A stretch of 64,000 bases of DNA from Tribonema minus (Eukaryota > Sar > Xanthophyceae > Tribonematales > Tribonemataceae). The DNA lies in assembly GCA_017506865.1 (NCBI GenBank), contig JAFCMP010000005.1, positions 248,001 to 312,000 of the forward strand, in the 5' to 3' direction. Shown here piece by piece: positions 1-64,000 of this stretch (positions within the stretch are counted from its first letter, which is position 1; each line of letters opens with the position of its first letter). The notes beneath the pieces were generated by a model. The model made no database searches, was not told where the DNA came from, and saw only the letters and a list, made by a program, of their open reading frames with translations. Made by a program: the position numbers and the translations under genes.

Positions 1-557
1 GGTATCTGCTTCTCCCAGTTGTTGAACGTGCCCGTTATGTACACCTGGCGACCCCCGTGCTCCCACCTGCGCAGTCACGTGAAAAATCATGGGAAAACAG
101 TCAATGACGTGATGTGGTCGAAACACGATGGTTCACGGCATGTGCGAGCGCATTTGAAGTCAATGATGTAAGTTTGATGCCGGTTCACGGAATATGCGTG
201 CTGGAACAGCTCAGCCCCATATGTACCTTCCATTTGAAGTACAGGCTACTTCAGGCCAGCATCACGCCAGCAGTCATGACCAATCTGCTCCTCCAATCGC
301 ATGGCATGCATCCAGAAGCAACAATCATACTTCGAAGTACTTGGTACGAGTGCGTACGCGCGTATACACGGGACGTTCGCGCCCATTCCTGCCGGATACA
401 CAGAACTCTGTTGCGTGTTGAACATGAACTTATTCATCGTTCGTCATGCACCAAAGACGTCCTTCATGCGCGCAATCCAAACACAAGCGCCAGCGGTGCA
501 GCGGGAGCCTCGAGGTACGGCCGCCGCATAGAGCGCCGGCCGCGATATGTACGACTC

Positions 558-699
558 AAACGCTAAAAAGCCTGCACACAGAAGTCTTTTGACTACTGTG
601 GATATGGTGGCACTGCTTAACTCGTGGCCAATTGCCGCAGCAGCGGCGACCACGGAAGGCATTGGCGGCTCACCACACCTCGTCGCCTGGAGCTCTCTA
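558..699 (+). repeat. Dispersed repeat, copy 1 (inverted partner at 21834-21984)
   Basis: About 140 bp that match the reverse complement of 21834-21984 with roughly 80 percent identity by eye. Shared blocks include GCTAAAAAGC, GCACACAGAAGTCTTTT, TATGGTGGCACTG and GCAGCAGCGGCGACCACGG. The partner lies inside the first intron of the Yak1 kinase gene. No coding function is apparent. Confidence 0.8.
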
Positions 700-826
700 A
701 TCCTTAGATGCATTGCCATGACTGCCACCCCCCACTACACACAACAGCGAAGCGTCGCCAGATGGCGGCTTGGACGGAACGGAAACTGCCCGTTTGCGGT
801 GTAATCATGCCCCACAATCAACACGC

Positions 827-866
827 CCCTAACCCTAACCCTAACCCTAACCCTAACCCTAACCCT
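827..866 (+). repeat. Interstitial telomere-like tract (CCCTAA)n
   Basis: About six and a half perfect tandem copies of CCCTAA, the TTAGGG-type telomere repeat. Ordinary sequence continues on both sides, so this is an internal tract rather than a chromosome end as presented, although it may mark a subtelomeric or formerly terminal position. Confidence 0.95.
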
Positions 867-1096
867 GCGCACGCAAGCAGGGCGACACCGGGTGGCGGCT
901 TTCGCCGTGCGGTTCACGTGGACCGTGCGTATGCGACATGGACGCATGCCGTGAGCCCCCTGACGCGCGCAAGTTCGGGTGAAAGGACGCCCCTGTGCGC
1001 CCCAGGCGGAGCGCCACGCGGTGATGGTCTCAAAAAGCGCGATACGGGAACTGCCTGCACGGTGTACGCGGGCCCCGTGAGCTCCTGAGGCCCAAA

Positions 1097-1281
1097 CTCT
1101 AACCCTGACCCTAACCGCTACTGCATGAGGAGAGGTCGCCTATGGATCAGTGTCGTGCACGCGACTGGCGCGGCACCGCTGCTTACGGTTAGGGTTAGGA
1201 TTGGGGTTAGTTCAGGCTTAGCTCATAAAGCGCTCTCTGCTCCTCGTAGCGCCGTGGCTAAGAGCTAGGGGTTAGGGCTAG
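1097..1281. repeat. Degenerate telomere-like tracts
   Basis: CTAACCCTGACCCTAACC near 1097-1116, GGTTAGGGTTAGGATTGGGG near 1187-1206 and GGGGTTAGGGCTAGG near 1267-1281. The two orientations occur within 200 bp of each other. Confidence 0.7.
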
Positions 1282-3020
1282 GTGTCAAGCGTTGCCGCAT
1301 TTGGTGTCACCACCATCTGGCATCCACAGCGGCAAGGACAATACTGTCAAGCTCAACAAAAAGCAAACTTGGAGTTGATGGCCATTGCTCGTACGGTTGC
1401 AGCACGCGCGTGACCAGGTTCTGTGAGCGGCGCGGTGACCAATTTCAAGACTGCAGTTCCAGCGGGGCAAGTACTAGTAGACATTTAGTAGTAGCAGGGG
1501 AGCGCTTCCTCCGCACTTCAAGTACGCTTCTCAGCGCTTGAAGTGCGGTCGACTTGAGGTTGTGAGATCCTGGCAACGAGGCCCCCAAACATGACCAGCA
1601 GGCCATTGAGACCTGGCATCCAGTCTGGAGCGTCTCAACCCTAACTCCACCCCTAACCCTAATCCTCGGCAAAGCTGGTCTTAGCAGTCGTCGTCTTGAA
1701 GTTCCGGCCCTGTGCGACCGTCGCGCGCCGCGCATGCTCACTACTAGCCACACTTGAGCTTTTCTGCATTTGCAGCAGATTACACTCTGTCTGGCGCAAA
1801 GCCTGTTGCGTGCTCGTGGAGCCTTCCCAACACCGCTGCCGCCTCAATCGGCGCTACACAACCTCAACTTTGCACAACTTGCACGTGTGCAGCATCCAGT
1901 GGCACTGGGCAACGACGCTGCTGTGGCGTCACAGCTCGCCGTCACAACATCAGCAGCAAGCACCAGTCTGGCCAGTGTGAACGGCTTCTGTTCGCAAGTC
2001 GGACCGAGTCAGCGGTGCATGACGCCGAGCGAGGAGCGACCGTGTGCTCGAGTGCGCTTCCGTAGATGATGGCCAGAGGACATCTGCGGCAGCCGCTGCC
2101 TCGGCGCCTGACGCGCCAGCGACATGGTGCTGCTGTTAAGCGCGCACGACTGCACACGCGCCAAGTAGGTGCGCCGCCAGTTCAAGCGCCGCAGCACGCA
2201 GGCGGCAGTTGAAGTAATACTTCAACAAATGGTTGCGCTGCTGGGTGTCTGAGCCACTGTACCACCCTGCTACAGAGCGTTTGATTTCCTGTGTTGGTGG
2301 CGCGGTTTGGCAGGGATGAGAAGTGGCTGGTGTGACCACAACCCTTGTCGTCGTGGATGTGCTGCTCCTGATTACTGGAGGTGCGCATTACCACACTGCG
2401 GGCATTGCCACCAACGAACTATCATACCACTACCAGTGCACATGCGCTATTACCCCTGCCTTCCCCCGAAATCCCCTGGTTCGTCACACCAGTTGCCGTG
2501 TGATCCGTCTTGTGCACTACCAACACAGCTCCTTCAGCGGATTCATGCGCTGTTTGATGATCTTTCAATGATGGTTTTTTCGTTTCGCGTTGCGTGCTCC
2601 CTGTGTCTGCGTATCGCTCAATGGGAGTGGCACACCACACACTGCTCTGCTGAAGTCAGCAGCAGCCTTACGTTACGGCATCTCTGGTCATTTGCCATGT
2701 TACACAACTATTCTGCTCAAGCGAACGGCCTCAGAATGGTAATTCTATGGTCCCTCCAACATCATCATGTGCTGCCGAGGCCGAAGCTGTTGCCACCTGA
2801 CAGTTGAAGATGAAACTTCAACAGGTCGGTCGGGGTCTCACAGCACCAACGCAGTAAATGGGTATCCCGATTGCATCTCTGCAATCTACATGTAATGATG
2901 GTCATGAGGCTGTACTGAATTGCATAGCATCGCTACAGATGGGGATGACTTTTTTGCTGTGCATTCTGAAAATCGACGTTGCTAGAGGATGTTGAGGCTC
3001 CGCGACGCTGTGCTTCTCAC

Positions 3021-3331
3021 CTGAAAACGGTGGGCACGACAGCTTCCTCGTCCTCGTCCTTGCCCTCGACATCCATGTCCCCGCTATCCTGCCTTTCCAG
3101 CCCGCCAACGTCCATCATCTTGTAGTTGTAGCCATGCTCGTCCTCCATGAGAGGGGTGGCAAACGAGGCCCTGGAGAACGCACCGGGAGCCCCAGGTGCC
3201 GTCCTCGTGCCCGAGTAGCTGCCGAAGCCATCGACCCCCCTCCCGTCAAGATCGCCGCCCTCCTTGCCAGCGCCATTGCCCATGCCTGGTTGGTTTGCTG
3301 CACCTTGTTTTCCGTGTTCGTTGGGCCGGAG
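3021..3331 (-). CDS. Putative orphan exon, acidic Gly-rich protein
   Basis: A minus-strand open segment of about 103 codons bounded by an acceptor-like GTCGACAG and a donor TTTTCAG|GTGAGAAG. The predicted peptide is Gly/Ala-rich at first and ends in an acidic stretch (DMDVEGKDEDEEAVV). Composition and the strong donor suggest coding sequence. I found no neighbouring exons on either side and do not recognise a family. It could be an internal exon of a nuclear protein, or a chance open frame. Confidence 0.3.
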
Positions 3332-3359
3332 CTGTCGACAAGAAACCCACCCCGGCAAT

Positions 3360-4745
3360 CAAGCGGCAGGCCAGCCTGCGCGTGTGTACGAGCTCCACTG
3401 CAGCTGTCGGTGCTGTTGGCGACTACTGCTCTCTCCGCAGCACATCACAGTTGCTGAGCGTCATCGTTCATCACTGTGAAATAGAGAGCTCGCAGCAGCA
3501 GCACGGTAGTTTGCAGTGCACGTGACAGCGCCACATACACAGCGCTACATACAGGATCGCGTCCGTGCGCTGTGGGCAATTCAACACGTTGCCTAAGCGC
3601 ATCACATTGGCGAATCGGCGCGGCGCAGGCGGCGCGGGAACTACTCAAGTTTGGGAGTAAATGGCGCGCCTGTCGAATGCTGTGCAGCTGTTTGATGCCT
3701 GCGCGGCCGCGATAGGCTTGAGGACACTGTTGAGGAATTTTTTGCTGCTACATCCACACAGACAGGGCGTGTCCAACGAGGTAAGGTGCAATGCGTGAAC
3801 GCGGATGGTTATTCAAATTTTTACGAATTTTCGACCGCGCAACATACCACACGATGTAGGCGCTGACTAGTGCTGACGATGCACTCATTCAACGAATACG
3901 TTTTCATACGACTGGTGTGCTACTAGCCAGGAAGTCGCCTTCAGCAGCGAACTTCAACTTCAAAGGACTTCAGGAGGAACTTCATACATTTATCACACAC
4001 AGCGGCTGATCTACGATCATGCAGCGCAAATAGATATTCCCACATGGCCATGCGGCAGCGCTTCATTCCGTCAGTCTCCCGCGTCAGCTACCAGACGCCA
4101 CAGAGCATGCTTCAACGTTTGACCCCGAGCCCTCCATGCGAATACCCGTGTGTAGAGAAGGGAGCACAAAGGTGCTCAAGCCCCGAACTTAACCTTAGTC
4201 GTAACCAGCGCTGAATCGTTCACTCCGTTCGCCATGAGCTTGGACCCTACGATATTTGCGCGACACTGCAAGCGCTCCTCTGATGGCCATCTTGGCAGAC
4301 ACTAATCACTTCGTCGTACGCAGCCTCTGCGCGCGCCGCGGCAGCAGCTTCGCTCCGCACACCCGGCGTGCTGCTATACCTGCGTACCTCCGATATATAC
4401 ATATATATATGTACCTACACCCCCCCGATAATCGTACGTACCCCTCGGACACTGGCGGGGGCCGCTGTACCTACGTACCCCCCCTGCAGCGCTCCGCACA
4501 CTTTCGCAGCGTTATGCCACGCGCCCGCCGCCGTCCGAGGATCCCTCGGTCGCAGCGCGCACCGCACAATGAGAGTGCTGTAAAGGCGCATCATGTGCGC
4601 GTAGCGTTACACATTGCTCACCTCAGAGTCATCTGGCCTTCTTCGCGGCCCGAGCGACACCCACCCAGCAAAACCGTACGCGCACTCACTCCGTGTACCT
4701 CCCCCCCCGCCCCCACCCCCACCCCCTACCCCCTCCCCCTACCAG
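3360..4745. other. Intergenic or intron; no exon resolved
   Basis: This stretch probably contains the promoter, first exon or exons and intron of the SUMO-like gene, because the exon at 4746 starts behind a C-rich polypyrimidine tract and CAG. I could not identify the upstream exon with confidence. Tandem CTTCAA motifs occur at 3953-3985. Confidence 0.4.
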
Positions 4746-5405
4746 GTGCTCCAGGAGTACCTGCGCTTCATGGCGCTCAAGCTCCTCCTCGGCGACACCG
4801 CCGCCCCCCACAAGCTCTCCCCCCCCGCGCTCGTCGCCGAAATGTGGTCGACTCACGTCCAAGACACGCGCGCGTACGCAGACTTCTGCCAGGCCCTAGG
4901 GCGCGGCTTCGTGCACATGGACCCGGCGGCGGCAGGTGACGCGAAGGAGGCGCGCGACGCGAGACTTGTGCGCGCGCGCGCCATGTACACGCACGGCTTC
5001 GGCTGCGCTCCCCCCATGCAGATCTGGGGGGACGGCACCAGCGCCGGCGGCGGCGGCAACGGCGGCGGCGGCGGCAGCGGCGGAAGGCGGCCGCTGCAGC
5101 GCATCGACGGCAGCGGCGGCAGTCGCGGCGCGCGGCCGGGCTTGGGGTTGCCGGCGGCGGCGGCGGCGGCGGCGACGCTCACGCTCGGCGTGCGGCGCGC
5201 GGAGACGGGCGAGATCACGTACTTCAAGCTGCGCCACACGACGCCGCTGGGGCGCGTGTTCGACGTGTTTGCGGCGCGCGCGGGCGTCGCGCGCGCCGCG
5301 CTGGCGTTCTCCGCATTCGGCGGCCGCCCCGTCGGCGCCGCGGCGGCGCCCGCGGACCTGGAGCTGAGCGACGGCGACGTCATCGAGTCGCACCTCGTCG
5401 TGTAG
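4746..5405 (+). CDS. GRDP-like domain / SUMO-like domain fusion protein (last exon)
   Basis: The exon follows a C-rich tract and TACCAG acceptor and runs 219 codons to TAG; the 5' exons are not resolved. Residues 1-105 resemble the WHxHxxDTxxYxxFC segment of plant glycine-rich domain proteins (GRDP, DUF1399-like): EEMW-like spacing in VAEMWSTHVQDTRAYADFCQ, then GFVHMDP, then YTHGFGCAPPMQIWG. A Gly-rich linker of about 40 residues follows. The last 75 residues have the SUMO beta-grasp pattern: ITYFKLRHTTPLGRVF aligns with the SUMO segment around its first strand pair, ALAFSAFGG with the central strand, and LELSDGDVIE with the last turn. There is no C-terminal Gly-Gly, so the domain cannot be conjugated in the normal way and probably acts as a built-in binding module, as in Rad60/Esc2 SUMO-like domains. 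The role is unknown. Domain assignment is from family knowledge, not a search. Confidence 0.8.
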   Translation: MLQEYLRFMALKLLLGDTAAPHKLSPPALVAEMWSTHVQDTRAYADFCQALGRGFVHMDPAAAGDAKEARDARLVRARAMYTHGFGCAPPMQIWGDGTSAGGGGNGGGGGSGGRRPLQRIDGSGGSRGARPGLGLPAAAAAAATLTLGVRRAETGEITYFKLRHTTPLGRVFDVFAARAGVARAALAFSAFGGRPVGAAAAPADLELSDGDVIESHLVV

Positions 5406-5407
5406 CG

Positions 5408-5425
5408 GCGGCGACGGCGGCAGCG

Positions 5426-5456
<31 letters not shown>

Positions 5457-5575
5457 CATCGGCGGCGGCGGCGGCGGCGGCGGCGGCATCGGCGGCGGCG
5501 GCAGCAGCGACGGCAGCAGCAGCGGCAGCGGCGGCGGCGGCGGCAGCAGCGGCGGCGGCAGCGGCAGCGGCACGC
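5408..5575 (+). repeat. GGC trinucleotide-rich tract
   Basis: A nearly continuous run of GGC with interspersed AGC and GAC triplets directly after the stop codon of the SUMO-like gene, so probably its 3' UTR. It gives long polyproline or polyalanine shadow frames on the other strand that should not be read as genes. Confidence 0.9.
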
Positions 5576-5728
5576 TGCCGCTTTGCGGAGCGACGTGCCA
5601 CATTTTGAGGCTCGCGACGAGCAGCAGGGGGTGGTCTCGTCCCCCCCTGTGCAGAGCGCACAACGGGTGTCAGCCTCTTCTCTTTCTGCGGCGGCGCGCG
5701 CATAAGAGTGTAGAGCTGTGCGTCAGCG

Positions 5729-5780
5729 CAACGTCCGCCGCCGCCGCCGCTGCCGCTGCCGCTGCCGCCGCCGCCTCTGC
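5729..5780 (+). repeat. CCG/GCC trinucleotide tract
   Basis: Mostly GCC and GCT triplets in a row. Low complexity only; no evidence for coding use. Confidence 0.85.
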
Positions 5781-6989
5781 GCAGTACACGGGGGTCGGTG
5801 CAGCACGGCCGGCGCAGCGACAGTCTGGAGCCTGAGGGTCACGGCGACGGCGCGTCTGGATTCCATTCGTCATATGGCGTCGCCGCCAGCGTGTGCATGC
5901 TGGGTGCAGCATGGCTGCGTAGTTTACCTGGTCCGAGCGCCGCAGACATGGGGTGCGAGAGAGCCGAGGCGCTCCTTGCTTTTTAAGCAACGCGAGCCGC
6001 GGCGCCGCGGCAGCGTTATTCGATGGCAGACATCAGGCAGGCGTCTTGTACGTGCGGCACGGAAAGCCGTGCGCATTTGCGCTCTGGACTCGAGCCGCAC
6101 GTGCTGCGCAGCAAGCGGCAGCTGTCGTCCACTTGACGCCATAAACTCGCCTGAGCGCTGACGCAGCCGCGGGCTCAGTGCATGCGCACAGTCGTTGTGT
6201 TGGCTTACAGTAGTACAGTAGTGGCTGGTGTGTGCGCGGTGGCGGCGGCGCTGTTGTAGTCTGTTGATACGGGGGCGGTGTGCGTCATCCTGGCGAATGA
6301 GTAGTAGTGCGTCTGTTTCCACTACTCAAATGTTAGTTCAACAGCAGAAGCAGCAGCAGCGAGTCTTTGTATTTGCATGTGCTTATGCTGCGAACCGTGC
6401 TGTGCTGCATTAGTTCAACAGCAGGAGCACCGGCAGCAGCAACTACTACGAAGTATGTGTTGTTGATAAATAGCGTTTAGTGCTGCACAGTGTGCTGTGC
6501 TGGGGGCCGCCATCAGCAAAGCGATGTGACACCATCATGTACTCCTGTGCATCTTGACAGGTTTTCCAACACCCCTTGCATCATCTAAGTCTGCCATGTA
6601 CGTACGCACATACAGGTCTCGTACAGTCGAATGCCATGTTCAAAGTCTGTGCAACAGCTCTGGGCACACTATCTGTGCAAGCCGTTGCTGGCAGCACCAT
6701 CACAAATTACACCTCATGATTGTAGCACCTGCGTTGTGTGGTCAGCACGTTTGCAGCATCGCGTGAATACTGAAGCGCGATGGTCATGGAGTAGGTGATT
6801 CACAACATGCAAGGTGCGCAAACAGCGTAACAATGAAGGTAAATGGCAATGGTTTCAAATGATGTGTTTGAGGGCCGCCGAATACATCGAAAGTATGGTT
6901 CTTGGATGCTGGCATTGGAAAGCATACGTTTCTAGGGGATGATACCATCATTGATGTGAAGTGACAAACAACACCTCTGACAACTACCA

Positions 6990-7057
6990 TGTGCACAGGG
7001 CAGAAAGTACTTCATCATCTTGATGTGCACAGGGCAGAAAGTACTTTATCATCTTGA
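6990..7057. repeat. Direct repeat, 34 bp x 2
   Basis: Two adjacent copies (6990-7023 and 7024-7057) starting TGTGCACAGGGCAGAAAG and differing at one base. Confidence 0.95.
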
Positions 7058-7551
7058 TCAACATAACACACAGCAGCTTTTGTTTCTGTGCAGATTTGGT
7101 CATTCTCCGTCGTGAGGCTCTCATATGTTTGAAATCTTCCCTGCAGCTCCTACAATCGTAGAAAAATGCCCCTTATTAGTACTGAAATGTGAAGTTTGCA
7201 GAATGTGCACGCTTTCTGCTGAAGACAACAGAGTGCTTTTGTTGGCTAATGCAAGCTTTTATACACCTGCCCCCTGCACATTACCCCCCTACACTCACCT
7301 GCGCTTGAACATCTTGTTGGTTCGAAGTAAGAAAGAACATAACATCTGTGCTGACCATACCTCAGTAATGCATGCATACAACTGAGCAAGGTGTGTGCAA
7401 GAATGTAATATTGCCAGACATGATCAGATGGTGACTGCACTTTCTGTGACTGCATAGCACCTTTGTGCGCACCTTCGTGCGCAACAGGCCAGAATCTCGC
7501 AGACCAAAATACACCCAATGCACCAAGGTGAGCCATGCACTGATCAAGACT

Positions 7552-7917
7552 GCCAGCAGCACCGGACTATTCCGTGCCAGTGGCCCCACAAGCAAGCCAG
7601 CAATAACATCGCACAACCGCCAACGTGAGAACAACAACTGTACAAGCGAAAATGTCGTGCAAGAGCCTCCCGGGGCTCACATGGGTGATATTGACATGAG
7701 CCGTGTGAGCACTGCCCAGCTCCCACTGGTGGCTGCCAGCAGCACCGGACTATTCCGTGCCAGTGGCCCCACAAGCAAGCCAGCAATAACATCGCACAAC
7801 CGCCAACGTGAGAACAACAACTGTACAAGCGAAAATGTCGTGCAAGAGCCTCCCGGGGCTCACATGGGTGATATTGACATGAGCCGTGCGAGCACTGCGC
7901 AGCTCCCACTGGTGGCT
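7552..7917. repeat. Tandem duplication, 183 bp x 2
   Basis: Copies 7552-7734 and 7735-7917 are nearly identical. The period is exactly 61 codons, and both strands stay open through the repeat, but the plus-strand frame runs into antisense polyubiquitin and the minus-strand peptide is Cys/His-rich and unconvincing. It lies just past the 3' end of the polyubiquitin gene and may be transcribed as its 3' flank. Confidence 0.9.
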
Positions 7918-8048
7918 ATACACAGTGACCTGCCTGGTGAATCATGCACCGCTTCCCCATCTCTTTGTACTCCCCTGCCCCTGCACCTGCCTCCTGATGC
8001 TGAGCAATGTCGAGCGCAGAAAGAAACGCTAGCCCGCGCAACCGCTCC

Positions 8049-10760
<2,712 letters not shown>

Positions 10761-10868
10761 GGTGCTAGGCTCCTGTGCTCCTGCTGTCTGGGGCTGTGCT
10801 GTGTCGCGTGTGTGTGTCCTCGCCGCTGTCGCAGAGAGAGAGTGATTGCGGGAGGGTTTTGAGCTCAA

Positions 10869-10931
10869 AATTATACGGGGGGGGTCTTACCCCCGGTCCT
10901 GGAACAGAACGGTCCTGCAACGGTCCAGAAC
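10869..10931 (-). promoter_or_regulatory. Possible polyubiquitin promoter: TATA-like box and triple GGTCC repeat
   Basis: On the minus strand GTATAATT (10869-10876) lies about 110 bp upstream of the 5' UTR donor. Just upstream of it are three copies of GGTCC(T/A)G(N)AAC at 10895-10905, 10911-10921 and 10922-10931. Read on the coding strand they give TTCTGGAC/TTCCAGGAC-like blocks, which weakly resemble heat-shock elements (TTCnnGAA). The heat-shock reading is inference. Confidence 0.3.
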
Positions 10932-11972
10932 AAAATGGGGGGAGGTGAGAACTGAAGGGGGCGGTAACTCGCACTTCTTCGAGAGATTTTTGAACCAGGG
11001 CAGACGTTGCCTGAGCAGGAATGGCTGCCTCTGGAGCATACTTAGCCGCACATGTTGTTCTGCTAGTAAAAGCGCTCGTCCTCAAGTCTCCCCCACCGTC
11101 CCTCCCGGCGCACTTGCTGAGGCCCCCTTTCAGCACCAGGCATCCACATGCAGACTTCAATCTTGAGCCTAATTAGATTAATCCAACTTGACTGCAGGCT
11201 CAATGCTCGCAGTGAACGACGGCTGAGCTGCCATATTGGTGATGCATTGGACTCACCTCGAAGACACACAAATAAGAGTCCGATGGGGGCATCCAGTCTA
11301 TTGCGCTCTGACCGGCGTGTCATGGAGCAATGGTGTTCATTAAACGCCATGACACTCCATCAGCTGGAGAGAAACACTTGGCGGGGTGCAGGCCAACACA
11401 TGTATCGAGCACGCGATCGCGACCCATCATGTCACCATGTATGTGGTGCACAGCTTAGCGTATCCAGCATGACGGAGTATGAAACCTACATACCCTACTT
11501 ACATGTGCCTACATACCTACACAGGTTCTCACCGCAGGGGAGTTACTCTGGTTAGTCCACCATGTAGTGGTCCAGCACCAGTTCAGCACCATTCCGACCC
11601 TGCGTCAGGACTGTTTCTCCACTTGCACAAGCATCTACATAATAATCACTTCTTTGCAATACCAGCCTGCCCTGGTCTAGTGCTGTTCTGCACTTTGCAG
11701 TGGGTCCTCCTTGGGTGTCCTACTCTGCCACGGTGTTAAGTTTCGTCACAGCACAACAGAACAATGCAGGCGCAACGGTACATGCACGACCCTGAACAAA
11801 GTTCATGTCAGCCTATCATTATGTGTAGCCGATAATACCAGCCCATGGAAATGCTGCTCAGCGGCAGCGGCATCCAAACAAGGTGCTGCGCACGCTCGCA
11901 TAAAGAACTTACATTAAAGATTGTGCTACATGATGAGTGCGGGGAGAGGAGGGCTACGCCCCCCGTCTGCTG
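10932..11972. other. Intergenic between polyubiquitin promoter and Yak1 3' end
   Basis: Upstream sequence of polyubiquitin and 3' flank of the kinase gene. Past the kinase stop codon, the minus strand has AATGTAAG near 11910, a TGTAA-type element seen near poly(A) sites in some algae. No gene recognised. Confidence 0.4.
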
Positions 11973-14900
11973 CTATCTGGGCCCATACCCCTCCTGGCTA
12001 CTCGTGCCTTCCGTGATGCTCGACATGTTCGACATGGCCGCCATGTGCTGCTGCTGCTGCTGCTGCTGCAGCAGCTGCTGCTGCTGTTGGTGGTGGTGGT
12101 TGGACTGCAGCAGCAGCGCGTCAGACCAGGGGTGCCCGTGCTGCTGCAGCTGCTGCATGCCGCCGGCAACCCGCCCCAGGTGCGCCGCGAGCACCTGCGA
12201 GCTGTCGTCCGTCTGCGCCAGCATGCCGAGCGCTGCCTCCTCGCCAACAGCGACATCAAGCCCACCCCCCCAGTCACCTAAGGCCCCCCTGCCATAGCCC
12301 GGCGCTGACGACGACCGCAGTGAGTCCCCGAGCCGCTGCTGCTGCTGCGCGTGCAGCTGCTGCTGCGCGTGCAGCTGCTGCTGCAGCATTGCGGCGGGCG
12401 CGCCGCCGCCGCCGCCGCGGCCGCCCTGGACGGCTGCCGTCATGTACAGCTGCGCCGCCGCCGCTGCCGCCGCCTGCTGCTGCAGCAGGTTGTGGTTGAG
12501 CTGCTGGTGCTGGTGCTGGTGCTGCAGCAGCTGCTGCTGCTGCGCCATCGCGCCGTACTGTCCGCTGCCGCCGCCGGCCTGCGGGCTGCCGACGGCGTAG
12601 TACATGTGCCCTGCCGCGGGGTTGGTGCTGCGGCGGCGGCGCCGCCGCGACGGCGTTGCCCACGGCGACCCCGCAGCGCCGTGCAGCGATGTGCTCATCA
12701 TATCTGCGCCCGCAAATGGCCACTGCGCGCCCGCCATGAGCGTGGAGTTGGGCGTGTAGCTCTTGGCCACCGCGTCGCCGCCGGCGCCGGCGCGGTGCGG
12801 CGTGTGCTGGTCGTCCTGCTGCTGGTGGTACTGCTGCAGCTGGTTTGGGGGGGAAGGGGGGGGGAGGGGGGGCAAGGCGTTAGGCCAGGCTGCGAAGGGC
12901 ATCGCAAGCGCTGATTCTCTATGAAATGTGGAGTTGAACACGACGCTCTTGCTGTGGCAAATGACACTGCCACAGTATGGCGTGTGCGCCACTGGGCAGA
13001 GAAGAGTAGGCGAGGGTGGTGCTGAGCATCGAGCGCGCGCTACACGTAACTGCTGCATTGGCATGCTGTTAGCGTCCATGTCACACCTGCGCAGTCTTGC
13101 ATGTGCGTAGTCTTCCATGCCACAGACAAACATGAGACAAAACAACAGGCAACGCAGCATCATCGCCAGCCGCTTTCCCCCCACCTGCTGCCCCAAGAGG
13201 CTTCCGCCGCCGCCGCCCCCGCCGCCGCCCATGCTCCCGTCCACCCCAATCCCGTCGCCGCCGCCATCGCTGTCGCCAATCACCGACATCCCCCGATCGA
13301 TGTCAGCGCTCGACAAGTCGCCAAAGCCCACACACTGCGCGAGGTCACCCATGTCGAGCTGCGACACGCCGCCGCGGCCGCCGCCGCCATTGCCCGGCGT
13401 GCTAGGATAGCGCCCCGCCTTGGAGGTCCCGTTGACGCTGCGCTTGTGCATGCCCTCCGGGTCAAAACCGTCAGCAGCGCCGCTGCCACCGCCGCCGTAC
13501 TCAGGCCAGTTGCGCGCGCCGCCGCCGCCGCCGCCGCCGCTCATAAGTGCGTCAGCATCGCCGCCACTGCCGCTGCCGCCGCCGCCATCGTCCGCTAGCA
13601 CCTCCATAAAGAATGGGTCCCAGTCGGCAGCATCAGCCATGAAAGAGGAGTTGGGTGCGCCGCTGCCGCCACCGCCGCTGTCGAGGCGTGGTCGCAGCGG
13701 TGACGCTTCGCTGCCATATCCACCGCCGTTGCCGCGTTGCGCCGCCGCCACGCCGCCAGACATGCCGGAGCTGCCCGGCGATTCGATACGGCGGCGATGG
13801 CCGCCGCTGCGCTGCTGCTGCTGCTGCAGCTGCTGCTGGCGCAGCGTCGCGTGCTGCGGCGTCATCTGGCGCTGCTGCTGCTGCTGATGCTGCTGCGGCT
13901 GCTGCATGTGCTGCTGCTGCGGAGGCGGCGGCGGGTAGCCGTGCAGGTGCGCGCCAGAGTTGCTGAGCGATGACGCGAGGCCCCCCAGGGATCCCCCCCC
14001 CTGCTGCTGCTGCTGCTGCAGGCTGAAAGCGGAGCCCGGCGACAGCGGCAGCGCGCCCACGCCCCCCAGACTCCCCACCGGAAACCCCCCTGCAGACGCG
14101 GACAGGCCAGACAGGGGCGCGCCCGAACTGCGCCCCAGCCCCATCGCGGCCATGCGCTGCTGCTGCGAGCTGCTGAGGTAGTGCTGCTGCTGCTGCTGCT
14201 GCTGGTGCATGCGGTGCCGCGCCGGCGACGGCAGCATGCCCGGCGGCGCGTTGTGGTGGTAGTGGTGCGCCGCCATCATCGCCGCCGCGCCGCCGCCGCT
14301 GCCGCGGTGCCCGCGCATGCCCGGCCGCTGCAGCGCGAGCCCAAAGTCGGGCACCGCCGTCCCCGCATGCGAGTATGAGAAACTGTATGCGGACGGTGCG
14401 TTGTGGCCGCCCGCGTCGCCATCGACGCCGTCATCGAAGCTGCCGCCATTCCGGTGGTACGGCGCGCCGCCGAAGCTCTGCACGTCGCCGCCGCCGCCGC
14501 CGCCGCCGCCACCGTAAGCGCCGCTGCCGCCGCCGCCAGCGGCAGCGCCGTAGTACAGCGCCGGGCCCGCCGCGACCATCGTGCAGCCGAGCATGTCTGC
14601 CGGCACGTCGATGGGCTGGCTCATCAAGTCGCTCAGGCTGGAGCCGGTGGGTTGGAACGACTGCGGGTGCCCGCCGCCGCCACCGCCGCCGTTGCCACGT
14701 CGCGCGTGGTGGAAGACGCCGGCGGCGCCGCCGCGCGGTGCTGCTGCGTCCTGCGGCGCCGCGACGTCCATCGCCTGCAACTGCACGTGCGCCGCTGCCG
14801 CCGCCACCTGCTGCTGCTGCTGCTGGAGCAGCTGCGCCTGCGCCTGCTGCCGCCGCAGCAGCAGCTGCACGTGCGCCGCCTGCTGCTGCCCCAGCAGCTG

Positions 14901-17900
14901 CCGCTGCTGCTGCTGCTGCGCCACCGCCGCCGCCGCCGCGCCGCCGCCACCACCTGCCGCCGCCGCCGCCGCTGCCGCCGCCGCGGCCGCGTCCTGCTGC
15001 TGCTTGAAGCGCAGCCGCTCGAGGTGCTTGGCGAGGCGCTCGTTGATGAGCGTCGTGTCGACGGGCAGCGCGACAGCGCTCAGGTCGCGCGGCGCGGGCT
15101 CGCCCGTGATGAACGGGTGCGCGGCGGCCTGGCGCGGCGTCCAGCGCGCCCACGGCGACGTGGACAGGAGGCCGAGGCAGAAGTGCGTGAAGACGCGCCG
15201 CGCCTCGCGCTCCTCCTGCTCGCGCTGCGCCTGGAGGTCGGGCGGGGGGGGGAGGGAGGGGGGATGGTGGATGTCACGTGAGGGTGTCATGTGCATACAC
15301 TTGTGCAAACACATCTGAACATTTATTTATAGGTTTATTCGCACTTCCAGCATAAGCGTCAAGGCCCCGCCTCGCGCTCCTCCTGCTCGCGCTGCCATTG
15401 GGGGTGGGGGGGGAGGGGGGGGGGGGTGAGTGTGTGACATGCATACGTTTGTGCGCTTACAAGTACTTCAACGCATATACGTCAAAAGGCCGCGCCTTGA
15501 TTGTTTCCAGCTCGCGCTACGCCTGGGGGTGGGGGGCAAGGGTGTGTGTGTGTGTGTGAGGGTGTGGTGTGCATACATAAGGGTGCGATGCGCCCAAGAG
15601 CAGCGTCAAGACTGAAAGGCGGCAGTGGTGCGCCCAAGCAGGGGCGGAGGGGGACAAGGGGGGCGATCAACAAGCAAGCGGCGCCTTACAAGCAGGGGAG
15701 TTGCGGTGAAGCGGTAGCACGTGGCGCTCTCCAAGTGCCAGCTCTTGCTGCAAAATTGAGTACTTCAAGTACTTGAAGTGTCCACTCCCCTCACCTCGCG
15801 CTCCGCGGCGCCGGGGTTGGCGCCGCTGGTGCTCTGCCGCCGCCGCGGCATGGGGTAGCTCTTGATGATGTCGGGTATGTTGCTGTGCTTGAAGTACTTC
15901 TTGGTCACGGGCACCGCCGTGCTCGTGTCCCGCGCGTACTCCTCAGGGGTTTTGAGAACGTACCTGCAAGTGGGGGTGGTGGGGGGGGGGAGTGAGGGTT
16001 GGGGCGGAAGGGGAATTGAGCGGCTGCATTTCACTTGCTGAAGAAATATCGCCTTGCTGAGGAGGTATTGCATTAACAGCTCGCTGGTGCTCCACGACCT
16101 GAGCGCTGCTGCTACTGTCACTGTTCGCATTCATGGAAAGGGTACGGAGACACATTGCATACTGGGTATGAACTGCACTTGCTGGGCATGTATGCAGTTG
16201 CTGGGTAGGTATAGCAACTTCAAGTAGCTCACTGGTGCTCCACGACCTGAGCGCTGCCGCTGACGCCGTTGGCATCCATGGAGTGGGTATGGGCCTACAT
16301 TGCACACTGTGTATGCAATACACAAATAGGTATGTATTGCACATACTGAAGGTATTGCGCACTCCGTCAGCAGCTTACCGGTGCTCCACCGTCGGAGCGC
16401 TGCCGCTGTCGCCGTTGGCGTCCATGGCAGCGAGCCCCATGCCCGCCCCCCACGCCCCCTCCCCTGGCGGCCGCGTCACGACGCGCTCGCGCCGGAAGAA
16501 CTTGAGGGTGTCGCGGCCATTCTGCAGCATGAACTCGGGGGGCAGGCCCACCATCTCGACGATGCGAGATATCTGGCATGGGGAAAGGGAGGGGGGGGGG
16601 GGGGGGGGGGAATATGTGAAGGAGGCCATACGCGCATGTGATGTGGGGTGGGGTGATGATGGTGTGTGTGTGTGTATTGGGGGGCACGGCGGGGGGGGAT
16701 GAGAAGCCACGAAAGATATGTTAGTAAAGCTGGAGTCGACATCACAACTAGCAACGAGCGTCCAAGCGGGAAGCAGCGCGGCGTGAACTTCAACTCCTGA
16801 GGGAGCACGCTTGCCATCTCAGAGGTGAGAGGGCGCACATGGCAGGCGCCGTGCACAGTGGTCTTTGCACGTTCAGATTGCTTACATCATATAACAGGGG
16901 CAATATGCCAAGGCGAAACGTGCCGACCGGTATGAGAGTGTGACGTGCTGCGCATCGCCGAGGGATGCAGATGCGTGCACCTTGCACACACGGCCTGAAG
17001 CAGGGAGCAGGCGCACGACAGGGCCCGTGGTGCTGCGCGATGTGCAATGCTGCAAGAGCTACTGAACGCGGGAGCGTGTCGCCACAATCACCCCACGCAT
17101 GATTGCCATATACATGGATCCTGATGCAGACTACACTTCCAAGTGTTTTGAAGTTCAAACCAACTTCAAAGAGAACGTCAGCCGGAAATCCCCTGGCTGC
17201 ACACAGTACAGGAGTACACGTGTACTGCAAGGCAGGTAGGTACCTAGTCGTGATCGCTGACCCCCAGGGAGGATGGGCAGTCCAAGGATATCTCGAGGGA
17301 CATGCAGCCAAGGCTCCACATGGCGGCATTGCATGGCCGCCTGCTACCACATGACATATGCGCTTCGCACGCACCTGTGTTCACTTGCATCAATGCCAAG
17401 CCAGCACTTCATGACATCATCACCGTTCTATACGAAACGAATGCATACATGCCTACCTGGTTGTGATCGCTGGCGCCCGGGAAGATGGGCAGGCCCAGAA
17501 ACATCTCGAGGCACATGCATCCGAGGATCCACATGTCAATCGCGCCATCGTACAGATTTCATTCAATATATGCACCACGATACCAGCATCAGTTCAGGCC
17601 ACTGGGCATCCAGGTACGTATCAACTCTATCAACTTCAACATGTACACATCAACTTATCAGGAAACCTTTTTGTAAGTACCTGATTGTGGTCGCTGACCC
17701 CCGGAAATATGGGCAGCCCCAAAAACATCTCGAGGCACATGCAGCCGAGGCTCCACATGTCGATCGCGCCGTCGTACGGCAGCCCCAGCAGCACCTCCGG
17801 AGAGCGGTAGAAGCGCGACTGGATGTAGCTGTACATGGTGTTGCCCTCCCAGCACGCGGAGCCAAAGTCGATGAGCTTGATGGCGGCGGCGGGGCGCGCG

Positions 17901-20900
17901 CCGCCGCCGCCGCAGCCGCTGCCGCCGCCGCGGTGCAGCTTGCTGACCATGAGGACGTTCTCGGGCTTGAGGTCGCAGTGGATGACGTGCGCGGCTTCCA
18001 GCGCGGCGAGCGCCTCCAGCATCTGAGCGTTGTCACAAGGGGGGGGGGGCAGGGGGGGGGGGGGGGTGAAGTTGAAGTGTTCAGGTAGCACGCACTCAGA
18101 CTCAAAGGCCTTGCAGTATGGAAGCGAAGGTCGCAGTGTATGACGTGCGCCGACTCGAGCGGCGAGCGCCTCAGCAGCAGCAGCAGCAGCAGCAGCAGCG
18201 ATCAGAGATCGTGCGCAGGAGCAGCGACAGCAGCAGCGTCGGCAGCATGAGCAGCAGCGGCAGCAGCAGCAGCAGCAGCGACGGCAGCGGCAGCACAACA
18301 GCAGCCATCAGGAGTCGTGTTCGGGAGTGCGTGAGAGACGAGTCGCTGCGCGGTCCGACAAGTCCCGAGCAGTGTAGTGCATAGGGTTGGGGTTAGGATT
18401 AGGGTTAGTTGCAGGAGCCCCAATTGTTGCAGGTGGAGAACGGGAAACAGCGCGCACTCGCACCGCGCTGCATGCGCAAGGCGCCCGCCCGCGCACCATG
18501 GTGTGCACATCTGCACGGCATTCTGGTGCGACGCGCCGTGACAAAGCTTGCTGAGCACTGAGCTTGCGGAGCACTGAGCACGGGCATGTACGCATGTGTT
18601 GTCACCTAAAGCTCTACGATCTTTTGATTCATTTCCCATGTATACATTGCTGTCAGTCGGCTCGCCGCAGTACATGGGGGGGCATGCGCTGTCGCAGAGC
18701 AGCCAGGCCCTTCTCCCTTCTCAGCATCGTGCGTCCTGATGCTAATGCTGAAGTCGCACTGCACACAACGCAGAACAGCCGCGCGCCCTTGTAAAACGGG
18801 CACAGTCTCGCACGTGCGGAATCTGTATGGCGTGCGTATATGGCAGCAATTAGCATAGGTACAGTCTCTGCGTGTGACTGCACACTTTGCATTGCGTCAA
18901 TTCGCAACAAACTTCACGCCATCCGTTACTGGATTGACCAACTGAGATTTCTCATCCCCTAGGTCGTGCCCTGCAGTGATGGCAGTTGCAGTACAAGCGG
19001 AGACGCTCCAGCAGTTGAAGTGCGCACCTGCTTCGTGAAGGAGCGGATCATCGGCAGCGGCAGGCCGCGGAACTGGTTCGTCTTGAGCAGCTCGTAGATG
19101 TTGATGCTCAGCAGCTCAAAGACCAGGCACAGGTGGTTGTGCGCCGCAAATGAGTCCAGGAGGCGCACAATGTGGCGCGAGTTGTCAGGGTCAAAGGTGT
19201 CGTTCAGCAGGCGCGCCACCTGGGCGAAACGCCAGCAAGGGTGACAGTTACAAAGTGGCAACAGTCGCAGTGACAGGTGGTTGTGCGCCGCAAAGGAGTC
19301 GAGAAGGCGCACAATGTGGCGGGAGTTGTCGGGGTCAACGGTGTCGTTCAGCAGTCGCGTCACCTGACATGGCACAGAATATGCAGGGTGACTTTTACAG
19401 AGATGAAGATACGGCGCAGTGATTGCAGAGAATTGAGCAGACGCACGATGTGGCGCGAGTTGTCGAGGTCAAAGGTGTCGTTCAGCTGACGCGCCACCTG
19501 GCACACGAACGAGACATGCGGGGTGACAGTTACGGAAGTGTAACAGTCACAGCAACAGTCGTGACGGCAGTGTAACTGCAGAAAAGCGAGCAGGCGCTGG
19601 CGCGAGTTGTCGGGGTCGAAGGTATTGTTCAGCAGGCGCGCCACTTGGCACGGTGGCACGGGCGCGCGTGCAGGGGTGACAGTTACGGAAGTGTAACTGG
19701 TACTGCGGGGAGCACGGTGAGTGTTGTCCACCTGCCACAACATTAGTCGTGCACGCAACAAGTGCGAAAGTATAACAGTCGCAGGAGCAGGCGCACGATG
19801 TGGCCTGACATCTAATGGAGTCGAAGGTGTCATTCAATAGGCGCGCCACCTAACATGGCACAAAATACAAGGGTGACATTACAAAGATGGAGGATTGCGG
19901 TGATACAGAGAAATCGAGCAGGCGCACAACGAGGCGCTAGGTGTCAGGGCCAAAGGTGTCGTTCAGCATGCGCGCCACCTGGCATGCGGCGCGCGCGCGC
20001 GTGCTACAGAAAGTAACAGTAGTTGCACAACTTTTGTGTGACTGCTGGAAATAACATGTACGCATACGCAGCAGAATTGCAGCGTGTGACAGTCACACGT
20101 GGCGTGCGTGCCCGCGGGGTGCACTCACTCAGCGCTCTGGCACACCAGAGCACCTCGCCATGCGCCCAATCTTCACGCGCTTTGTTGGGCATTTTTTTTT
20201 TTTGCATGGACCACCCGACAGAGCACCGCTCCTACTCGCCCATACCTTGGCATCCACCCGCGCGCAGCATGCAGGCTTGGTCTTAACGACCTTCACCTTC
20301 AAACTTACATTTGACCTTCAACTTGCCGACTCGCGAAACCGGCTCAGCTCACCACACATCGACGCCAGCATGCATGCGGTACGCGCACCTGTTCTCGACT
20401 GCACATTATGTTGAACTTCACATTGAACTTTCTAACTCACCCGCGTCTCGACCTTGAGCTTGTTCTCGATAGCATATCATGTTGAAGTTCACACTGCAAT
20501 TTCCGACTCATATCTCGATGTCCGCCTCCATGCACTACGCGGGCTTGTTCTCGATATTGTGTTAAATGAACTTTGAAGATCAAGATGAAGTTTGCGGCTC
20601 ACCCGAATCTCTCTCCACTTGCGCGCGGTACGCGGGCTTGTTCTTGATGGCAGTGTGTCAAAGTTCACAATGAAATTTGAAGCTCAAAATGAAGTTTGCG
20701 GCTCTCCCGTATCTCAATGTCCCCCTGCGCGCGGTACGCAGGCTTGTTATTGACGGCAGAGTGTTCAAGTTCAAAGTAAAGTTTGACGTTCAAAATGAAG
20801 TTTGCGGCTCACCGGCATCTTGATGTCTGCGAGCGCGCGGTCGCAGGCTTATTCTTGACGGAGTGCGTTAAAGTTCAATTTGAAGTTGAAGTTTGCGGCT

Positions 20901-23900
20901 CACCCTTATCTCGATGTCCGCCTGCGCGCGGTACGCGGGCTTGTTCTTGACGACCTTCACCGCCACCACCTTACGCGTGTTCGTGTCCTGGCAGCGGAAC
21001 ACCTGGCCGAACGTCCCCTGCCCCAGCAGGTCCAGCACCACGTAGCGCGTCCCGGGTGCCTCCAGCTCGTCGTTGACGCAGCAGATTAGATTCTGCTCAG
21101 CGGCGACGAAAACATTTGAGAGGTAGCTCAGTAGTGCACTGTGCCATGAGCCGGCAAGAGGATTATAATTTGGGTCAAAGCGAGCTGGGGGGGGGGAGTA
21201 TGTAGGTAGCAGCCCTGCCCGAGCAGGTCCAGTGCCAAGCGCGTACCCGGCGCCTCCAGTTCGTCATTGATGCAGCAGATTAAATTCTGCGCGGCAACGA
21301 ATGAGTACCGGGGTAGCAGCGCTCTGTGCCGTGAGTCGCCACAGGGAGGGTTAGGCTTAGGGTTAGGATTTCATTTGGGGGGTATGTAGGTAGCAGCCCT
21401 GCCCCAGCAGGTCCAGCACCAGCGCGTCCTGGGTGCCGTTAACTCGTCGTTGACGCGTCAGATTAGATTCTGCGCGGCGACAAATAAATTATGGGGGCTT
21501 TGTAGGTGGTGCTGTGAGCAACACCAAGTGCGGGTTAGAGTTAGGTTCAGTTCAGGGTTAGAAGTAGATTGAGAGGTATGCAGGTAGCAGCAATGCCGTG
21601 CCATGAGTCGTAGGTTGAGCGCGGAGCGCGAACCATGGCTGTGCGCATCCGCAGCATACACCTCAAGTTTAACATGAGGGCGCCAGACTTACCTCTAACC
21701 CCCAACCAAAACCTCACCCTCACCCTAGGCTAGCTCACTGCTGGCTCCTCACGGCAGCGCTCACGGGGCAGTGAGGTGGTGTGCCAGAGAGCTACAAAAC
21801 ACTACGTGATGAAAAACGAATCGAAAAGATCGTTGAGCTCTAGGTGACAAGGGATGGTTAGCCGCAAGTGCCTTCCACCAATAACCGTGGTCGCCGCTGC
21901 TGCAGTCATTGGCCACGAGTCAAACAGTGCCACCATAACCACAGTAGGCAAAAAGACTTCTGTGTGCAAGCTTTTTAGCGTTCGAGGCATGGGTGTTCTT
22001 GATGCCGCCTGACGCGGAGCTGACGCGCGCCCAGTGCCTTCTCGCGCAACAACTCAAATGCACTGCATGCGGCGCAAGAACAGCAGCGCTGTCGGATGCC
22101 GCTGAGCGGCTCGAGCCAGACGACACTGACCAATGCTGCCACTCTAGCCCGAACCCTAGTGTCCACGTGCGATTCGCGCGGATGAACCGCTGCTTGATTG
22201 CGAGGTGGGCTGCACTGAGCCATGCTGATACCACCAGCGCTTCATGAACGCGTGACCATAGTCGTGCAGAGCGGTCCGCGAACACCAACTTCAACTTCAA
22301 CAGTCCAGTCCTCAACCTCAACAACTGCGAGTCGGACTACAATGAGCAATGCTACCACATCTAGCCCTTTACCCTAGTGCCCATGCATGGTTCGCGCAAA
22401 CAAACCACTACTTCAACATCTCAGGCGCGCGACCTTTGGCCTCCCGCCATTTGTGGACAACGCCCGCCAAGGGCATGTGCTCTCACCGTGCTGCATGACG
22501 TCACACTTTTAGATTGCCAGCTCGCCAATACGCCACTCGCATTTTAGGTTTGGGGTGAAAGTTGGCTCGCGCAGCGCACAACGCAGCATGCCACTGATGA
22601 CAGTGACTGGAGCCCATTCTGCTTTCAGTGCTCCGGGGGCGCAAAGTTGGCGCACGTACGCGGTCCTGCCTGTAACTGCCTGTAACTGTCTGCCGCAGCG
22701 CGCGCGCGCGTGCGTCGCGCGCGCGCCGCGCTGGTGGCGAAACAGCGGTGCACCCCTGCCGTACATCCCCTGCGTTAACAACAGCCCGATACCCGCTTCA
22801 TTGGTGCACGGGCACATGCATAGCGACATGCGGCGCGACGCCCGCTGACTGAGTTAGGGTTAGGGTAAGGGCCACTGACACACCCTGAATGACATTCAAG
22901 TACTTGTACACAATGCATACCATGATCTGATATGCATACCCTTGTATGATGCTACCTATCTATGTACAGCTGCTGATCTGCACCTCAGGCACCCACGCGC
23001 GCCTGAAATTCGAGCAGCGAGATGGCTTGACAGCCTTGACACTTGAGCGCATTGCAGCGCTTCAGGCAGTGAACAGCGGATCAACCGACCAGATCGCACC
23101 ACCAACAGCCAGTACTCTGAGTGCCATGACGCTTTTGCGCGCTCTGGCAAGCCCACCTGGGCTACCGGTGCATGCGACAGGCGGGTACACTGACAGTCGC
23201 GCTGATGGTCGCTGGGAGCAAGCCTTCAGTGCTCAGCGCTGCCCCCCCCCCCCCCTTCCTGTCTCCAAGACATGCCTCAATCTAGTGCAAGAAGAGCTCA
23301 GCTGCTCAGGCATGACCCACAGCCCGCAACACGGCTCGCCTGCTGCTATTGCTCAGCCGCCCTACAGAGTGTTCACTTACTGGCAGGCAGGGCCCCCAAA
23401 GCAACTGTCGCTGCAGCAACAGTTGCACACAATTCATCAGTCAGCGCTGTCACTGACGCGCTGCCGCACAGATGCCACAAGGTGGCGCAATGGTCGGGCC
23501 ATGAAGTGGCACCAATACTTGAAGTACACCGATAACAGTGTACTTCCATCAAGCGGCAGGGACCACGCCGCTCAGACCACCCCCACTTATTTCAACACAG
23601 CTTCTGAGGGCGCAGAGCCCATTGAACTTGTGTGAGACCAAGTATATGGTCATCCCATGTGTGATGCGGCTTGAGGTCATGATGCATGACTGATGCGGTC
23701 GTGGTCTGCCGCATTTCGCAACCGCTTTGTGTTTTTGTTTGTAAAGAAGGAGAGACCTTGCGCGAGCATGCACACCAAGCTTCGCCTCAGGTATGAATGA
23801 ACCATAAAACGGCAGCGACACTGCGAGCCCCCACGCCTCATAACCCTTCACGCCTAAGCGCCAGCGCACCTGCACGCGCCTGTCGCAGCGCGCCGACGAA

Positions 23901-24512
23901 ACTCCAAAGCGCAGACTTCAACTTCCAGCCCGACATACAAACACAGAGAAACAGAGAGAAACTCACCGCGTCCGCGTTGTCGTGCCCGTTGTTGCCGACG
24001 CCCTTCGGCGGGTTCGTCAGCACGCGCCGCGGCATGGTCGGGTTCATGACGCACGCCGGGTTGCACGCGCGGAACAGCCGCTTCACGTCCGTGGTCGCCG
24101 CGCGCAGCGGCGGCGCGCCGCCCAGCGGCGCAAACCTCCTCCCCTCGCTCTCCCCCACCAACGGCCGCCCCCGCTCCCGCCACAGCCTAAACACTCCCGC
24201 CCTGATCTCCAGCCGCGAGGGTCCCGTGTACCGGCGGAGGCCCGAGGGGGTCCCGATGTGGACCAGGCGGGGGGGCGGCAGGGTGCCGCCGCCAGCGCCG
24301 CCGCCGCTGCCGTTGTATGGCGGAGGCGTGTAGGAATCTGACATCGGGCGGGAGCCGGGGTGCAGCCAGGGGCTGCCACGTGGGGGCCGCTGCTGCACCG
24401 GGGGTGCGGCTTCACTGTTGTTGCAGCTGCCGCCGGCCGTGTCGGGGGACCGGCCGTGGTGCTGCTGCTGTGCAGAGGATGAGGCCTTTGAAAGCAGCTT
24501 GCCGGCACTCAT
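11973..24512 (-). CDS. YAK1: Yak1/DYRK-family dual-specificity protein kinase
   Basis: Exons: 23967-24512, 20904-21092, 19028-19219, 17681-18022, 16379-16572, 15795-15963, 13185-15230, 11973-12839; all joins keep phase, giving about 1514 residues. ATG 24512 is the likely start. Exon 1 ends in [12 protein letters not shown] and GHDNADA, matching the conserved Yak1 motif before the kinase domain. Then come the glycine loop [11 protein letters not shown], catalytic Lys in VAVKVVK (about 228), HCDLKPEN (Asp about 326), DFG (about 361), and activation loop [18 protein letters not shown], whose second Tyr (about 375) is the autophosphorylation site of DYRKs. A Gly-rich insert sits between HCDLKPEN and DFG. 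The kinase domain ends at HPFITGE (about 588). The remaining 900 residues are low-complexity Gln, His, Gly and Ala, longer than in most Yak1 proteins. The family links nutrient or TOR signals to growth and splicing-factor phosphorylation, usually in nucleus and cytosol. Every intron of the kinase domain carries decayed exon-edge copies, described separately. Confidence 0.93.
12840..13184 (-). other. 345-nt Yak1 intron with open reading frame through it
   Basis: Donor CAGCAG|GTGGGG at 13185 and acceptor after a C/G-rich tract (AAACCAG) at 12839. The intron length is a multiple of three and has no stop in the kinase frame, so retention would add 115 residues. The intronic part is Cys- and Pro-rich and unlike the flanking polyQ/Gly protein, which favours a true intron. 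Confidence 0.7.
15390..15540 (-). repeat. Acceptor-side exon copies before Yak1 exon 7
   Basis: The start of exon 7 (GCGCAGCGCGAGCAGGAG, real start 15230) recurs at about 15395 and 15522, each behind a C-rich tract. The outer copy keeps CCCCCAG|GCGTAGCGCGAG but has an early TAG; the inner one reads GGCAG|CGCGAGCAGGAGGAG. Spacing is about 165 and 128 bp. Confidence 0.8.
16080..16285 (-). repeat. Donor-side exon copies after Yak1 exon 5
   Basis: The end of exon 5 (peptide [16 protein letters not shown]) recurs at about 16234-16282 and 16085-16137, reading [16 protein letters not shown] and [17 protein letters not shown]. The first copy keeps a GTGAGC donor and the second has changed it to GCGAGC. 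Spacing from the real end (16379) is 145 and 149 bp. Confidence 0.85.
17244..17560 (-). repeat. Donor-side exon copies after Yak1 exon 4
   Basis: The end of exon 4 ([17 protein letters not shown] through SDHNQ|GT, real end 17681) recurs ending at 17457 and 17244. The first copy is still translatable ([19 protein letters not shown] and on to SDHNQ) with a donor GTAGGC; the second has frameshifts and ends in GACTAG|GTACCT. Neither copy has the upstream half of the exon, so they are not full exons. Confidence 0.9.
18100..18178 (-). repeat. Acceptor-side partial copy before Yak1 exon 4
   Basis: The start of exon 4 ([17 protein letters not shown]) recurs as a decayed copy with frameshifts, recognisable by GCGCACGTCATACACTGCGACC. 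A CAG repeat (about 18172-18205 and 18230-18290, plus-strand sense) follows on its far side. Confidence 0.75.
18172..18300 (+). repeat. CAG/AGC trinucleotide tract in Yak1 intron
   Basis: Ten or so CAG triplets and then a longer impure AGC/GGC run inside the intron between kinase exons 3 and 4. Low complexity. Confidence 0.85.
18384..18411. repeat. Telomere-like tract in Yak1 intron
   Basis: GGGTTGGGGTTAGGATTAGG followed by GTTAG; a degenerate TTAGGG array inside the intron between kinase exons 3 and 4. Confidence 0.7.
19230..19985 (-). repeat. Five acceptor-side exon copies before Yak1 exon 3
   Basis: The start of exon 3 ([20 protein letters not shown], real start 19219) recurs with homologous starts at 19363, 19497, about 19644, 19849 and 19978. 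The nearest copy keeps an AG acceptor and reads [20 protein letters not shown] through HNHL; the farther copies are shorter and more damaged. The first upstream copy is 144 nt from the real start, in frame and with no stop between them. Confidence 0.92.
20235..20900 (-). repeat. Seven donor-side exon copies after Yak1 exon 2
   Basis: The end of exon 2 ([15 protein letters not shown], real end 20904) and the first part of its intron recur about seven times with spacings of about 70-112 bp, starting near 20811, 20704, 20600, 20508, 20438, 20349 and 20237. Each unit joins the exon remnant to a TTCAA-rich intron piece; at least four keep a GTGAG- or GTATG-like donor. Confidence 0.92.
21215..21510 (-). 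repeat. Two acceptor-side exon copies before Yak1 exon 2
   Basis: The start of exon 2 ([21 protein letters not shown], real start 21092) recurs near 21275-21215 and 21475-21400 with its CGCGCAG|AAT-type acceptor and about 100 bp of upstream intron, including a telomere-like GGGTTAGGCTTAGGGTTAGG in one unit. Period is about 180 bp. Confidence 0.85.
21834..21984 (-). repeat. Dispersed repeat, copy 2 (inverted partner of 558-699)
   Basis: Reverse complement matches 558-699. It lies in the 2.9-kb first intron of the kinase gene. The flanks on both sides are unrelated to those of copy 1, so this is a discrete element of about 150 bp. Confidence 0.8.
22853..22868. repeat. Short telomere-like tract
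   Basis: GTTAGGGTTAGGGTAAGG inside the first intron of the kinase gene. Confidence 0.7.
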
Positions 24513-27500
24513 GCGTGTTTGCCGTTCAGACACTCAGATCAACTACTTTGTGCCTGGCTCCCCCTCAGGATTGAGCCTGAATCAGAGCGCAGAAGGGTGC
24601 ACACATGCGACAAAGCAGGCATTGCAGACGAGCAACAGTCAGATTGCATCCCATGACTAAGTTTCAGCACTGGGGAAAAACGTAACGCTGGATCCCGACC
24701 TTATCACCCCGGAACATGACCCGCGCACGCCGCCTGGAAGTGAAGCTGTCTGTTGCGGGAATCGACTGCACGTCACACACAGGCGTCTGCACCTGCTCTG
24801 CTTTGTTTTGTTTTGGCGAGATAGACCTGGCGACCTTGCATGGTAACCAGCACCTGTCTGCTGTGCCTGCATGGCCTGCCTGTCTGCGTTAACTTGCTGT
24901 TGCTGTTTCCCGATGAGGATTGTGCCAGCACACACACCGCCAGCACTTCCTCACCTGCTGTCTCCCGAGCACCGTAAGTTCCCAGCGACAAAGTGACCTT
25001 GGCGCAGCGTGGAACACGTTTGCTGCCTGCCTCCATCGCCTCTCGCGTGCCGGGTCGGGAGTGACAAATTTCGAACAGCTCGGCAGCGCGCCGAGGGGGA
25101 AACTGGGGGTACGTGTCCAATGCATCGCATGACAGCCTCCATTGACAGGCGCCGGGGGGCACACAGTGAGGCACGGTGGCGTGTGTGCCATGTACACGAA
25201 CACACATTTGCCACGTTTCCAAATTCACAATGGCATGCGAGCCAGACGCGAAAGCTATCGAACGCACAGCAAAGTGCCAAGCAGCCTGCAGCAGCGGCAG
25301 CAGTAGCAGCAGCAGCAGTGTTGGACATCTGCAGAGTCGACTCTCGGGCACCTGTGACGCAATGCGTCACTATTCGCTGAGCTGCTCTTGTACAGTATGA
25401 TCATCACTCAGGACTTCAATTCGTCAACGACAAAGCACACCGCTCAAAGCATGACAAACCCCATGGGCTTGTAGTGTGCAGCAGCCAAGTGCATGCCTGT
25501 ACTTGCACTCTGAAAGCTCGCCGATCCTCCAGTCTGTGCGCACTGTGGTGTCTGTAAGGCGTTTGACGCTGTGGCTGCTTGCTCAACACATTGCCGATGA
25601 GCAATTACTTCATGGCAGGTTTGCTGTTGAAACATCAAGATATAACAGCAGCCTGAGGAGGCTCAGCTCGCGGAAGACGCAAAGTTCACAGCTGGCAGCG
25701 TAAACGGCGACGCGGCTTGCCCGCTTAGCTTCAGCACAACAAGAATAAACTGACCGCCTTGGCGTCCAGCGCCGCTGCAGCGCGAGGGGCGCCCACTAGC
25801 CGCGGGCTGCCGTCAGCTGCATGTGCTAAGCAGCAGACGTCGATGGTTTTCGAGCCTCATTGAGTGGGCGGTGGAAGGATGCGGCGCACAGCACCCACCG
25901 CCGCCGCATCAAGCAGGCGGAGGAGCGGGCTGCCAGCACTGCAACCGCGATGGTTGTGGATGCCGAGTGCTACCCAACCAATCCTCCTCAGTATGCAATG
26001 ATGGTTCCAGATGAAGATTGCTGCTTTGGCTCACACACGAGCAGCTCCCGGGCACTCTGTGCGCTCCAGCTGCGCTGCCGCGGCGGCAGCGATGCAGACA
26101 AAGGCGCAGACGGCTGCGGCAGCACTGCAATGCAGCCGACCGCCGCCGCCACGCAGCTGGCCGAGCTGCAGGTGGCCTATATACCACAGCCTGCCTTGAC
26201 CAAAAGACGCTTTTGCCAGTGCGACAGGTGTGCTCGGACCTGTTGGGACGCCAGCACCAGGGCTACAGCAACGATGGCGGGTGGATGGGCGATCAGAGCG
26301 GCTTGCGGCGCAGTATTCGCCACGGACACGTTTGCCTGAGAGCGCATGCTTCGCCACCATGATTGCCCGTTCACCCGCCATTGGTGTCATGACCGCTGAT
26401 GCCAGCACTCCAGGCTGTGATGGTGTTAAGGCAGGATTGGGCAGCGGACGTCAGTGCGTGCGCAGCAGCAGCCGCCTTCTGCGCCGCGTCGGCGGCGGTC
26501 TGTGCCCCCTGCACCCTTGGTGCTGCCGCCGCCGCTGCCGCTGCAGCATTGGTCTGGGCTTGGTGCGGAATGCCCTGGTGTATGAGCCGCATGTGGTCAA
26601 CAACGCGCTGCAAACCTGCTGCCCTTGACAAATGCGGCTTCGCAAGTCACTTTGCCGCTTTTCGCCGCCAGCCGTTGCGCTAGGGGTACCAAACTCAGCT
26701 GGTGGCGTGGGTCGCCGTGTGGTGCGGGCAGAGCATGGCACACCCCGTCATTCAGCGCGCAACCCTGCCCGTGTGTGCGTGCATGTATTTCCTGAAGCGC
26801 TGTTGCTCCAGAATGCCTGTTGCACCGACGCCAGTGTGTTGTTGAACTGGTTGGGGAAGGCAATGCCCCTACTCTAGGGCTTGGAGCAGTTGGAGTGTCA
26901 TGAGAACTTCAAACCTCGTCGTGCACACATCTACTGTACTGCGAGGCATGTATCCTTGCTGGCCAGTGGGGCTTACTGGGCTGAAAGCACCCTTGTGTTT
27001 CAAAACTTGTGACCGTGCAATTCGCGTCCACTGTGCAACGCAACGGGGCGGCACACAATCTGTCGCAGAACGATTGTACCAGCCACCATGGCATGAACGA
27101 CGAAACACAGAGAGCAGATAGACAGAACTCAAGCATCAAAGGAAGTTTGCTTCAGAGCGCTTCAGCCATTAAAACGGAAGCCTCCCGACTCTGTCCCCAG
27201 CCACGCAACAACAGCAACGACAAGGTTGTGAGGTATAATCAGCACCATGAAATGATGGCGTTCAATCACAACGCCAGGTTGATGTTAATTTCTGCTCAAA
27301 TGCACGCTGTCCCTGCCTTCAAGGGTTGGCGGACCGTTGCAGCAAAAAAATATCAGCCTGCTGAGCACTGCTATCCATCTCAGCTGCGGCGGAAGAACGC
27401 GGCCGCAATGGGTGCTGCATCAAACTGGAGTGCTGTCACGCAATTGCACTGCTGCAGCGATGCTCGGCAAGGCGCGCTCAGCACCAAAAGTGGGGGTGTG

Positions 27501-28240
27501 CACAAGGCCTGAGAATCATCATGCGCCATACTTACTGCGCCTGTCTGAGCACTGGTGAAGCTGCATCCGCCGCGCTGCGTGCGCTGCCTGAGCCGCGCCA
27601 TGCGATGACTGAGCGGCAGCGGCGCTGCGTGCGCCGCGCAGCACTCCATGGGGCTGCGCACTGCCGGCGGCGTGCAGCCCGGTCGCTGCAGCACAACGCT
27701 CAGCACAGCTGCTGCCATCATGGACCCCACCAGCGGACCTGCTTGGTCATCTTGGATGCGGCATAGCGTGGATAGCATCATCGACACCATCGCTTGCCAC
27801 GATTCTTGCAGTTTGGGTGCACGAAGCGCGAATAGCTGGCACAGCGGACACACCTGCTGCTGCTGCTGCTGGATCGCTTTGGTGCAGTTTTCAAAGCGCT
27901 GCTGAGCAGGTGGCAATGTAGCCCTTTGGGGAAGCGCGCTGCCGTGTGCGGGTGCGCGGCAGCCTCCTTCGTGGCCTAGGCATCATTGCGCAGTGCTCGA
28001 CCGGCGCTGCGGCAATCGCCGTGATTGCCTCCAGCGCGCTCCGCCTCGGCCGCGTTGCTGAGCGATGCGCGCAGCCTTTCAGAGCAGCGCTGCACTTCCT
28101 GGCAGGTCAACAGCGGCGTCTGCTGTCGTTGCCCTTCGCGGCGCTAGCTGTTGTGGCCGACGGAACTGTTGGTAGCTCTAGTCGCCTTGCCTGACCTTGC
28201 AGCCACGGGGCGCCCGCAGGCTGTCAGGGTAGCGCTGCAG
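24513..28240. other. Intergenic between Yak1 start and PPR 3' end
   Basis: Includes the kinase promoter and the far end of the decayed copies of the last PPR exon; weak resemblance to that exon may reach about 27550. Several GC-rich open frames occur on both strands (for example 25860-26339) but none has convincing splice sites or family-like motifs. Confidence 0.4.
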
Positions 28241-28249
28241 CCGTTGCGG

Positions 28250-28645
28250 CGATGTCCGCCATTCTTCAGCGTGTTGCCAGTGATGGTGACTGACAAGCGC
28301 CTTCGCCGGCTGCAGTCGCGAACTGCTATGGCCCGCGCTGCCGCGCGCAGTCCGCCACAGCAGCTCGCAGCAGCGCGCGCAGCGCTGCACGGCTTCCGCC
28401 GCGGCGCGCGCGTCATTGGCTCAGTGCAGCGCCAGCGGTTACATCCAATGAAACCGTCACTCGCTTCTGTCGCGCACTGCCATCACCGCGCTGCCAAGCG
28501 CGGCGCGCAGCCCGTCAACGCAGTTCGCGGCAGCGCGCGCCGCCGTCGCCCGCCGCCGCCGCGGCCGCGGCGCAGCGCTGTACGGTCTCCGTCGTGGCGC
28601 AGCCTCCTCAGCGCAATGCTAGCGGTTGCAGTCAACCAGAAACCG
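28250..28645 (-). repeat. Copies of the last PPR exon, including its stop codon
   Basis: The 3' part of the last PPR exon, peptide VMAVRDRSE plus TGA and the next bases (GTTTC...), recurs nearly unchanged at 28446-28541 and in more decayed form at about 28280-28400. Here the duplicated edge is the coding end rather than a splice donor. Confidence 0.82.
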
Positions 28646-31600
28646 TCACTCGCTCCTGTCGCGCACCGCCATCACCGCGCTGCCGAGCGCGACGCGCAGT
28701 CTGTCGGAGCAGCGCTGCAGCTGCCGCGCCATGCGCAGCTTCACGGCGGCCTCGGCGGCGGCGCGCGCGTCAGCACTCAGCGCGACGCCGGACGCCTCAA
28801 GGCGCGCCAGCAGCTCCTGCAGGCGCGCCATGTCGCCAAGCTCCGTCAGGCGCCGCACCTGAAGTTGAAGAAGTGAAGTTGAAAAATTGAAGTTGAAGAA
28901 GTGAAGTCGAAGAAGTGAACTTCAGGCATCAGTACAAGCGGAACAAGTAGAAGGGGGTCGCATGATTTAGTATGTTGTTGAAACACACCAAAAAAAGCGC
29001 CTGGTGTTCTTATTTATACATAAGACGGTGAGCAAGTGTACACAGGCAGATGCAGCGCGAAGGTGGCGACCGGCCCCAGCAGCCGGCCCATAGACACAGA
29101 CAGTGCGCCGGCGCAGCGATATGCAGTGGCCATTACGATCGGTGGTCATCACGATGAGCGGCACGCATGATGTCAGATGCCGAGCTGAAGTAGGGTGAGG
29201 GCAACAACCAGATTCCGATGCACACCATAACCGCTTGAAATTCTGCCATAGTGTCAGCTGCCCCCCCCTCCCCCTTGTTGAAACCGTGCCACCTGCAGCA
29301 GCCACCCTTACGCGCCCACCGTGCGAACGCCAACATACCGTACGTAACCTCTGACACACACGTAGGGCCTGCCTCGCCGCCTATCATACACACTGACCAT
29401 GCCCTCCAGCTGAGCAACCGGCAGCGCCACGCCGCCCCCCAGAGCGCGCTCCACCGCCGCCGCCGCCCCCGCCATGTTCCCCACGCGCAGCAGCGCCGCG
29501 AGCACCTCGCTGTGACAGCGCTCACCCAGCCGCAGCCCGCGCGCCGCCGCGTCCTCCAGCGCCGCCGCCGCGCGCCCCACGTCGTGGCACGCGAGGTACA
29601 CGTGCACCATCGCCGCGCGCACTGCCTCGCGCTCTCCCTCGGGCATCGGTGGCGCCGCCGCTGCTGCTGCCGCAGGCTCAGCGTCGTCCACTGCGCCAGC
29701 ATCGCGGCCTTGAACGGCAGCGACACTGCTGAACGGAGTCGCTGCTGCTGCTGCTGCCGCGCCGCCGCCGCAGCAGTGCGCCACGACTGCCTCCGCACCG
29801 GCGACATCCTGCGCGGCGCCGAGCGCGTGGACAAGCGCCGCGCACGCGCCGCGCGGCGGCGCTGCGCCCGCCGCCGCCGCCGCGCGCAGCGCCGCCAGCG
29901 CCGCGGCGCCGTCGGCGCACTGCGCGGCGTCGCGCAGCGCGGGCGCGAACGCCCACGTGTCATCCAGCGCGACCCCCGCCGCGCGCGCATTCCTGAGCAC
30001 TGCTGCTGCATCGCTGCCGCCGCCGCCGCTGCCGCTGCTGCCGCCGAGCGCAGTCGCAATGGTCAGCAGCGCGGCGTGCGCAGCGGCGTCCGCGCACGCG
30101 CCCGCGGCGGGCATCGCGGCGGCAATGACGTGGCGCGCGGCGGCGAGCAGCGCCGCCGCCCCCGACGCGGACGCCGCCGCTGCCGCCGCGGGAGCCTGCG
30201 GCGCGCCTGTGAGCAGCAGCGCCGCGCACTCGCGCGCCGCGTCGTCCGCCGCCGCCGCCGCCGCTGCTGCTGCCGCCGCCGCTTCGCCGCCATCCCTCCC
30301 CACGTCGCTCTCCGCCGCTGCTGCCGCGCCGCCACGTGCAGCATCAGCGGCGGCGGCGTGCGCGGCCACGGCGGCGGCGGCGCGCAGCACCGCGGCGAAG
30401 CTGTGCGCGGACTGCGGCACGGCGGCGCGGCGCAGGGCCGCCCACGCGGCGAGCGCGTCGCGCGGCCTGCCCGCCTGCGCGAGCGCCTCCGCAAGCAGCG
30501 CGGACGTGGCGGCGTCCGGCGACGCGCCGGCGGCGCGCATGGCGTCGGGGACGGCGAGGGCGCCGCCCGCGTGGCGCGCGCCGCGGGCGAGGTGGCCCTG
30601 AGGGGACGGGAGGGGGGTGGGCGGGGGGGGGGGGGGTAAGGTGAGGTATGCATGGCGGTGAGGCGCTGGGATGGGGCGGTGCGCGTTGCGAGGCACAAGA
30701 GGTGGATCACGCGCGTGTGTGTGTTGTGTGTGTGCGCGCGCAGAGGCATGCTCTGCAGTGTTGCGCTGGCATCTGATGACTCTCCGCCGACGTGCAAGGC
30801 AGCAGCAGGATGACAAGGGCATCCTCGATATTATACGCACTTGCAGCATCGCCGTGCTCAATGCGTTGCCCTGACAGCCCCCCCCAGCCTCAATGTCAGC
30901 TGGCAGTTCGTCGCAAGTTGATCACTGACAGTGCCTTTTACAGCAGCAGTGCGCCAATGTCTCCTCCAACATACGTGAGAAGAATGCGACTCGTTGGAGC
31001 GCGCGAGCACGTGTGCTGCAGCACGGCCGCCGGCGCCAGGACGTCTGCGATGGCCGCCCTCACCTTGATGAGCGGGTTGAACGTCACCGCGGAGGGCGCT
31101 ACGCCGCTCGCTGTCATGAGCTCTATCGTCTTCATCGCCGTGTCCACCTGCGGCGGCAGCAGCGCAGCGGCAGTGCTCAGCAAAAGCGCGTGCTTCAAGT
31201 GTGCTTCAAGAGTTGTCTTTTGAGCAAAGGCAGCAATGCCTCAGGATGCTAGCTGCGACGCCAGGCTAAATACGGCGCTGCGGCAGCGGTCGTGGCACAT
31301 CTTGCGGAGTTATTAGCCGTTGCGTCGCTGAGCATCTGCAACAGCAGCAGCGCTTGGCAATCGTGCTGTGGTGTAGTCCCTTTTTCCCAGCTGTCACAGC
31401 GGCACTGCGGCGTATGCAGTATTGCAGCATAAGCGATACTGCAGCATACGCAATACACCCTCCAGCACCTCGGTGTGGTGTTTCGATGCTGATGGATGGC
31501 GGCGTTTCATGTCCGTCGGCGCTCGCCAGCGCTCACGTTGCCGAGGCGGTAGCACGCGTCCATGAGCGTATTGTAGCGTTTGAGAGTGCACGAATACATA

Positions 31601-33821
31601 CTGCATGCATGCATATGCAGTGGCGGCAGCGGCAGCACGCCTCCACGGGAAGGCGCACGCGTACATACATATGCAGTGGCAGCAGCGCTCGTCTTGCCGA
31701 GGCGGCAGCACGCGTTTACAAGCATGTAGTAGCGTTTGAGAGTGCACAAACACACAACACTTTGGAGTACCTACACACATACTACGCCGCGGTCGCGGCA
31801 GCAGTGCTCACCTTACCAAGGCGGCGGCACATGTCCACGAGCGCGTTGTAGCATTAGAGATTGCATGAATACAAAATGCATGCATATAGTCTATACATAC
31901 ATACATACGCGGTGACATGCGCGGTGGCAGCAGCGCTCACCCTGCCGAGGCGGCAGCACGCGTCCACGAGCGTGTTGTACGTGACGGCGTCGGGCGCGAG
32001 GCCGCGGCGCCGCATGCGCGCAAGCGCCTCGAACGCCGCCTCCAGCGCCGCCGCGCCGCCGACGCCGCGCAGCGCGCGTAGCAGCGCGTTGTAGCCGCGC
32101 ACGTCCATGCGCGCGCCGCCGTCCTGCGCCTCGAGCTCCTGCGAGGGCGGCGCGTGCACGCGCATTGAGAGGCGTCGTCAATGACGAATGACGATCGGCA
32201 GGCACAGTTAGAGCGCGGGCGTGTGCCGCTTCAACCCGAACCCTAAGGGGGCAATACTTAGGGGGTGTGCGTGTCCCCCTGGTTGACCGTCGGCAGCGCA
32301 GTCCCGATGATGATTCACTCTATCTGAGCACTGCTGTGCTAGCGCTGCAGGTGACGCGGGCGTTGCGACGCGCAGTGGTGGGAAGCAGACCGGGCCACTT
32401 TATGCACGTCTTGTGCCCCAAGCATTGGGGATTGGCGCCCAATGAGCGCGACGCGCGAGGAGCGCGGTATCTGGGTGCTGCGCGGCAGGGGTCATGCAGC
32501 AACGCTCAGCAGCGCTCGCCCGCCTGAGCGCTGCTGCCTGAAGTTCTCACCTCGCAGCACCCGATGCTCGCACGATGCGACTTTTCTGTACTTGCGTACA
32601 TGCGAGGGCAGCGCGTCTGCCGGCATGTGCGGCAGAGCGCTTGCGCTGCTGGGGCACTGCGCTGGCTGCTACCCTGCAGTTCAAATGGCACTCAAAGACG
32701 TGCAGTGCAACGCGCACTGCCCCTGACACCACCACGCGGCTTTGTGGCATGACACTATCGGTGACTCAGCGTCTGATTATCGCCAAATCGCTCTGCGAGT
32801 CCAGTTGGGCCGCAAGAGCAATGACGCGTGCGCATTGCAACAGCCCGCCGTCGAAGGAGCACAGCGCAGCAGGCGCGCTGTGCGTCGCTGACCCGCGGCT
32901 CACCTGCAGCACCTCCACCGCCTCCTGCGCCCGCCCGCAGTCCAGGTACACGCCCGCAAGCACGCTGTACGCGACGGCGTTCGGGACCACGCCGCGCGCG
33001 CGCATCGCCTCGAAGCACGCGCGCGCGCGCTGCGGCGCCGCCGCCGCTGCCGCCGCGCCGCCGCCGCCGCCACTGATGCCGTACCCCTGCAGCAGCGCAC
33101 TGAGCGTGTACGCCGTGGGCTCCAGCGCCGCATCCAGCATTTCCGCTAACAGCGCCTCCGCCCGCGCAAGATTGCCGGCCCTTACGCACAAGTTCAAGAG
33201 GGTGTTGTAGGTGACGGCGTCGAGCGGCACGCCCGCTGCGCGCATCTGCTGCGCCACGGCGAGGGCGGAGGCCAGCGCGCCGGCACCGCGCGGCGCGCGC
33301 AGGAACCGCTTGAGCAGCGTGTTGTAGCTCACGGTGTTCGGGGTGACCGAGCAGGGGGCCGCGGTGAGCTGCGACCAGAGCTGGTCGAGGGTCGCGTCGC
33401 TGCATCCGCAGCGCAGTGCTGCGTTCAGCACTGCATTCAGCGTGAAGACGTTTGGTCTGCGATTAGCTTTGATGGTGTCTAGCGTGGCGAGCACGGTGGT
33501 CATGTCTCCTCTCTGGCCGGCCCTCTCGATGTGCTTGTTGAGCTGCATCAGGGACGGCCCCGTGCGGTATCTTCTGGCATCGCCGATGCTATTGCGGTCG
33601 GTTCCATTGCCTCTGCTTGCAAACGGCGATGGCGGCGCTGTGCTCATGCGCACAAGAGAACGTCGTTGCCGGCAGTAACAACATTGACGCTCTCCCAAAC
33701 TGCTGGTTGGCATTGAACCAGTGCTCTTTGACAGTATTGCTGACCCCAGTAAATGAGGCAGCAGCAGTCCATCGCAAAGCGTCCCCCACATCGCGAGCGC
33801 CAAGGCCCACTGACGGCCCAT
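28646..33821 (-). CDS. Pentatricopeptide-repeat protein
   Basis: Exons: 32904-33821, 31941-32138, 31064-31147, 29398-30597, 28646-28858, all joined at phase 0, giving 870 residues. PPR proteins are helical-repeat RNA-binding proteins that process, edit or stabilise organelle transcripts. About eight repeats can be seen, for example NTVSYNTLLKRFLRAP, DAVTYNTLLNLCVRAGNL, NAVAYSVLAGVYLDCGR, MDVRGYNALLRALRG, DAVTYNTLVDACCRLGR and SAVTFNPLIKGHLARG; repeats cross exon joins, which supports the model. The middle exon is very alanine-rich and its repeats are degenerate. ATG 33821 gives a hydrophobic N-terminus (MGRQWALALAMWGTLCDG) that could be an organelle presequence; ATG 33647 is an alternative start. 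The gene is divergent from eL34. Target RNA is unknown. Confidence 0.88.
31527..31865 (-). repeat. Three donor-side exon copies after PPR exon 2
   Basis: The end of exon 2 (YNTLVDACCRLGR, real end 31941) recurs ending near 31812, 31693 and 31537; the last still reads YNTLMDACYRLGN|GTGAGC. One copy lost its GT. Spacing is about 129, 119 and 156 bp. Confidence 0.9.
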
Positions 33822-34188
33822 CGCGCTGTGTGTGTGCGATGATTGATTCCAACTTCCACAAAGTTCAAGTTCTAATCGATGGGTGGCTTGTGAGCACCTA
33901 CAGGCTGGCAACCAGGGTCGTACAAGGTAAGCGTGCGACGGAAAGGCTCGCATAGGTTACCTAGTGCGTATTCTCTGTGCGACTGCCACTTCGCGTCCCG
34001 TTGGACCTTGGCATCTGTACACTGCTCTGTTTGGGTCACTGATAGCAGGCAGCCTCTGTGGTTATTGCGGCCGCCGAGGCCGGTCGCTCGATCGCCTTGC
34101 CTGGTACAAATCCTTGTATTTCTCAGCTTCTCTGCAGCTGTTTGAGTCCTCCACCTGCGCCGTTTCATCCTGTGCCTCCGGCAAACAG
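33822..34188. promoter_or_regulatory. Bidirectional promoter region, PPR / eL34
   Basis: Only 367 bp separate the divergent start codons. A donor-like CAAG|GTAAGCG at 33927 and a CAAACAG acceptor directly before the eL34 ATG suggest that eL34 has a leader intron in this interval. No TATA box is clear. Confidence 0.5.
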
Positions 34189-36639
34189 ATGGCGGGCGAC
34201 AAGCGTGTTACCTACACCAGGCGGCATGCGTATGCCACCGCCTCCAACAAAATCAAGGTGGTGAGGACACCGGGGGGGAAGCACGTGGCGCACTACCGCA
34301 AGAAGAAGGCCAATGGCCCTAAGTGCGGGGACTGCAAAATCGCTCTGCCGGGGGTGAGTGCAGCAGTTGCTGCGCGCTAACTGCAATGCCGAATGCTACA
34401 TTACTGCTACGCTGTTGTGGGCTAGCTATAAGATTAGAATGCATGGCGGCATACACTGCATTTTCTGGTACAGAGCTCCAGCAACATCGGTATCGAAGAA
34501 AGGGGGTGCCAGCACCAGTGCAGCCTGCTGTGCTCTGCGACGGCTGCAACACCGAGTGCTTCATTGCTGCTGTCCAGTCTAGGGCCAGCTACGGGCTCAA
34601 AATCTACGATAGCATAGGAATATACATGATTGAGGGCTGCAGCGCCATGTAATATTGAAGCAAGGGGTGCCAGCATCATTTCCAAGCGAGGGACTCCAAG
34701 CGGCAGCGCAGCTGTATGCCCCGCGTGCTGCCAAGTCGCCTGGTAGCTGGATCCATCGCAACGACAGCTATTCAATCAGCAGCAATATATTGCCCCTCCC
34801 GGAAATGAAACATAAAAACAGCAGCAGCAGCAGGAGGGCGCTGCTGCAGGCTCCGTGGCAGCGAGGCAGCAGCACCTGTGTGGTGCCACCATATGACTCT
34901 GGCCGCCGCAGGCACCACCTGTGCATGCCCAACCCGAACTTCAACCCTAGGTATGCAAGTATGTATGCCGTCCTCCACTCAGAGCGTGACACTCAGCAAG
35001 CTATTGCGCGCTTGTTGAAGGCAAACTGCTCAAGACCGCAGCAGTGCACAGATCAGCCTGTACAGTGGTGATGACCGTTGACTGATGCAGGTGGCGGAGT
35101 TGATCCTAACCCTAGCCCTAGGTTTTCACACGAACACCAGGCGGAGCCAGCGTGTTGCGCGCACAGCGGCTAGTGCTGTTGGGCATTGTCATGCCGTTGC
35201 AGAGTCGTGTTCCGGGCTGCTGCGGCAGAAAGTGCGAGTGGCAGAGTGGCAGTTTCATTGAGTCGGGGTCAAAAGCCTCTCGAAGGTTGACAAGACAGGC
35301 TAGGCTACCTGCAGTCTTAGACAGCAGCACTTGGCAGTGGACACGAGAATGACACACATATGTACATTTGTCTCACGCCAGATGATCCTTCATTTTCAGC
35401 GTGAGGCCACATGATTGTAAGCTTCATTGGTGCTATTTACTTGTGAGCTGCTCCAACGTAACGCCTATTTCAGTGGCGCAATTGCTGCACTGGGCGAACA
35501 AACGACCTACGAAGGCAGGCCAGCCAGAGGCCAGGCTCACTACCCCCTCCAAACCCAACACAGGCGCAGCCTCACCCTAACCCTAAACCAAAATTCAACC
35601 TCAAAACCTAACCTAAGGTACGATGCTTAGCAGCGCTCAGCATTGAAAACGTCGCGTACCGGTCTGCGCGCTCACTCGTGCTCGCCGCAGCGCTGCGCCA
35701 AGATGCCGCGCTGCCCGTCTGCCGTGCACATTACCACATCCCGTGCGTGCACGTGCGCACGGAACACTGCGCCTGCACCGCAAACAGCATCGGTGCAGCG
35801 CAGGAGACCTGATTGCGCGAGCAGGCGGTCGTGCGCCTCCTTTGAAAACCCATCCACAAATCGCTGCAATGTTGCTGCGCGGACTGAAGGCGCAGCGGTT
35901 CATGCCTGCTGATCGCTGCCACGCACGTGTACGCATGCAGCAGACCCCGCATGCCATGCACCTCTAGAACGCCTGCTATGCATTTCAGCTTGACAGAGTC
36001 CATAGCCTGTCCTTACCCCCCCTCCCCCCCCTCGTTGCGCGCTCTAGTTCATGCCTGCTGATCGCTGCCACGCGCGCGCGCACAGATTGCGTGCGTGTGC
36101 CCCAAAGCACGCACAAGACTTCGAAGCGGCGCGGAAAGACGGTGCTGTGCGCGTCTGAAACTCCGACAACCAAATGTTAATTGCAGCGAGCGTTGCGGAG
36201 TCCGTGTGGCTCCCCCCCCCCCCCCCCCCCCCCCTCCCCCCCCCCTCGTTGCACGCTCCAATCCACAACTGCAGATCGCGTGCCTGCGCCCCAAGGAGTA
36301 CAAGAATCTGAAGCGGCGCAAGAAGACCGTCTCGCGCGCCCCTAACACTTCAAAAACCTTATACATGCATTTCAGCGCTACAGAATCCGTGGCTCACACC
36401 CCCCCGTCGTTGCATGCTCTAATTCGCGCCTGCTGATCGCTGCCACGCCGCAGATCGCGTGCCTGCGCCCCAAGGAGTACAAGAACCTGAAGCGGCGCGA
36501 GAAGACGGTCTCGCGCGCGTACGGCGGCTCGCGCTGCGCGGCGTGCGTGCGCCAGCGCGTCGTGCGCGCCTTCCTCATCGAGGAGCAGAAGATCGTCAAG
36601 AAGCTGCTCGCGGAGAAGATCAAGGGCAAGGCCAAGTGA
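34189..36639 (+). CDS. RPL34: Large-subunit ribosomal protein eL34
   Basis: Exons 34189-34353 and 36454-36639 encode 116 residues, the usual size. It is a component of the cytosolic 60S ribosome. Exon 1 gives [20 protein letters not shown] and the first zinc pair KCGDC; exon 2 gives [20 protein letters not shown] and the second pair CAAC, then the basic tail KIKGKAK. The ATG follows a CAG directly, implying a leader intron. The 2.1-kb intron is long for a ribosomal gene and carries three earlier, decayed copies of the start of exon 2 plus a long C tract (about 36211-36246). Confidence 0.97.
35104..35617. repeat. Telomere-like tracts in the eL34 intron
   Basis: CCTAACCCTAGCCCTAGG at 35104-35120 and CACCCTAACCCTAAACC with further AACCT units at 35577-35617. 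Confidence 0.65.
35885..36350 (+). repeat. Acceptor-side exon copies before eL34 exon 2
   Basis: The start of exon 2 ([20 protein letters not shown]) recurs at 36275 almost intact behind CTGCAG, at 36086 behind CACAG with many changes, and very weakly near 35941. All units also share the upstream intron phrase CTGCTGATCGCTGCCACGC. Spacing is 179 and 189 bp. Confidence 0.92.
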
Positions 36640-37155
36640 GCGCACCGCAGCAGCCCTAGGGCTAGGGCTTGCGCATGAGCCTCGGGAGGGGGGGCGGGCG
36701 GAAATGCCAGAGGGGGCGGCGGCGGCGAGGGCGGAATGCGGATTCAACGCTGCTGAGCAGTGCTGCAGATGCCGTGCTGTTTTGACGCAGGGGGGGCTTT
36801 GGGGGCCGCTTTCGTGCGGTACCTCCCCCCCCCCCCTCCCCCCCCTCGGGTCCGCAGCTGCACCCCCTTTGCGCTGTTCTTGGACCCCCAGCCTAATATC
36901 TACACCACCGTTGCCAAACAAGACTTGCGTGACGCGCTGCTCGTGTGGTGTGTCGTGTGCCCTGCGCGTGGTGTATCGCTGCTGTCTTTGGGCGTGACGA
37001 CTGCTTCGTGCGCGGCAGCAGCAGTCTGGCGGGCGCTGGCAATCGTTATCATGCACAAACTTGGCTCGCCACGTTCTGCTTGCTGTTACTACCACTTGCT
37101 TTTGCATTGCATGTTTTTCACGTGTCTCCCGCTGCTGCATAGCTTTTTTGTCTAG
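36640..37155. other. eL34 3' flank, no gene recognised
   Basis: Directly after the stop is a CCCTAGGGCTAGGGCT palindrome-like stretch and then a C-rich run (36825-36850). No exon recognised. Confidence 0.4.
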
Positions 37156-37395
37156 GTGTCCCGGGGGTCATTGGGGCTGCCGATCGCAAGCGAGCACGCC
37201 AATCGCTACTACTTTAGGATTCTTGGTCTCACAGAGCAAGCAACCGATACAAGTCATGGCATGTTCAGTAAGATGCTTTGCCCTGTTGTCTTGTTTTCAT
37301 CCCAACGCGAAGTCTGTCCTGGATGTGGACATCAGGACACATCAGCACATGTTCTGATCAAAGTGCCCGGCGTCGCCGCCCTCAAAAACTAAAGA
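37156..37395 (+). pseudogene. Possible LINE reverse-transcriptase C-terminal remnant
   Basis: The frame ends with CPGCGHQDTSAHVLIKVPGV, which resembles the CxxCG..DTxxHVLxxCP motif found after the reverse transcriptase in many non-LTR retrotransposons; the last Cys is Val here. No reverse-transcriptase core is present upstream, so this is at most a fragment. It ends at TAA just before the inverted-repeat element. Confidence 0.4.
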
Positions 37396-38030
37396 CATGC
37401 ACACAGTGTACTTTTTATTAATTCTCGCTCAGGGCGCGAAAAAGCCCAGATGATGGTCTAACTTGATGCTGCTGGGTACTATATAATCAAGTAACGTCGA
37501 TTAACGCAGCTGCCATTTGGCGATGTGGTTTGAAAAGTGAGTGTCAATGCGCATTGAGACACCTTGTCGCAAGGCACGTGTAGATTCTGGTAGCGGACTT
37601 GACATCAGCCATCTGGGCTTTGGGCGCCCTTTTACACAAATCATCTGATGTACTTGTGCTCAGCTTGTATATGCGGTCCTCAAAAAAGTGCATCAAGTAC
37701 CACATGAAGTGGTACCCAAGCTCGTTAACGCCGAAAGGCGTGGCAGCGAATGCGGCTGGTTTGGTGGGTGGGCTGGGCTGCAGGGCTTGCAGGAGCTAGC
37801 ACCAGCGGCCCCCAGGTGATGCCAGCGTGCGTAGCCCCTTCGAGAGAACTTCAAACGTGTGGTGGTGTCTCGGAAGCCCTGGCTGGCGTGCGGAGGAGGG
37901 ACAGGGAGCGGCTTGGCGTGCTTGGAGAGCAAGCGGAGTCGGCTGCACGCCACGGCACCAACCACAAGTTACTAGCAGCGGTAAATGGCAATATCTTGTC
38001 AGGCTTGCAGCCTGCGGTGAGCCGTGACCT

Positions 38031-38680
38031 CGCTCATCAAGGAGGCGATGCTTTACTTAGTTATATAGCCTTTCTCTCTAGCGTCAGCGCCTGGCGCCCA
38101 GTGACTCCCTCTGCTTATCTCTATGATATCGGGGTTCACGTAGATAGCCACAATCTCCAGTTCAGGGCCCATCATGGTGACCTTGGCCTGCATGAAAACT
38201 TTGAGATGGAGTCTGCGTGGAGCTGGGTGGCCCTTAGAAGGGTCTGTCTGTGGGGGGAGAGTCTTGCAGCTTTGTTTGGTATCCCTGCTAGTGTGTGGGG
38301 GACAGTCGCTTGCGGATGCTTTGTTGGGGGTGATATGGGAGGCCCGGTGAACCACCGTCCCGCTCATCAAGGAGGCGATGCTTTGCTTAGTTATATAGCC
38401 TTTCTTTCTAGCGTCAGCGCCTGGCGCCCAGTGACTCCCTCTGCTTATCTTTATGATATCGGGGTTCACGTAGATAGCCACAATCTCCAGTTCAGGGCCC
38501 ATTATGGTGACCTTGGCCTGCATGAAAACTTTGAGATGGAGTCTGCGTGGAGCTGGGTGGCCCTAAGACGGGTCTGTCTGTGGGGGGAGAGTCTTGCAGC
38601 TTTGTTTGGTATCCCTGCTAGTATGTGGGGGACAGTCGCTTGCGGGTGCTTTGTTGGGGGTGATGTGGGGGGCGGGGTGT
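38031..38680. repeat. Tandem duplication, 330 bp x 2, inside the TIR element
   Basis: Copies 38031-38360 and 38361 to about 38680 are some 97 percent identical; the period is 110 codons. Minus-strand peptide VTMMGPELEIVAIYVNPDI resembles the LxIVxVYxxP strand of LINE-type endonucleases, seen in both copies and open between them. The plus strand is also open for 321 codons. Which strand, if either, was coding is uncertain; the minus strand is favoured by the endonuclease-like pattern. Confidence 0.85.
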
Positions 38681-38742
38681 GGCGTGCAAGCTTTGCATGC
38701 TACATCCAAGAGTGAGAACAAGGCGACACACCTACAACATGG

Positions 38743-38779
38743 CATTTCCACAGCCACAAGTGGAATATAATAAAAGTAC
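38743..38779 (+). repeat. 37-bp sequence with exact inverted copy at 46889-46925
   Basis: Begins CATTTCCACAGCCACAAG and ends AAAAGTAC, just inside the right end of the TIR element. Its exact reverse complement occurs 8 kb away, so it is part of a dispersed element. Confidence 0.95.
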
Positions 38780-38846
38780 CAAATCAGCTAGATGCCATTC
38801 ATCTGGGCTTTTTCGCGCCCTGAGCGAGAATCGATCAAAAGTACCA

Positions 38847-41800
38847 AATCAGGTCACCCGCTAGCCTCTGTTCCTTGTGCTTTGCTGCCCTGAATCAGGC
38901 AGGGTTTAGTCAATCTGCAATGCTTGCAATTGTCCACAGTACTGTATGCTGGCTGCCATATGTTTAAAAGCTGCCACTGCTTCACAATGCGATAAACGCA
39001 ACACAAGCATACTGCGTCAAGATGTTCGCCAGTTGCAGGTTGTGCTGCACGCATTCACCAGTCGCCCATGACTTGCGTTGACGGTCGTTGCAATCAACAC
39101 AAGCCTTCAGTAGCCAAGATCATACTTCGAAGTGCTAGCAGTGCTAGAGCGATGCAAGGACTGGCACATGGTGATATTTGTGCTGAGTCTGGTGCTTCAT
39201 ACACTTCTTTGCGAACCATACCTTCAAGTATGTGCGCCGTTGCAAGGGCAGAGAGGCGTTGCTTGCTGGCGCATTTTGCACGCAAGAGACCAGTCGACTC
39301 ACTTATGACGCCAGCGTCCAGAGCATACCAGAACCTGGGCAGCCAATGTCATCTTTGGTCAGGCTTTAGCCCAGTTGTCTTTGGTCAAGCTCAACAAGCA
39401 CTTGGCGAGCATTGACAAAACCATTCACCGCGGTCCACAAGCATGATGATGGAATGTACCGCGCAGTGTATACAAGCTGCGGCATGGTACTATCATTCAA
39501 GCATACAGAAACTGCAGAGCACTTCAGGTGGAGCAACCAGCTCGGCCCAGGTTACTCACATACAATATCTTTTTTTTAATGCTGCTGGTGACAACTCGTC
39601 ACCGACAACACCCTGACAACTGTGCGGTGCTTGTATGACACGCCCGTGAACGGTTGTCTGTTGCAAGTGGCAGGCTGTGTGCGCGAAGGCGCCAAGATCA
39701 GCCGCAAAATCACACGCTCTATCGAGTCCTATATACAGAGCTCGTGCAAGGCCATGCGCATTCACGAAGTGCATGGAGTGCAACATGCTTGGGTGCTCTG
39801 CGGGCAGCAGCAACCTATGTCAGGCAGAACGCACCAGTTCTGACACAACGCATTATGGTGACATCGTGCACAACTTGATCACATAACAACGAGCATCCAC
39901 CCGCAGGTGCAACATGGAAAAGCAACACAAGCGCATGTGGCAAGGACGTAGACACAGACTTCCCGCTCCAAGATGTTCCTGTCCTCTTGGCATTACATTA
40001 CAAGCGCCGGTCAGCATGCTGCAAATGATCCTGACTTGATGACCACCGTCTGATGGCGTTGAGCTGAGTGCTTTGCACGCGGTGCGGCGTGCCCACTGTT
40101 GCTGCGCACGTGACCGGTGCAGATTTGCAGCCTGTGAGAAAGTCCGAGATGCAGCAGAGCAACATTGATTGCAATGTCAGCAATGGCCATCCACTGCAAA
40201 GCTCAATGACAAGAGCGTACTTTCAAGAAAGATCAAACAAAGGTACAGTTGCAAAGGCAGAGCTTGAGCTGGTGTTGTCAGAGGACATTCCGCAGATGCT
40301 CAAGTCGCGAGCTTGGGGGTAGGGAAAATGGCCCTCTTGTTGGCCAACGGGTACGCAGCGCAAGAGACCGTCACCAAGGCGCCGGAGCTTGACACCAAGA
40401 CAATTGCGCACAACGAGGGCATGCGCGCGCGTACGCCTGCCGCCGCGTACGCCTGCTAAAGGTATCAAGCTCCGACGCCTCGATGACTGTCACTGGAACC
40501 GCGTACCCGTGGGCCAACAGGCGGGCCTTCCCCCTACCCCACAGCTGGCGACCTCTTCACAGACTGTGACGCAATGCAATTCACCGATGCTGTGCGCCTA
40601 CGAGCCTACTGTTCTACAGTAAAGACTGACATCACGACGACAGTGGTTATATAATGTTGCCGCGCTCGGATGAACTGCCTCTGCAAGGGGCCGCGGGGAC
40701 AACGCGGGGGTGCACATTTTGAACGCCCCCGCCCCCGGCCGCCCCCCAATTGCGCAGAGGCGCCGAGCATGCGGCTGTTTGTTTCTTCTGGCTAGCTTTG
40801 AACGGACCGCTGCAAGCGTAGCGTTGGACAGCACCCGGAGGCGAGCCCTGCTTAGCGGTTAGCTGGACTAGCGGAGCCGCATAGTGTGGAGGCAAGTGGA
40901 CTTTGTGAGGTGTTGCCTACTGTCTTGACGCGATGCCAGGACTTGCATGAGGCATCTAGCTCAACTGAGGTTGTCTGTCTTGCATAAATGCTGCTAGGAC
41001 TCGCGTGATGCGCCCTTAAAACTTTAGCAACAGGGACCTCTGTTCAGGTCCGTCAACAACAGTGATGATTCTAATCAGGCGCTGAACCAGGCGCGCCTTG
41101 TTGCAGCGTCTGATTATATGATGCTTTTTAGACATGAGCACACGCAGTACGAGACAGGATGAGAAAAATGGCTGCGGCTTAGGCAGAGCAGTAGCAAATC
41201 TCACCTCGACTACATTGTCGCACCGTCGTGTCGTGTGCAAACTTCAAGAGCCCTGTGCGTGCCCGACTGCCTGAGTGGAGGCGCAAGGACGGCAGGTCTC
41301 ACACAGTTAATGCCGGGCCAGCAGGTCAGACAACATAATGCGGGCGCGACGCGGGCACGGGGCGTCCGTCGATCAGATAGTGGTGCATGTTTTGATCCTC
41401 AAGGTTGGGCTCACGCACATTGCTGTGGCTCGCCGCTTCAGAACAGGTCTATGATGTGTTCCTCATCAACTCGACAACGCCGCCGCGCATGCAGTTACGC
41501 ACAGAAACATTGCGAAAGTCTGACTCGTTCTCACCTGTAAAAAAATTCAGCTGCTGGCTGCGCAGCGTGTGCCTGTGGCGAAGCACTCCTGTGCTTGTAG
41601 CAGTCAGCGACCAATACAGTCGTTGATTGCTTCAACAAGCAGTGTGTGGCTGTGGGACAGAGCGCCTGAGATTGCATGAACACGCAACAAAGAGCACAGA
41701 ATGGTTGTCACGCTTTGCAAACAGCAGCGTTATCGCCACGCGACGCGCGTGCGCACGCCTTGGATCAGTCCATCTAGTAAAAGAAGTCCACACGGCCCGA

Positions 41801-41919
41801 CGAATCGGATGCGACGAGACTAAGCGTCGCTCTCAGAGTAGCTGGTTCGTTTTTTCATCACTTCCAATGCGCGTTGACTGGGCGGTCGACATTACAGTTA
41901 AAGAGAGGAATTGGCGTAC
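38847..41919. other. No gene recognised; contains a long imperfect hairpin
   Basis: Lower GC than the genic parts. The only clear structure is the inverted repeat at 40304-40552. A strong acceptor-like sequence (TTTTTTTACAG on the minus strand, near 41535) could belong to the unknown gene at 41.9-42.6 kb. Confidence 0.4.
40304..40552. repeat. Imperfect inverted repeat, arms about 89 bp, loop about 70 bp
   Basis: Arm 40304-40392 pairs with arm 40463-40552 at roughly 75-80 percent by eye. Both arms, each read on its own outgoing strand, give KLRRLxDxxxxRVPVGQQ-like peptides. A transcript would fold into a long hairpin. It could be a foldback element, an inverted gene fragment or a small-RNA source. 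Confidence 0.8.
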
Positions 41920-42555
41920 CTGGAGCTGAGAGTGCCCTGCTGACCCTGGCTGGTGCTTTCCATGCAGGCACTCATCGATGATGGGATTTGACGACCTGCG
42001 TGCATGACGAGGCGATGGTGTGCAGCGGTGAATGAGGGCTATGCAGCCAAGCAGAGTGGATAGGCACATGCGCTGGTGCTTCAGAAAACTTGGAAAAAAG
42101 TGTCTCCCTAGGGCAGCATGCGCCCATCAGATCTCAAACTTTTGTTGCGTATCATCAGCAGTGTGGAAGGGATTGCAGGGCACGAAACAGGAACCAATCA
42201 CGTACCTCATGAGAGCCAAGTTCGCCTCCGACGATACGTCCTTGACGGCGTGCAGACGCACGGCTGGGATGTGTGTGGTGAGCACCACTGCCTGGCAAAG
42301 ATCCACAGCCAGTAGAGGTCCGTGGGTGACGATGCGGATGGTGGTCACGTCGGGTGGCAGCAGAGGCAAGGCATGCTTTGCCGATGGATCAGCCAGGACT
42401 AGACTTCTGCAGCCGCTGTGCGGTACTCAGGGCATCAGGTCGAATGGTCATCAAATCCACAGCCGCACATCGCGCGGGCCACAGAGCCGGCGCCACTACT
42501 CACCATGGCTGTGGCTGCGTTGCTGTCGCACAGGGAGCAGTGCCACCGCCGGCAT
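41920..42555 (-). CDS. Putative unknown protein, three exons, divergent from VPS29
   Basis: A phase-consistent model: 42504-42555 (ATG 42555), 42206-42425, 41920-41995, with donors CATG|GTGAGT, ATGAG|GTACGT and CTCCAG|GTACGC. The middle exon encodes a GC3-rich, protein-like stretch (LPPDVTTIRIVTHGPLLAVD, then AVVLTTHIPAVRLHAVKDVS). A final exon beginning at the strong acceptor near 41535 would end after about 22 codons. I do not recognise a family. The head-to-head position 270 bp from VPS29 matches the arrangement of the other gene pairs here. Confidence 0.35.
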
Positions 42556-42824
42556 TGGCCAGCATCGTGAGTTTCAAGACATGGTTCGTTCTCGCTGTTG
42601 TGTCCAACCAAACAATTTTGGGAATCCTGCAGTAACCCTTAATATCCACAAAGTAGAAGCCTACATAGTAGTAGCCAGAAGAGAACTATTTGCTGCAGGT
42701 GTGTGAAGTTTTGAAGCTTGAGCTGCAGCCGCCGCTGCGATTGGAGTAAAGCGTGAAGCATTAGCGGCCTTAAATAGTTGCTGCTTCATCGAACTGAGGA
42801 GCTGCTGCGTTGAAAGGGATCACT
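42556..42824. promoter_or_regulatory. VPS29 upstream region, possibly bidirectional
   Basis: 269 bp upstream of the VPS29 ATG, and between the divergent starts if the unknown minus-strand gene is real. Contains GTGAAGTTTTGAAGCTTGAG, another CTTCAA-type cluster. No TATA box seen. Confidence 0.35.
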
Positions 42825-45782
42825 ATGGGGGATTTCGGGGAGCTGGTGCTGGTGCTCGGCGATTTGCATATACCTCACAGAGCGGCGGCGATACCCGAGA
42901 AGTTCAGGCGCATGCTGGTCCCGAACAAGATGAAGCACGTGCTGTGCACTGGCAACTTAGTCACCAAGGATCGATACGAAGAGCTACGAGCGTGAGTATC
43001 TGATTTGAAGATTCTACCCATCACAGCACTTTTTGAACGATGAAAAACTCCGGTGTTTTTGAGTGACGACTGCCTGCGAAGGTTGGCACGACAGTCATGC
43101 TGCATGGTAGTGAGAATTCAAGCACAGCTTACTTACTCTGCACACAACACAGACTCGTGTGTTCGAGCACATGTCGTCAAGTACTCTCTTGGACTGCATG
43201 CGCTGAGGATGGCACTGGTCGCATTCATCCTGCTTGTAATTCTGCAAATTGCAATTGTAGGCAGCACCCACTGGATTTCAGTTCCAGGTGCTTGTATTGA
43301 TTTGGATGATGTTCGTGCTGCAAACAATCGTTCAGACTGACGTGACTTTGTGAGCTTCCTTCTCCACTTGTGTTTGGCACACCCATGCCCAGTCATCTCT
43401 GCAGCAACGCAAGTATGAGCTGCTACAGCTACACTCACGTTTAATTTTCCCGTCTGCCAGCCTTAAGCAAAGAATCAGCACTCAGAATATCCATGGAGGT
43501 CTGCACAGGCGCTACGCCCGTCACTCAGTAGAATCGGGTACATGGTCCAGTGCGGCTCCTGGCTCACACTAGTGATTGGCGGCCATTGCACAGCAGCATT
43601 TGAAACGGTTGGCCAGGTAGCTTGCCATATGTAGATCAGCTCCTCAACTGCTGGGCCTTAGAGTCTCTGGTCATACATGACTAGTGCACCCAAGGTACAG
43701 ATCGTCTATGCCGAACTGTGCGGGAGAGCTTCTAAGTTTGAGCACTATTTCTGAAAGGTAGATGGTGCCTCTCATTTGCACCAAAATACATCACTATAAT
43801 TCAATAAAGTTTGAGTCGGCTATCACATCTTCTCAAGTAAATGCCTGTGATGCTGAAAACACAATGAGAGGCCGATGTGACGGCAGTCTTGCACGCATTT
43901 AGAGCAAGACTCAGGCGAGGCGATCGAGTTGGTCTGTCGCGTGCCAAACCTCAGCGCGTACACTTGTGTGAACTTCATGTTGAAGTCAGAGGGGTGCTCG
44001 CGATCGCACCCGACTCTGGTGACCCGAGAGTCCTTGCCAACGTATTCCACTTCAACTTTATGCTTCAGTTTAATCAAACCATTGTTTCTCTTGCGTGCGC
44101 ACCGCCGCATCCGGCACATCACACGGTGTTTTCCCCCTCTTGACCGAGGTCGATTGGAAGACAAACGGGCGTATCCGCCATCGCACCCAAAGCCCTTCCG
44201 CATACTCAACTTCAACTTCATGTTGAAGTCAGGAGCTGCCCTGCCCCTTCGTGCCTCTGTGCGCATCCAAGGCCCCTCTTCGGCCTACTCAACTTCAATT
44301 TCATATTGAAGTGGACGCTCCTCTCTCGTGCGCCGCAGGCTCGCGCCGAACGTCCACGTCGTGAGCGGCGACTTCGACGACAGCGCGGCGGCGGCGTGGC
44401 CGGAGAGCAAAGTCGTGCACATTGGCGCCTGGCGCATCGGGCTCGTACACGGCCACCAGGTGGTGCCGTGGGGCGACCCCGCCGCGCTGTCCATACTGCA
44501 GCGCCAGCTCGACTGCGACATACTGGTCAGCGGGCACACGCACCGCAACGAGGTGAGCAATGCGCAACACTGCTGCAACCATAAGCCACACCGGCCCCTA
44601 AGGCCGCATTGCGATGCTGCCGTGCACGCGCATTACGCTGTGAGGTGCTGTGGGGCGACCCCGCCGCGCTGTCCATACTGCAGCTCCAGCTCGACTGCGA
44701 CATACTGGTCAGCGGGCACACGCACCGCAACGAGGTGAGCGCGCACTTGATATTTTTTTGTTTTCCATGTACCAAAACTGAAGGTTACGCAGGCTGATGT
44801 GAGTTCTTCACTATATCATGGCACGCTCAATCAGCTACTGTAGCACGCGCACACGCCGTCACGAGCCCTGACTCTGATGCTCGTCGTCAGCTACAACAAC
44901 AAGCGACATACTGGACAGTGGGCACATGCACCGCAACGAGGTGAGGTGCGCGCGCGCGCACACGCTGCTGCGAACCGCACACCCTGACCATGAGCCACAC
45001 CGGCCCCTACAGCCGCCTTGCGATACGGACGGCTGTGCGAGCGCATACAAGGTGAGGTGAGCGCGCTCGCGCGTGCGCACACGCCGCCACGAGCCCTGTT
45101 TCTATCACTCATCAGGAACCACGCCACGTAATGCCAAATCACTGTGCCCCTGCATCAATTCGAGTGCCGCGCGCGCCTCGCTCACTCGCCTCCCCCGCCC
45201 CGACAGCCGCAGCAGCTTCAACTGCGCTGATACTGTTACACCTGTTACGGATGTTCGCCGCACGTGTGTACACCAGCTTGTGCGCAGCTGGTAGAAGGCT
45301 GATTAAGCACCACTCAACGCAGTGTAATTGGGATTGCTATTGCTGCGCCGCGGCGCACCGCCGGTCGCAGGTGCGCGCGCGCGCACGAGGGGCGCTGGCT
45401 CGTCAACCCTGGCAGCATCACGAACGCATACCCGTTGCTGCAGTGTGTTCGTCTTCGAGTTTAATGTTGATGTCACAAACTCAAACTGGAGGTTGATTGC
45501 ATCCGCCGCTTAACGTCGCATGCGCAGGTGCGCGCGCACGAGGGGCGCTGGCTCGTCAACCCCGGCAGCATCACGGGCGCGTACTCGCCGATCGCGTCCG
45601 CGCCTGCTGCTGAGCCCATCGTCCCGAGCTTTATGCTGCTGGCGATACAGGGCGCGCGCTGCGTCGCGTACGTCTACGAGCTGCGCGGCGGCCAGGTCGA
45701 CGTCACCAAGTCGGAGTTCACCAAGGACGCGGGCGGCGGGGGGGGAGGGGGGGGGCAGGGGGCGTCGTCGCTGCTCATGTAG
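42825..45782 (+). CDS. VPS29: VPS29, retromer subunit
   Basis: Exons 42825-42991, 44339-44552 and 45528-45782 give 211 residues, with phases 2 and 0. VPS29 is the phosphoesterase-fold subunit of retromer, which returns cargo from endosomes to the trans-Golgi. Metal-site motifs are present: GDLHIP near the N-terminus, CTGNL, GDFDD, LVHGHQV and SGHTH, with NPGSITGAY and the C-terminal [20 protein letters not shown] typical of the family. Unlike most family members (about 182-190 residues) it has a tail [19 protein letters not shown]. The first intron (1.35 kb) contains repeated ACTTCAACTTCATGTTGAAG palindromes; the second carries exon-edge copies on both sides. Confidence 0.95.
44645..44942 (+). 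repeat. Donor-side exon copies after VPS29 exon 2
   Basis: The end of exon 2 ([11 protein letters not shown] through [14 protein letters not shown], real end 44552) recurs almost perfectly ending at 44734 and in shorter form ending at 44940. Both copies keep GAG|GTGAG. Shared intron phrases (AGCCACACCGGCCCCTA) show that intron sequence was duplicated along with the edge. Confidence 0.93.
45362..45435 (+). repeat. Acceptor-side exon copy before VPS29 exon 3
   Basis: The start of exon 3 recurs at 45371 behind GGTCGCAG, 157 bp upstream of the real start. A 2-bp GC insertion shifts its frame, so use of this acceptor would not give VPS29. Confidence 0.92.
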
Positions 45783-48324
45783 CGCGCAGCGCTCCGCAGC
45801 AGCAGCGGGGAGGAGTGTTCCGGAACAATGAATTCTGAGATTCACTGCTCCCCCCGTGTTGGGGGCGCGCATGCTCCCGCTTTCCCCCCCGGAGGGAGGG
45901 AACGGGTACTGAGGCGGCGCCCCCCTACCCCTGCGGCCGCACGCGTCTTTACGGACCGCTATCAGATGCTCGGCTGGCCAGGAATTCCGGTGGGATCAGG
46001 TCTCATCTGGTGGCTACTGACGCAAACGCGCGGTCAAACGGTCGTGGCGGATACGTGGTGTGCCCGGGCGCTCACCCGTTTTGCGCTGTTGCGCGGCACA
46101 GCCGTGGAGGCAAGTTCAACGCCAGGCGCAAGGCACCGTCGGATGCTGCTCCATGCTCAGCGCTGCTGCCACATTCTGAGCGCTGCAGCACACACAACTC
46201 GCGTTGGCGCCACGAGCAGCAGCGGCAGCGCCGCCGCCGCGGTCAGTGACGAGCGTCTGGACAGCCAACGCATCGCTCTGGGCCGCGATGCGTAAGCCGT
46301 TGTGCCGGCGGCGATGACGCGGCAGGGGCGCGGCCGTTTACGTAATGTTGCGGCCGCAGCGGCGATTCGTGCGCGAAGCACGTGTGCACGCGTCGGAGTC
46401 ACGGGCATGTGCAACAATGCTCAGCAAGCTCTGGCACGGTCCGGCACCGCCCGCGCGCCGCAGTGCTTTGGTGGAGCACGGGTTACTCATAATCAGGCGA
46501 CGGCAAGTTTGCGATTGAGACCGCTTTCGCCTCCACTGTGCGAGTGCCGCTTTGTGCGTGTTGACGCATTGTTTGCAAGCAACCATGCGCAGCACGCTTA
46601 CAAAATGCCAGAGTGTGACCAACTGCCTCTACTTGGTGGCATGACTGTAGGTCAGATCTACTTGTTGCTGAAGGCACATTTTGTGTGCATACGTCGTCTG
46701 TACTGAGGTTCAGTTGTGCATGCTTGCGAACCCTTGTGTGCCAGACGCGCTGCCGAATGCTAGTACTGCCACCATCATCTGCAATTACGATGGTCCAATC
46801 CAGATGCTGCAGTGAAGCACATTGAGCTGATTCGGTTCTGAGGTGTCTGTTGCAACCGTGTCTAACAATGCTTACAACTCTACATGCTGTACTTTTATTA
46901 TATTCCACTTGTGGCTGTGGAAATGCTGTACTTTTATGAGTATGAGATTCTGCTTCCAGCACAGAAAGTCTACACACAACCCAATCTGCTACCTTCTGCA
47001 TATACAGCCTGTGGCAATATCAATGTTAAAACGCCGGTGTCTCAATGCGCACTGACAATCACATGCTATATTTCACAATGGGAGCACTTGCAACAGGCCG
47101 TGTTCATGTCAGCAATCATCGACTACTCGAAGAGCGATCGCGCCGTGTTGTTCATATGCACAGCGCTCAAGCAATCACAGGCTGTCATGTCAAATCAGAG
47201 TCGAGCATCACGGTCAGCGTATGGTGTAGAATCCTGCTGGTGCTTCGCAACACGCTGTTGACACGACTGCACACTGAGCATACAAAATTCTAATGTATCA
47301 TCCACGTGGCACGCTGCTGCAAAGTGTCATGCGCATATACAAAGTCCAGTTTTGCCAGCACGAGCAGTTCATGACTGCTTGCTGCAGCAGCCAGGCTCAG
47401 ACTCACACCAGCACCACTGCCTGACATTGCCAACGCATATGCTGTGGGTGGCACAAGCACTTTCAGCGTTGTTCTGCAAGGCTGTGTGTAGGCCCCAAGT
47501 AACTGCCAGTCCGCACGTTGCCCCATTGCTCGACTCGCCACCGCTCTCGTTGTGCGCTTTCAACCGCTGCTTTTGACAATTTGCCAGAGTCAAAACAGCG
47601 GCACCATATGACTATCAGCTCCATGCGCGCAATTCATCGTTGACTCTACGCAAGGCCCTGCGACAAAAACTTTGCTCCAGTCAGCAGTGCCATCATACGC
47701 TGCACAGTGCCCGCCGCCGCTGCCACTTGTCAGACCTCCGCTGCCACTTGAAATGTGAGCCATATGCTTGCTTCAAAAGCGTGACTGTGGCGGTTCGCCG
47801 CTGAGCTCCGGGTGGTATGTCAATGGCATCGCGCAACGGCTGCAGTCTGAGGGGTCTCAGGTCCGCAGTGCGCCACACACCAGATACCGTCACTGCTGCT
47901 CATTGACACTGCTGCCTTGCTACCGCTGTCACCGCGACACCTTCCTCTTCACTGCCGCTGCTGACGCGGCCGCAGCAAGGGTGGTGCCACCACGTGCCGC
48001 GGCCACGACCGCCGTTTCATCGCGCACTTTTCTTCAAACAAGCTGGTAGTGGCAGCGATAATCAACTCCTCCGTCCCTCGCTTCCTTGTCTTTTGAGCTG
48101 CCGTCGCTGCGCCGAGATTTGCCGCAGCAACAAATTCGGCGCGCCTGTGACAATTCTGCTTCTGCTGCCTGTGCCACAGCTGTCACCGCCGCCGCCGCCA
48201 CTGCCACCGCGGCTGTTGCCGCCTTCGCCGCCCCCGCCGCTGCTGTCGGCGCCACAGCCACCACCGCCGCTGCTGTCGCCGCCACCGCCGCCGCCGCCGG
48301 CCCGAACTCCCCCACAAAAATCCC
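45783..48324. other. Intergenic between two convergent genes
   Basis: 3' flanks of VPS29 and of the coiled-coil gene. Contains the 37-bp repeat at 46889-46925 and low-complexity GCC runs near 48190-48300. No gene recognised. Confidence 0.45.
46889..46925 (-). repeat. Exact inverted copy of 38743-38779
   Basis: 37 bp identical to the reverse complement of the sequence at the right end of the TIR element; a second GTACTTTTAT occurs 12 bp further on. Confidence 0.95.
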
Positions 48325-51300
48325 CTACGAGCGGCGCTTCTTGCTAGACTTGCCGCTGGAGCGGCGCTTTGCCTTGGCCTTGGGGCGCGCCTCGGGGGAG
48401 TGGCGCGGCTCCGCGGCAGCGGCGCTCGCAGCAGCACCCTTCTGAGCATCATCGGCGTCGGCGGCGGCGTCGGCGATGGCGTCCGCGAGCTCGCCGCGCA
48501 CGGCCGCGATGCGCGCGTCCTCCGCCGCGAGCGCCGCGCTGAACGCCGCCTCCGCCTGCTTCATCTCATCTTGCTGTAATGGCAGGCGGGCGGGCGGGCG
48601 TATGCGGTGAGAGCTGGCGGCTGAGGTGCGAGCGTGCATATGCAATTGCTTCTGTGTGGCACTGTTGAAATGTGTGTACGCCAGTGCTCAAAAAGACACG
48701 ATTGCACGTGCAGCAGCGCCCGGTGTGAGGGGCATGATCGCTCTTGGGATGAAGAAAGTGGTGCATGCCTGGCAACTTCAACCGCCCATTCTCAGCAGTG
48801 CTCAGCGGCGCCTCGGCCTACTCCATCTCGTCTTGTTGTGAGGGTGCCGCACATGTGGTCACCACCCTTGAACAGCAGCGTCCGCATTGCGCAAGTGTGA
48901 CGAGCTGCGTGCAACTTGATTGTTGACAACGAATTGTCGTGCAACATTAATGCTGCAGAAAGCACTGCATCATTTACCCAACATTCTTAACGTGTTGGTG
49001 TACAATTCTCATGTGCAACAGATGAAGCCAAGAAAGTGTTCACGTTTACGCAGCATTCTGCAAGTCACCTTCAACGCAAGCACTAATTGCATTATCAAAG
49101 TCCATGTCAGGCGCGCCGGAAACACCGCACAGCCTTGGACACCAATACATCATGCATGCAGCAAAGCAGGCGCGCCTCACTGACAAAGGTAAGACCAAGA
49201 CCGTCAACGCAGTCGCATTAAGGCATGAAGTTGCACTAGGGCATGAAGTTGCACGCGTACCTGAACCTGCGCGGCGCTCTGAATCTGCGCCTCGCACTCC
49301 GCAATCTCCTCGTCCTTCTCCGCGAGCTGTCGCGCCGCATCCGCCTCAAACGCGCGGCGCGCCGCCTCGCGGAGCGCCGCCACCTCCGCTGCGCGCTGCG
49401 CCGCCGCCGCCGCCGCCGCCGCCGCCAGCGCCGTCTCCCTCTGCTCCATCTCCGCCCTGACGCGCTCTATGGAGGCGCGAGTGTCGGACAGGCTCTGGTC
49501 GTGCTGGGCGGCGAGCGCGAGCAGGTCAGTGGCGCGTGTCTCTAGCTCCGCCTGTGACCGCCGTTGCGTGCGGTGAGAGAGCATCAGCAGGTGCATATTA
49601 GATGAAAGATGGAGCAACATCACAGCATGAGGAAGATTCAACTTCACATAGCCAGCGTGCGTCATTGATACAATGCACTTGTCCCTGTCAATGAGGCTGA
49701 GGTCCTGCTTTGAATTAAGTGCAGTTGACGCATGATGCCTCCGCCTGCCACATGTTGCTATGATGTGCAATAATGATAATGATGGCTCAGCAGGCGGTGC
49801 GTGAATGCTTGTACAGCGCCGCTATCACTTGCTTCAAATGATCAGTGTTGCATCATGATACTTGGATGTCAAGTAGTTGATTGCCCGAAGCAAGTTACCA
49901 AATCAGAAGATCCATGCCAGCACAGACCAATGTATGGTATTGAAGGCTAATGACCGTTGCTCTGTGCAGAAGTGAGGATGCCGGCATGTTGCATGGTTAT
50001 TGTGGTCAGCTTGCATTGGGTGCAGCGCTACAGGTGACTGTCAATTACATCATTGTCACATGAGCTGAATGACACTGCATGTGCTGTCCTTGTTGAACCG
50101 GCAATGTGTGTGTCCCTGCATGATGCACAGTACTCATACTTCCATAGGACAGGCAGTACACAACTGCACAACATTTGACACGTGCATGGCATTGATAGCA
50201 TGTGCTTGCTTTGGGAGCACAATACAAACATATTGTACGCGCATGCTGCAATTGGTGCATCGAAGGGGCGGCGCCTCAACCCAACCCTAACCTTAACCCT
50301 CTCAGCGACCTTGTCGCCCCCCCCCCTTACAATGAACAGCGCAATGGGACACTTACATCGCTTTGCTGTTGACACGTCGCAGACGTGATACCTCGGTTGC
50401 GCTCTGTAATGTGACATAACGAGAAGACGGCTGATCAAACGCGTTGTGTGCCATGAAACACCTGCACTCATGATCTTTGCTCTGGGTCTCAACCTTTGAC
50501 GCACTCCATCGCAATGCACACTCATTCATATGCTCGTGTCACTCGCCGTAGGCATTGCTGTAATATCCGCCTCCACCCGAGTTATGCTACTTAAAATGCA
50601 AACTGTTTCAGGTATATGCTAGTGTCACTTACCGTGTGCATCGTCGCGATGTCTGCCTCCACGCGCGCCGCAGCGCCCGCGGCAGTCGCCTCGATGATGC
50701 TCAGCACAAGCGCCTCCTTTGCAGCATCGACCTCGCCATCGACGTTCGCGATCGTGCTCTCCACGGCAGCAGCCTCCTCGTTCTTGGCAGCGACCTGTTG
50801 GATGATGCATTGGCGGCACAGGCATTGTTATGCATGGGGATGGGAATCTCATGTCAATGTACGCACATCAAGCCAAGCACAGACAACACATGAGGAGAAA
50901 GCTCATCATTAGTAGACTATAATTGCACGGGTGCATCTGTAGTTGCACGGCAGTAGGAGAGATGACTCCGCGACCTCGGCTTAGGCAGTCCCTGCTGCTC
51001 ACTGCGGCTCAGGTCGTTGCACAGATGATGGTTCATACATAGAGCTGAAATGTGCGGCACCATTACCACACATACAATCACATATCAACAGCATACATTC
51101 CGCACACACGATACAATATGTACATACATTACGGAATGGACACACTGCCCACGTTTGGTCATGAAACTTTGAAGTATACCTGCAGTTGCACAGCCACGAG
51201 GCGCGCGGACAGCTCCGTAACCTCCGCCTCGGCAGCCTCCGCTGCTCGCTGCTGCTCCGCCTGAGCCGCGCTGCGGTCCGCGAGTTCATGCGCGAGTGAC

Positions 51301-54300
51301 TCTGACTTGGCGCGCTCATCGTCCAGACGCGCGCGTGTTGCACGGCAGCGCTCTGCACAGCACGGCGCAGAGGACAGACGGCAATGGTACGTAATCAGAA
51401 TTCTGAAAGATTTATGAAGTACGTCTCTAATTGTTGAGACATGGTCGCCTCGCGGCTCGTGCACCTCAGTGTGTCAATGTGTTCTACCATCGATGTACTG
51501 AGTATGTGCACAGGAGCAGCTCGTGACATGCCAGGCATGCGCGTCAGAACCGCCCAGGAGTAGTTGTGCTGTCCTGGAATGAAGCAATCTACTTCTGCAT
51601 ACTGCTGTGGCACACACATCACCTTACGAATACCCTGACAATGACATGGTAATGGCATGTATTTTCAATACATCAACCTGAGCACGGCGGCATTAATCAA
51701 TAGTCAACGCAGCGTCGCTCGCCTCAGTGCTCAGCGTCAGCGGTTGCAGCCCACCTGCACACAGTCTATGATGGCCAACCCTGCAGAACATCACATTGGT
51801 CCGAGCCACAGCGTACCGCCATACACTCACATTCCTCCAACGCCAGTGCTGAGAGCTCACAACGCCGCTGGCAGATGCTTACACTACCCATGTGCGACAG
51901 GCGTAGCGCTGACCCGGCCGGCTCAACGTCGCTGAGAGCTCACAACGCCGCTGTCAGCTGCTTGAACTACCCATGCGCGACGAGCCGTGGCGCTGACCCG
52001 GCCGGCGAGATGCACCTTCCTCCGCGAGCACCTCCGCCCGCGCAGCCTCCTCGCCGGCTGCGTGCGCCGCCTCCTCCGCCGCCAGCGCCGCCTTCTCCGC
52101 CTCCACTCTGCGGGCCACCTCCGCATGCTCCGCTGCGAGCTCCGCCAGCGCCCTCTCACGCGCGGCGACGGCGGGCGCCAGAGCTGCGGCGGCGGCGCGC
52201 TCGGCCTGCGTGCGCTGCTGAGCGTCGCTGCGCGCCGCGACGGCCTCCGCCATGCGCACCGCCACGTCTTCCATCTCCTTGTCCGTCTGTGACCACAGTG
52301 ACATGGCAGTGGGAAAATGGTCAGCAACATACCACCGAGGCCTGGAGGGTTTCAAGTTGGTGAGGTTTGCTGTCATGAACGAGCTTGGTTTAATGTCAGA
52401 CCTCTGTTTGATTTGAAAGGAGCATGAAAGGGAGCGTGTTTGTCCGATGCAGCCGCCTACGCCATATGTCAACAATTGCTTGAACACATTTCTCGACTTT
52501 TCAGAATGCTGACATTCGCAATGAAGATAGTAACGCAACTGACACGAGGTGGAGGTGAAGCAAAGCTTGTTGCCACTTGTGAATCTCGAAGATCTTTCAC
52601 GCTGCTGTGGTTCATGTACACCGAACACGTTGCAGTATGCCCTTGCACAGCAGTGCACACCTTCGTAAGCAATCTCACGGTCAAACCTGACAGAAAACAA
52701 GTAATTCAAACACCTGCGCGAGCGCTGCCTCCACGTCGTCGAGCTCCATCCGCAGCCGCCGCTCCTCCTCGCCGGCGGCGCGCGCCTCCGCCACCACCTT
52801 CGCGCAGCGCCCGCCGCCCGCGGCCTCCTCCTCCAGCTGCGCCAGCAGCGCCGACAGCGCAGCGGCGCGCCTCTCGCCCTCCGCCGCCGCCTCCGCCGCG
52901 TCCGCGGCCGCCGCGGCGCACGCCTCCGCGCAGGGCGCGAGCTCCGCAGCGCGCGCCTCGAGCGCGGAGCGCGCCGCGCCGAGCGCGTTCTCGGACCGTT
53001 CCACGCGCTGCGCCAGCTCCGGCAGCAGGCGCGCGTAGGACGTGCGGCGCGCGAAGGCGTCGGGGTGCGCGGCGGCGACGGCGCGGGCGCGGCGCGCGAG
53101 GTCCGCGCGCGCGCCGCCCTGCGCGGCCATCTCCGCTAGCACGCGGCGGCGCGTGGCGAGGGCGCCGCGGACGGTCGCCGCGAGCGCCGCGAGGCGCGCG
53201 GGGGGGGCGGCGGGGTTCTTAATGATGTGCGCGCCCTTGGCCCGGAGGTCCTCCAGCTTCTCCAGCATTCGCTGCGGCGCGTCGGGGCGGAAGCGGAGAG
53301 CGGGGGAGCGGGTTGAGCACGAGCTTTTGTTCGGCTGCAAAGCGTGGCGATCTTCTGCGAATGAGCTCAAGCGTGAGAGCCTGTCCAGGGGCAAGAGGGC
53401 AGGGATGGGGGTGGAGCGGTGGGTTGAAACTTGTGCTCCAAAAAATGGTGACATACCAGATTGAACATGTTGCTGGTGCAGTCAACACTGATAGGAACAT
53501 GTACTTCTGAAATGGTAGTGTTGTGCCGCGTTGTCAAACCTGCACTTGTCGCATAACATATTGCAACCTTTTGTGTGCATGTGTGTGTGGTGTGAATGAC
53601 ACGTGATCGAAACATATAATCATTCCCGATTGAACCACTCGCACATGAATTTTTTAGCAACTCAGGCAATGGATTCGCAACTTGTGACTCCATCATCCAC
53701 TGCAGAGGTGCTTATTGACATAACTGCTATTTGAACATTTGTGCAAAGTGGGTGCATGAGCTTTCCTGATATCCCTGCAACGGGCTGCCCTACGAAACAA
53801 GGGTCCAGAGAGCCTCTCAATCCCAATCGCTCGCCTCACTGCCGCAGGTTCAACCAGTCTTCACATCTGGTGAACCTGAAGTTACCTACCCTATGTGCAT
53901 TTGAAGTTGGCTGAAAGTTTTGTCACAAGGCGCAAAGGTTATCTGCAGCGTATTTGAGTGCAGCCAAGTGAAAGTCAATGGCTGCAGTACTTGCGGTGAG
54001 TATAGTACACAATCATCTCATCAGAAATGTGGTTTTAGCAGGTGCCCCCTCTGTTGAGGGTTGTCTGTAGAACGCATTTTCTGAACCATGCCTAGAGTAA
54101 AAGGCGAACTGGAAAATTGCTGTGAAAATCATGACTCAAAGGCGTAAAGCAATCTCGTCATGGTTCCCATTTATGTAAACAATACGACAGCCCCCTCGGT
54201 GCACAGCCCCCTTGGTGCCAGCAAAGCAGAAGTTGCACAGTGAAAAAGGCTCACATACCTAAGAAGTGTATCTGCGACATCCAGGCAAAGATGCTTTAGA

Positions 54301-56382
54301 TGCTTACTGTCGTAGATTGCATTATCATATCACGGTGGCCACCCGTCATGATGGGGACATGCCGCAATATCAGCACAGATCGGCAAACTGGCCTCAGAAA
54401 CTTCTCAGCTATGTATGCATAGAAATTGATTGATTTCATTGTTGATCTGTTCAAGGTTTATCATCGCATGCAGACTTAGACATTGGTAGCGTTGCCAGCC
54501 TTGTCGTGCATGGTCAGTCATGCCTTGATGTCCATGTTATTTCTGTGAATGACCGAGGCAGGTACACATAAGGATCCTAGAGGCATGACGAGCTGACACA
54601 TGTGCACTGCCCCCTGCGGTTTAACGACGAGGGGTGCGCTGTTACGTGCCTCGAAAGACTTGTCAAGCAACGACAGCACGCGTTGTCAAGGATGTGCTGT
54701 AGGACCTTCACTCTCAGTGTGCTGGAAACTTACATCCACAACAAGCAAATTTTTAGCGCTGCAACGATCTGACGTTGCAGAATATTATTGCTGACATCGA
54801 GAGGTGTGCGTCACAGCACAACAGCGCCAAGAACTGAAACCATCATCTGTATGTAACCAGCACGGCTTTTGTCAAAGATCTGGCTGTCCCCACTGTGCAC
54901 GACAACGGTCTGCTTGCGCAACCGTCAACAGCCACTGAAGCTGCTTGTAAGCTTGTGCATGATTTACAAGCAGAACACAGCACTTCAAGGTGCTTCAAAG
55001 TACTGTAGCTGTTCACGGACGCATTTGAAATCTTTTCGTGAATTTGGAAATAAAAGCGTTTGGTAGCGCATTAGATCAAATTTTTAGCGCTGCAACGATC
55101 TGACGTTGCAGAATATTATTGCTGACATCGAGAGGTGTGCGTCACAGCACAACAGCGCCAAGAACTGAAACCATCATCTGTATGTAACCAGCACGGCTTT
55201 TGTCAAAGATCTAGCTGTCCCCACTGTGCACGACAACGGTCTGCTTGCGCAACCGTCAACAGCCACTGAAGCTGCTTGTAAGCTTGTGCATGATTTACAA
55301 GCAGAACACAGCACTTCAAGGTGCTTCAAAGTACTGTAGCTGTTCACGGACGCATTTGAAATCTTTTCGTGAATTTGGAAATAAAAGCGTTTGGTAGCGC
55401 ATTAGATGATGTAGTTCGTCTGCAAAATCAAAGATTCAGTTCACTGCACCTTGAAATCATCATTGATCCGCACATTGGTGATGCGCTTCCGGTCTTGCGC
55501 GCAGTTGAATGTGAAGTTGCACTTCGAATTTGAGGTTGCTCTGCACTACTCACCTTGAACTCATCGTTGAGCTGCAGGTTGGCGTTGAGGTAGCGGTCCT
55601 GCTCATTGACCTCATCTTCAAGTCTGGCCTCAAGGGCGCGGATCTGGCCGTCTCGCTCGCTGCACGCGTGCTCGTCCTTCTTGATGGACTCTATCATGTG
55701 GGAGAGCTCCCCTTCCATCGACGACAGCTGTGTGGGATGGGGGGGGCGGAGGATGGGGGAGATGAAGCAGTTGGCATTGCGGATTCATGCACTGCAGTTG
55801 AGTTGGTTAATCGGAGCTGACGCTTGGTGCCATGGTGCGCTGTGCCTTCAATGGACACACCAACACGATCTGATGCCAGGATGATGATTCAGGGTTTCAG
55901 AAAAGCGCTTGGGACGAGAGTGCAGGCGATGCGCAGCACGCAAGAATTGACAGGATTAGCCGGGACCCATTAAAGCTGGATGGCCAAGTTTCAAAACACC
56001 AGTGGCGCTATGCAACGATTCGAGGCAGCACCTGTACGCGATGCAGTTCGTCATTTTGATGGCTGGGCAGCAAAGATACGAGTGCGCTTGAAGAGTGCCA
56101 TTGTCCACAAATTCATCCTTGCAAGCAGACGTGCAAGTTCAGCCTTTGTTCAATGACAAGATACTCCTGAATGCAGCGCTGGCGCAAGCTGCGCGCGTTG
56201 GGCTCTCTAACCATGCCTGCAGATGCAGAAGCTCTGGATTCATGCAGGCTGCACACACACACAGGCCTGGTTTACACGTCAACGGCGCAATGAGCACGCA
56301 ATCTGCAAGACTTTCACGCAGTCTGACACTGCTGCTCTAACGCCTGTGGCGGCCCACCGCTCACCTTCGCCATGTCGGACAT
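48325..56382 (-). CDS. Alanine-rich coiled-coil protein with basic C-terminus
   Basis: Exons: 56365-56382 (MSDMAK), 55554-55727, 52714-53271, 52016-52286, 51180-51352, 50633-50794, 49261-49551, 48325-48573; all phases agree, giving about 631 residues. Almost the whole chain is predicted by eye as coiled coil, rich in Ala, Glu and Arg (for example ENEQDRYLNANLQLNDEFK-like, then RMLEKLEDLRAKGAHIIKNP). The end KAKAKRRSSGKSSKKRRS is a likely nuclear-localisation or nucleic-acid-binding tail. The MLEKLEDLRAKG...IIKNP region faintly recalls the Nuf2 kinetochore coiled coil, but no N-terminal CH domain is present, so I do not name it. The tiny first exon is the least certain part; it follows an in-frame stop and has a good ATG context. 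Confidence 0.75.
48795..48835 (-). repeat. Acceptor-side exon copy before the last coiled-coil exon
   Basis: CAACAAGACGAGATGGAGTA resembles the exon start CAAGATGAGATGAAGCAG (real start 48573), with the CAG acceptor lost and a TAG in frame. Confidence 0.6.
50279..50301. repeat. Telomere-like tract in a coiled-coil gene intron
   Basis: ACCCAACCCTAACCTTAACC, a degenerate CCCTAA array between coiled-coil exons 6 and 7. Confidence 0.65.
50527..50590 (-). repeat. Donor-side exon copy after coiled-coil exon 6
   Basis: The exon end GTGGAGGCAGACATCGCGAC and the following GTAAGTGACAC intron start (real end 50633) recur about 90 bp downstream with GT changed to GC. Confidence 0.7.
51850..52010 (-). 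repeat. Tandem intron copies after coiled-coil exon 4
   Basis: Two similar units of about 83 bp, sharing GCTCACAACGCCGCTG and GCGCTGACCCGGCCGGC, follow directly on the donor of the exon ending at 52016. Confidence 0.8.
54746..55407. repeat. Tandem duplication, 331 bp x 2, inside an intron
   Basis: Copies 54746-55076 and 55077-55407 differ at only one base that I can see (CTGGCTG versus CTAGCTG), so the duplication is very recent or is homogenised. Each begins CAAATTTTTAGCGCTGCAAC and contains a perfect 8-bp inverted pair CTGCAACG/CGTTGCAG. It lies in the 2.3-kb intron between coiled-coil exons 2 and 3. Confidence 0.97.
55441..55463 (-). repeat. Donor-side exon copy after coiled-coil exon 2
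   Basis: INDDFK|GTGCAG-like remnant about 100 bp downstream of the real LNDEFK|GTGAGT (55554). Confidence 0.65.
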
Positions 56383-57045
56383 GGTTCAAACCCAATGGCG
56401 CCCTTGTTGAAGGAGGCAGATCGAATGTGATTCCGCACCCAGAAGGCCGTGCTGAACCAGTGCAGGAAGCGAGTGCTGCGCTGGCTGCGCTGCTGGCGTG
56501 TGCCTAGGCTGAGAGGACTCGCGCTCCGGCCTTGTCTTGTTGCGTGTGGGTGCTTCCAGATTGAATTCAACCATCCTAGGGTTAGGGCTAGGCATGAAGC
56601 CGAAACCAGAAGTTGAGTTCATGTAAGCAAAACACCTGCAGCAAGCTAGCGGCGCCGCACAAGTGCCTGCAGCAGTAGTCGTGATAGGCTTGCCTGCCCC
56701 TGGAGGACTCTCTGGCGCCAGTTGCAGCAGCCTAGGTGGTGGCGCGCCGCTGATCCACAGGAGCCAGGTGCGCACTTCGAGACACAGAGCGGGATTTGCA
56801 TCGCGTCCACCCACGCCGATGCGCTGGGATGCCGCTGCTTTAAGTCATTAATGAATGCAACGTCTGAACTGCACATCTCTGTCCTTACAGGTCTCTGCTG
56901 GACTGTGGGCAGCGCCTGGGGAGCCTCCTGCCCGTGTCCTAATTTTTAGAATCCTAGTTGAGGAGAGCTGAAGGAAGGCGCATTGTTCGCAGCTACCGTT
57001 CGGTAGGTAAAGGCGGGCTGCCTGGCTTCTTCGCCAGGAGGAGGA
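56383..57045. promoter_or_regulatory. Bidirectional upstream region, coiled-coil / CYP97
   Basis: About 660 bp between divergent start codons if the MSDMAK exon is right. Contains a CCTAGGGTTAGGGCTAGG telomere-like element at 56576-56592. Minus-strand open frames here are interrupted and not family-like. Confidence 0.4.
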
Positions 57046-60000
57046 ATGGCTTTGCCTGGCTGTCGTTCGGGCACAGCCATGCTGGCTACCTTGCTGCTGC
57101 TGGCAGCAGCCACCACTGCAGCCTTCCACATTCCCATTCACACGTCGCTGCAGTCGCAGCAGCAGCATCGCACGCCCCTGCTGAGGGGTGACAGGCACTG
57201 GCGTCAGGTTTGCACCTCGGCAACTCGCGCACGCGAGGAAACCAGCGCATCCGAAGCAGCAACAGCAGTGCTTCTGGGTGCCGACCCCACTATAGGCTCG
57301 GACGCATGGGAGGGCAAAATGGACGGATTTGATTGGCAGCTGGAGCGGGCAAGGCGCGCGCTGGAGGGACCCGCCTTTTCTCCCTTCCGCATGGATTTCT
57401 GGCGGCCAGTGGAGGATGAGAGCGAGATCGGAGTAGTCACCCTGTGGGATACCATGTACATTCTGCTCATGAATGTGGCACAGAAGTTTGGGTGGGAGAG
57501 CGTGGACGGCGCCCCGGTGGCGGAGGTGGGCTCGTTCAAAGGGAGCTTCTTCACGTTCTTGCAGAAGGTGAGCGCGATAAATTGTATAGTTGCTGCGTCT
57601 CAGTGCAGGTAGTTAACATGGCAGAAAAGATACTACCAGTTGCGCAGCATCATGCAGCTGTGACAGCAGCTTGCAGGCGCTCTCGTGCATGCTCTGGCCT
57701 CTGCAAGATTTGTGTGGTGTTATCAGACGCCATCATGCACTCTGTCATGGTTATGCAGTTTCGATGATCTGACGGCAGTGAAAACGCGAGTCCATCAGTG
57801 TAGGCAAGGTCCACCCTATTTTCATTTAATACATGACGCAACACTCATGGTGTCAAGTCTTCTGCGCAGTCAGCACAGAGGGGCTCACCATGTGACAGCC
57901 TTAGCATGATTATCAAAACCATGCGGTGGTCTCTGTGTGTGAGCCAGACAGTGGTTTGGAAAACTGTGGCAAGGCAGGCAGGCAGGCAGAGGCAGAGCCT
58001 GCATGAAGCACGTGGGCTTGCCTGCTGAATACGAAAGGTCATATTTCTTGGTCCCTCTCAGATGTGATCAAATGTCTGCAACCATAAGCGCGTAGAGCTG
58101 ACTCTGTCACAATTGGACATGTAGCCGCAAATACATGCGTCTTTGTTGCATCAGTCGCTATGAGGGAAGAAGCCAGTGACTGCAGCAAGCTGCAAGATTC
58201 ACACATGACTGGGGGATTCTTGAGGTGCCCAGCTCGTTGAAGCTCGTGTGCGGAATCATGCACACACTCTCGAAGTTCATATTGTATCTGACTTGCCTAT
58301 GAAGTGGGTGGCCGCTCACCTGAGTCAAGTATTGCGCGCTTCTCAGCAGCACCGCGTGTTGCGGCGTTCATCGCGTGATATGCGGAGCGCAGCAGTGACC
58401 AGCACTGTGATGCTGCACAGTCCATATGCAGCTTGACTTTAGCGCAATTTCGGGCATCTTGTTGACAATGTTCTCCCTGCCTGATGGCTCCACTTCGTTC
58501 AACCTTGTGTAAACGAGACTGACTCAGTCAAATGTTGAGTCTGCAAGCTGATGAACAACCTACCTACTTCTATCCTATTCGCCCCTTACGCTCTGCTTAC
58601 ACCACACGGAACGATGTCACAATATCTGATTGCCGCCTACACGCTTCCAAACTCAAACCTCAAGTCGCCTGTGGAGACTGCGCTTGAGATATGCCTACTG
58701 TGCAAATGCAAAGTGGCTTCCGCGTCCGCGGGGCCAGTGCGTGTGTGTGTGCCTCTAACATTTTCTGAGTGCGTTCAAGGGAAATGTGCATGACCTGTTT
58801 TAGTTACCAGCGCTCACAATAGCTCAGGTAGCAACTGGATGAGCGCCTGGGGGTCACTTCCAGCGGACATGCCGCTGCTGCTGACGCACTTCAAGTTCAA
58901 CTCCTTCCGTTGCTCGTCTCTTCCTGAGGTACACATCCATGCCAATGCGCAGACACCACTGCCGCCGAAAATGATTCAGGTGTCAAGCGGACAAGCGAAT
59001 GACGTTCCTGGGCGCCATCGTCTCTGCTGACCATTTTGCTGACAACGCCGCGACCCGCTCCTCGTACACGACTGAATATGATTGCACACAACGCTGTCGT
59101 GCCTAACTTCAACTTCAACATGATGGCAGCAACAGGGAACTCAAAGCCAACGCGTCCGTGCTGCCCTGAACCACAACAAGTGCGCATTGTGCATTCGCCA
59201 TCAGGCGAGCATGTCGCGGCGGCGGTAACGACGCAACCCGCTGCAACTTCAACTTGACGTCAGGTGGCGAGCGGGCGCCTGGAGGACCTCGCCGGCGGCC
59301 CGCTGTTCCTGCTGCTGGAGAAGTACTTTCATAAGTACGGCCCCGTGTACAAGCTGGCGTTCGGGCCGCGCTCGTTCATTGTCGTCAGCGACCCCGTCAT
59401 GGCCAAGCATCTGCTCAAGTCCAACGTCGGCGCGTACGACAAGGGCGTGCTGGCCAGCATACTGGTGCGTCACGTCGTTTTTTTTCTTGACCTGTTATTT
59501 TCTTTGGTGCGCACAGCGTGTCGCGACAGTACCGATGATGTTTGGTGGCTTGCGATTGTGTTTGGCCCGCACTGCCCTTCAGCGGCGCGTGTTGGGTGCG
59601 CGCTGCCAGCTGGCGGGGGTAGCTGTGCGCGCCTTACGGCGGTACCAACCTAGTTTCATGGCTTGCAGTTGTCTGTAACCCGCATCGGCCTTCGGCGGCG
59701 CGTGTTAAATGCGCACTGCCACCTGGCGGGGTGGTCGCGCGTACCTCTCGCGCATGCGCGCGCCGTGAAGTGCTGCTGCCGGTCGTGGCATGTGATGCTG
59801 TGCCACTCGCGTGACAAGCCTTTGTTGAGATTTGCAACATGGCAGGATGGTCATGGTGCTGTCAGTGGCAGCGGCGCGTCGACCAGTGTTTGTAGAGGCG
59901 GCATTTCAGGTGTCGGGGCCCTCATTGCCGCTGGCCTGTAAACGCTGCGCTGACTGATGCATCTATCTACATCGCACGCACTGAAGGCGTTCCCTGCCCA

Positions 60001-63000
60001 GGCAGTGGTCGTCCTCGTCATGTCGTGATGTGTTGTGCAGCAACCAACACTGCGGAAGGGCCTCCCACGGTGATGTGTGTCTGCATAATGTTCATCTACC
60101 GCCACGCCTTTTCTGGTAGCTGATAGTACGGAACGGCCTGCTAAGGTGGCGTGTGCCCTCAAATGCCGTCCCACCCCATTGCCGCTTTCCACAGGAGCCC
60201 ATCATGAGGAAGGACCTGACTGGTGCGCCTACGTCGCATGCAGACTCTGCTAATCCCTGCCTGTGTTGTGCAGTAACCAACAGTGCGCAATGGCCAGTGG
60301 CAATGGCAATGGCCTGCCAAGACGGCGTGTGTCCTCAACAGCGGTCCCATTTGCGCTGTCGCTTTTCCCAGGAGCCCATCATGGGGAAGGGCCTGATCCC
60401 GGCGGACCCGCAGACGTGGAAGGTGCGGCGACGCGCCATCGTGCCGGGCTTCCACAAGCGGTGGCTCAACCGCATGATGCGCCTGTTTGCGGAGTGCAAC
60501 GAGGCGCTGCTCGACCAGGTGAGGCGCCTGGATTGAACTTCATGTTTGAAGTTATATGCATGAAGTTAGACTGGTAATGGTAATGTGCGCCGTTGCGTAG
60601 AGCTCCCGCTTGTGGGTTCCACAAGCGGTGCTCAACCGCATGATGCGCCTGTTCGCAGAAAACGAGGCGCTGCTCGACCAGGTGAGCGCGCTGCTGCGAG
60701 ACTCGGGATCAGACTTCACGTTCGAAGTTCAATGAGTGAAGTTAGACGGAGTGCAACGAGGCGCTGCTCGACCAGGTGAGGCACTGGGCGAGACTTCATG
60801 TTTGAAGTTATGAAGTTTTGACTGAGTGATGCGCGCCATCGTGCCGGGCGTTCGCAAGCGGTGGCTCAACCGCATGATGCGCCTGTTCGCCGAGTGCAAC
60901 GAGACGCTGCTCTTTTAGGTGAGCGCTGCTGCGCGCCTGGGATGAGCTTCATGTTCGAATTCATGAGTGAAGTTAGACGGGCGCCGTCATGTCAAGCTGC
61001 CGCTTGTGGCTTCCAGGCTGTTTGCAAGTGCAACGAAGGCGCTGCTCGACCTCAGATGAACTTCACTTTGAAGTGATGTGACTGAAGATTAGGAGTGCAA
61101 TGAGGCGCTGCTCGACCGCATGGGGCGCTGCTGCGCGCCTGCGGCTAAACTTCATGTTTGAAGCAGTGTGAAGTATCCGCCAGTATACCTCCGAGGCTGA
61201 GAAGCCCTCAGCGCCCACGCCATCGCTTGCAGCACGAGCTCTGCGCTCTCTAGGGGCAGTTTGTTGTACTGATGCTGCAGCGGTGTCTGCGTTACGTCGC
61301 CTGACGCTTCCAGCAGTGCGTGCGTGGCACTGCGTGCGTGTCCAGATTGTTGTGAAAATGGTGTATAAACCTGTTGAAGTTTATGAAATGTTGAACTAAA
61401 AAGTTGAAGTTTATGCTTGCGCGCAGGTGGGGCACGCCGCCGATGAGGGGCGCACGCTGGACATGGAGGAGAAATTCTGCTCCGTGAGCCTGGACATCAT
61501 AGGTCGCGCCGTGTTTAACTACGACTTTGGCAGCACCAACAAGGAGTCCCCCGTCATCAAGGCAAGCCTCTGAATGTAGTTGGATGTGAAGATGCTCACG
61601 AAGCACGTGTCGGATGGGTGTTGGAAAAGTAATTTGGCAACTTCAATGCTGTTCTTCAAGTCATGGCAGGTAGCATGAGGTCCTCAGCTATGTACGTCTT
61701 CAACAGTGTAACAAGGAGTTTCTGATCATCAAGGCAAGCGGTCTCTGAATGCGGTGTGATGTGATGATGCTTACAAACCACGTGTAGGATGGAGGTATTG
61801 GAAAAGTAGTTTTACAACTTGTATGCGATCTGATGTGACGACAAATTGCGGGTTGATGCTGGTGGAAAAGCACTCCGGCAACTTCTGTGTTTGTGCTGAA
61901 GTTATGGCGGCTATGTCATGTGTTGTCTTCAGCTATGTGCGGCTGCCATAGTGCGATAGACCCCGCGCCTGCGCAGGCGGTGTACCGCGTGCTGCGCGAG
62001 GCGGAGCACCGCAGGAGCAGCTGCGCACCGATCCAGCAGCTGCCGTTCGCGACACAGCTATGAACTTCAAGTGCATAACTTCAATTTTTTATCCTCAAGT
62101 AATGGTATGAATCTGCACCCATGCAGGCGGTGTACCGCGTGCTGCGCGAGGCAGAGCACCGTAGCAGCAGCTTCATGCTGTACCAAACGCTGCCATTTTG
62201 CGTGCTGTGATCTTTAAATTTTCAACCTCAACTCTGCGTGCTGCTCTGAACTTCAGTACACTTGTTGCACCTGCCCCCGCGCAGGCGGTGTACCGCGTGC
62301 TGCGCGAGGCGGAGCACCGCAGCAGCAGCTTCATACCGCTCTAGATGCTGCCTATTGGAACGCAGCTGTGAACTTCAAGTTCATGACGTCGTTGACTTTC
62401 TCGTGTCATTAACCCGCGCCCATGCAGGCGGTGTACCGCGTGCTGCGCGAGGCGGAGCACCGCAGCAGCAGCTTCATACCGTACTGGAAGCTGCCGTTTG
62501 CGACGCAGCTGCTGGCGAGCCAGGTGGAGTTCAGCGCGGACATGCGGCTGCTCAACGACGTCCTGGATGAGCTCATCTCCAAGGCCGTCGCCACGCAGCA
62601 GGTCGCGGACGTGGAGGAGCTGGAGAGCAGGGATCTCGACGTGGCGGAGGACCCAAGGTATGTATGTATATATGTACTTTGAAGCATGTACTTGCTCTTG
62701 ATTCTCGCTGAGGGCGCGAAAAGAGCCCCGATCGTGGACGCCCAGCTTGCAACCAGAATCTTCTCGTGTCTTTCAGCACCTTGAAAGTGTCTCAGTGCGC
62801 ATTGCCGACCACTTCTCAACAGCGCATGTACTTCGAGTGGAGTATGTGGTTGGAAGTATGTGGCTGTTCTGCAGCGTCTGCCGCAGCGCACGTTGTGTGC
62901 TGGCAGTTTGCGCGTGCGGCGGGAGGATCTGGCAGAGTGCGCCGGGGAGGCGTTCATGCGTGTTTTGATTGAGCGCAGAGGTGTTGTGTACCGTGCAATC

Positions 63001-63500
63001 CTCGCTACGGGAACAATTTGAGCACGTGTCATCTGTGACCATGCAGCAGTGTAGGACACGGCGTTACAGCAGCACACCCATGACCTACAATGTGCATGCA
63101 CACATGCGAGCGTGCGCACACGCAATCGCGTACCACTACGTGCCCACATCGACACGACGTTCGTTTTCGACAAGCCCCGACGTACCCGCCTGTTGTCTCA
63201 ACATGCCCCCCCCCCACACCACCTCTCTCAAAATCGCTTTCGCCCCCCCCCCCCCCCCCCACTCACAATCAATCGCTTTCTCCCCCCCCGCCCCCCCCCC
63301 CCCCCGTCCTCTGCGCTTGCATCCCCCTGCTCAGCCTCCTGCGCTTCCTGATTGACATGCGCGGCGAGGACACGACGTCCAAGCAGCTGCGCGACGACCT
63401 CATGACCATGCTCATCGCGGGGCACGAGACCACCGCGGCAGTGCTCACCTGGACGCTCTTCAACCTGGCGCAGAACCCGGAGCTGACGGCGCGCGTGCAG
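57046..63500 (+). CDS. CYP97: CYP97-family cytochrome P450, plastid carotenoid hydroxylase type (3' partial)
   Basis: Exons seen: 57046-57567, 59264-59464, 60372-60518, 61427-61561, 62428-62657, 63335-63500, all phase-consistent, about 467 residues; the gene runs off the window before the ExxR and haem-Cys regions. CYP97 enzymes hydroxylate carotenoid rings in plastids. Family motifs: [74 protein letters not shown] (I-helix with the AGxET oxygen-activation motif) and [14 protein letters not shown]. The N-terminus [20 protein letters not shown] is a signal peptide ending ATTAAFHIP, where AAF matches the Phe motif that directs proteins across a secondary plastid. The intron after exon 4 uses a GC donor (ATCAAG|GCAAGC). 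Four of its five introns clearly carry exon-edge copies. Confidence 0.95.
58836..58892 (+). repeat. Possible far copy of CYP97 exon 2 start
   Basis: GAGCGCCTGGGGGTC, then CCGCTGCTGCTGACGCACTTC, resembles the first 60 bp of exon 2 (real start 59264) with many changes. This is the least certain of the copies listed. Confidence 0.35.
59540..59740 (+). repeat. Tandem intron duplication in CYP97, period about 117 bp
   Basis: Units near 59545-59622 and 59660-59737 share GGCTTGCNNTTGT, CGGCGCGTGTT and TGCCANCTGGCGGGG. They lie just downstream of exon 2. Confidence 0.8.
60120..60240 (+). repeat. Acceptor-side exon copy before CYP97 exon 3
   Basis: The exon start GAGCCCATCATGGGGAAGGG (real start 60372) recurs at about 60193 behind TTTCCACAG as GAGCCCATCATGAGGAAGGA. 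The upstream intron halves also match (GGCCTGC(T/C)AAG(G/A)(T/C)GGCGTG). Confidence 0.9.
60600..61160 (+). repeat. Five donor-side exon copies after CYP97 exon 3
   Basis: The exon end ([21 protein letters not shown], real end 60518) recurs ending near 60681, 60775, 60918, 61055 and 61115. The first three keep AG|GTGAG. Units continue into an ACTTCATGTTTGAAGT-type intron palindrome, so edge, donor and palindrome move as one block. Confidence 0.93.
61690..61760 (+). repeat. Donor-side copy after CYP97 exon 4, GC donor kept
   Basis: AACAAGGAGTTTCTGATCATCAAG|GCAAGC mirrors the real exon end AACAAGGAGTCCCCCGTCATC plus AAG|GCAAGC (61561). The non-canonical GC donor is present in the copy too. Confidence 0.85.
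61970..62375 (+). repeat. Three acceptor-side exon copies before CYP97 exon 5
   Basis: The exon start ([16 protein letters not shown], real start 62428) recurs at 61977, 62127 and 62285, each behind a good GCAG acceptor; spacings are 150, 158 and 143 bp. Each copy runs into an in-frame stop within about 30 codons (TGA, TGA or TAG), so only the last acceptor gives P450. Confidence 0.95.
62694..62740 (+). repeat. Solo end related to the 37.4-38.8 kb TIR element
   Basis: TTCTCGCTGAGGGCGCGAAA and flanking bases match the element's terminal repeat at roughly 80 percent. It sits 45 bp into the CYP97 intron after exon 5; I see no partner end. Confidence 0.7.
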
Positions 63501-63628
63501 GTACGTTTATGTATGACGCAACCCTCTTAATTAAGTGGGGGTCGTCTTGCGATCTCATGTAGCAGTGCAGCAGGGGCAAGTGTAATATGTGGCAACGTCA
63601 AATGATCCGCATATGCTGGCGCGAGCGG

Positions 63629-63850
63629 GGGCACGAGACCACCGCAGCAGTGCTCACCTGGACGCTCTTCAACCTGGCGCAGAACCCGGAGCTGACGGCA
63701 TGCGTGCAGGTACGTATATGTTACATTAATGATGATTGAAGTTGTCTTGTGATCTGATGCAGCATTGCAGCAGAGGAATGCTATGTAGCAACGGCAAACG
63801 GTCCGCTAAAGGCTGCCGCATATTCCGGAGCTGACGACACTTGAGCAGGT
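63629..63850 (+). repeat. Donor-side exon copies after CYP97 exon 6
   Basis: The exon end ([20 protein letters not shown] through VQ|GTACGT, real end 63500) recurs almost perfectly ending at 63709, and as a short remnant (PELTTLEQ|GTAAGG) ending at 63848. Confidence 0.93.
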
Positions 63851-63879
63851 AAGGTAGCGCACCTGTATCATCGGTAGGG

Positions 63880-63975
63880 TTGGCAAAATCCGTATTTCTG
63901 AAAACCATATACTGATAAAATACCGTATTTTGCCGTATTTTCCGTATATACGTATTTCTAAACCGTATCTGACAA
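63880..63975. repeat. AT-rich CCGTATTT-type short repeats
   Basis: At least five copies of CGTATTT or close variants within 90 bp, in a stretch much more AT-rich than its surroundings. It lies inside the continuing CYP97 gene and may be the edge of a repeat that extends past the window. Confidence 0.6.
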
Positions 63976-64000
63976 ACGCATATCACCAGTACAGGCGTTT

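Follow-up and report, generated by a model that had tools for sequence, protein, structure and literature searches.

Introns of the alga Tribonema minus contain decaying copies of the exon borders beside them: roughly one quarter to one third of tested exon ends have at least one such copy in the neighboring intron, usually together with its splice site. The origin of intron sequence and the lengthening of introns are usually untraceable because the source sequences have been erased; at this quarter to third of edges the source is still visible. We give a probability of roughly 55% to the reading that these introns grow via recurrent short tandem duplications straddling splice junctions. An earlier note on one stretch of this genome, 64,000 nucleotides long (the window), had described the arrays and proposed repeated local duplications across junctions, with decay of the outer copy. 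The arrays are real, and that observation is confirmed in part. The interpretation is likewise partly supported: repeated local duplication across junctions, decay of the outer copy, a similarity gradient and longer introns where copies exist stand, whereas the assertions that duplications always straddle a junction and that nearly all introns are affected do not.

Using gene models and a null, we found a copy in the adjoining intron at 16 of 47 tested edges in the window (7 of 26 acceptors, 9 of 21 donors) and, across 351.7 kb of this genome, at 50 of 174 (28.7%), well short of nearly all introns. The count is 43 of 167 once two loci added post hoc, L029 and L032, are excluded, their seven edges having entered the sample after copies there had already been noticed. 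Copies accompany 36 of the 118 ab initio edges and 13 of the 58 profile-anchored edges of CCT genes, against a null rate of 0.24% in unrelated flanks (2455 unrelated comparisons; 0.24–0.5% across sets). Mid-exon windows have copies in 21 of 385 cases in the ab initio set and 2 of 40 in the CCT set. The side rule proposed earlier—copies upstream of acceptors and downstream of donors—holds, with a copy in the wrong-side intron at just 1 of 93 edges (ab initio) and 1 of 24 (CCT). Ahead of the main counts 62 of 236 edges were excluded, 47 for low complexity and 15 for a short flank; score thresholds (26, 29, 34) were not uniform across counts. The 119 copies measured in detail belong to 47 of the 174 edges, and their homologous exon part has a median of 56 nt (10–90% range 33–91) with queries limited to 120 nt. 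Intron-only repeats also occur, contrary to the idea that duplications always straddle a junction: a direct copy lies nearby for 20.7–22.4% of flank-interior windows, a share of 8.8% where the flank lacks an edge copy and of 18.6% in CCT genes. Three loci (L024, L025 and L028) show local repeats in 0–5% of windows.

Could the arrays be an artifact of assembly or gene prediction? The gene finder was trained on 29 introns (in-sample, it scored 54 of 58 junctions at first and 52 of 58 in the retrained version applied here), a single assembly underlies the work, and at least one edge prediction (36635, where eL34 likely has its stop codon) is probably wrong. Such an origin is nonetheless scarcely credible: most of the copies have diverged from their source, they occur in many contigs and at profile-anchored junctions in which the gene finder had no part, and they can be seen directly in Pfam tables. 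Among the 260 listed matches of four families, inspected by eye, 11 copies overlap a same-strand neighbor within 1 kb by at least 20 model positions, and 9 of these have an exon edge in common on the predicted side. The proteasome table yields no copies by the 1-kb rule, one pair lying slightly beyond that distance. For CCT/Cpn60, all ten gene clusters in the Pfam table were examined; four profile matches judged to be copies were left out of the chains by hand, and an intron was obtained for 29 of 41 neighboring exon pairs, with copies in 11 of the 29 solved introns. In keeping with the intron growth that the earlier note had supposed, CCT introns with copies (10) have a median length of 877.5 bp and those without (19) one of 515 bp (p = 0.016).

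The copies lie head to tail, in direct orientation and at a roughly constant period, as in a tandem array. In a self-BLAST the window yields 59 pairs at most 1.5 kb apart, 58 direct and 1 inverted, 11 of them inside the polyubiquitin gene; local repeat pairs within 2 kb number 274 direct versus 8 inverted, and very recent copies are rare (11 of 274 pairs at ≥95% identity). Spacing has a median of 156 bp (IQR 129–187, 10–90% range 100–269); the earlier note had given about 70–225 bp. Similarity declines with distance from the exon (mean Spearman −0.40 over 30 arrays, permutation p = 0.0025).

The kinase gene chain, on the minus strand, illustrates the arrays. A kinase exon at 17681..18022 (gene model; Pkinase E 7.9e-24; DYRK-like by eye) has its donor edge, 17681, copied at 17457..17553 (97 nt, 88% identical, followed by GT) and at 17250..17325 (75 nt, 85% identical, with indels), and its acceptor edge, 18022, at 18128..18176 (90%, AG not intact). 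Two donor-edge copies (16234–16281 and 16086–16136, spanning 16086..16281) derive from kinase exon 16379–16572. Upstream of kinase exon 13185–15230, acceptor-edge copies occupy 15364..15512 by self-BLAST and by eye, sitting by eye near 15390 and 15510; the nearer is 84% identical over 63 nt and the farther, placed by eye, has approximate ends, and edge 15230 was itself excluded from the counts as low-complexity. Alignment places five acceptor-edge copies, spaced 129–205 bp, at 19273..19978; their source, exon 19028–19219, belongs to the same gene chain and gave no Pfam hit. Kinase exon 20904–21092 (Pkinase E 3.4e-7, 30.4 bits, slightly below the cut-off) has five donor-edge copies within 20253..20860 (20817–20860, 20707–20755, 20607–20647, 20511–20554 and 20253–20297) and two acceptor-edge copies at 21213..21469.

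Other genes that the earlier note had named—PPR, eL34, VPS29 and P450—show copies as well; its coiled-coil genes do not bear the claim out, since of eight tested edges at 48–56 kb one has a weak match (55553, score 33) and none passes a stricter test. On the minus strand, PPR exon 31941–32138 (PPR_2 E 7.3e-12) has three donor-edge copies at 31539..31850, and exon 28667–28858, probably part of the same gene, has a weak, indel-rich set of four at 27581..28578. The remaining arrays are on the plus strand. The eL34 exon starting at 36454 (Ribosomal_L34e E 3.1e-15) has acceptor-edge copies at 36275..36339 (95%, AG intact) and 36086..36154. VPS29 (Metallophos_2 E 1.7e-8) has donor-edge copies of exon 44340–44552 at 44644..44734 (98% over 91 nt, GT intact) and 44903..44940, and an acceptor-edge copy of exon 45528–45779 at 45377..45434 (AG not intact). 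In the P450 gene, exon 60372–60518 is the source of a weak, 25-nt acceptor-edge copy at 60195..60219 and of five donor-edge copies at 60614..61117; exon 62428–62655, which resembles LUTEIN DEFICIENT 5/carotene epsilon-monooxygenase, has three acceptor-edge copies at 61977..62368 with a period of 143–158 bp; and exon 63336–63500 (p450 E 2.4e-11) has a donor-edge copy (96%) at 63628..63709.

How might such arrays form? Each event would duplicate the last or first ~30–90 nt of a functional exon along with the splice site and the intron sequence next to it, in a unit usually of 100–270 bp. The copy nearest the exon body would remain the working edge and the other would turn intronic, coming to lie after the donor for 3′ edges and before the acceptor for 5′ edges. 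Such a duplication would be silent provided that splicing favors, as in exon definition, the site nearest the opposite end of the exon. Repeat events would start from the real edge, with older copies pushed outward to decay neutrally. Copy direction by itself calls for no dedicated mechanism: any copy other than the innermost would change the mRNA if it served as the functional edge.

The codon phase of the copies supports neutral decay. Differences between copy and real exon at codon positions 1, 2 and 3 are 7.7, 7.4 and 16.6% over the 119 copies, about 1:1:2; the resulting ratio of 2.19 (CI 1.80–2.65; 2.03 excluding the seven L029/L032 edges) compares with the 2 predicted when a copy drifts neutrally and its exon is constrained. 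Between copies the ratio is 1.64 (CI 1.30–1.99; 1.58 with the same exclusion), where 1 is expected for copies made from copies, and it looks as though the real exon had been sampled on separate occasions. The splice dinucleotide (GT/GC or AG) is intact in 76 of 92 junction-reaching copies, against a neutral expectation of 0.87, and is thus lost at about the neutral rate. These figures weigh against the proposal that the copies are functional, serving as alternative exons or decoy splice sites maintained by selection. It draws some support from the retention of GT/GC or AG in most copies and from the CCT epsilon array (L029), whose copies differ from the exon almost solely at third positions (2,0,14; 1,0,8). 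The coding constraint hinted at by the first arrays was, however, ruled out on the full set; dispersion (chi2/df) is 1.19 over 84 copies, and L029 is unexceptional among 47 edges (smallest p 0.0066). We regard maintained function as very improbable, and the codon-phase pattern and near-neutral loss of GT/AG argue against the large-scale use as alternative splice sites that the earlier note had envisaged.

More demanding is the question of whether junctions are preferred at all. The earlier note had held that copies no more frequent at exon edges than elsewhere in genes would refute its claim; that outcome was not found, the edge/interior repeat ratio being 1.28 (CI 0.99–1.54) over all edges and 1.24 (CI 0.94–1.50) excluding L029 and L032. 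Simulations with random tandem duplication, purifying selection, equal decay, no conversion and no preference give only 0.36–0.50, and this simple null fails as a full account; with native intron decay five times faster, though, the ratio reaches 0.82–0.95. Under equal decay a 10-fold preference gives only 1.06 and a 20-fold preference 1.26, whereas a fivefold preference combined with 2.5-fold intron decay matches how often edge and interior copies occur, how similar they are on average and how many each edge has, but fails to reproduce the exon-intron correlation discussed below. With parameters set by hand rather than fitted, a junction preference of 3- to 20-fold is needed in these simulations, depending on the native intron decay rate; the paralogue pair L028/L031 proved too old to serve as an independent intron clock. 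We infer that the edge excess reflects at least a threefold duplication preference for junction-spanning segments, and that exon definition is used.

Duplication might instead be random along introns, edge copies standing out because exonic events are purged and because the real exon does not decay, which keeps a pair with it recognizable longer; very fast native intron decay would add to this. This would account for direction, neutral decay and gradient. With fivefold intron decay its simulated ratios are not below the CCT-only value of 0.81 (0.78 without L029), and in one such run 9.9% of interior windows are repeated where the flank lacks an edge copy, close to the 8.8% observed. The all-edge ratio stands against it, as do the 10–27% of interior repeats in such flanks across no-preference runs; edges with copies amount to 6–22% in those runs versus 28.7% observed. 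With hand-set parameters, none of this is a formal rejection. Faster intron decay alone was set aside: it raises the ratio to 0.55–0.95 and leaves the exon-intron correlation at 0.33–0.52. Random duplication appears to us unlikely.

Duplication across junctions does leave one feature unexplained. Mean identity is 0.881 on the exon side and 0.710 on the intron side, a gap expected in part because the real exon is constrained, yet the two are uncorrelated (rho 0.02, CI −0.19 to 0.23, n = 99), where simulations give 0.33–0.59 (one run with conversion, based on 22 copies, gives 0.23). The parts of a unit do not diverge together, as those of a tandem array would. Among copies with exon identity of at least 0.9, intron sides average 0.712 (CI 0.66–0.76) versus 0.70–0.89 simulated, and only the fastest-intron runs approach this value. 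The missing correlation and a few mosaic-looking arrays, three of them in the window (P450, VPS29 and eL34), count against the junction-duplication account, as do the rarity of very recent copies, the low repeat content at L024, L025 and L028, the lack of copies in the proteasome table and the CCT-only ratio. The first two points, and the sharp step seen at the splice junction, speak for a rival: tandem arrays of some age in which local gene conversion or unequal exchange keeps renewing the exon-derived patch from the real exon, a concerted evolution anchored by a constrained copy. For instance, the initial ~46–54 exon nt of the P450 array at 61977..62368 are almost identical across all four units, but deeper in the exon identity falls by eye to about two-thirds, and the intron sides are at 0.58–0.72; the first VPS29 copy joins its 98% exon part to an intron that differs from the real one; and the second eL34 copy shows the reverse pattern, with a decayed exon part (0.78 over 36 nt) and a well-preserved intron side (0.92). 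Against this, three conversion simulations without junction preference give edge/interior ratios of 0.33–0.38, copy-real codon ratios of 1.50–1.53 in two runs (2.08 at the low rate) and copy-copy ratios of 0.71–1.02 in all three, at odds with the observed 2.19 and 1.64; a fourth, with a preference of 5, gives 0.91, 1.61 and 1.11, respectively. All four settings failed, and as a general cause conversion is distinctly unlikely.

Several known systems offer comparison. In tandem exon duplication and mutually exclusive exons, exonic sequence is repeated in the neighboring intron; the units seen here comprise a single exon edge and not a complete exon between two splice sites, the exon part being short and wrong-side copies rare, and the copies show the codon ratio of neutral sequence in place of coding constraint. 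Introner elements are many near-identical introns dispersed in a genome and, as here, alter intron content on a large scale. No dispersed family of this kind was seen for the two regions tested, 20000–20500 and 35900–36700, which match only themselves genome-wide, apart from short matches of about 30–56 nt to one stretch of the latter. A published case describes a single tandem duplication across an intron-exon boundary that made a new intron and a new donor; splicing signals are likewise carried along and part of a former exon turns intronic, whereas here existing introns are lengthened, often repeatedly at one edge, and no new intron is evident. The Rogers model shares with our arrays the derivation of splice sites from tandem duplication and the conversion of exonic copies to intron, but starts from a duplicated AGGT-bearing exonic segment and makes an intron within an exon (PMC4974935); Drosophila cases are also described (PMC2891723). 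Polyubiquitin genes have introns in tandem repeats with dual-specific splice sites, where repeat expansion adjoins splice sites and splicing hides the insertion, as here; there one sequence acts as both 5′ and 3′ site and the unit is a coding monomer, while our copies each have a single kind of site (PMC10809524). Single boundary-crossing tandem duplications are already known; a pervasive, directional exon-edge pattern was not found in the literature searched.

If the junction preference holds, it would point to a mutational process tied to splice junctions, and each array would offer a series of neutral fossils of one exon edge, open to ordering by age. Splicing in this organism would be predicted to pick the innermost among several near-identical sites. 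Tentatively, and at somewhat less than even odds, we suggest that functional splice junctions are hot spots of short tandem duplication in this lineage, the working exon's edge being copied repeatedly rather than its older copies, and that introns lengthen outward as time-ordered snapshots of exon borders, partly shuffled by local exchange. Were this so, the arrays would be a dated record of the exon's synonymous evolution. As to breakpoints, the motif ACTTCAA/TTGAAGT is frequent (344 versus 242 expected), and was rejected as a breakpoint motif, no tie to unit ends having been established. Elsewhere in the window, two tandem pairs of recent origin share 0 and 2 nt at their joints, a hint, though only that, of end-joining rather than recombination between long repeats.

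Arrays of exon-edge copies are a real and widespread feature of the Tribonema minus genome, matching in part an earlier note in which long introns were seen as built of tandem, directional copies of exon borders. Their extent is only partial, with a copy at 50 of the 174 edges tested. The tested sequence, 351.7 kb or ~0.2% of a genome of 158.2 Mb in 554 contigs, comprises the window (C5:248001-312000), ten contiguous 10-kb pieces from the window's own contig, a single piece of that length from each of ten further contigs, the ten gene clusters listed in a CCT/Cpn60 Pfam table, and a kinesin locus. This last locus (L032) was chosen after a doubled edge was visible in its Pfam table, and at the CCT epsilon locus (L029) two edges were included manually once its copies had been read; the main counts were recomputed without both loci.

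CCT gene models were built by joining Pfam matches at GT/GC-AG sites, giving 29 introns from 41 neighbouring pairs, with four matches judged to be copies excluded by hand. These introns served to train a small gene finder, which recovered 54 of 58 junctions, and 52 of 58 after the one retraining that produced the version used, both in-sample. The retrained finder predicted 96 strong exons beyond the CCT loci, and GC donors make up ~17% of its strong predicted donors. Exons in the window correspond to a protein kinase, a PPR gene, eL34, VPS29, coiled-coil genes, a carotenoid-hydroxylase-like P450, and polyubiquitin; the DYRK, VPS29, and coiled-coil labels were given by eye or taken from the earlier note.

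At the profile-anchored CCT junctions, a copy lies within the edge's own intron for 7/29 donors and 6/29 acceptors; the threshold was the 99.5th percentile of 1412 unrelated comparisons, which 1/24 wrong-side tests and 2/40 mid-exon windows also passed. Among ab initio edges, 161/176 had enough flank and 118 were left after low-complexity edges were dropped; copies were found at 18/64 acceptors and 18/54 donors (null 0.24%), with controls of 1/93 on the wrong side and 21/385 mid-exon windows, the latter in 7/51 exons. These wrong-side counts bear out the claimed placement of copies upstream of acceptors and downstream of donors. Copies remain at 31/113 ab initio edges without the kinesin locus, and the window alone has them at 16/47. 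Local repeat pairs within 2 kb are overwhelmingly direct (274 versus 8 inverted). Windows with a local direct copy account for 27% at exon edges and 14% deep in exons and, outside exons, for 25% within 300 bp, 17% at 300–1000, 14% at 1000–2500, and 6.6% beyond, while inverted copies stay near 1% or less everywhere except deep in exons (2.3%). By locus, the local-repeat share varies from 0 to 43% of windows.

A check independent of the gene finder came from Pfam tables read by eye, with 56 Cpn60, 132 kinesin (122 of 191 candidates scored), 45 proteasome, and 27 MCM listed matches. Among these are 11 copies that lie within 1 kb of a same-strand neighbor and overlap it by 20 or more model positions. 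Nine of the 11 have an exon edge in common with that neighbor on the predicted side (five 3′-edge copies downstream, four 5′-edge copies upstream), five of these nine falling in loci also analyzed as sequence; of the other two, one is an exon reading through into its intron and one is ambiguous. The 45 listed proteasome matches yielded no such copy, one pair lying just past 1 kb.

The direction and decay of the copies are as predicted for neutral tandem duplication tolerated by splicing. Across 119 copies measured at 47/174 edges, first, second, and third codon positions differ from the real exon in 7.7, 7.4, and 16.6% of cases, a ratio of 2.19 (CI 1.80–2.65), where 2 is expected if the copy is neutral and its source exon constrained, and far more if the copy is translated. 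The splice dinucleotide is intact in 76/92 junction-reaching copies, against a neutral expectation of 0.87. Similarity does fall with distance from the exon, as the earlier note had proposed (mean Spearman −0.40, p = 0.0025), and the nearest copy is the best match in 16/30 arrays where 10.3 are expected. Without L029 and L032, the 105 copies at 42 edges give codon ratios of 2.03 (copy–exon) and 1.58 (copy–copy), with 65/79 splice dinucleotides intact. Copies of one edge compared with each other give a ratio of 1.64 (CI 1.30–1.99, 28 arrays), on a scale where copies made from copies give 1 and sampling of the exon at different times gives 1 to 2. Serial copying from the real exon at different times is thereby favored rather than proved, because neutral simulations mostly yield 1.1–1.4 (0.84–1.93 with the sparsest data). 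Coding constraint on the copies, first suggested by the CCT epsilon array, was rejected once all arrays had been counted and that array proved unexceptional.

The surprising parts are the excess at edges and a decoupling of exon from intron identity. In simulations, random tandem duplication with rejection of mRNA-changing events and equal neutral decay makes edge copies 0.36–0.50 times as frequent as interior repeats; the observed ratio, from copies at 50/174 edges and repeats in 388/1729 interior windows, is 1.28 (bootstrap 0.99–1.54), or 1.24 (0.94–1.50) without L029 and L032. By set, the ratio is 1.68 in the window, 1.53 ab initio, and 0.81 for CCT genes, which alone may need no preference. 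Repeats are present in 48% of interior windows in flanks with an edge copy and in 8.8% of those in flanks without one (CCT 18.6%, ab initio 6.2%). With equal decay, simulated junction preferences of 3, 5, 10, and 20 give ratios of 0.78, 0.98, 1.06, and 1.26; preference 3 with native-intron decay 5 gives 1.29, and preference 5 with decay 2.5 gives 1.22 while also reproducing mean identities and copies per edge. A junction preference is therefore likely, its size depending on the intron decay rate, which was set by hand in the simulations; faster decay lifts the no-preference ratio to 0.55–0.95.

As for the decoupling, in the 27 copies whose exon part is at least 0.92 identical, identity drops at the splice junction, from 0.98 at intron positions 1–2 to 0.81 at 3–6 and 0.59–0.71 beyond, where background is 0.55 and simulation gives 0.79–0.89 past position 2. 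Exon-side and intron-side identities are uncorrelated (rho 0.02, n = 99; −0.07, n = 86 without L029 and L032); simulated correlations are 0.33–0.59, with 0.23 in one small run. Several arrays appear mosaic by eye: the P450 array keeps a 46–54-nt conserved exon patch within decayed units, intron types alternate at VPS29, eL34 copy 2 keeps its intron part with the exon part decayed, and copies in the L007 array have in common an intron start not seen at the real exon. Gene conversion could account for each of these four patterns singly, but conversion simulations fail to match the totals. At L005 (strand −, junction 568), the pattern is reversed: four copies carry the intron side of a predicted donor but lack its exon side, and the exon itself may be mispredicted.

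Recent repeat pairs are scarce among local pairs in the 351.7 kb, and instability, assembly collapse, or a slowdown could each be the cause. In the window, 183-bp units at 7550-7917 are 98.9% identical with 2 nt common at the joint, 331-bp units at 54746-55407 are 99.7% identical and abutting with 0 nt common, and a recent polyubiquitin pair has 2 nt common. A 330-bp pair at 38031-38781 lies inside a dispersed repeat and its joint is not clean; that repeat recurs in L018 and L007 at 97–99% identity. The joints are unlike recombination between long repeats, though too few to settle the matter. Splicing by exon definition may apply here, as suggested by which copy is retained. The motif ACTTCAA/TTGAAGT is over-frequent in introns (344 versus 242 expected, 348.7 kb) and is present in several echo units, the decayed edge copies.

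Related events are known from potato, where one intron was gained by boundary-crossing tandem duplication (PMC4974935), from Drosophila, with duplication-based intron gains (PMC2891723), and from human polyubiquitin, with introns in tandem repeats (PMC10809524). The potato account concerns one event, whereas edge copies here often number several at a single edge. Among the matches listed from open-access full texts, no report of pervasive, directional copies of exon edges was found; given that open-access scope, their novelty is provisional.

Other features deserve brief mention. The polyubiquitin gene (window 8029-10490, strand −) has ubiquitin units split by introns after KTLT, and its introns 2 and 3 appear related by eye. 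A short repeat at window 21809-21998, probably a transposable element, also occurs at window 555-695 and in six other analyzed loci, 82–95% identical among the best 40 of 119 matches. CCCTAA repeats, reported as the telomere motif in the haptophyte Phaeocystis globosa (PMC11347835), are present in the analyzed sequence. Short nuclear fragments of plastid psaA/psaB lie at 11 places genome-wide (for example C168:558775-558942), two of which, joined, are identical to PDB chain 9m4f_A at 73/78 aligned residues; the assembly seems to lack the plastid genome, since its 158.2 Mb hold no long psaA/psaB match. Finally, the Cpn60 paralogues L028 (4602-4730) and L031 (8022-8150) are 93% identical there and 76–81% identical in the other listed matching stretches.
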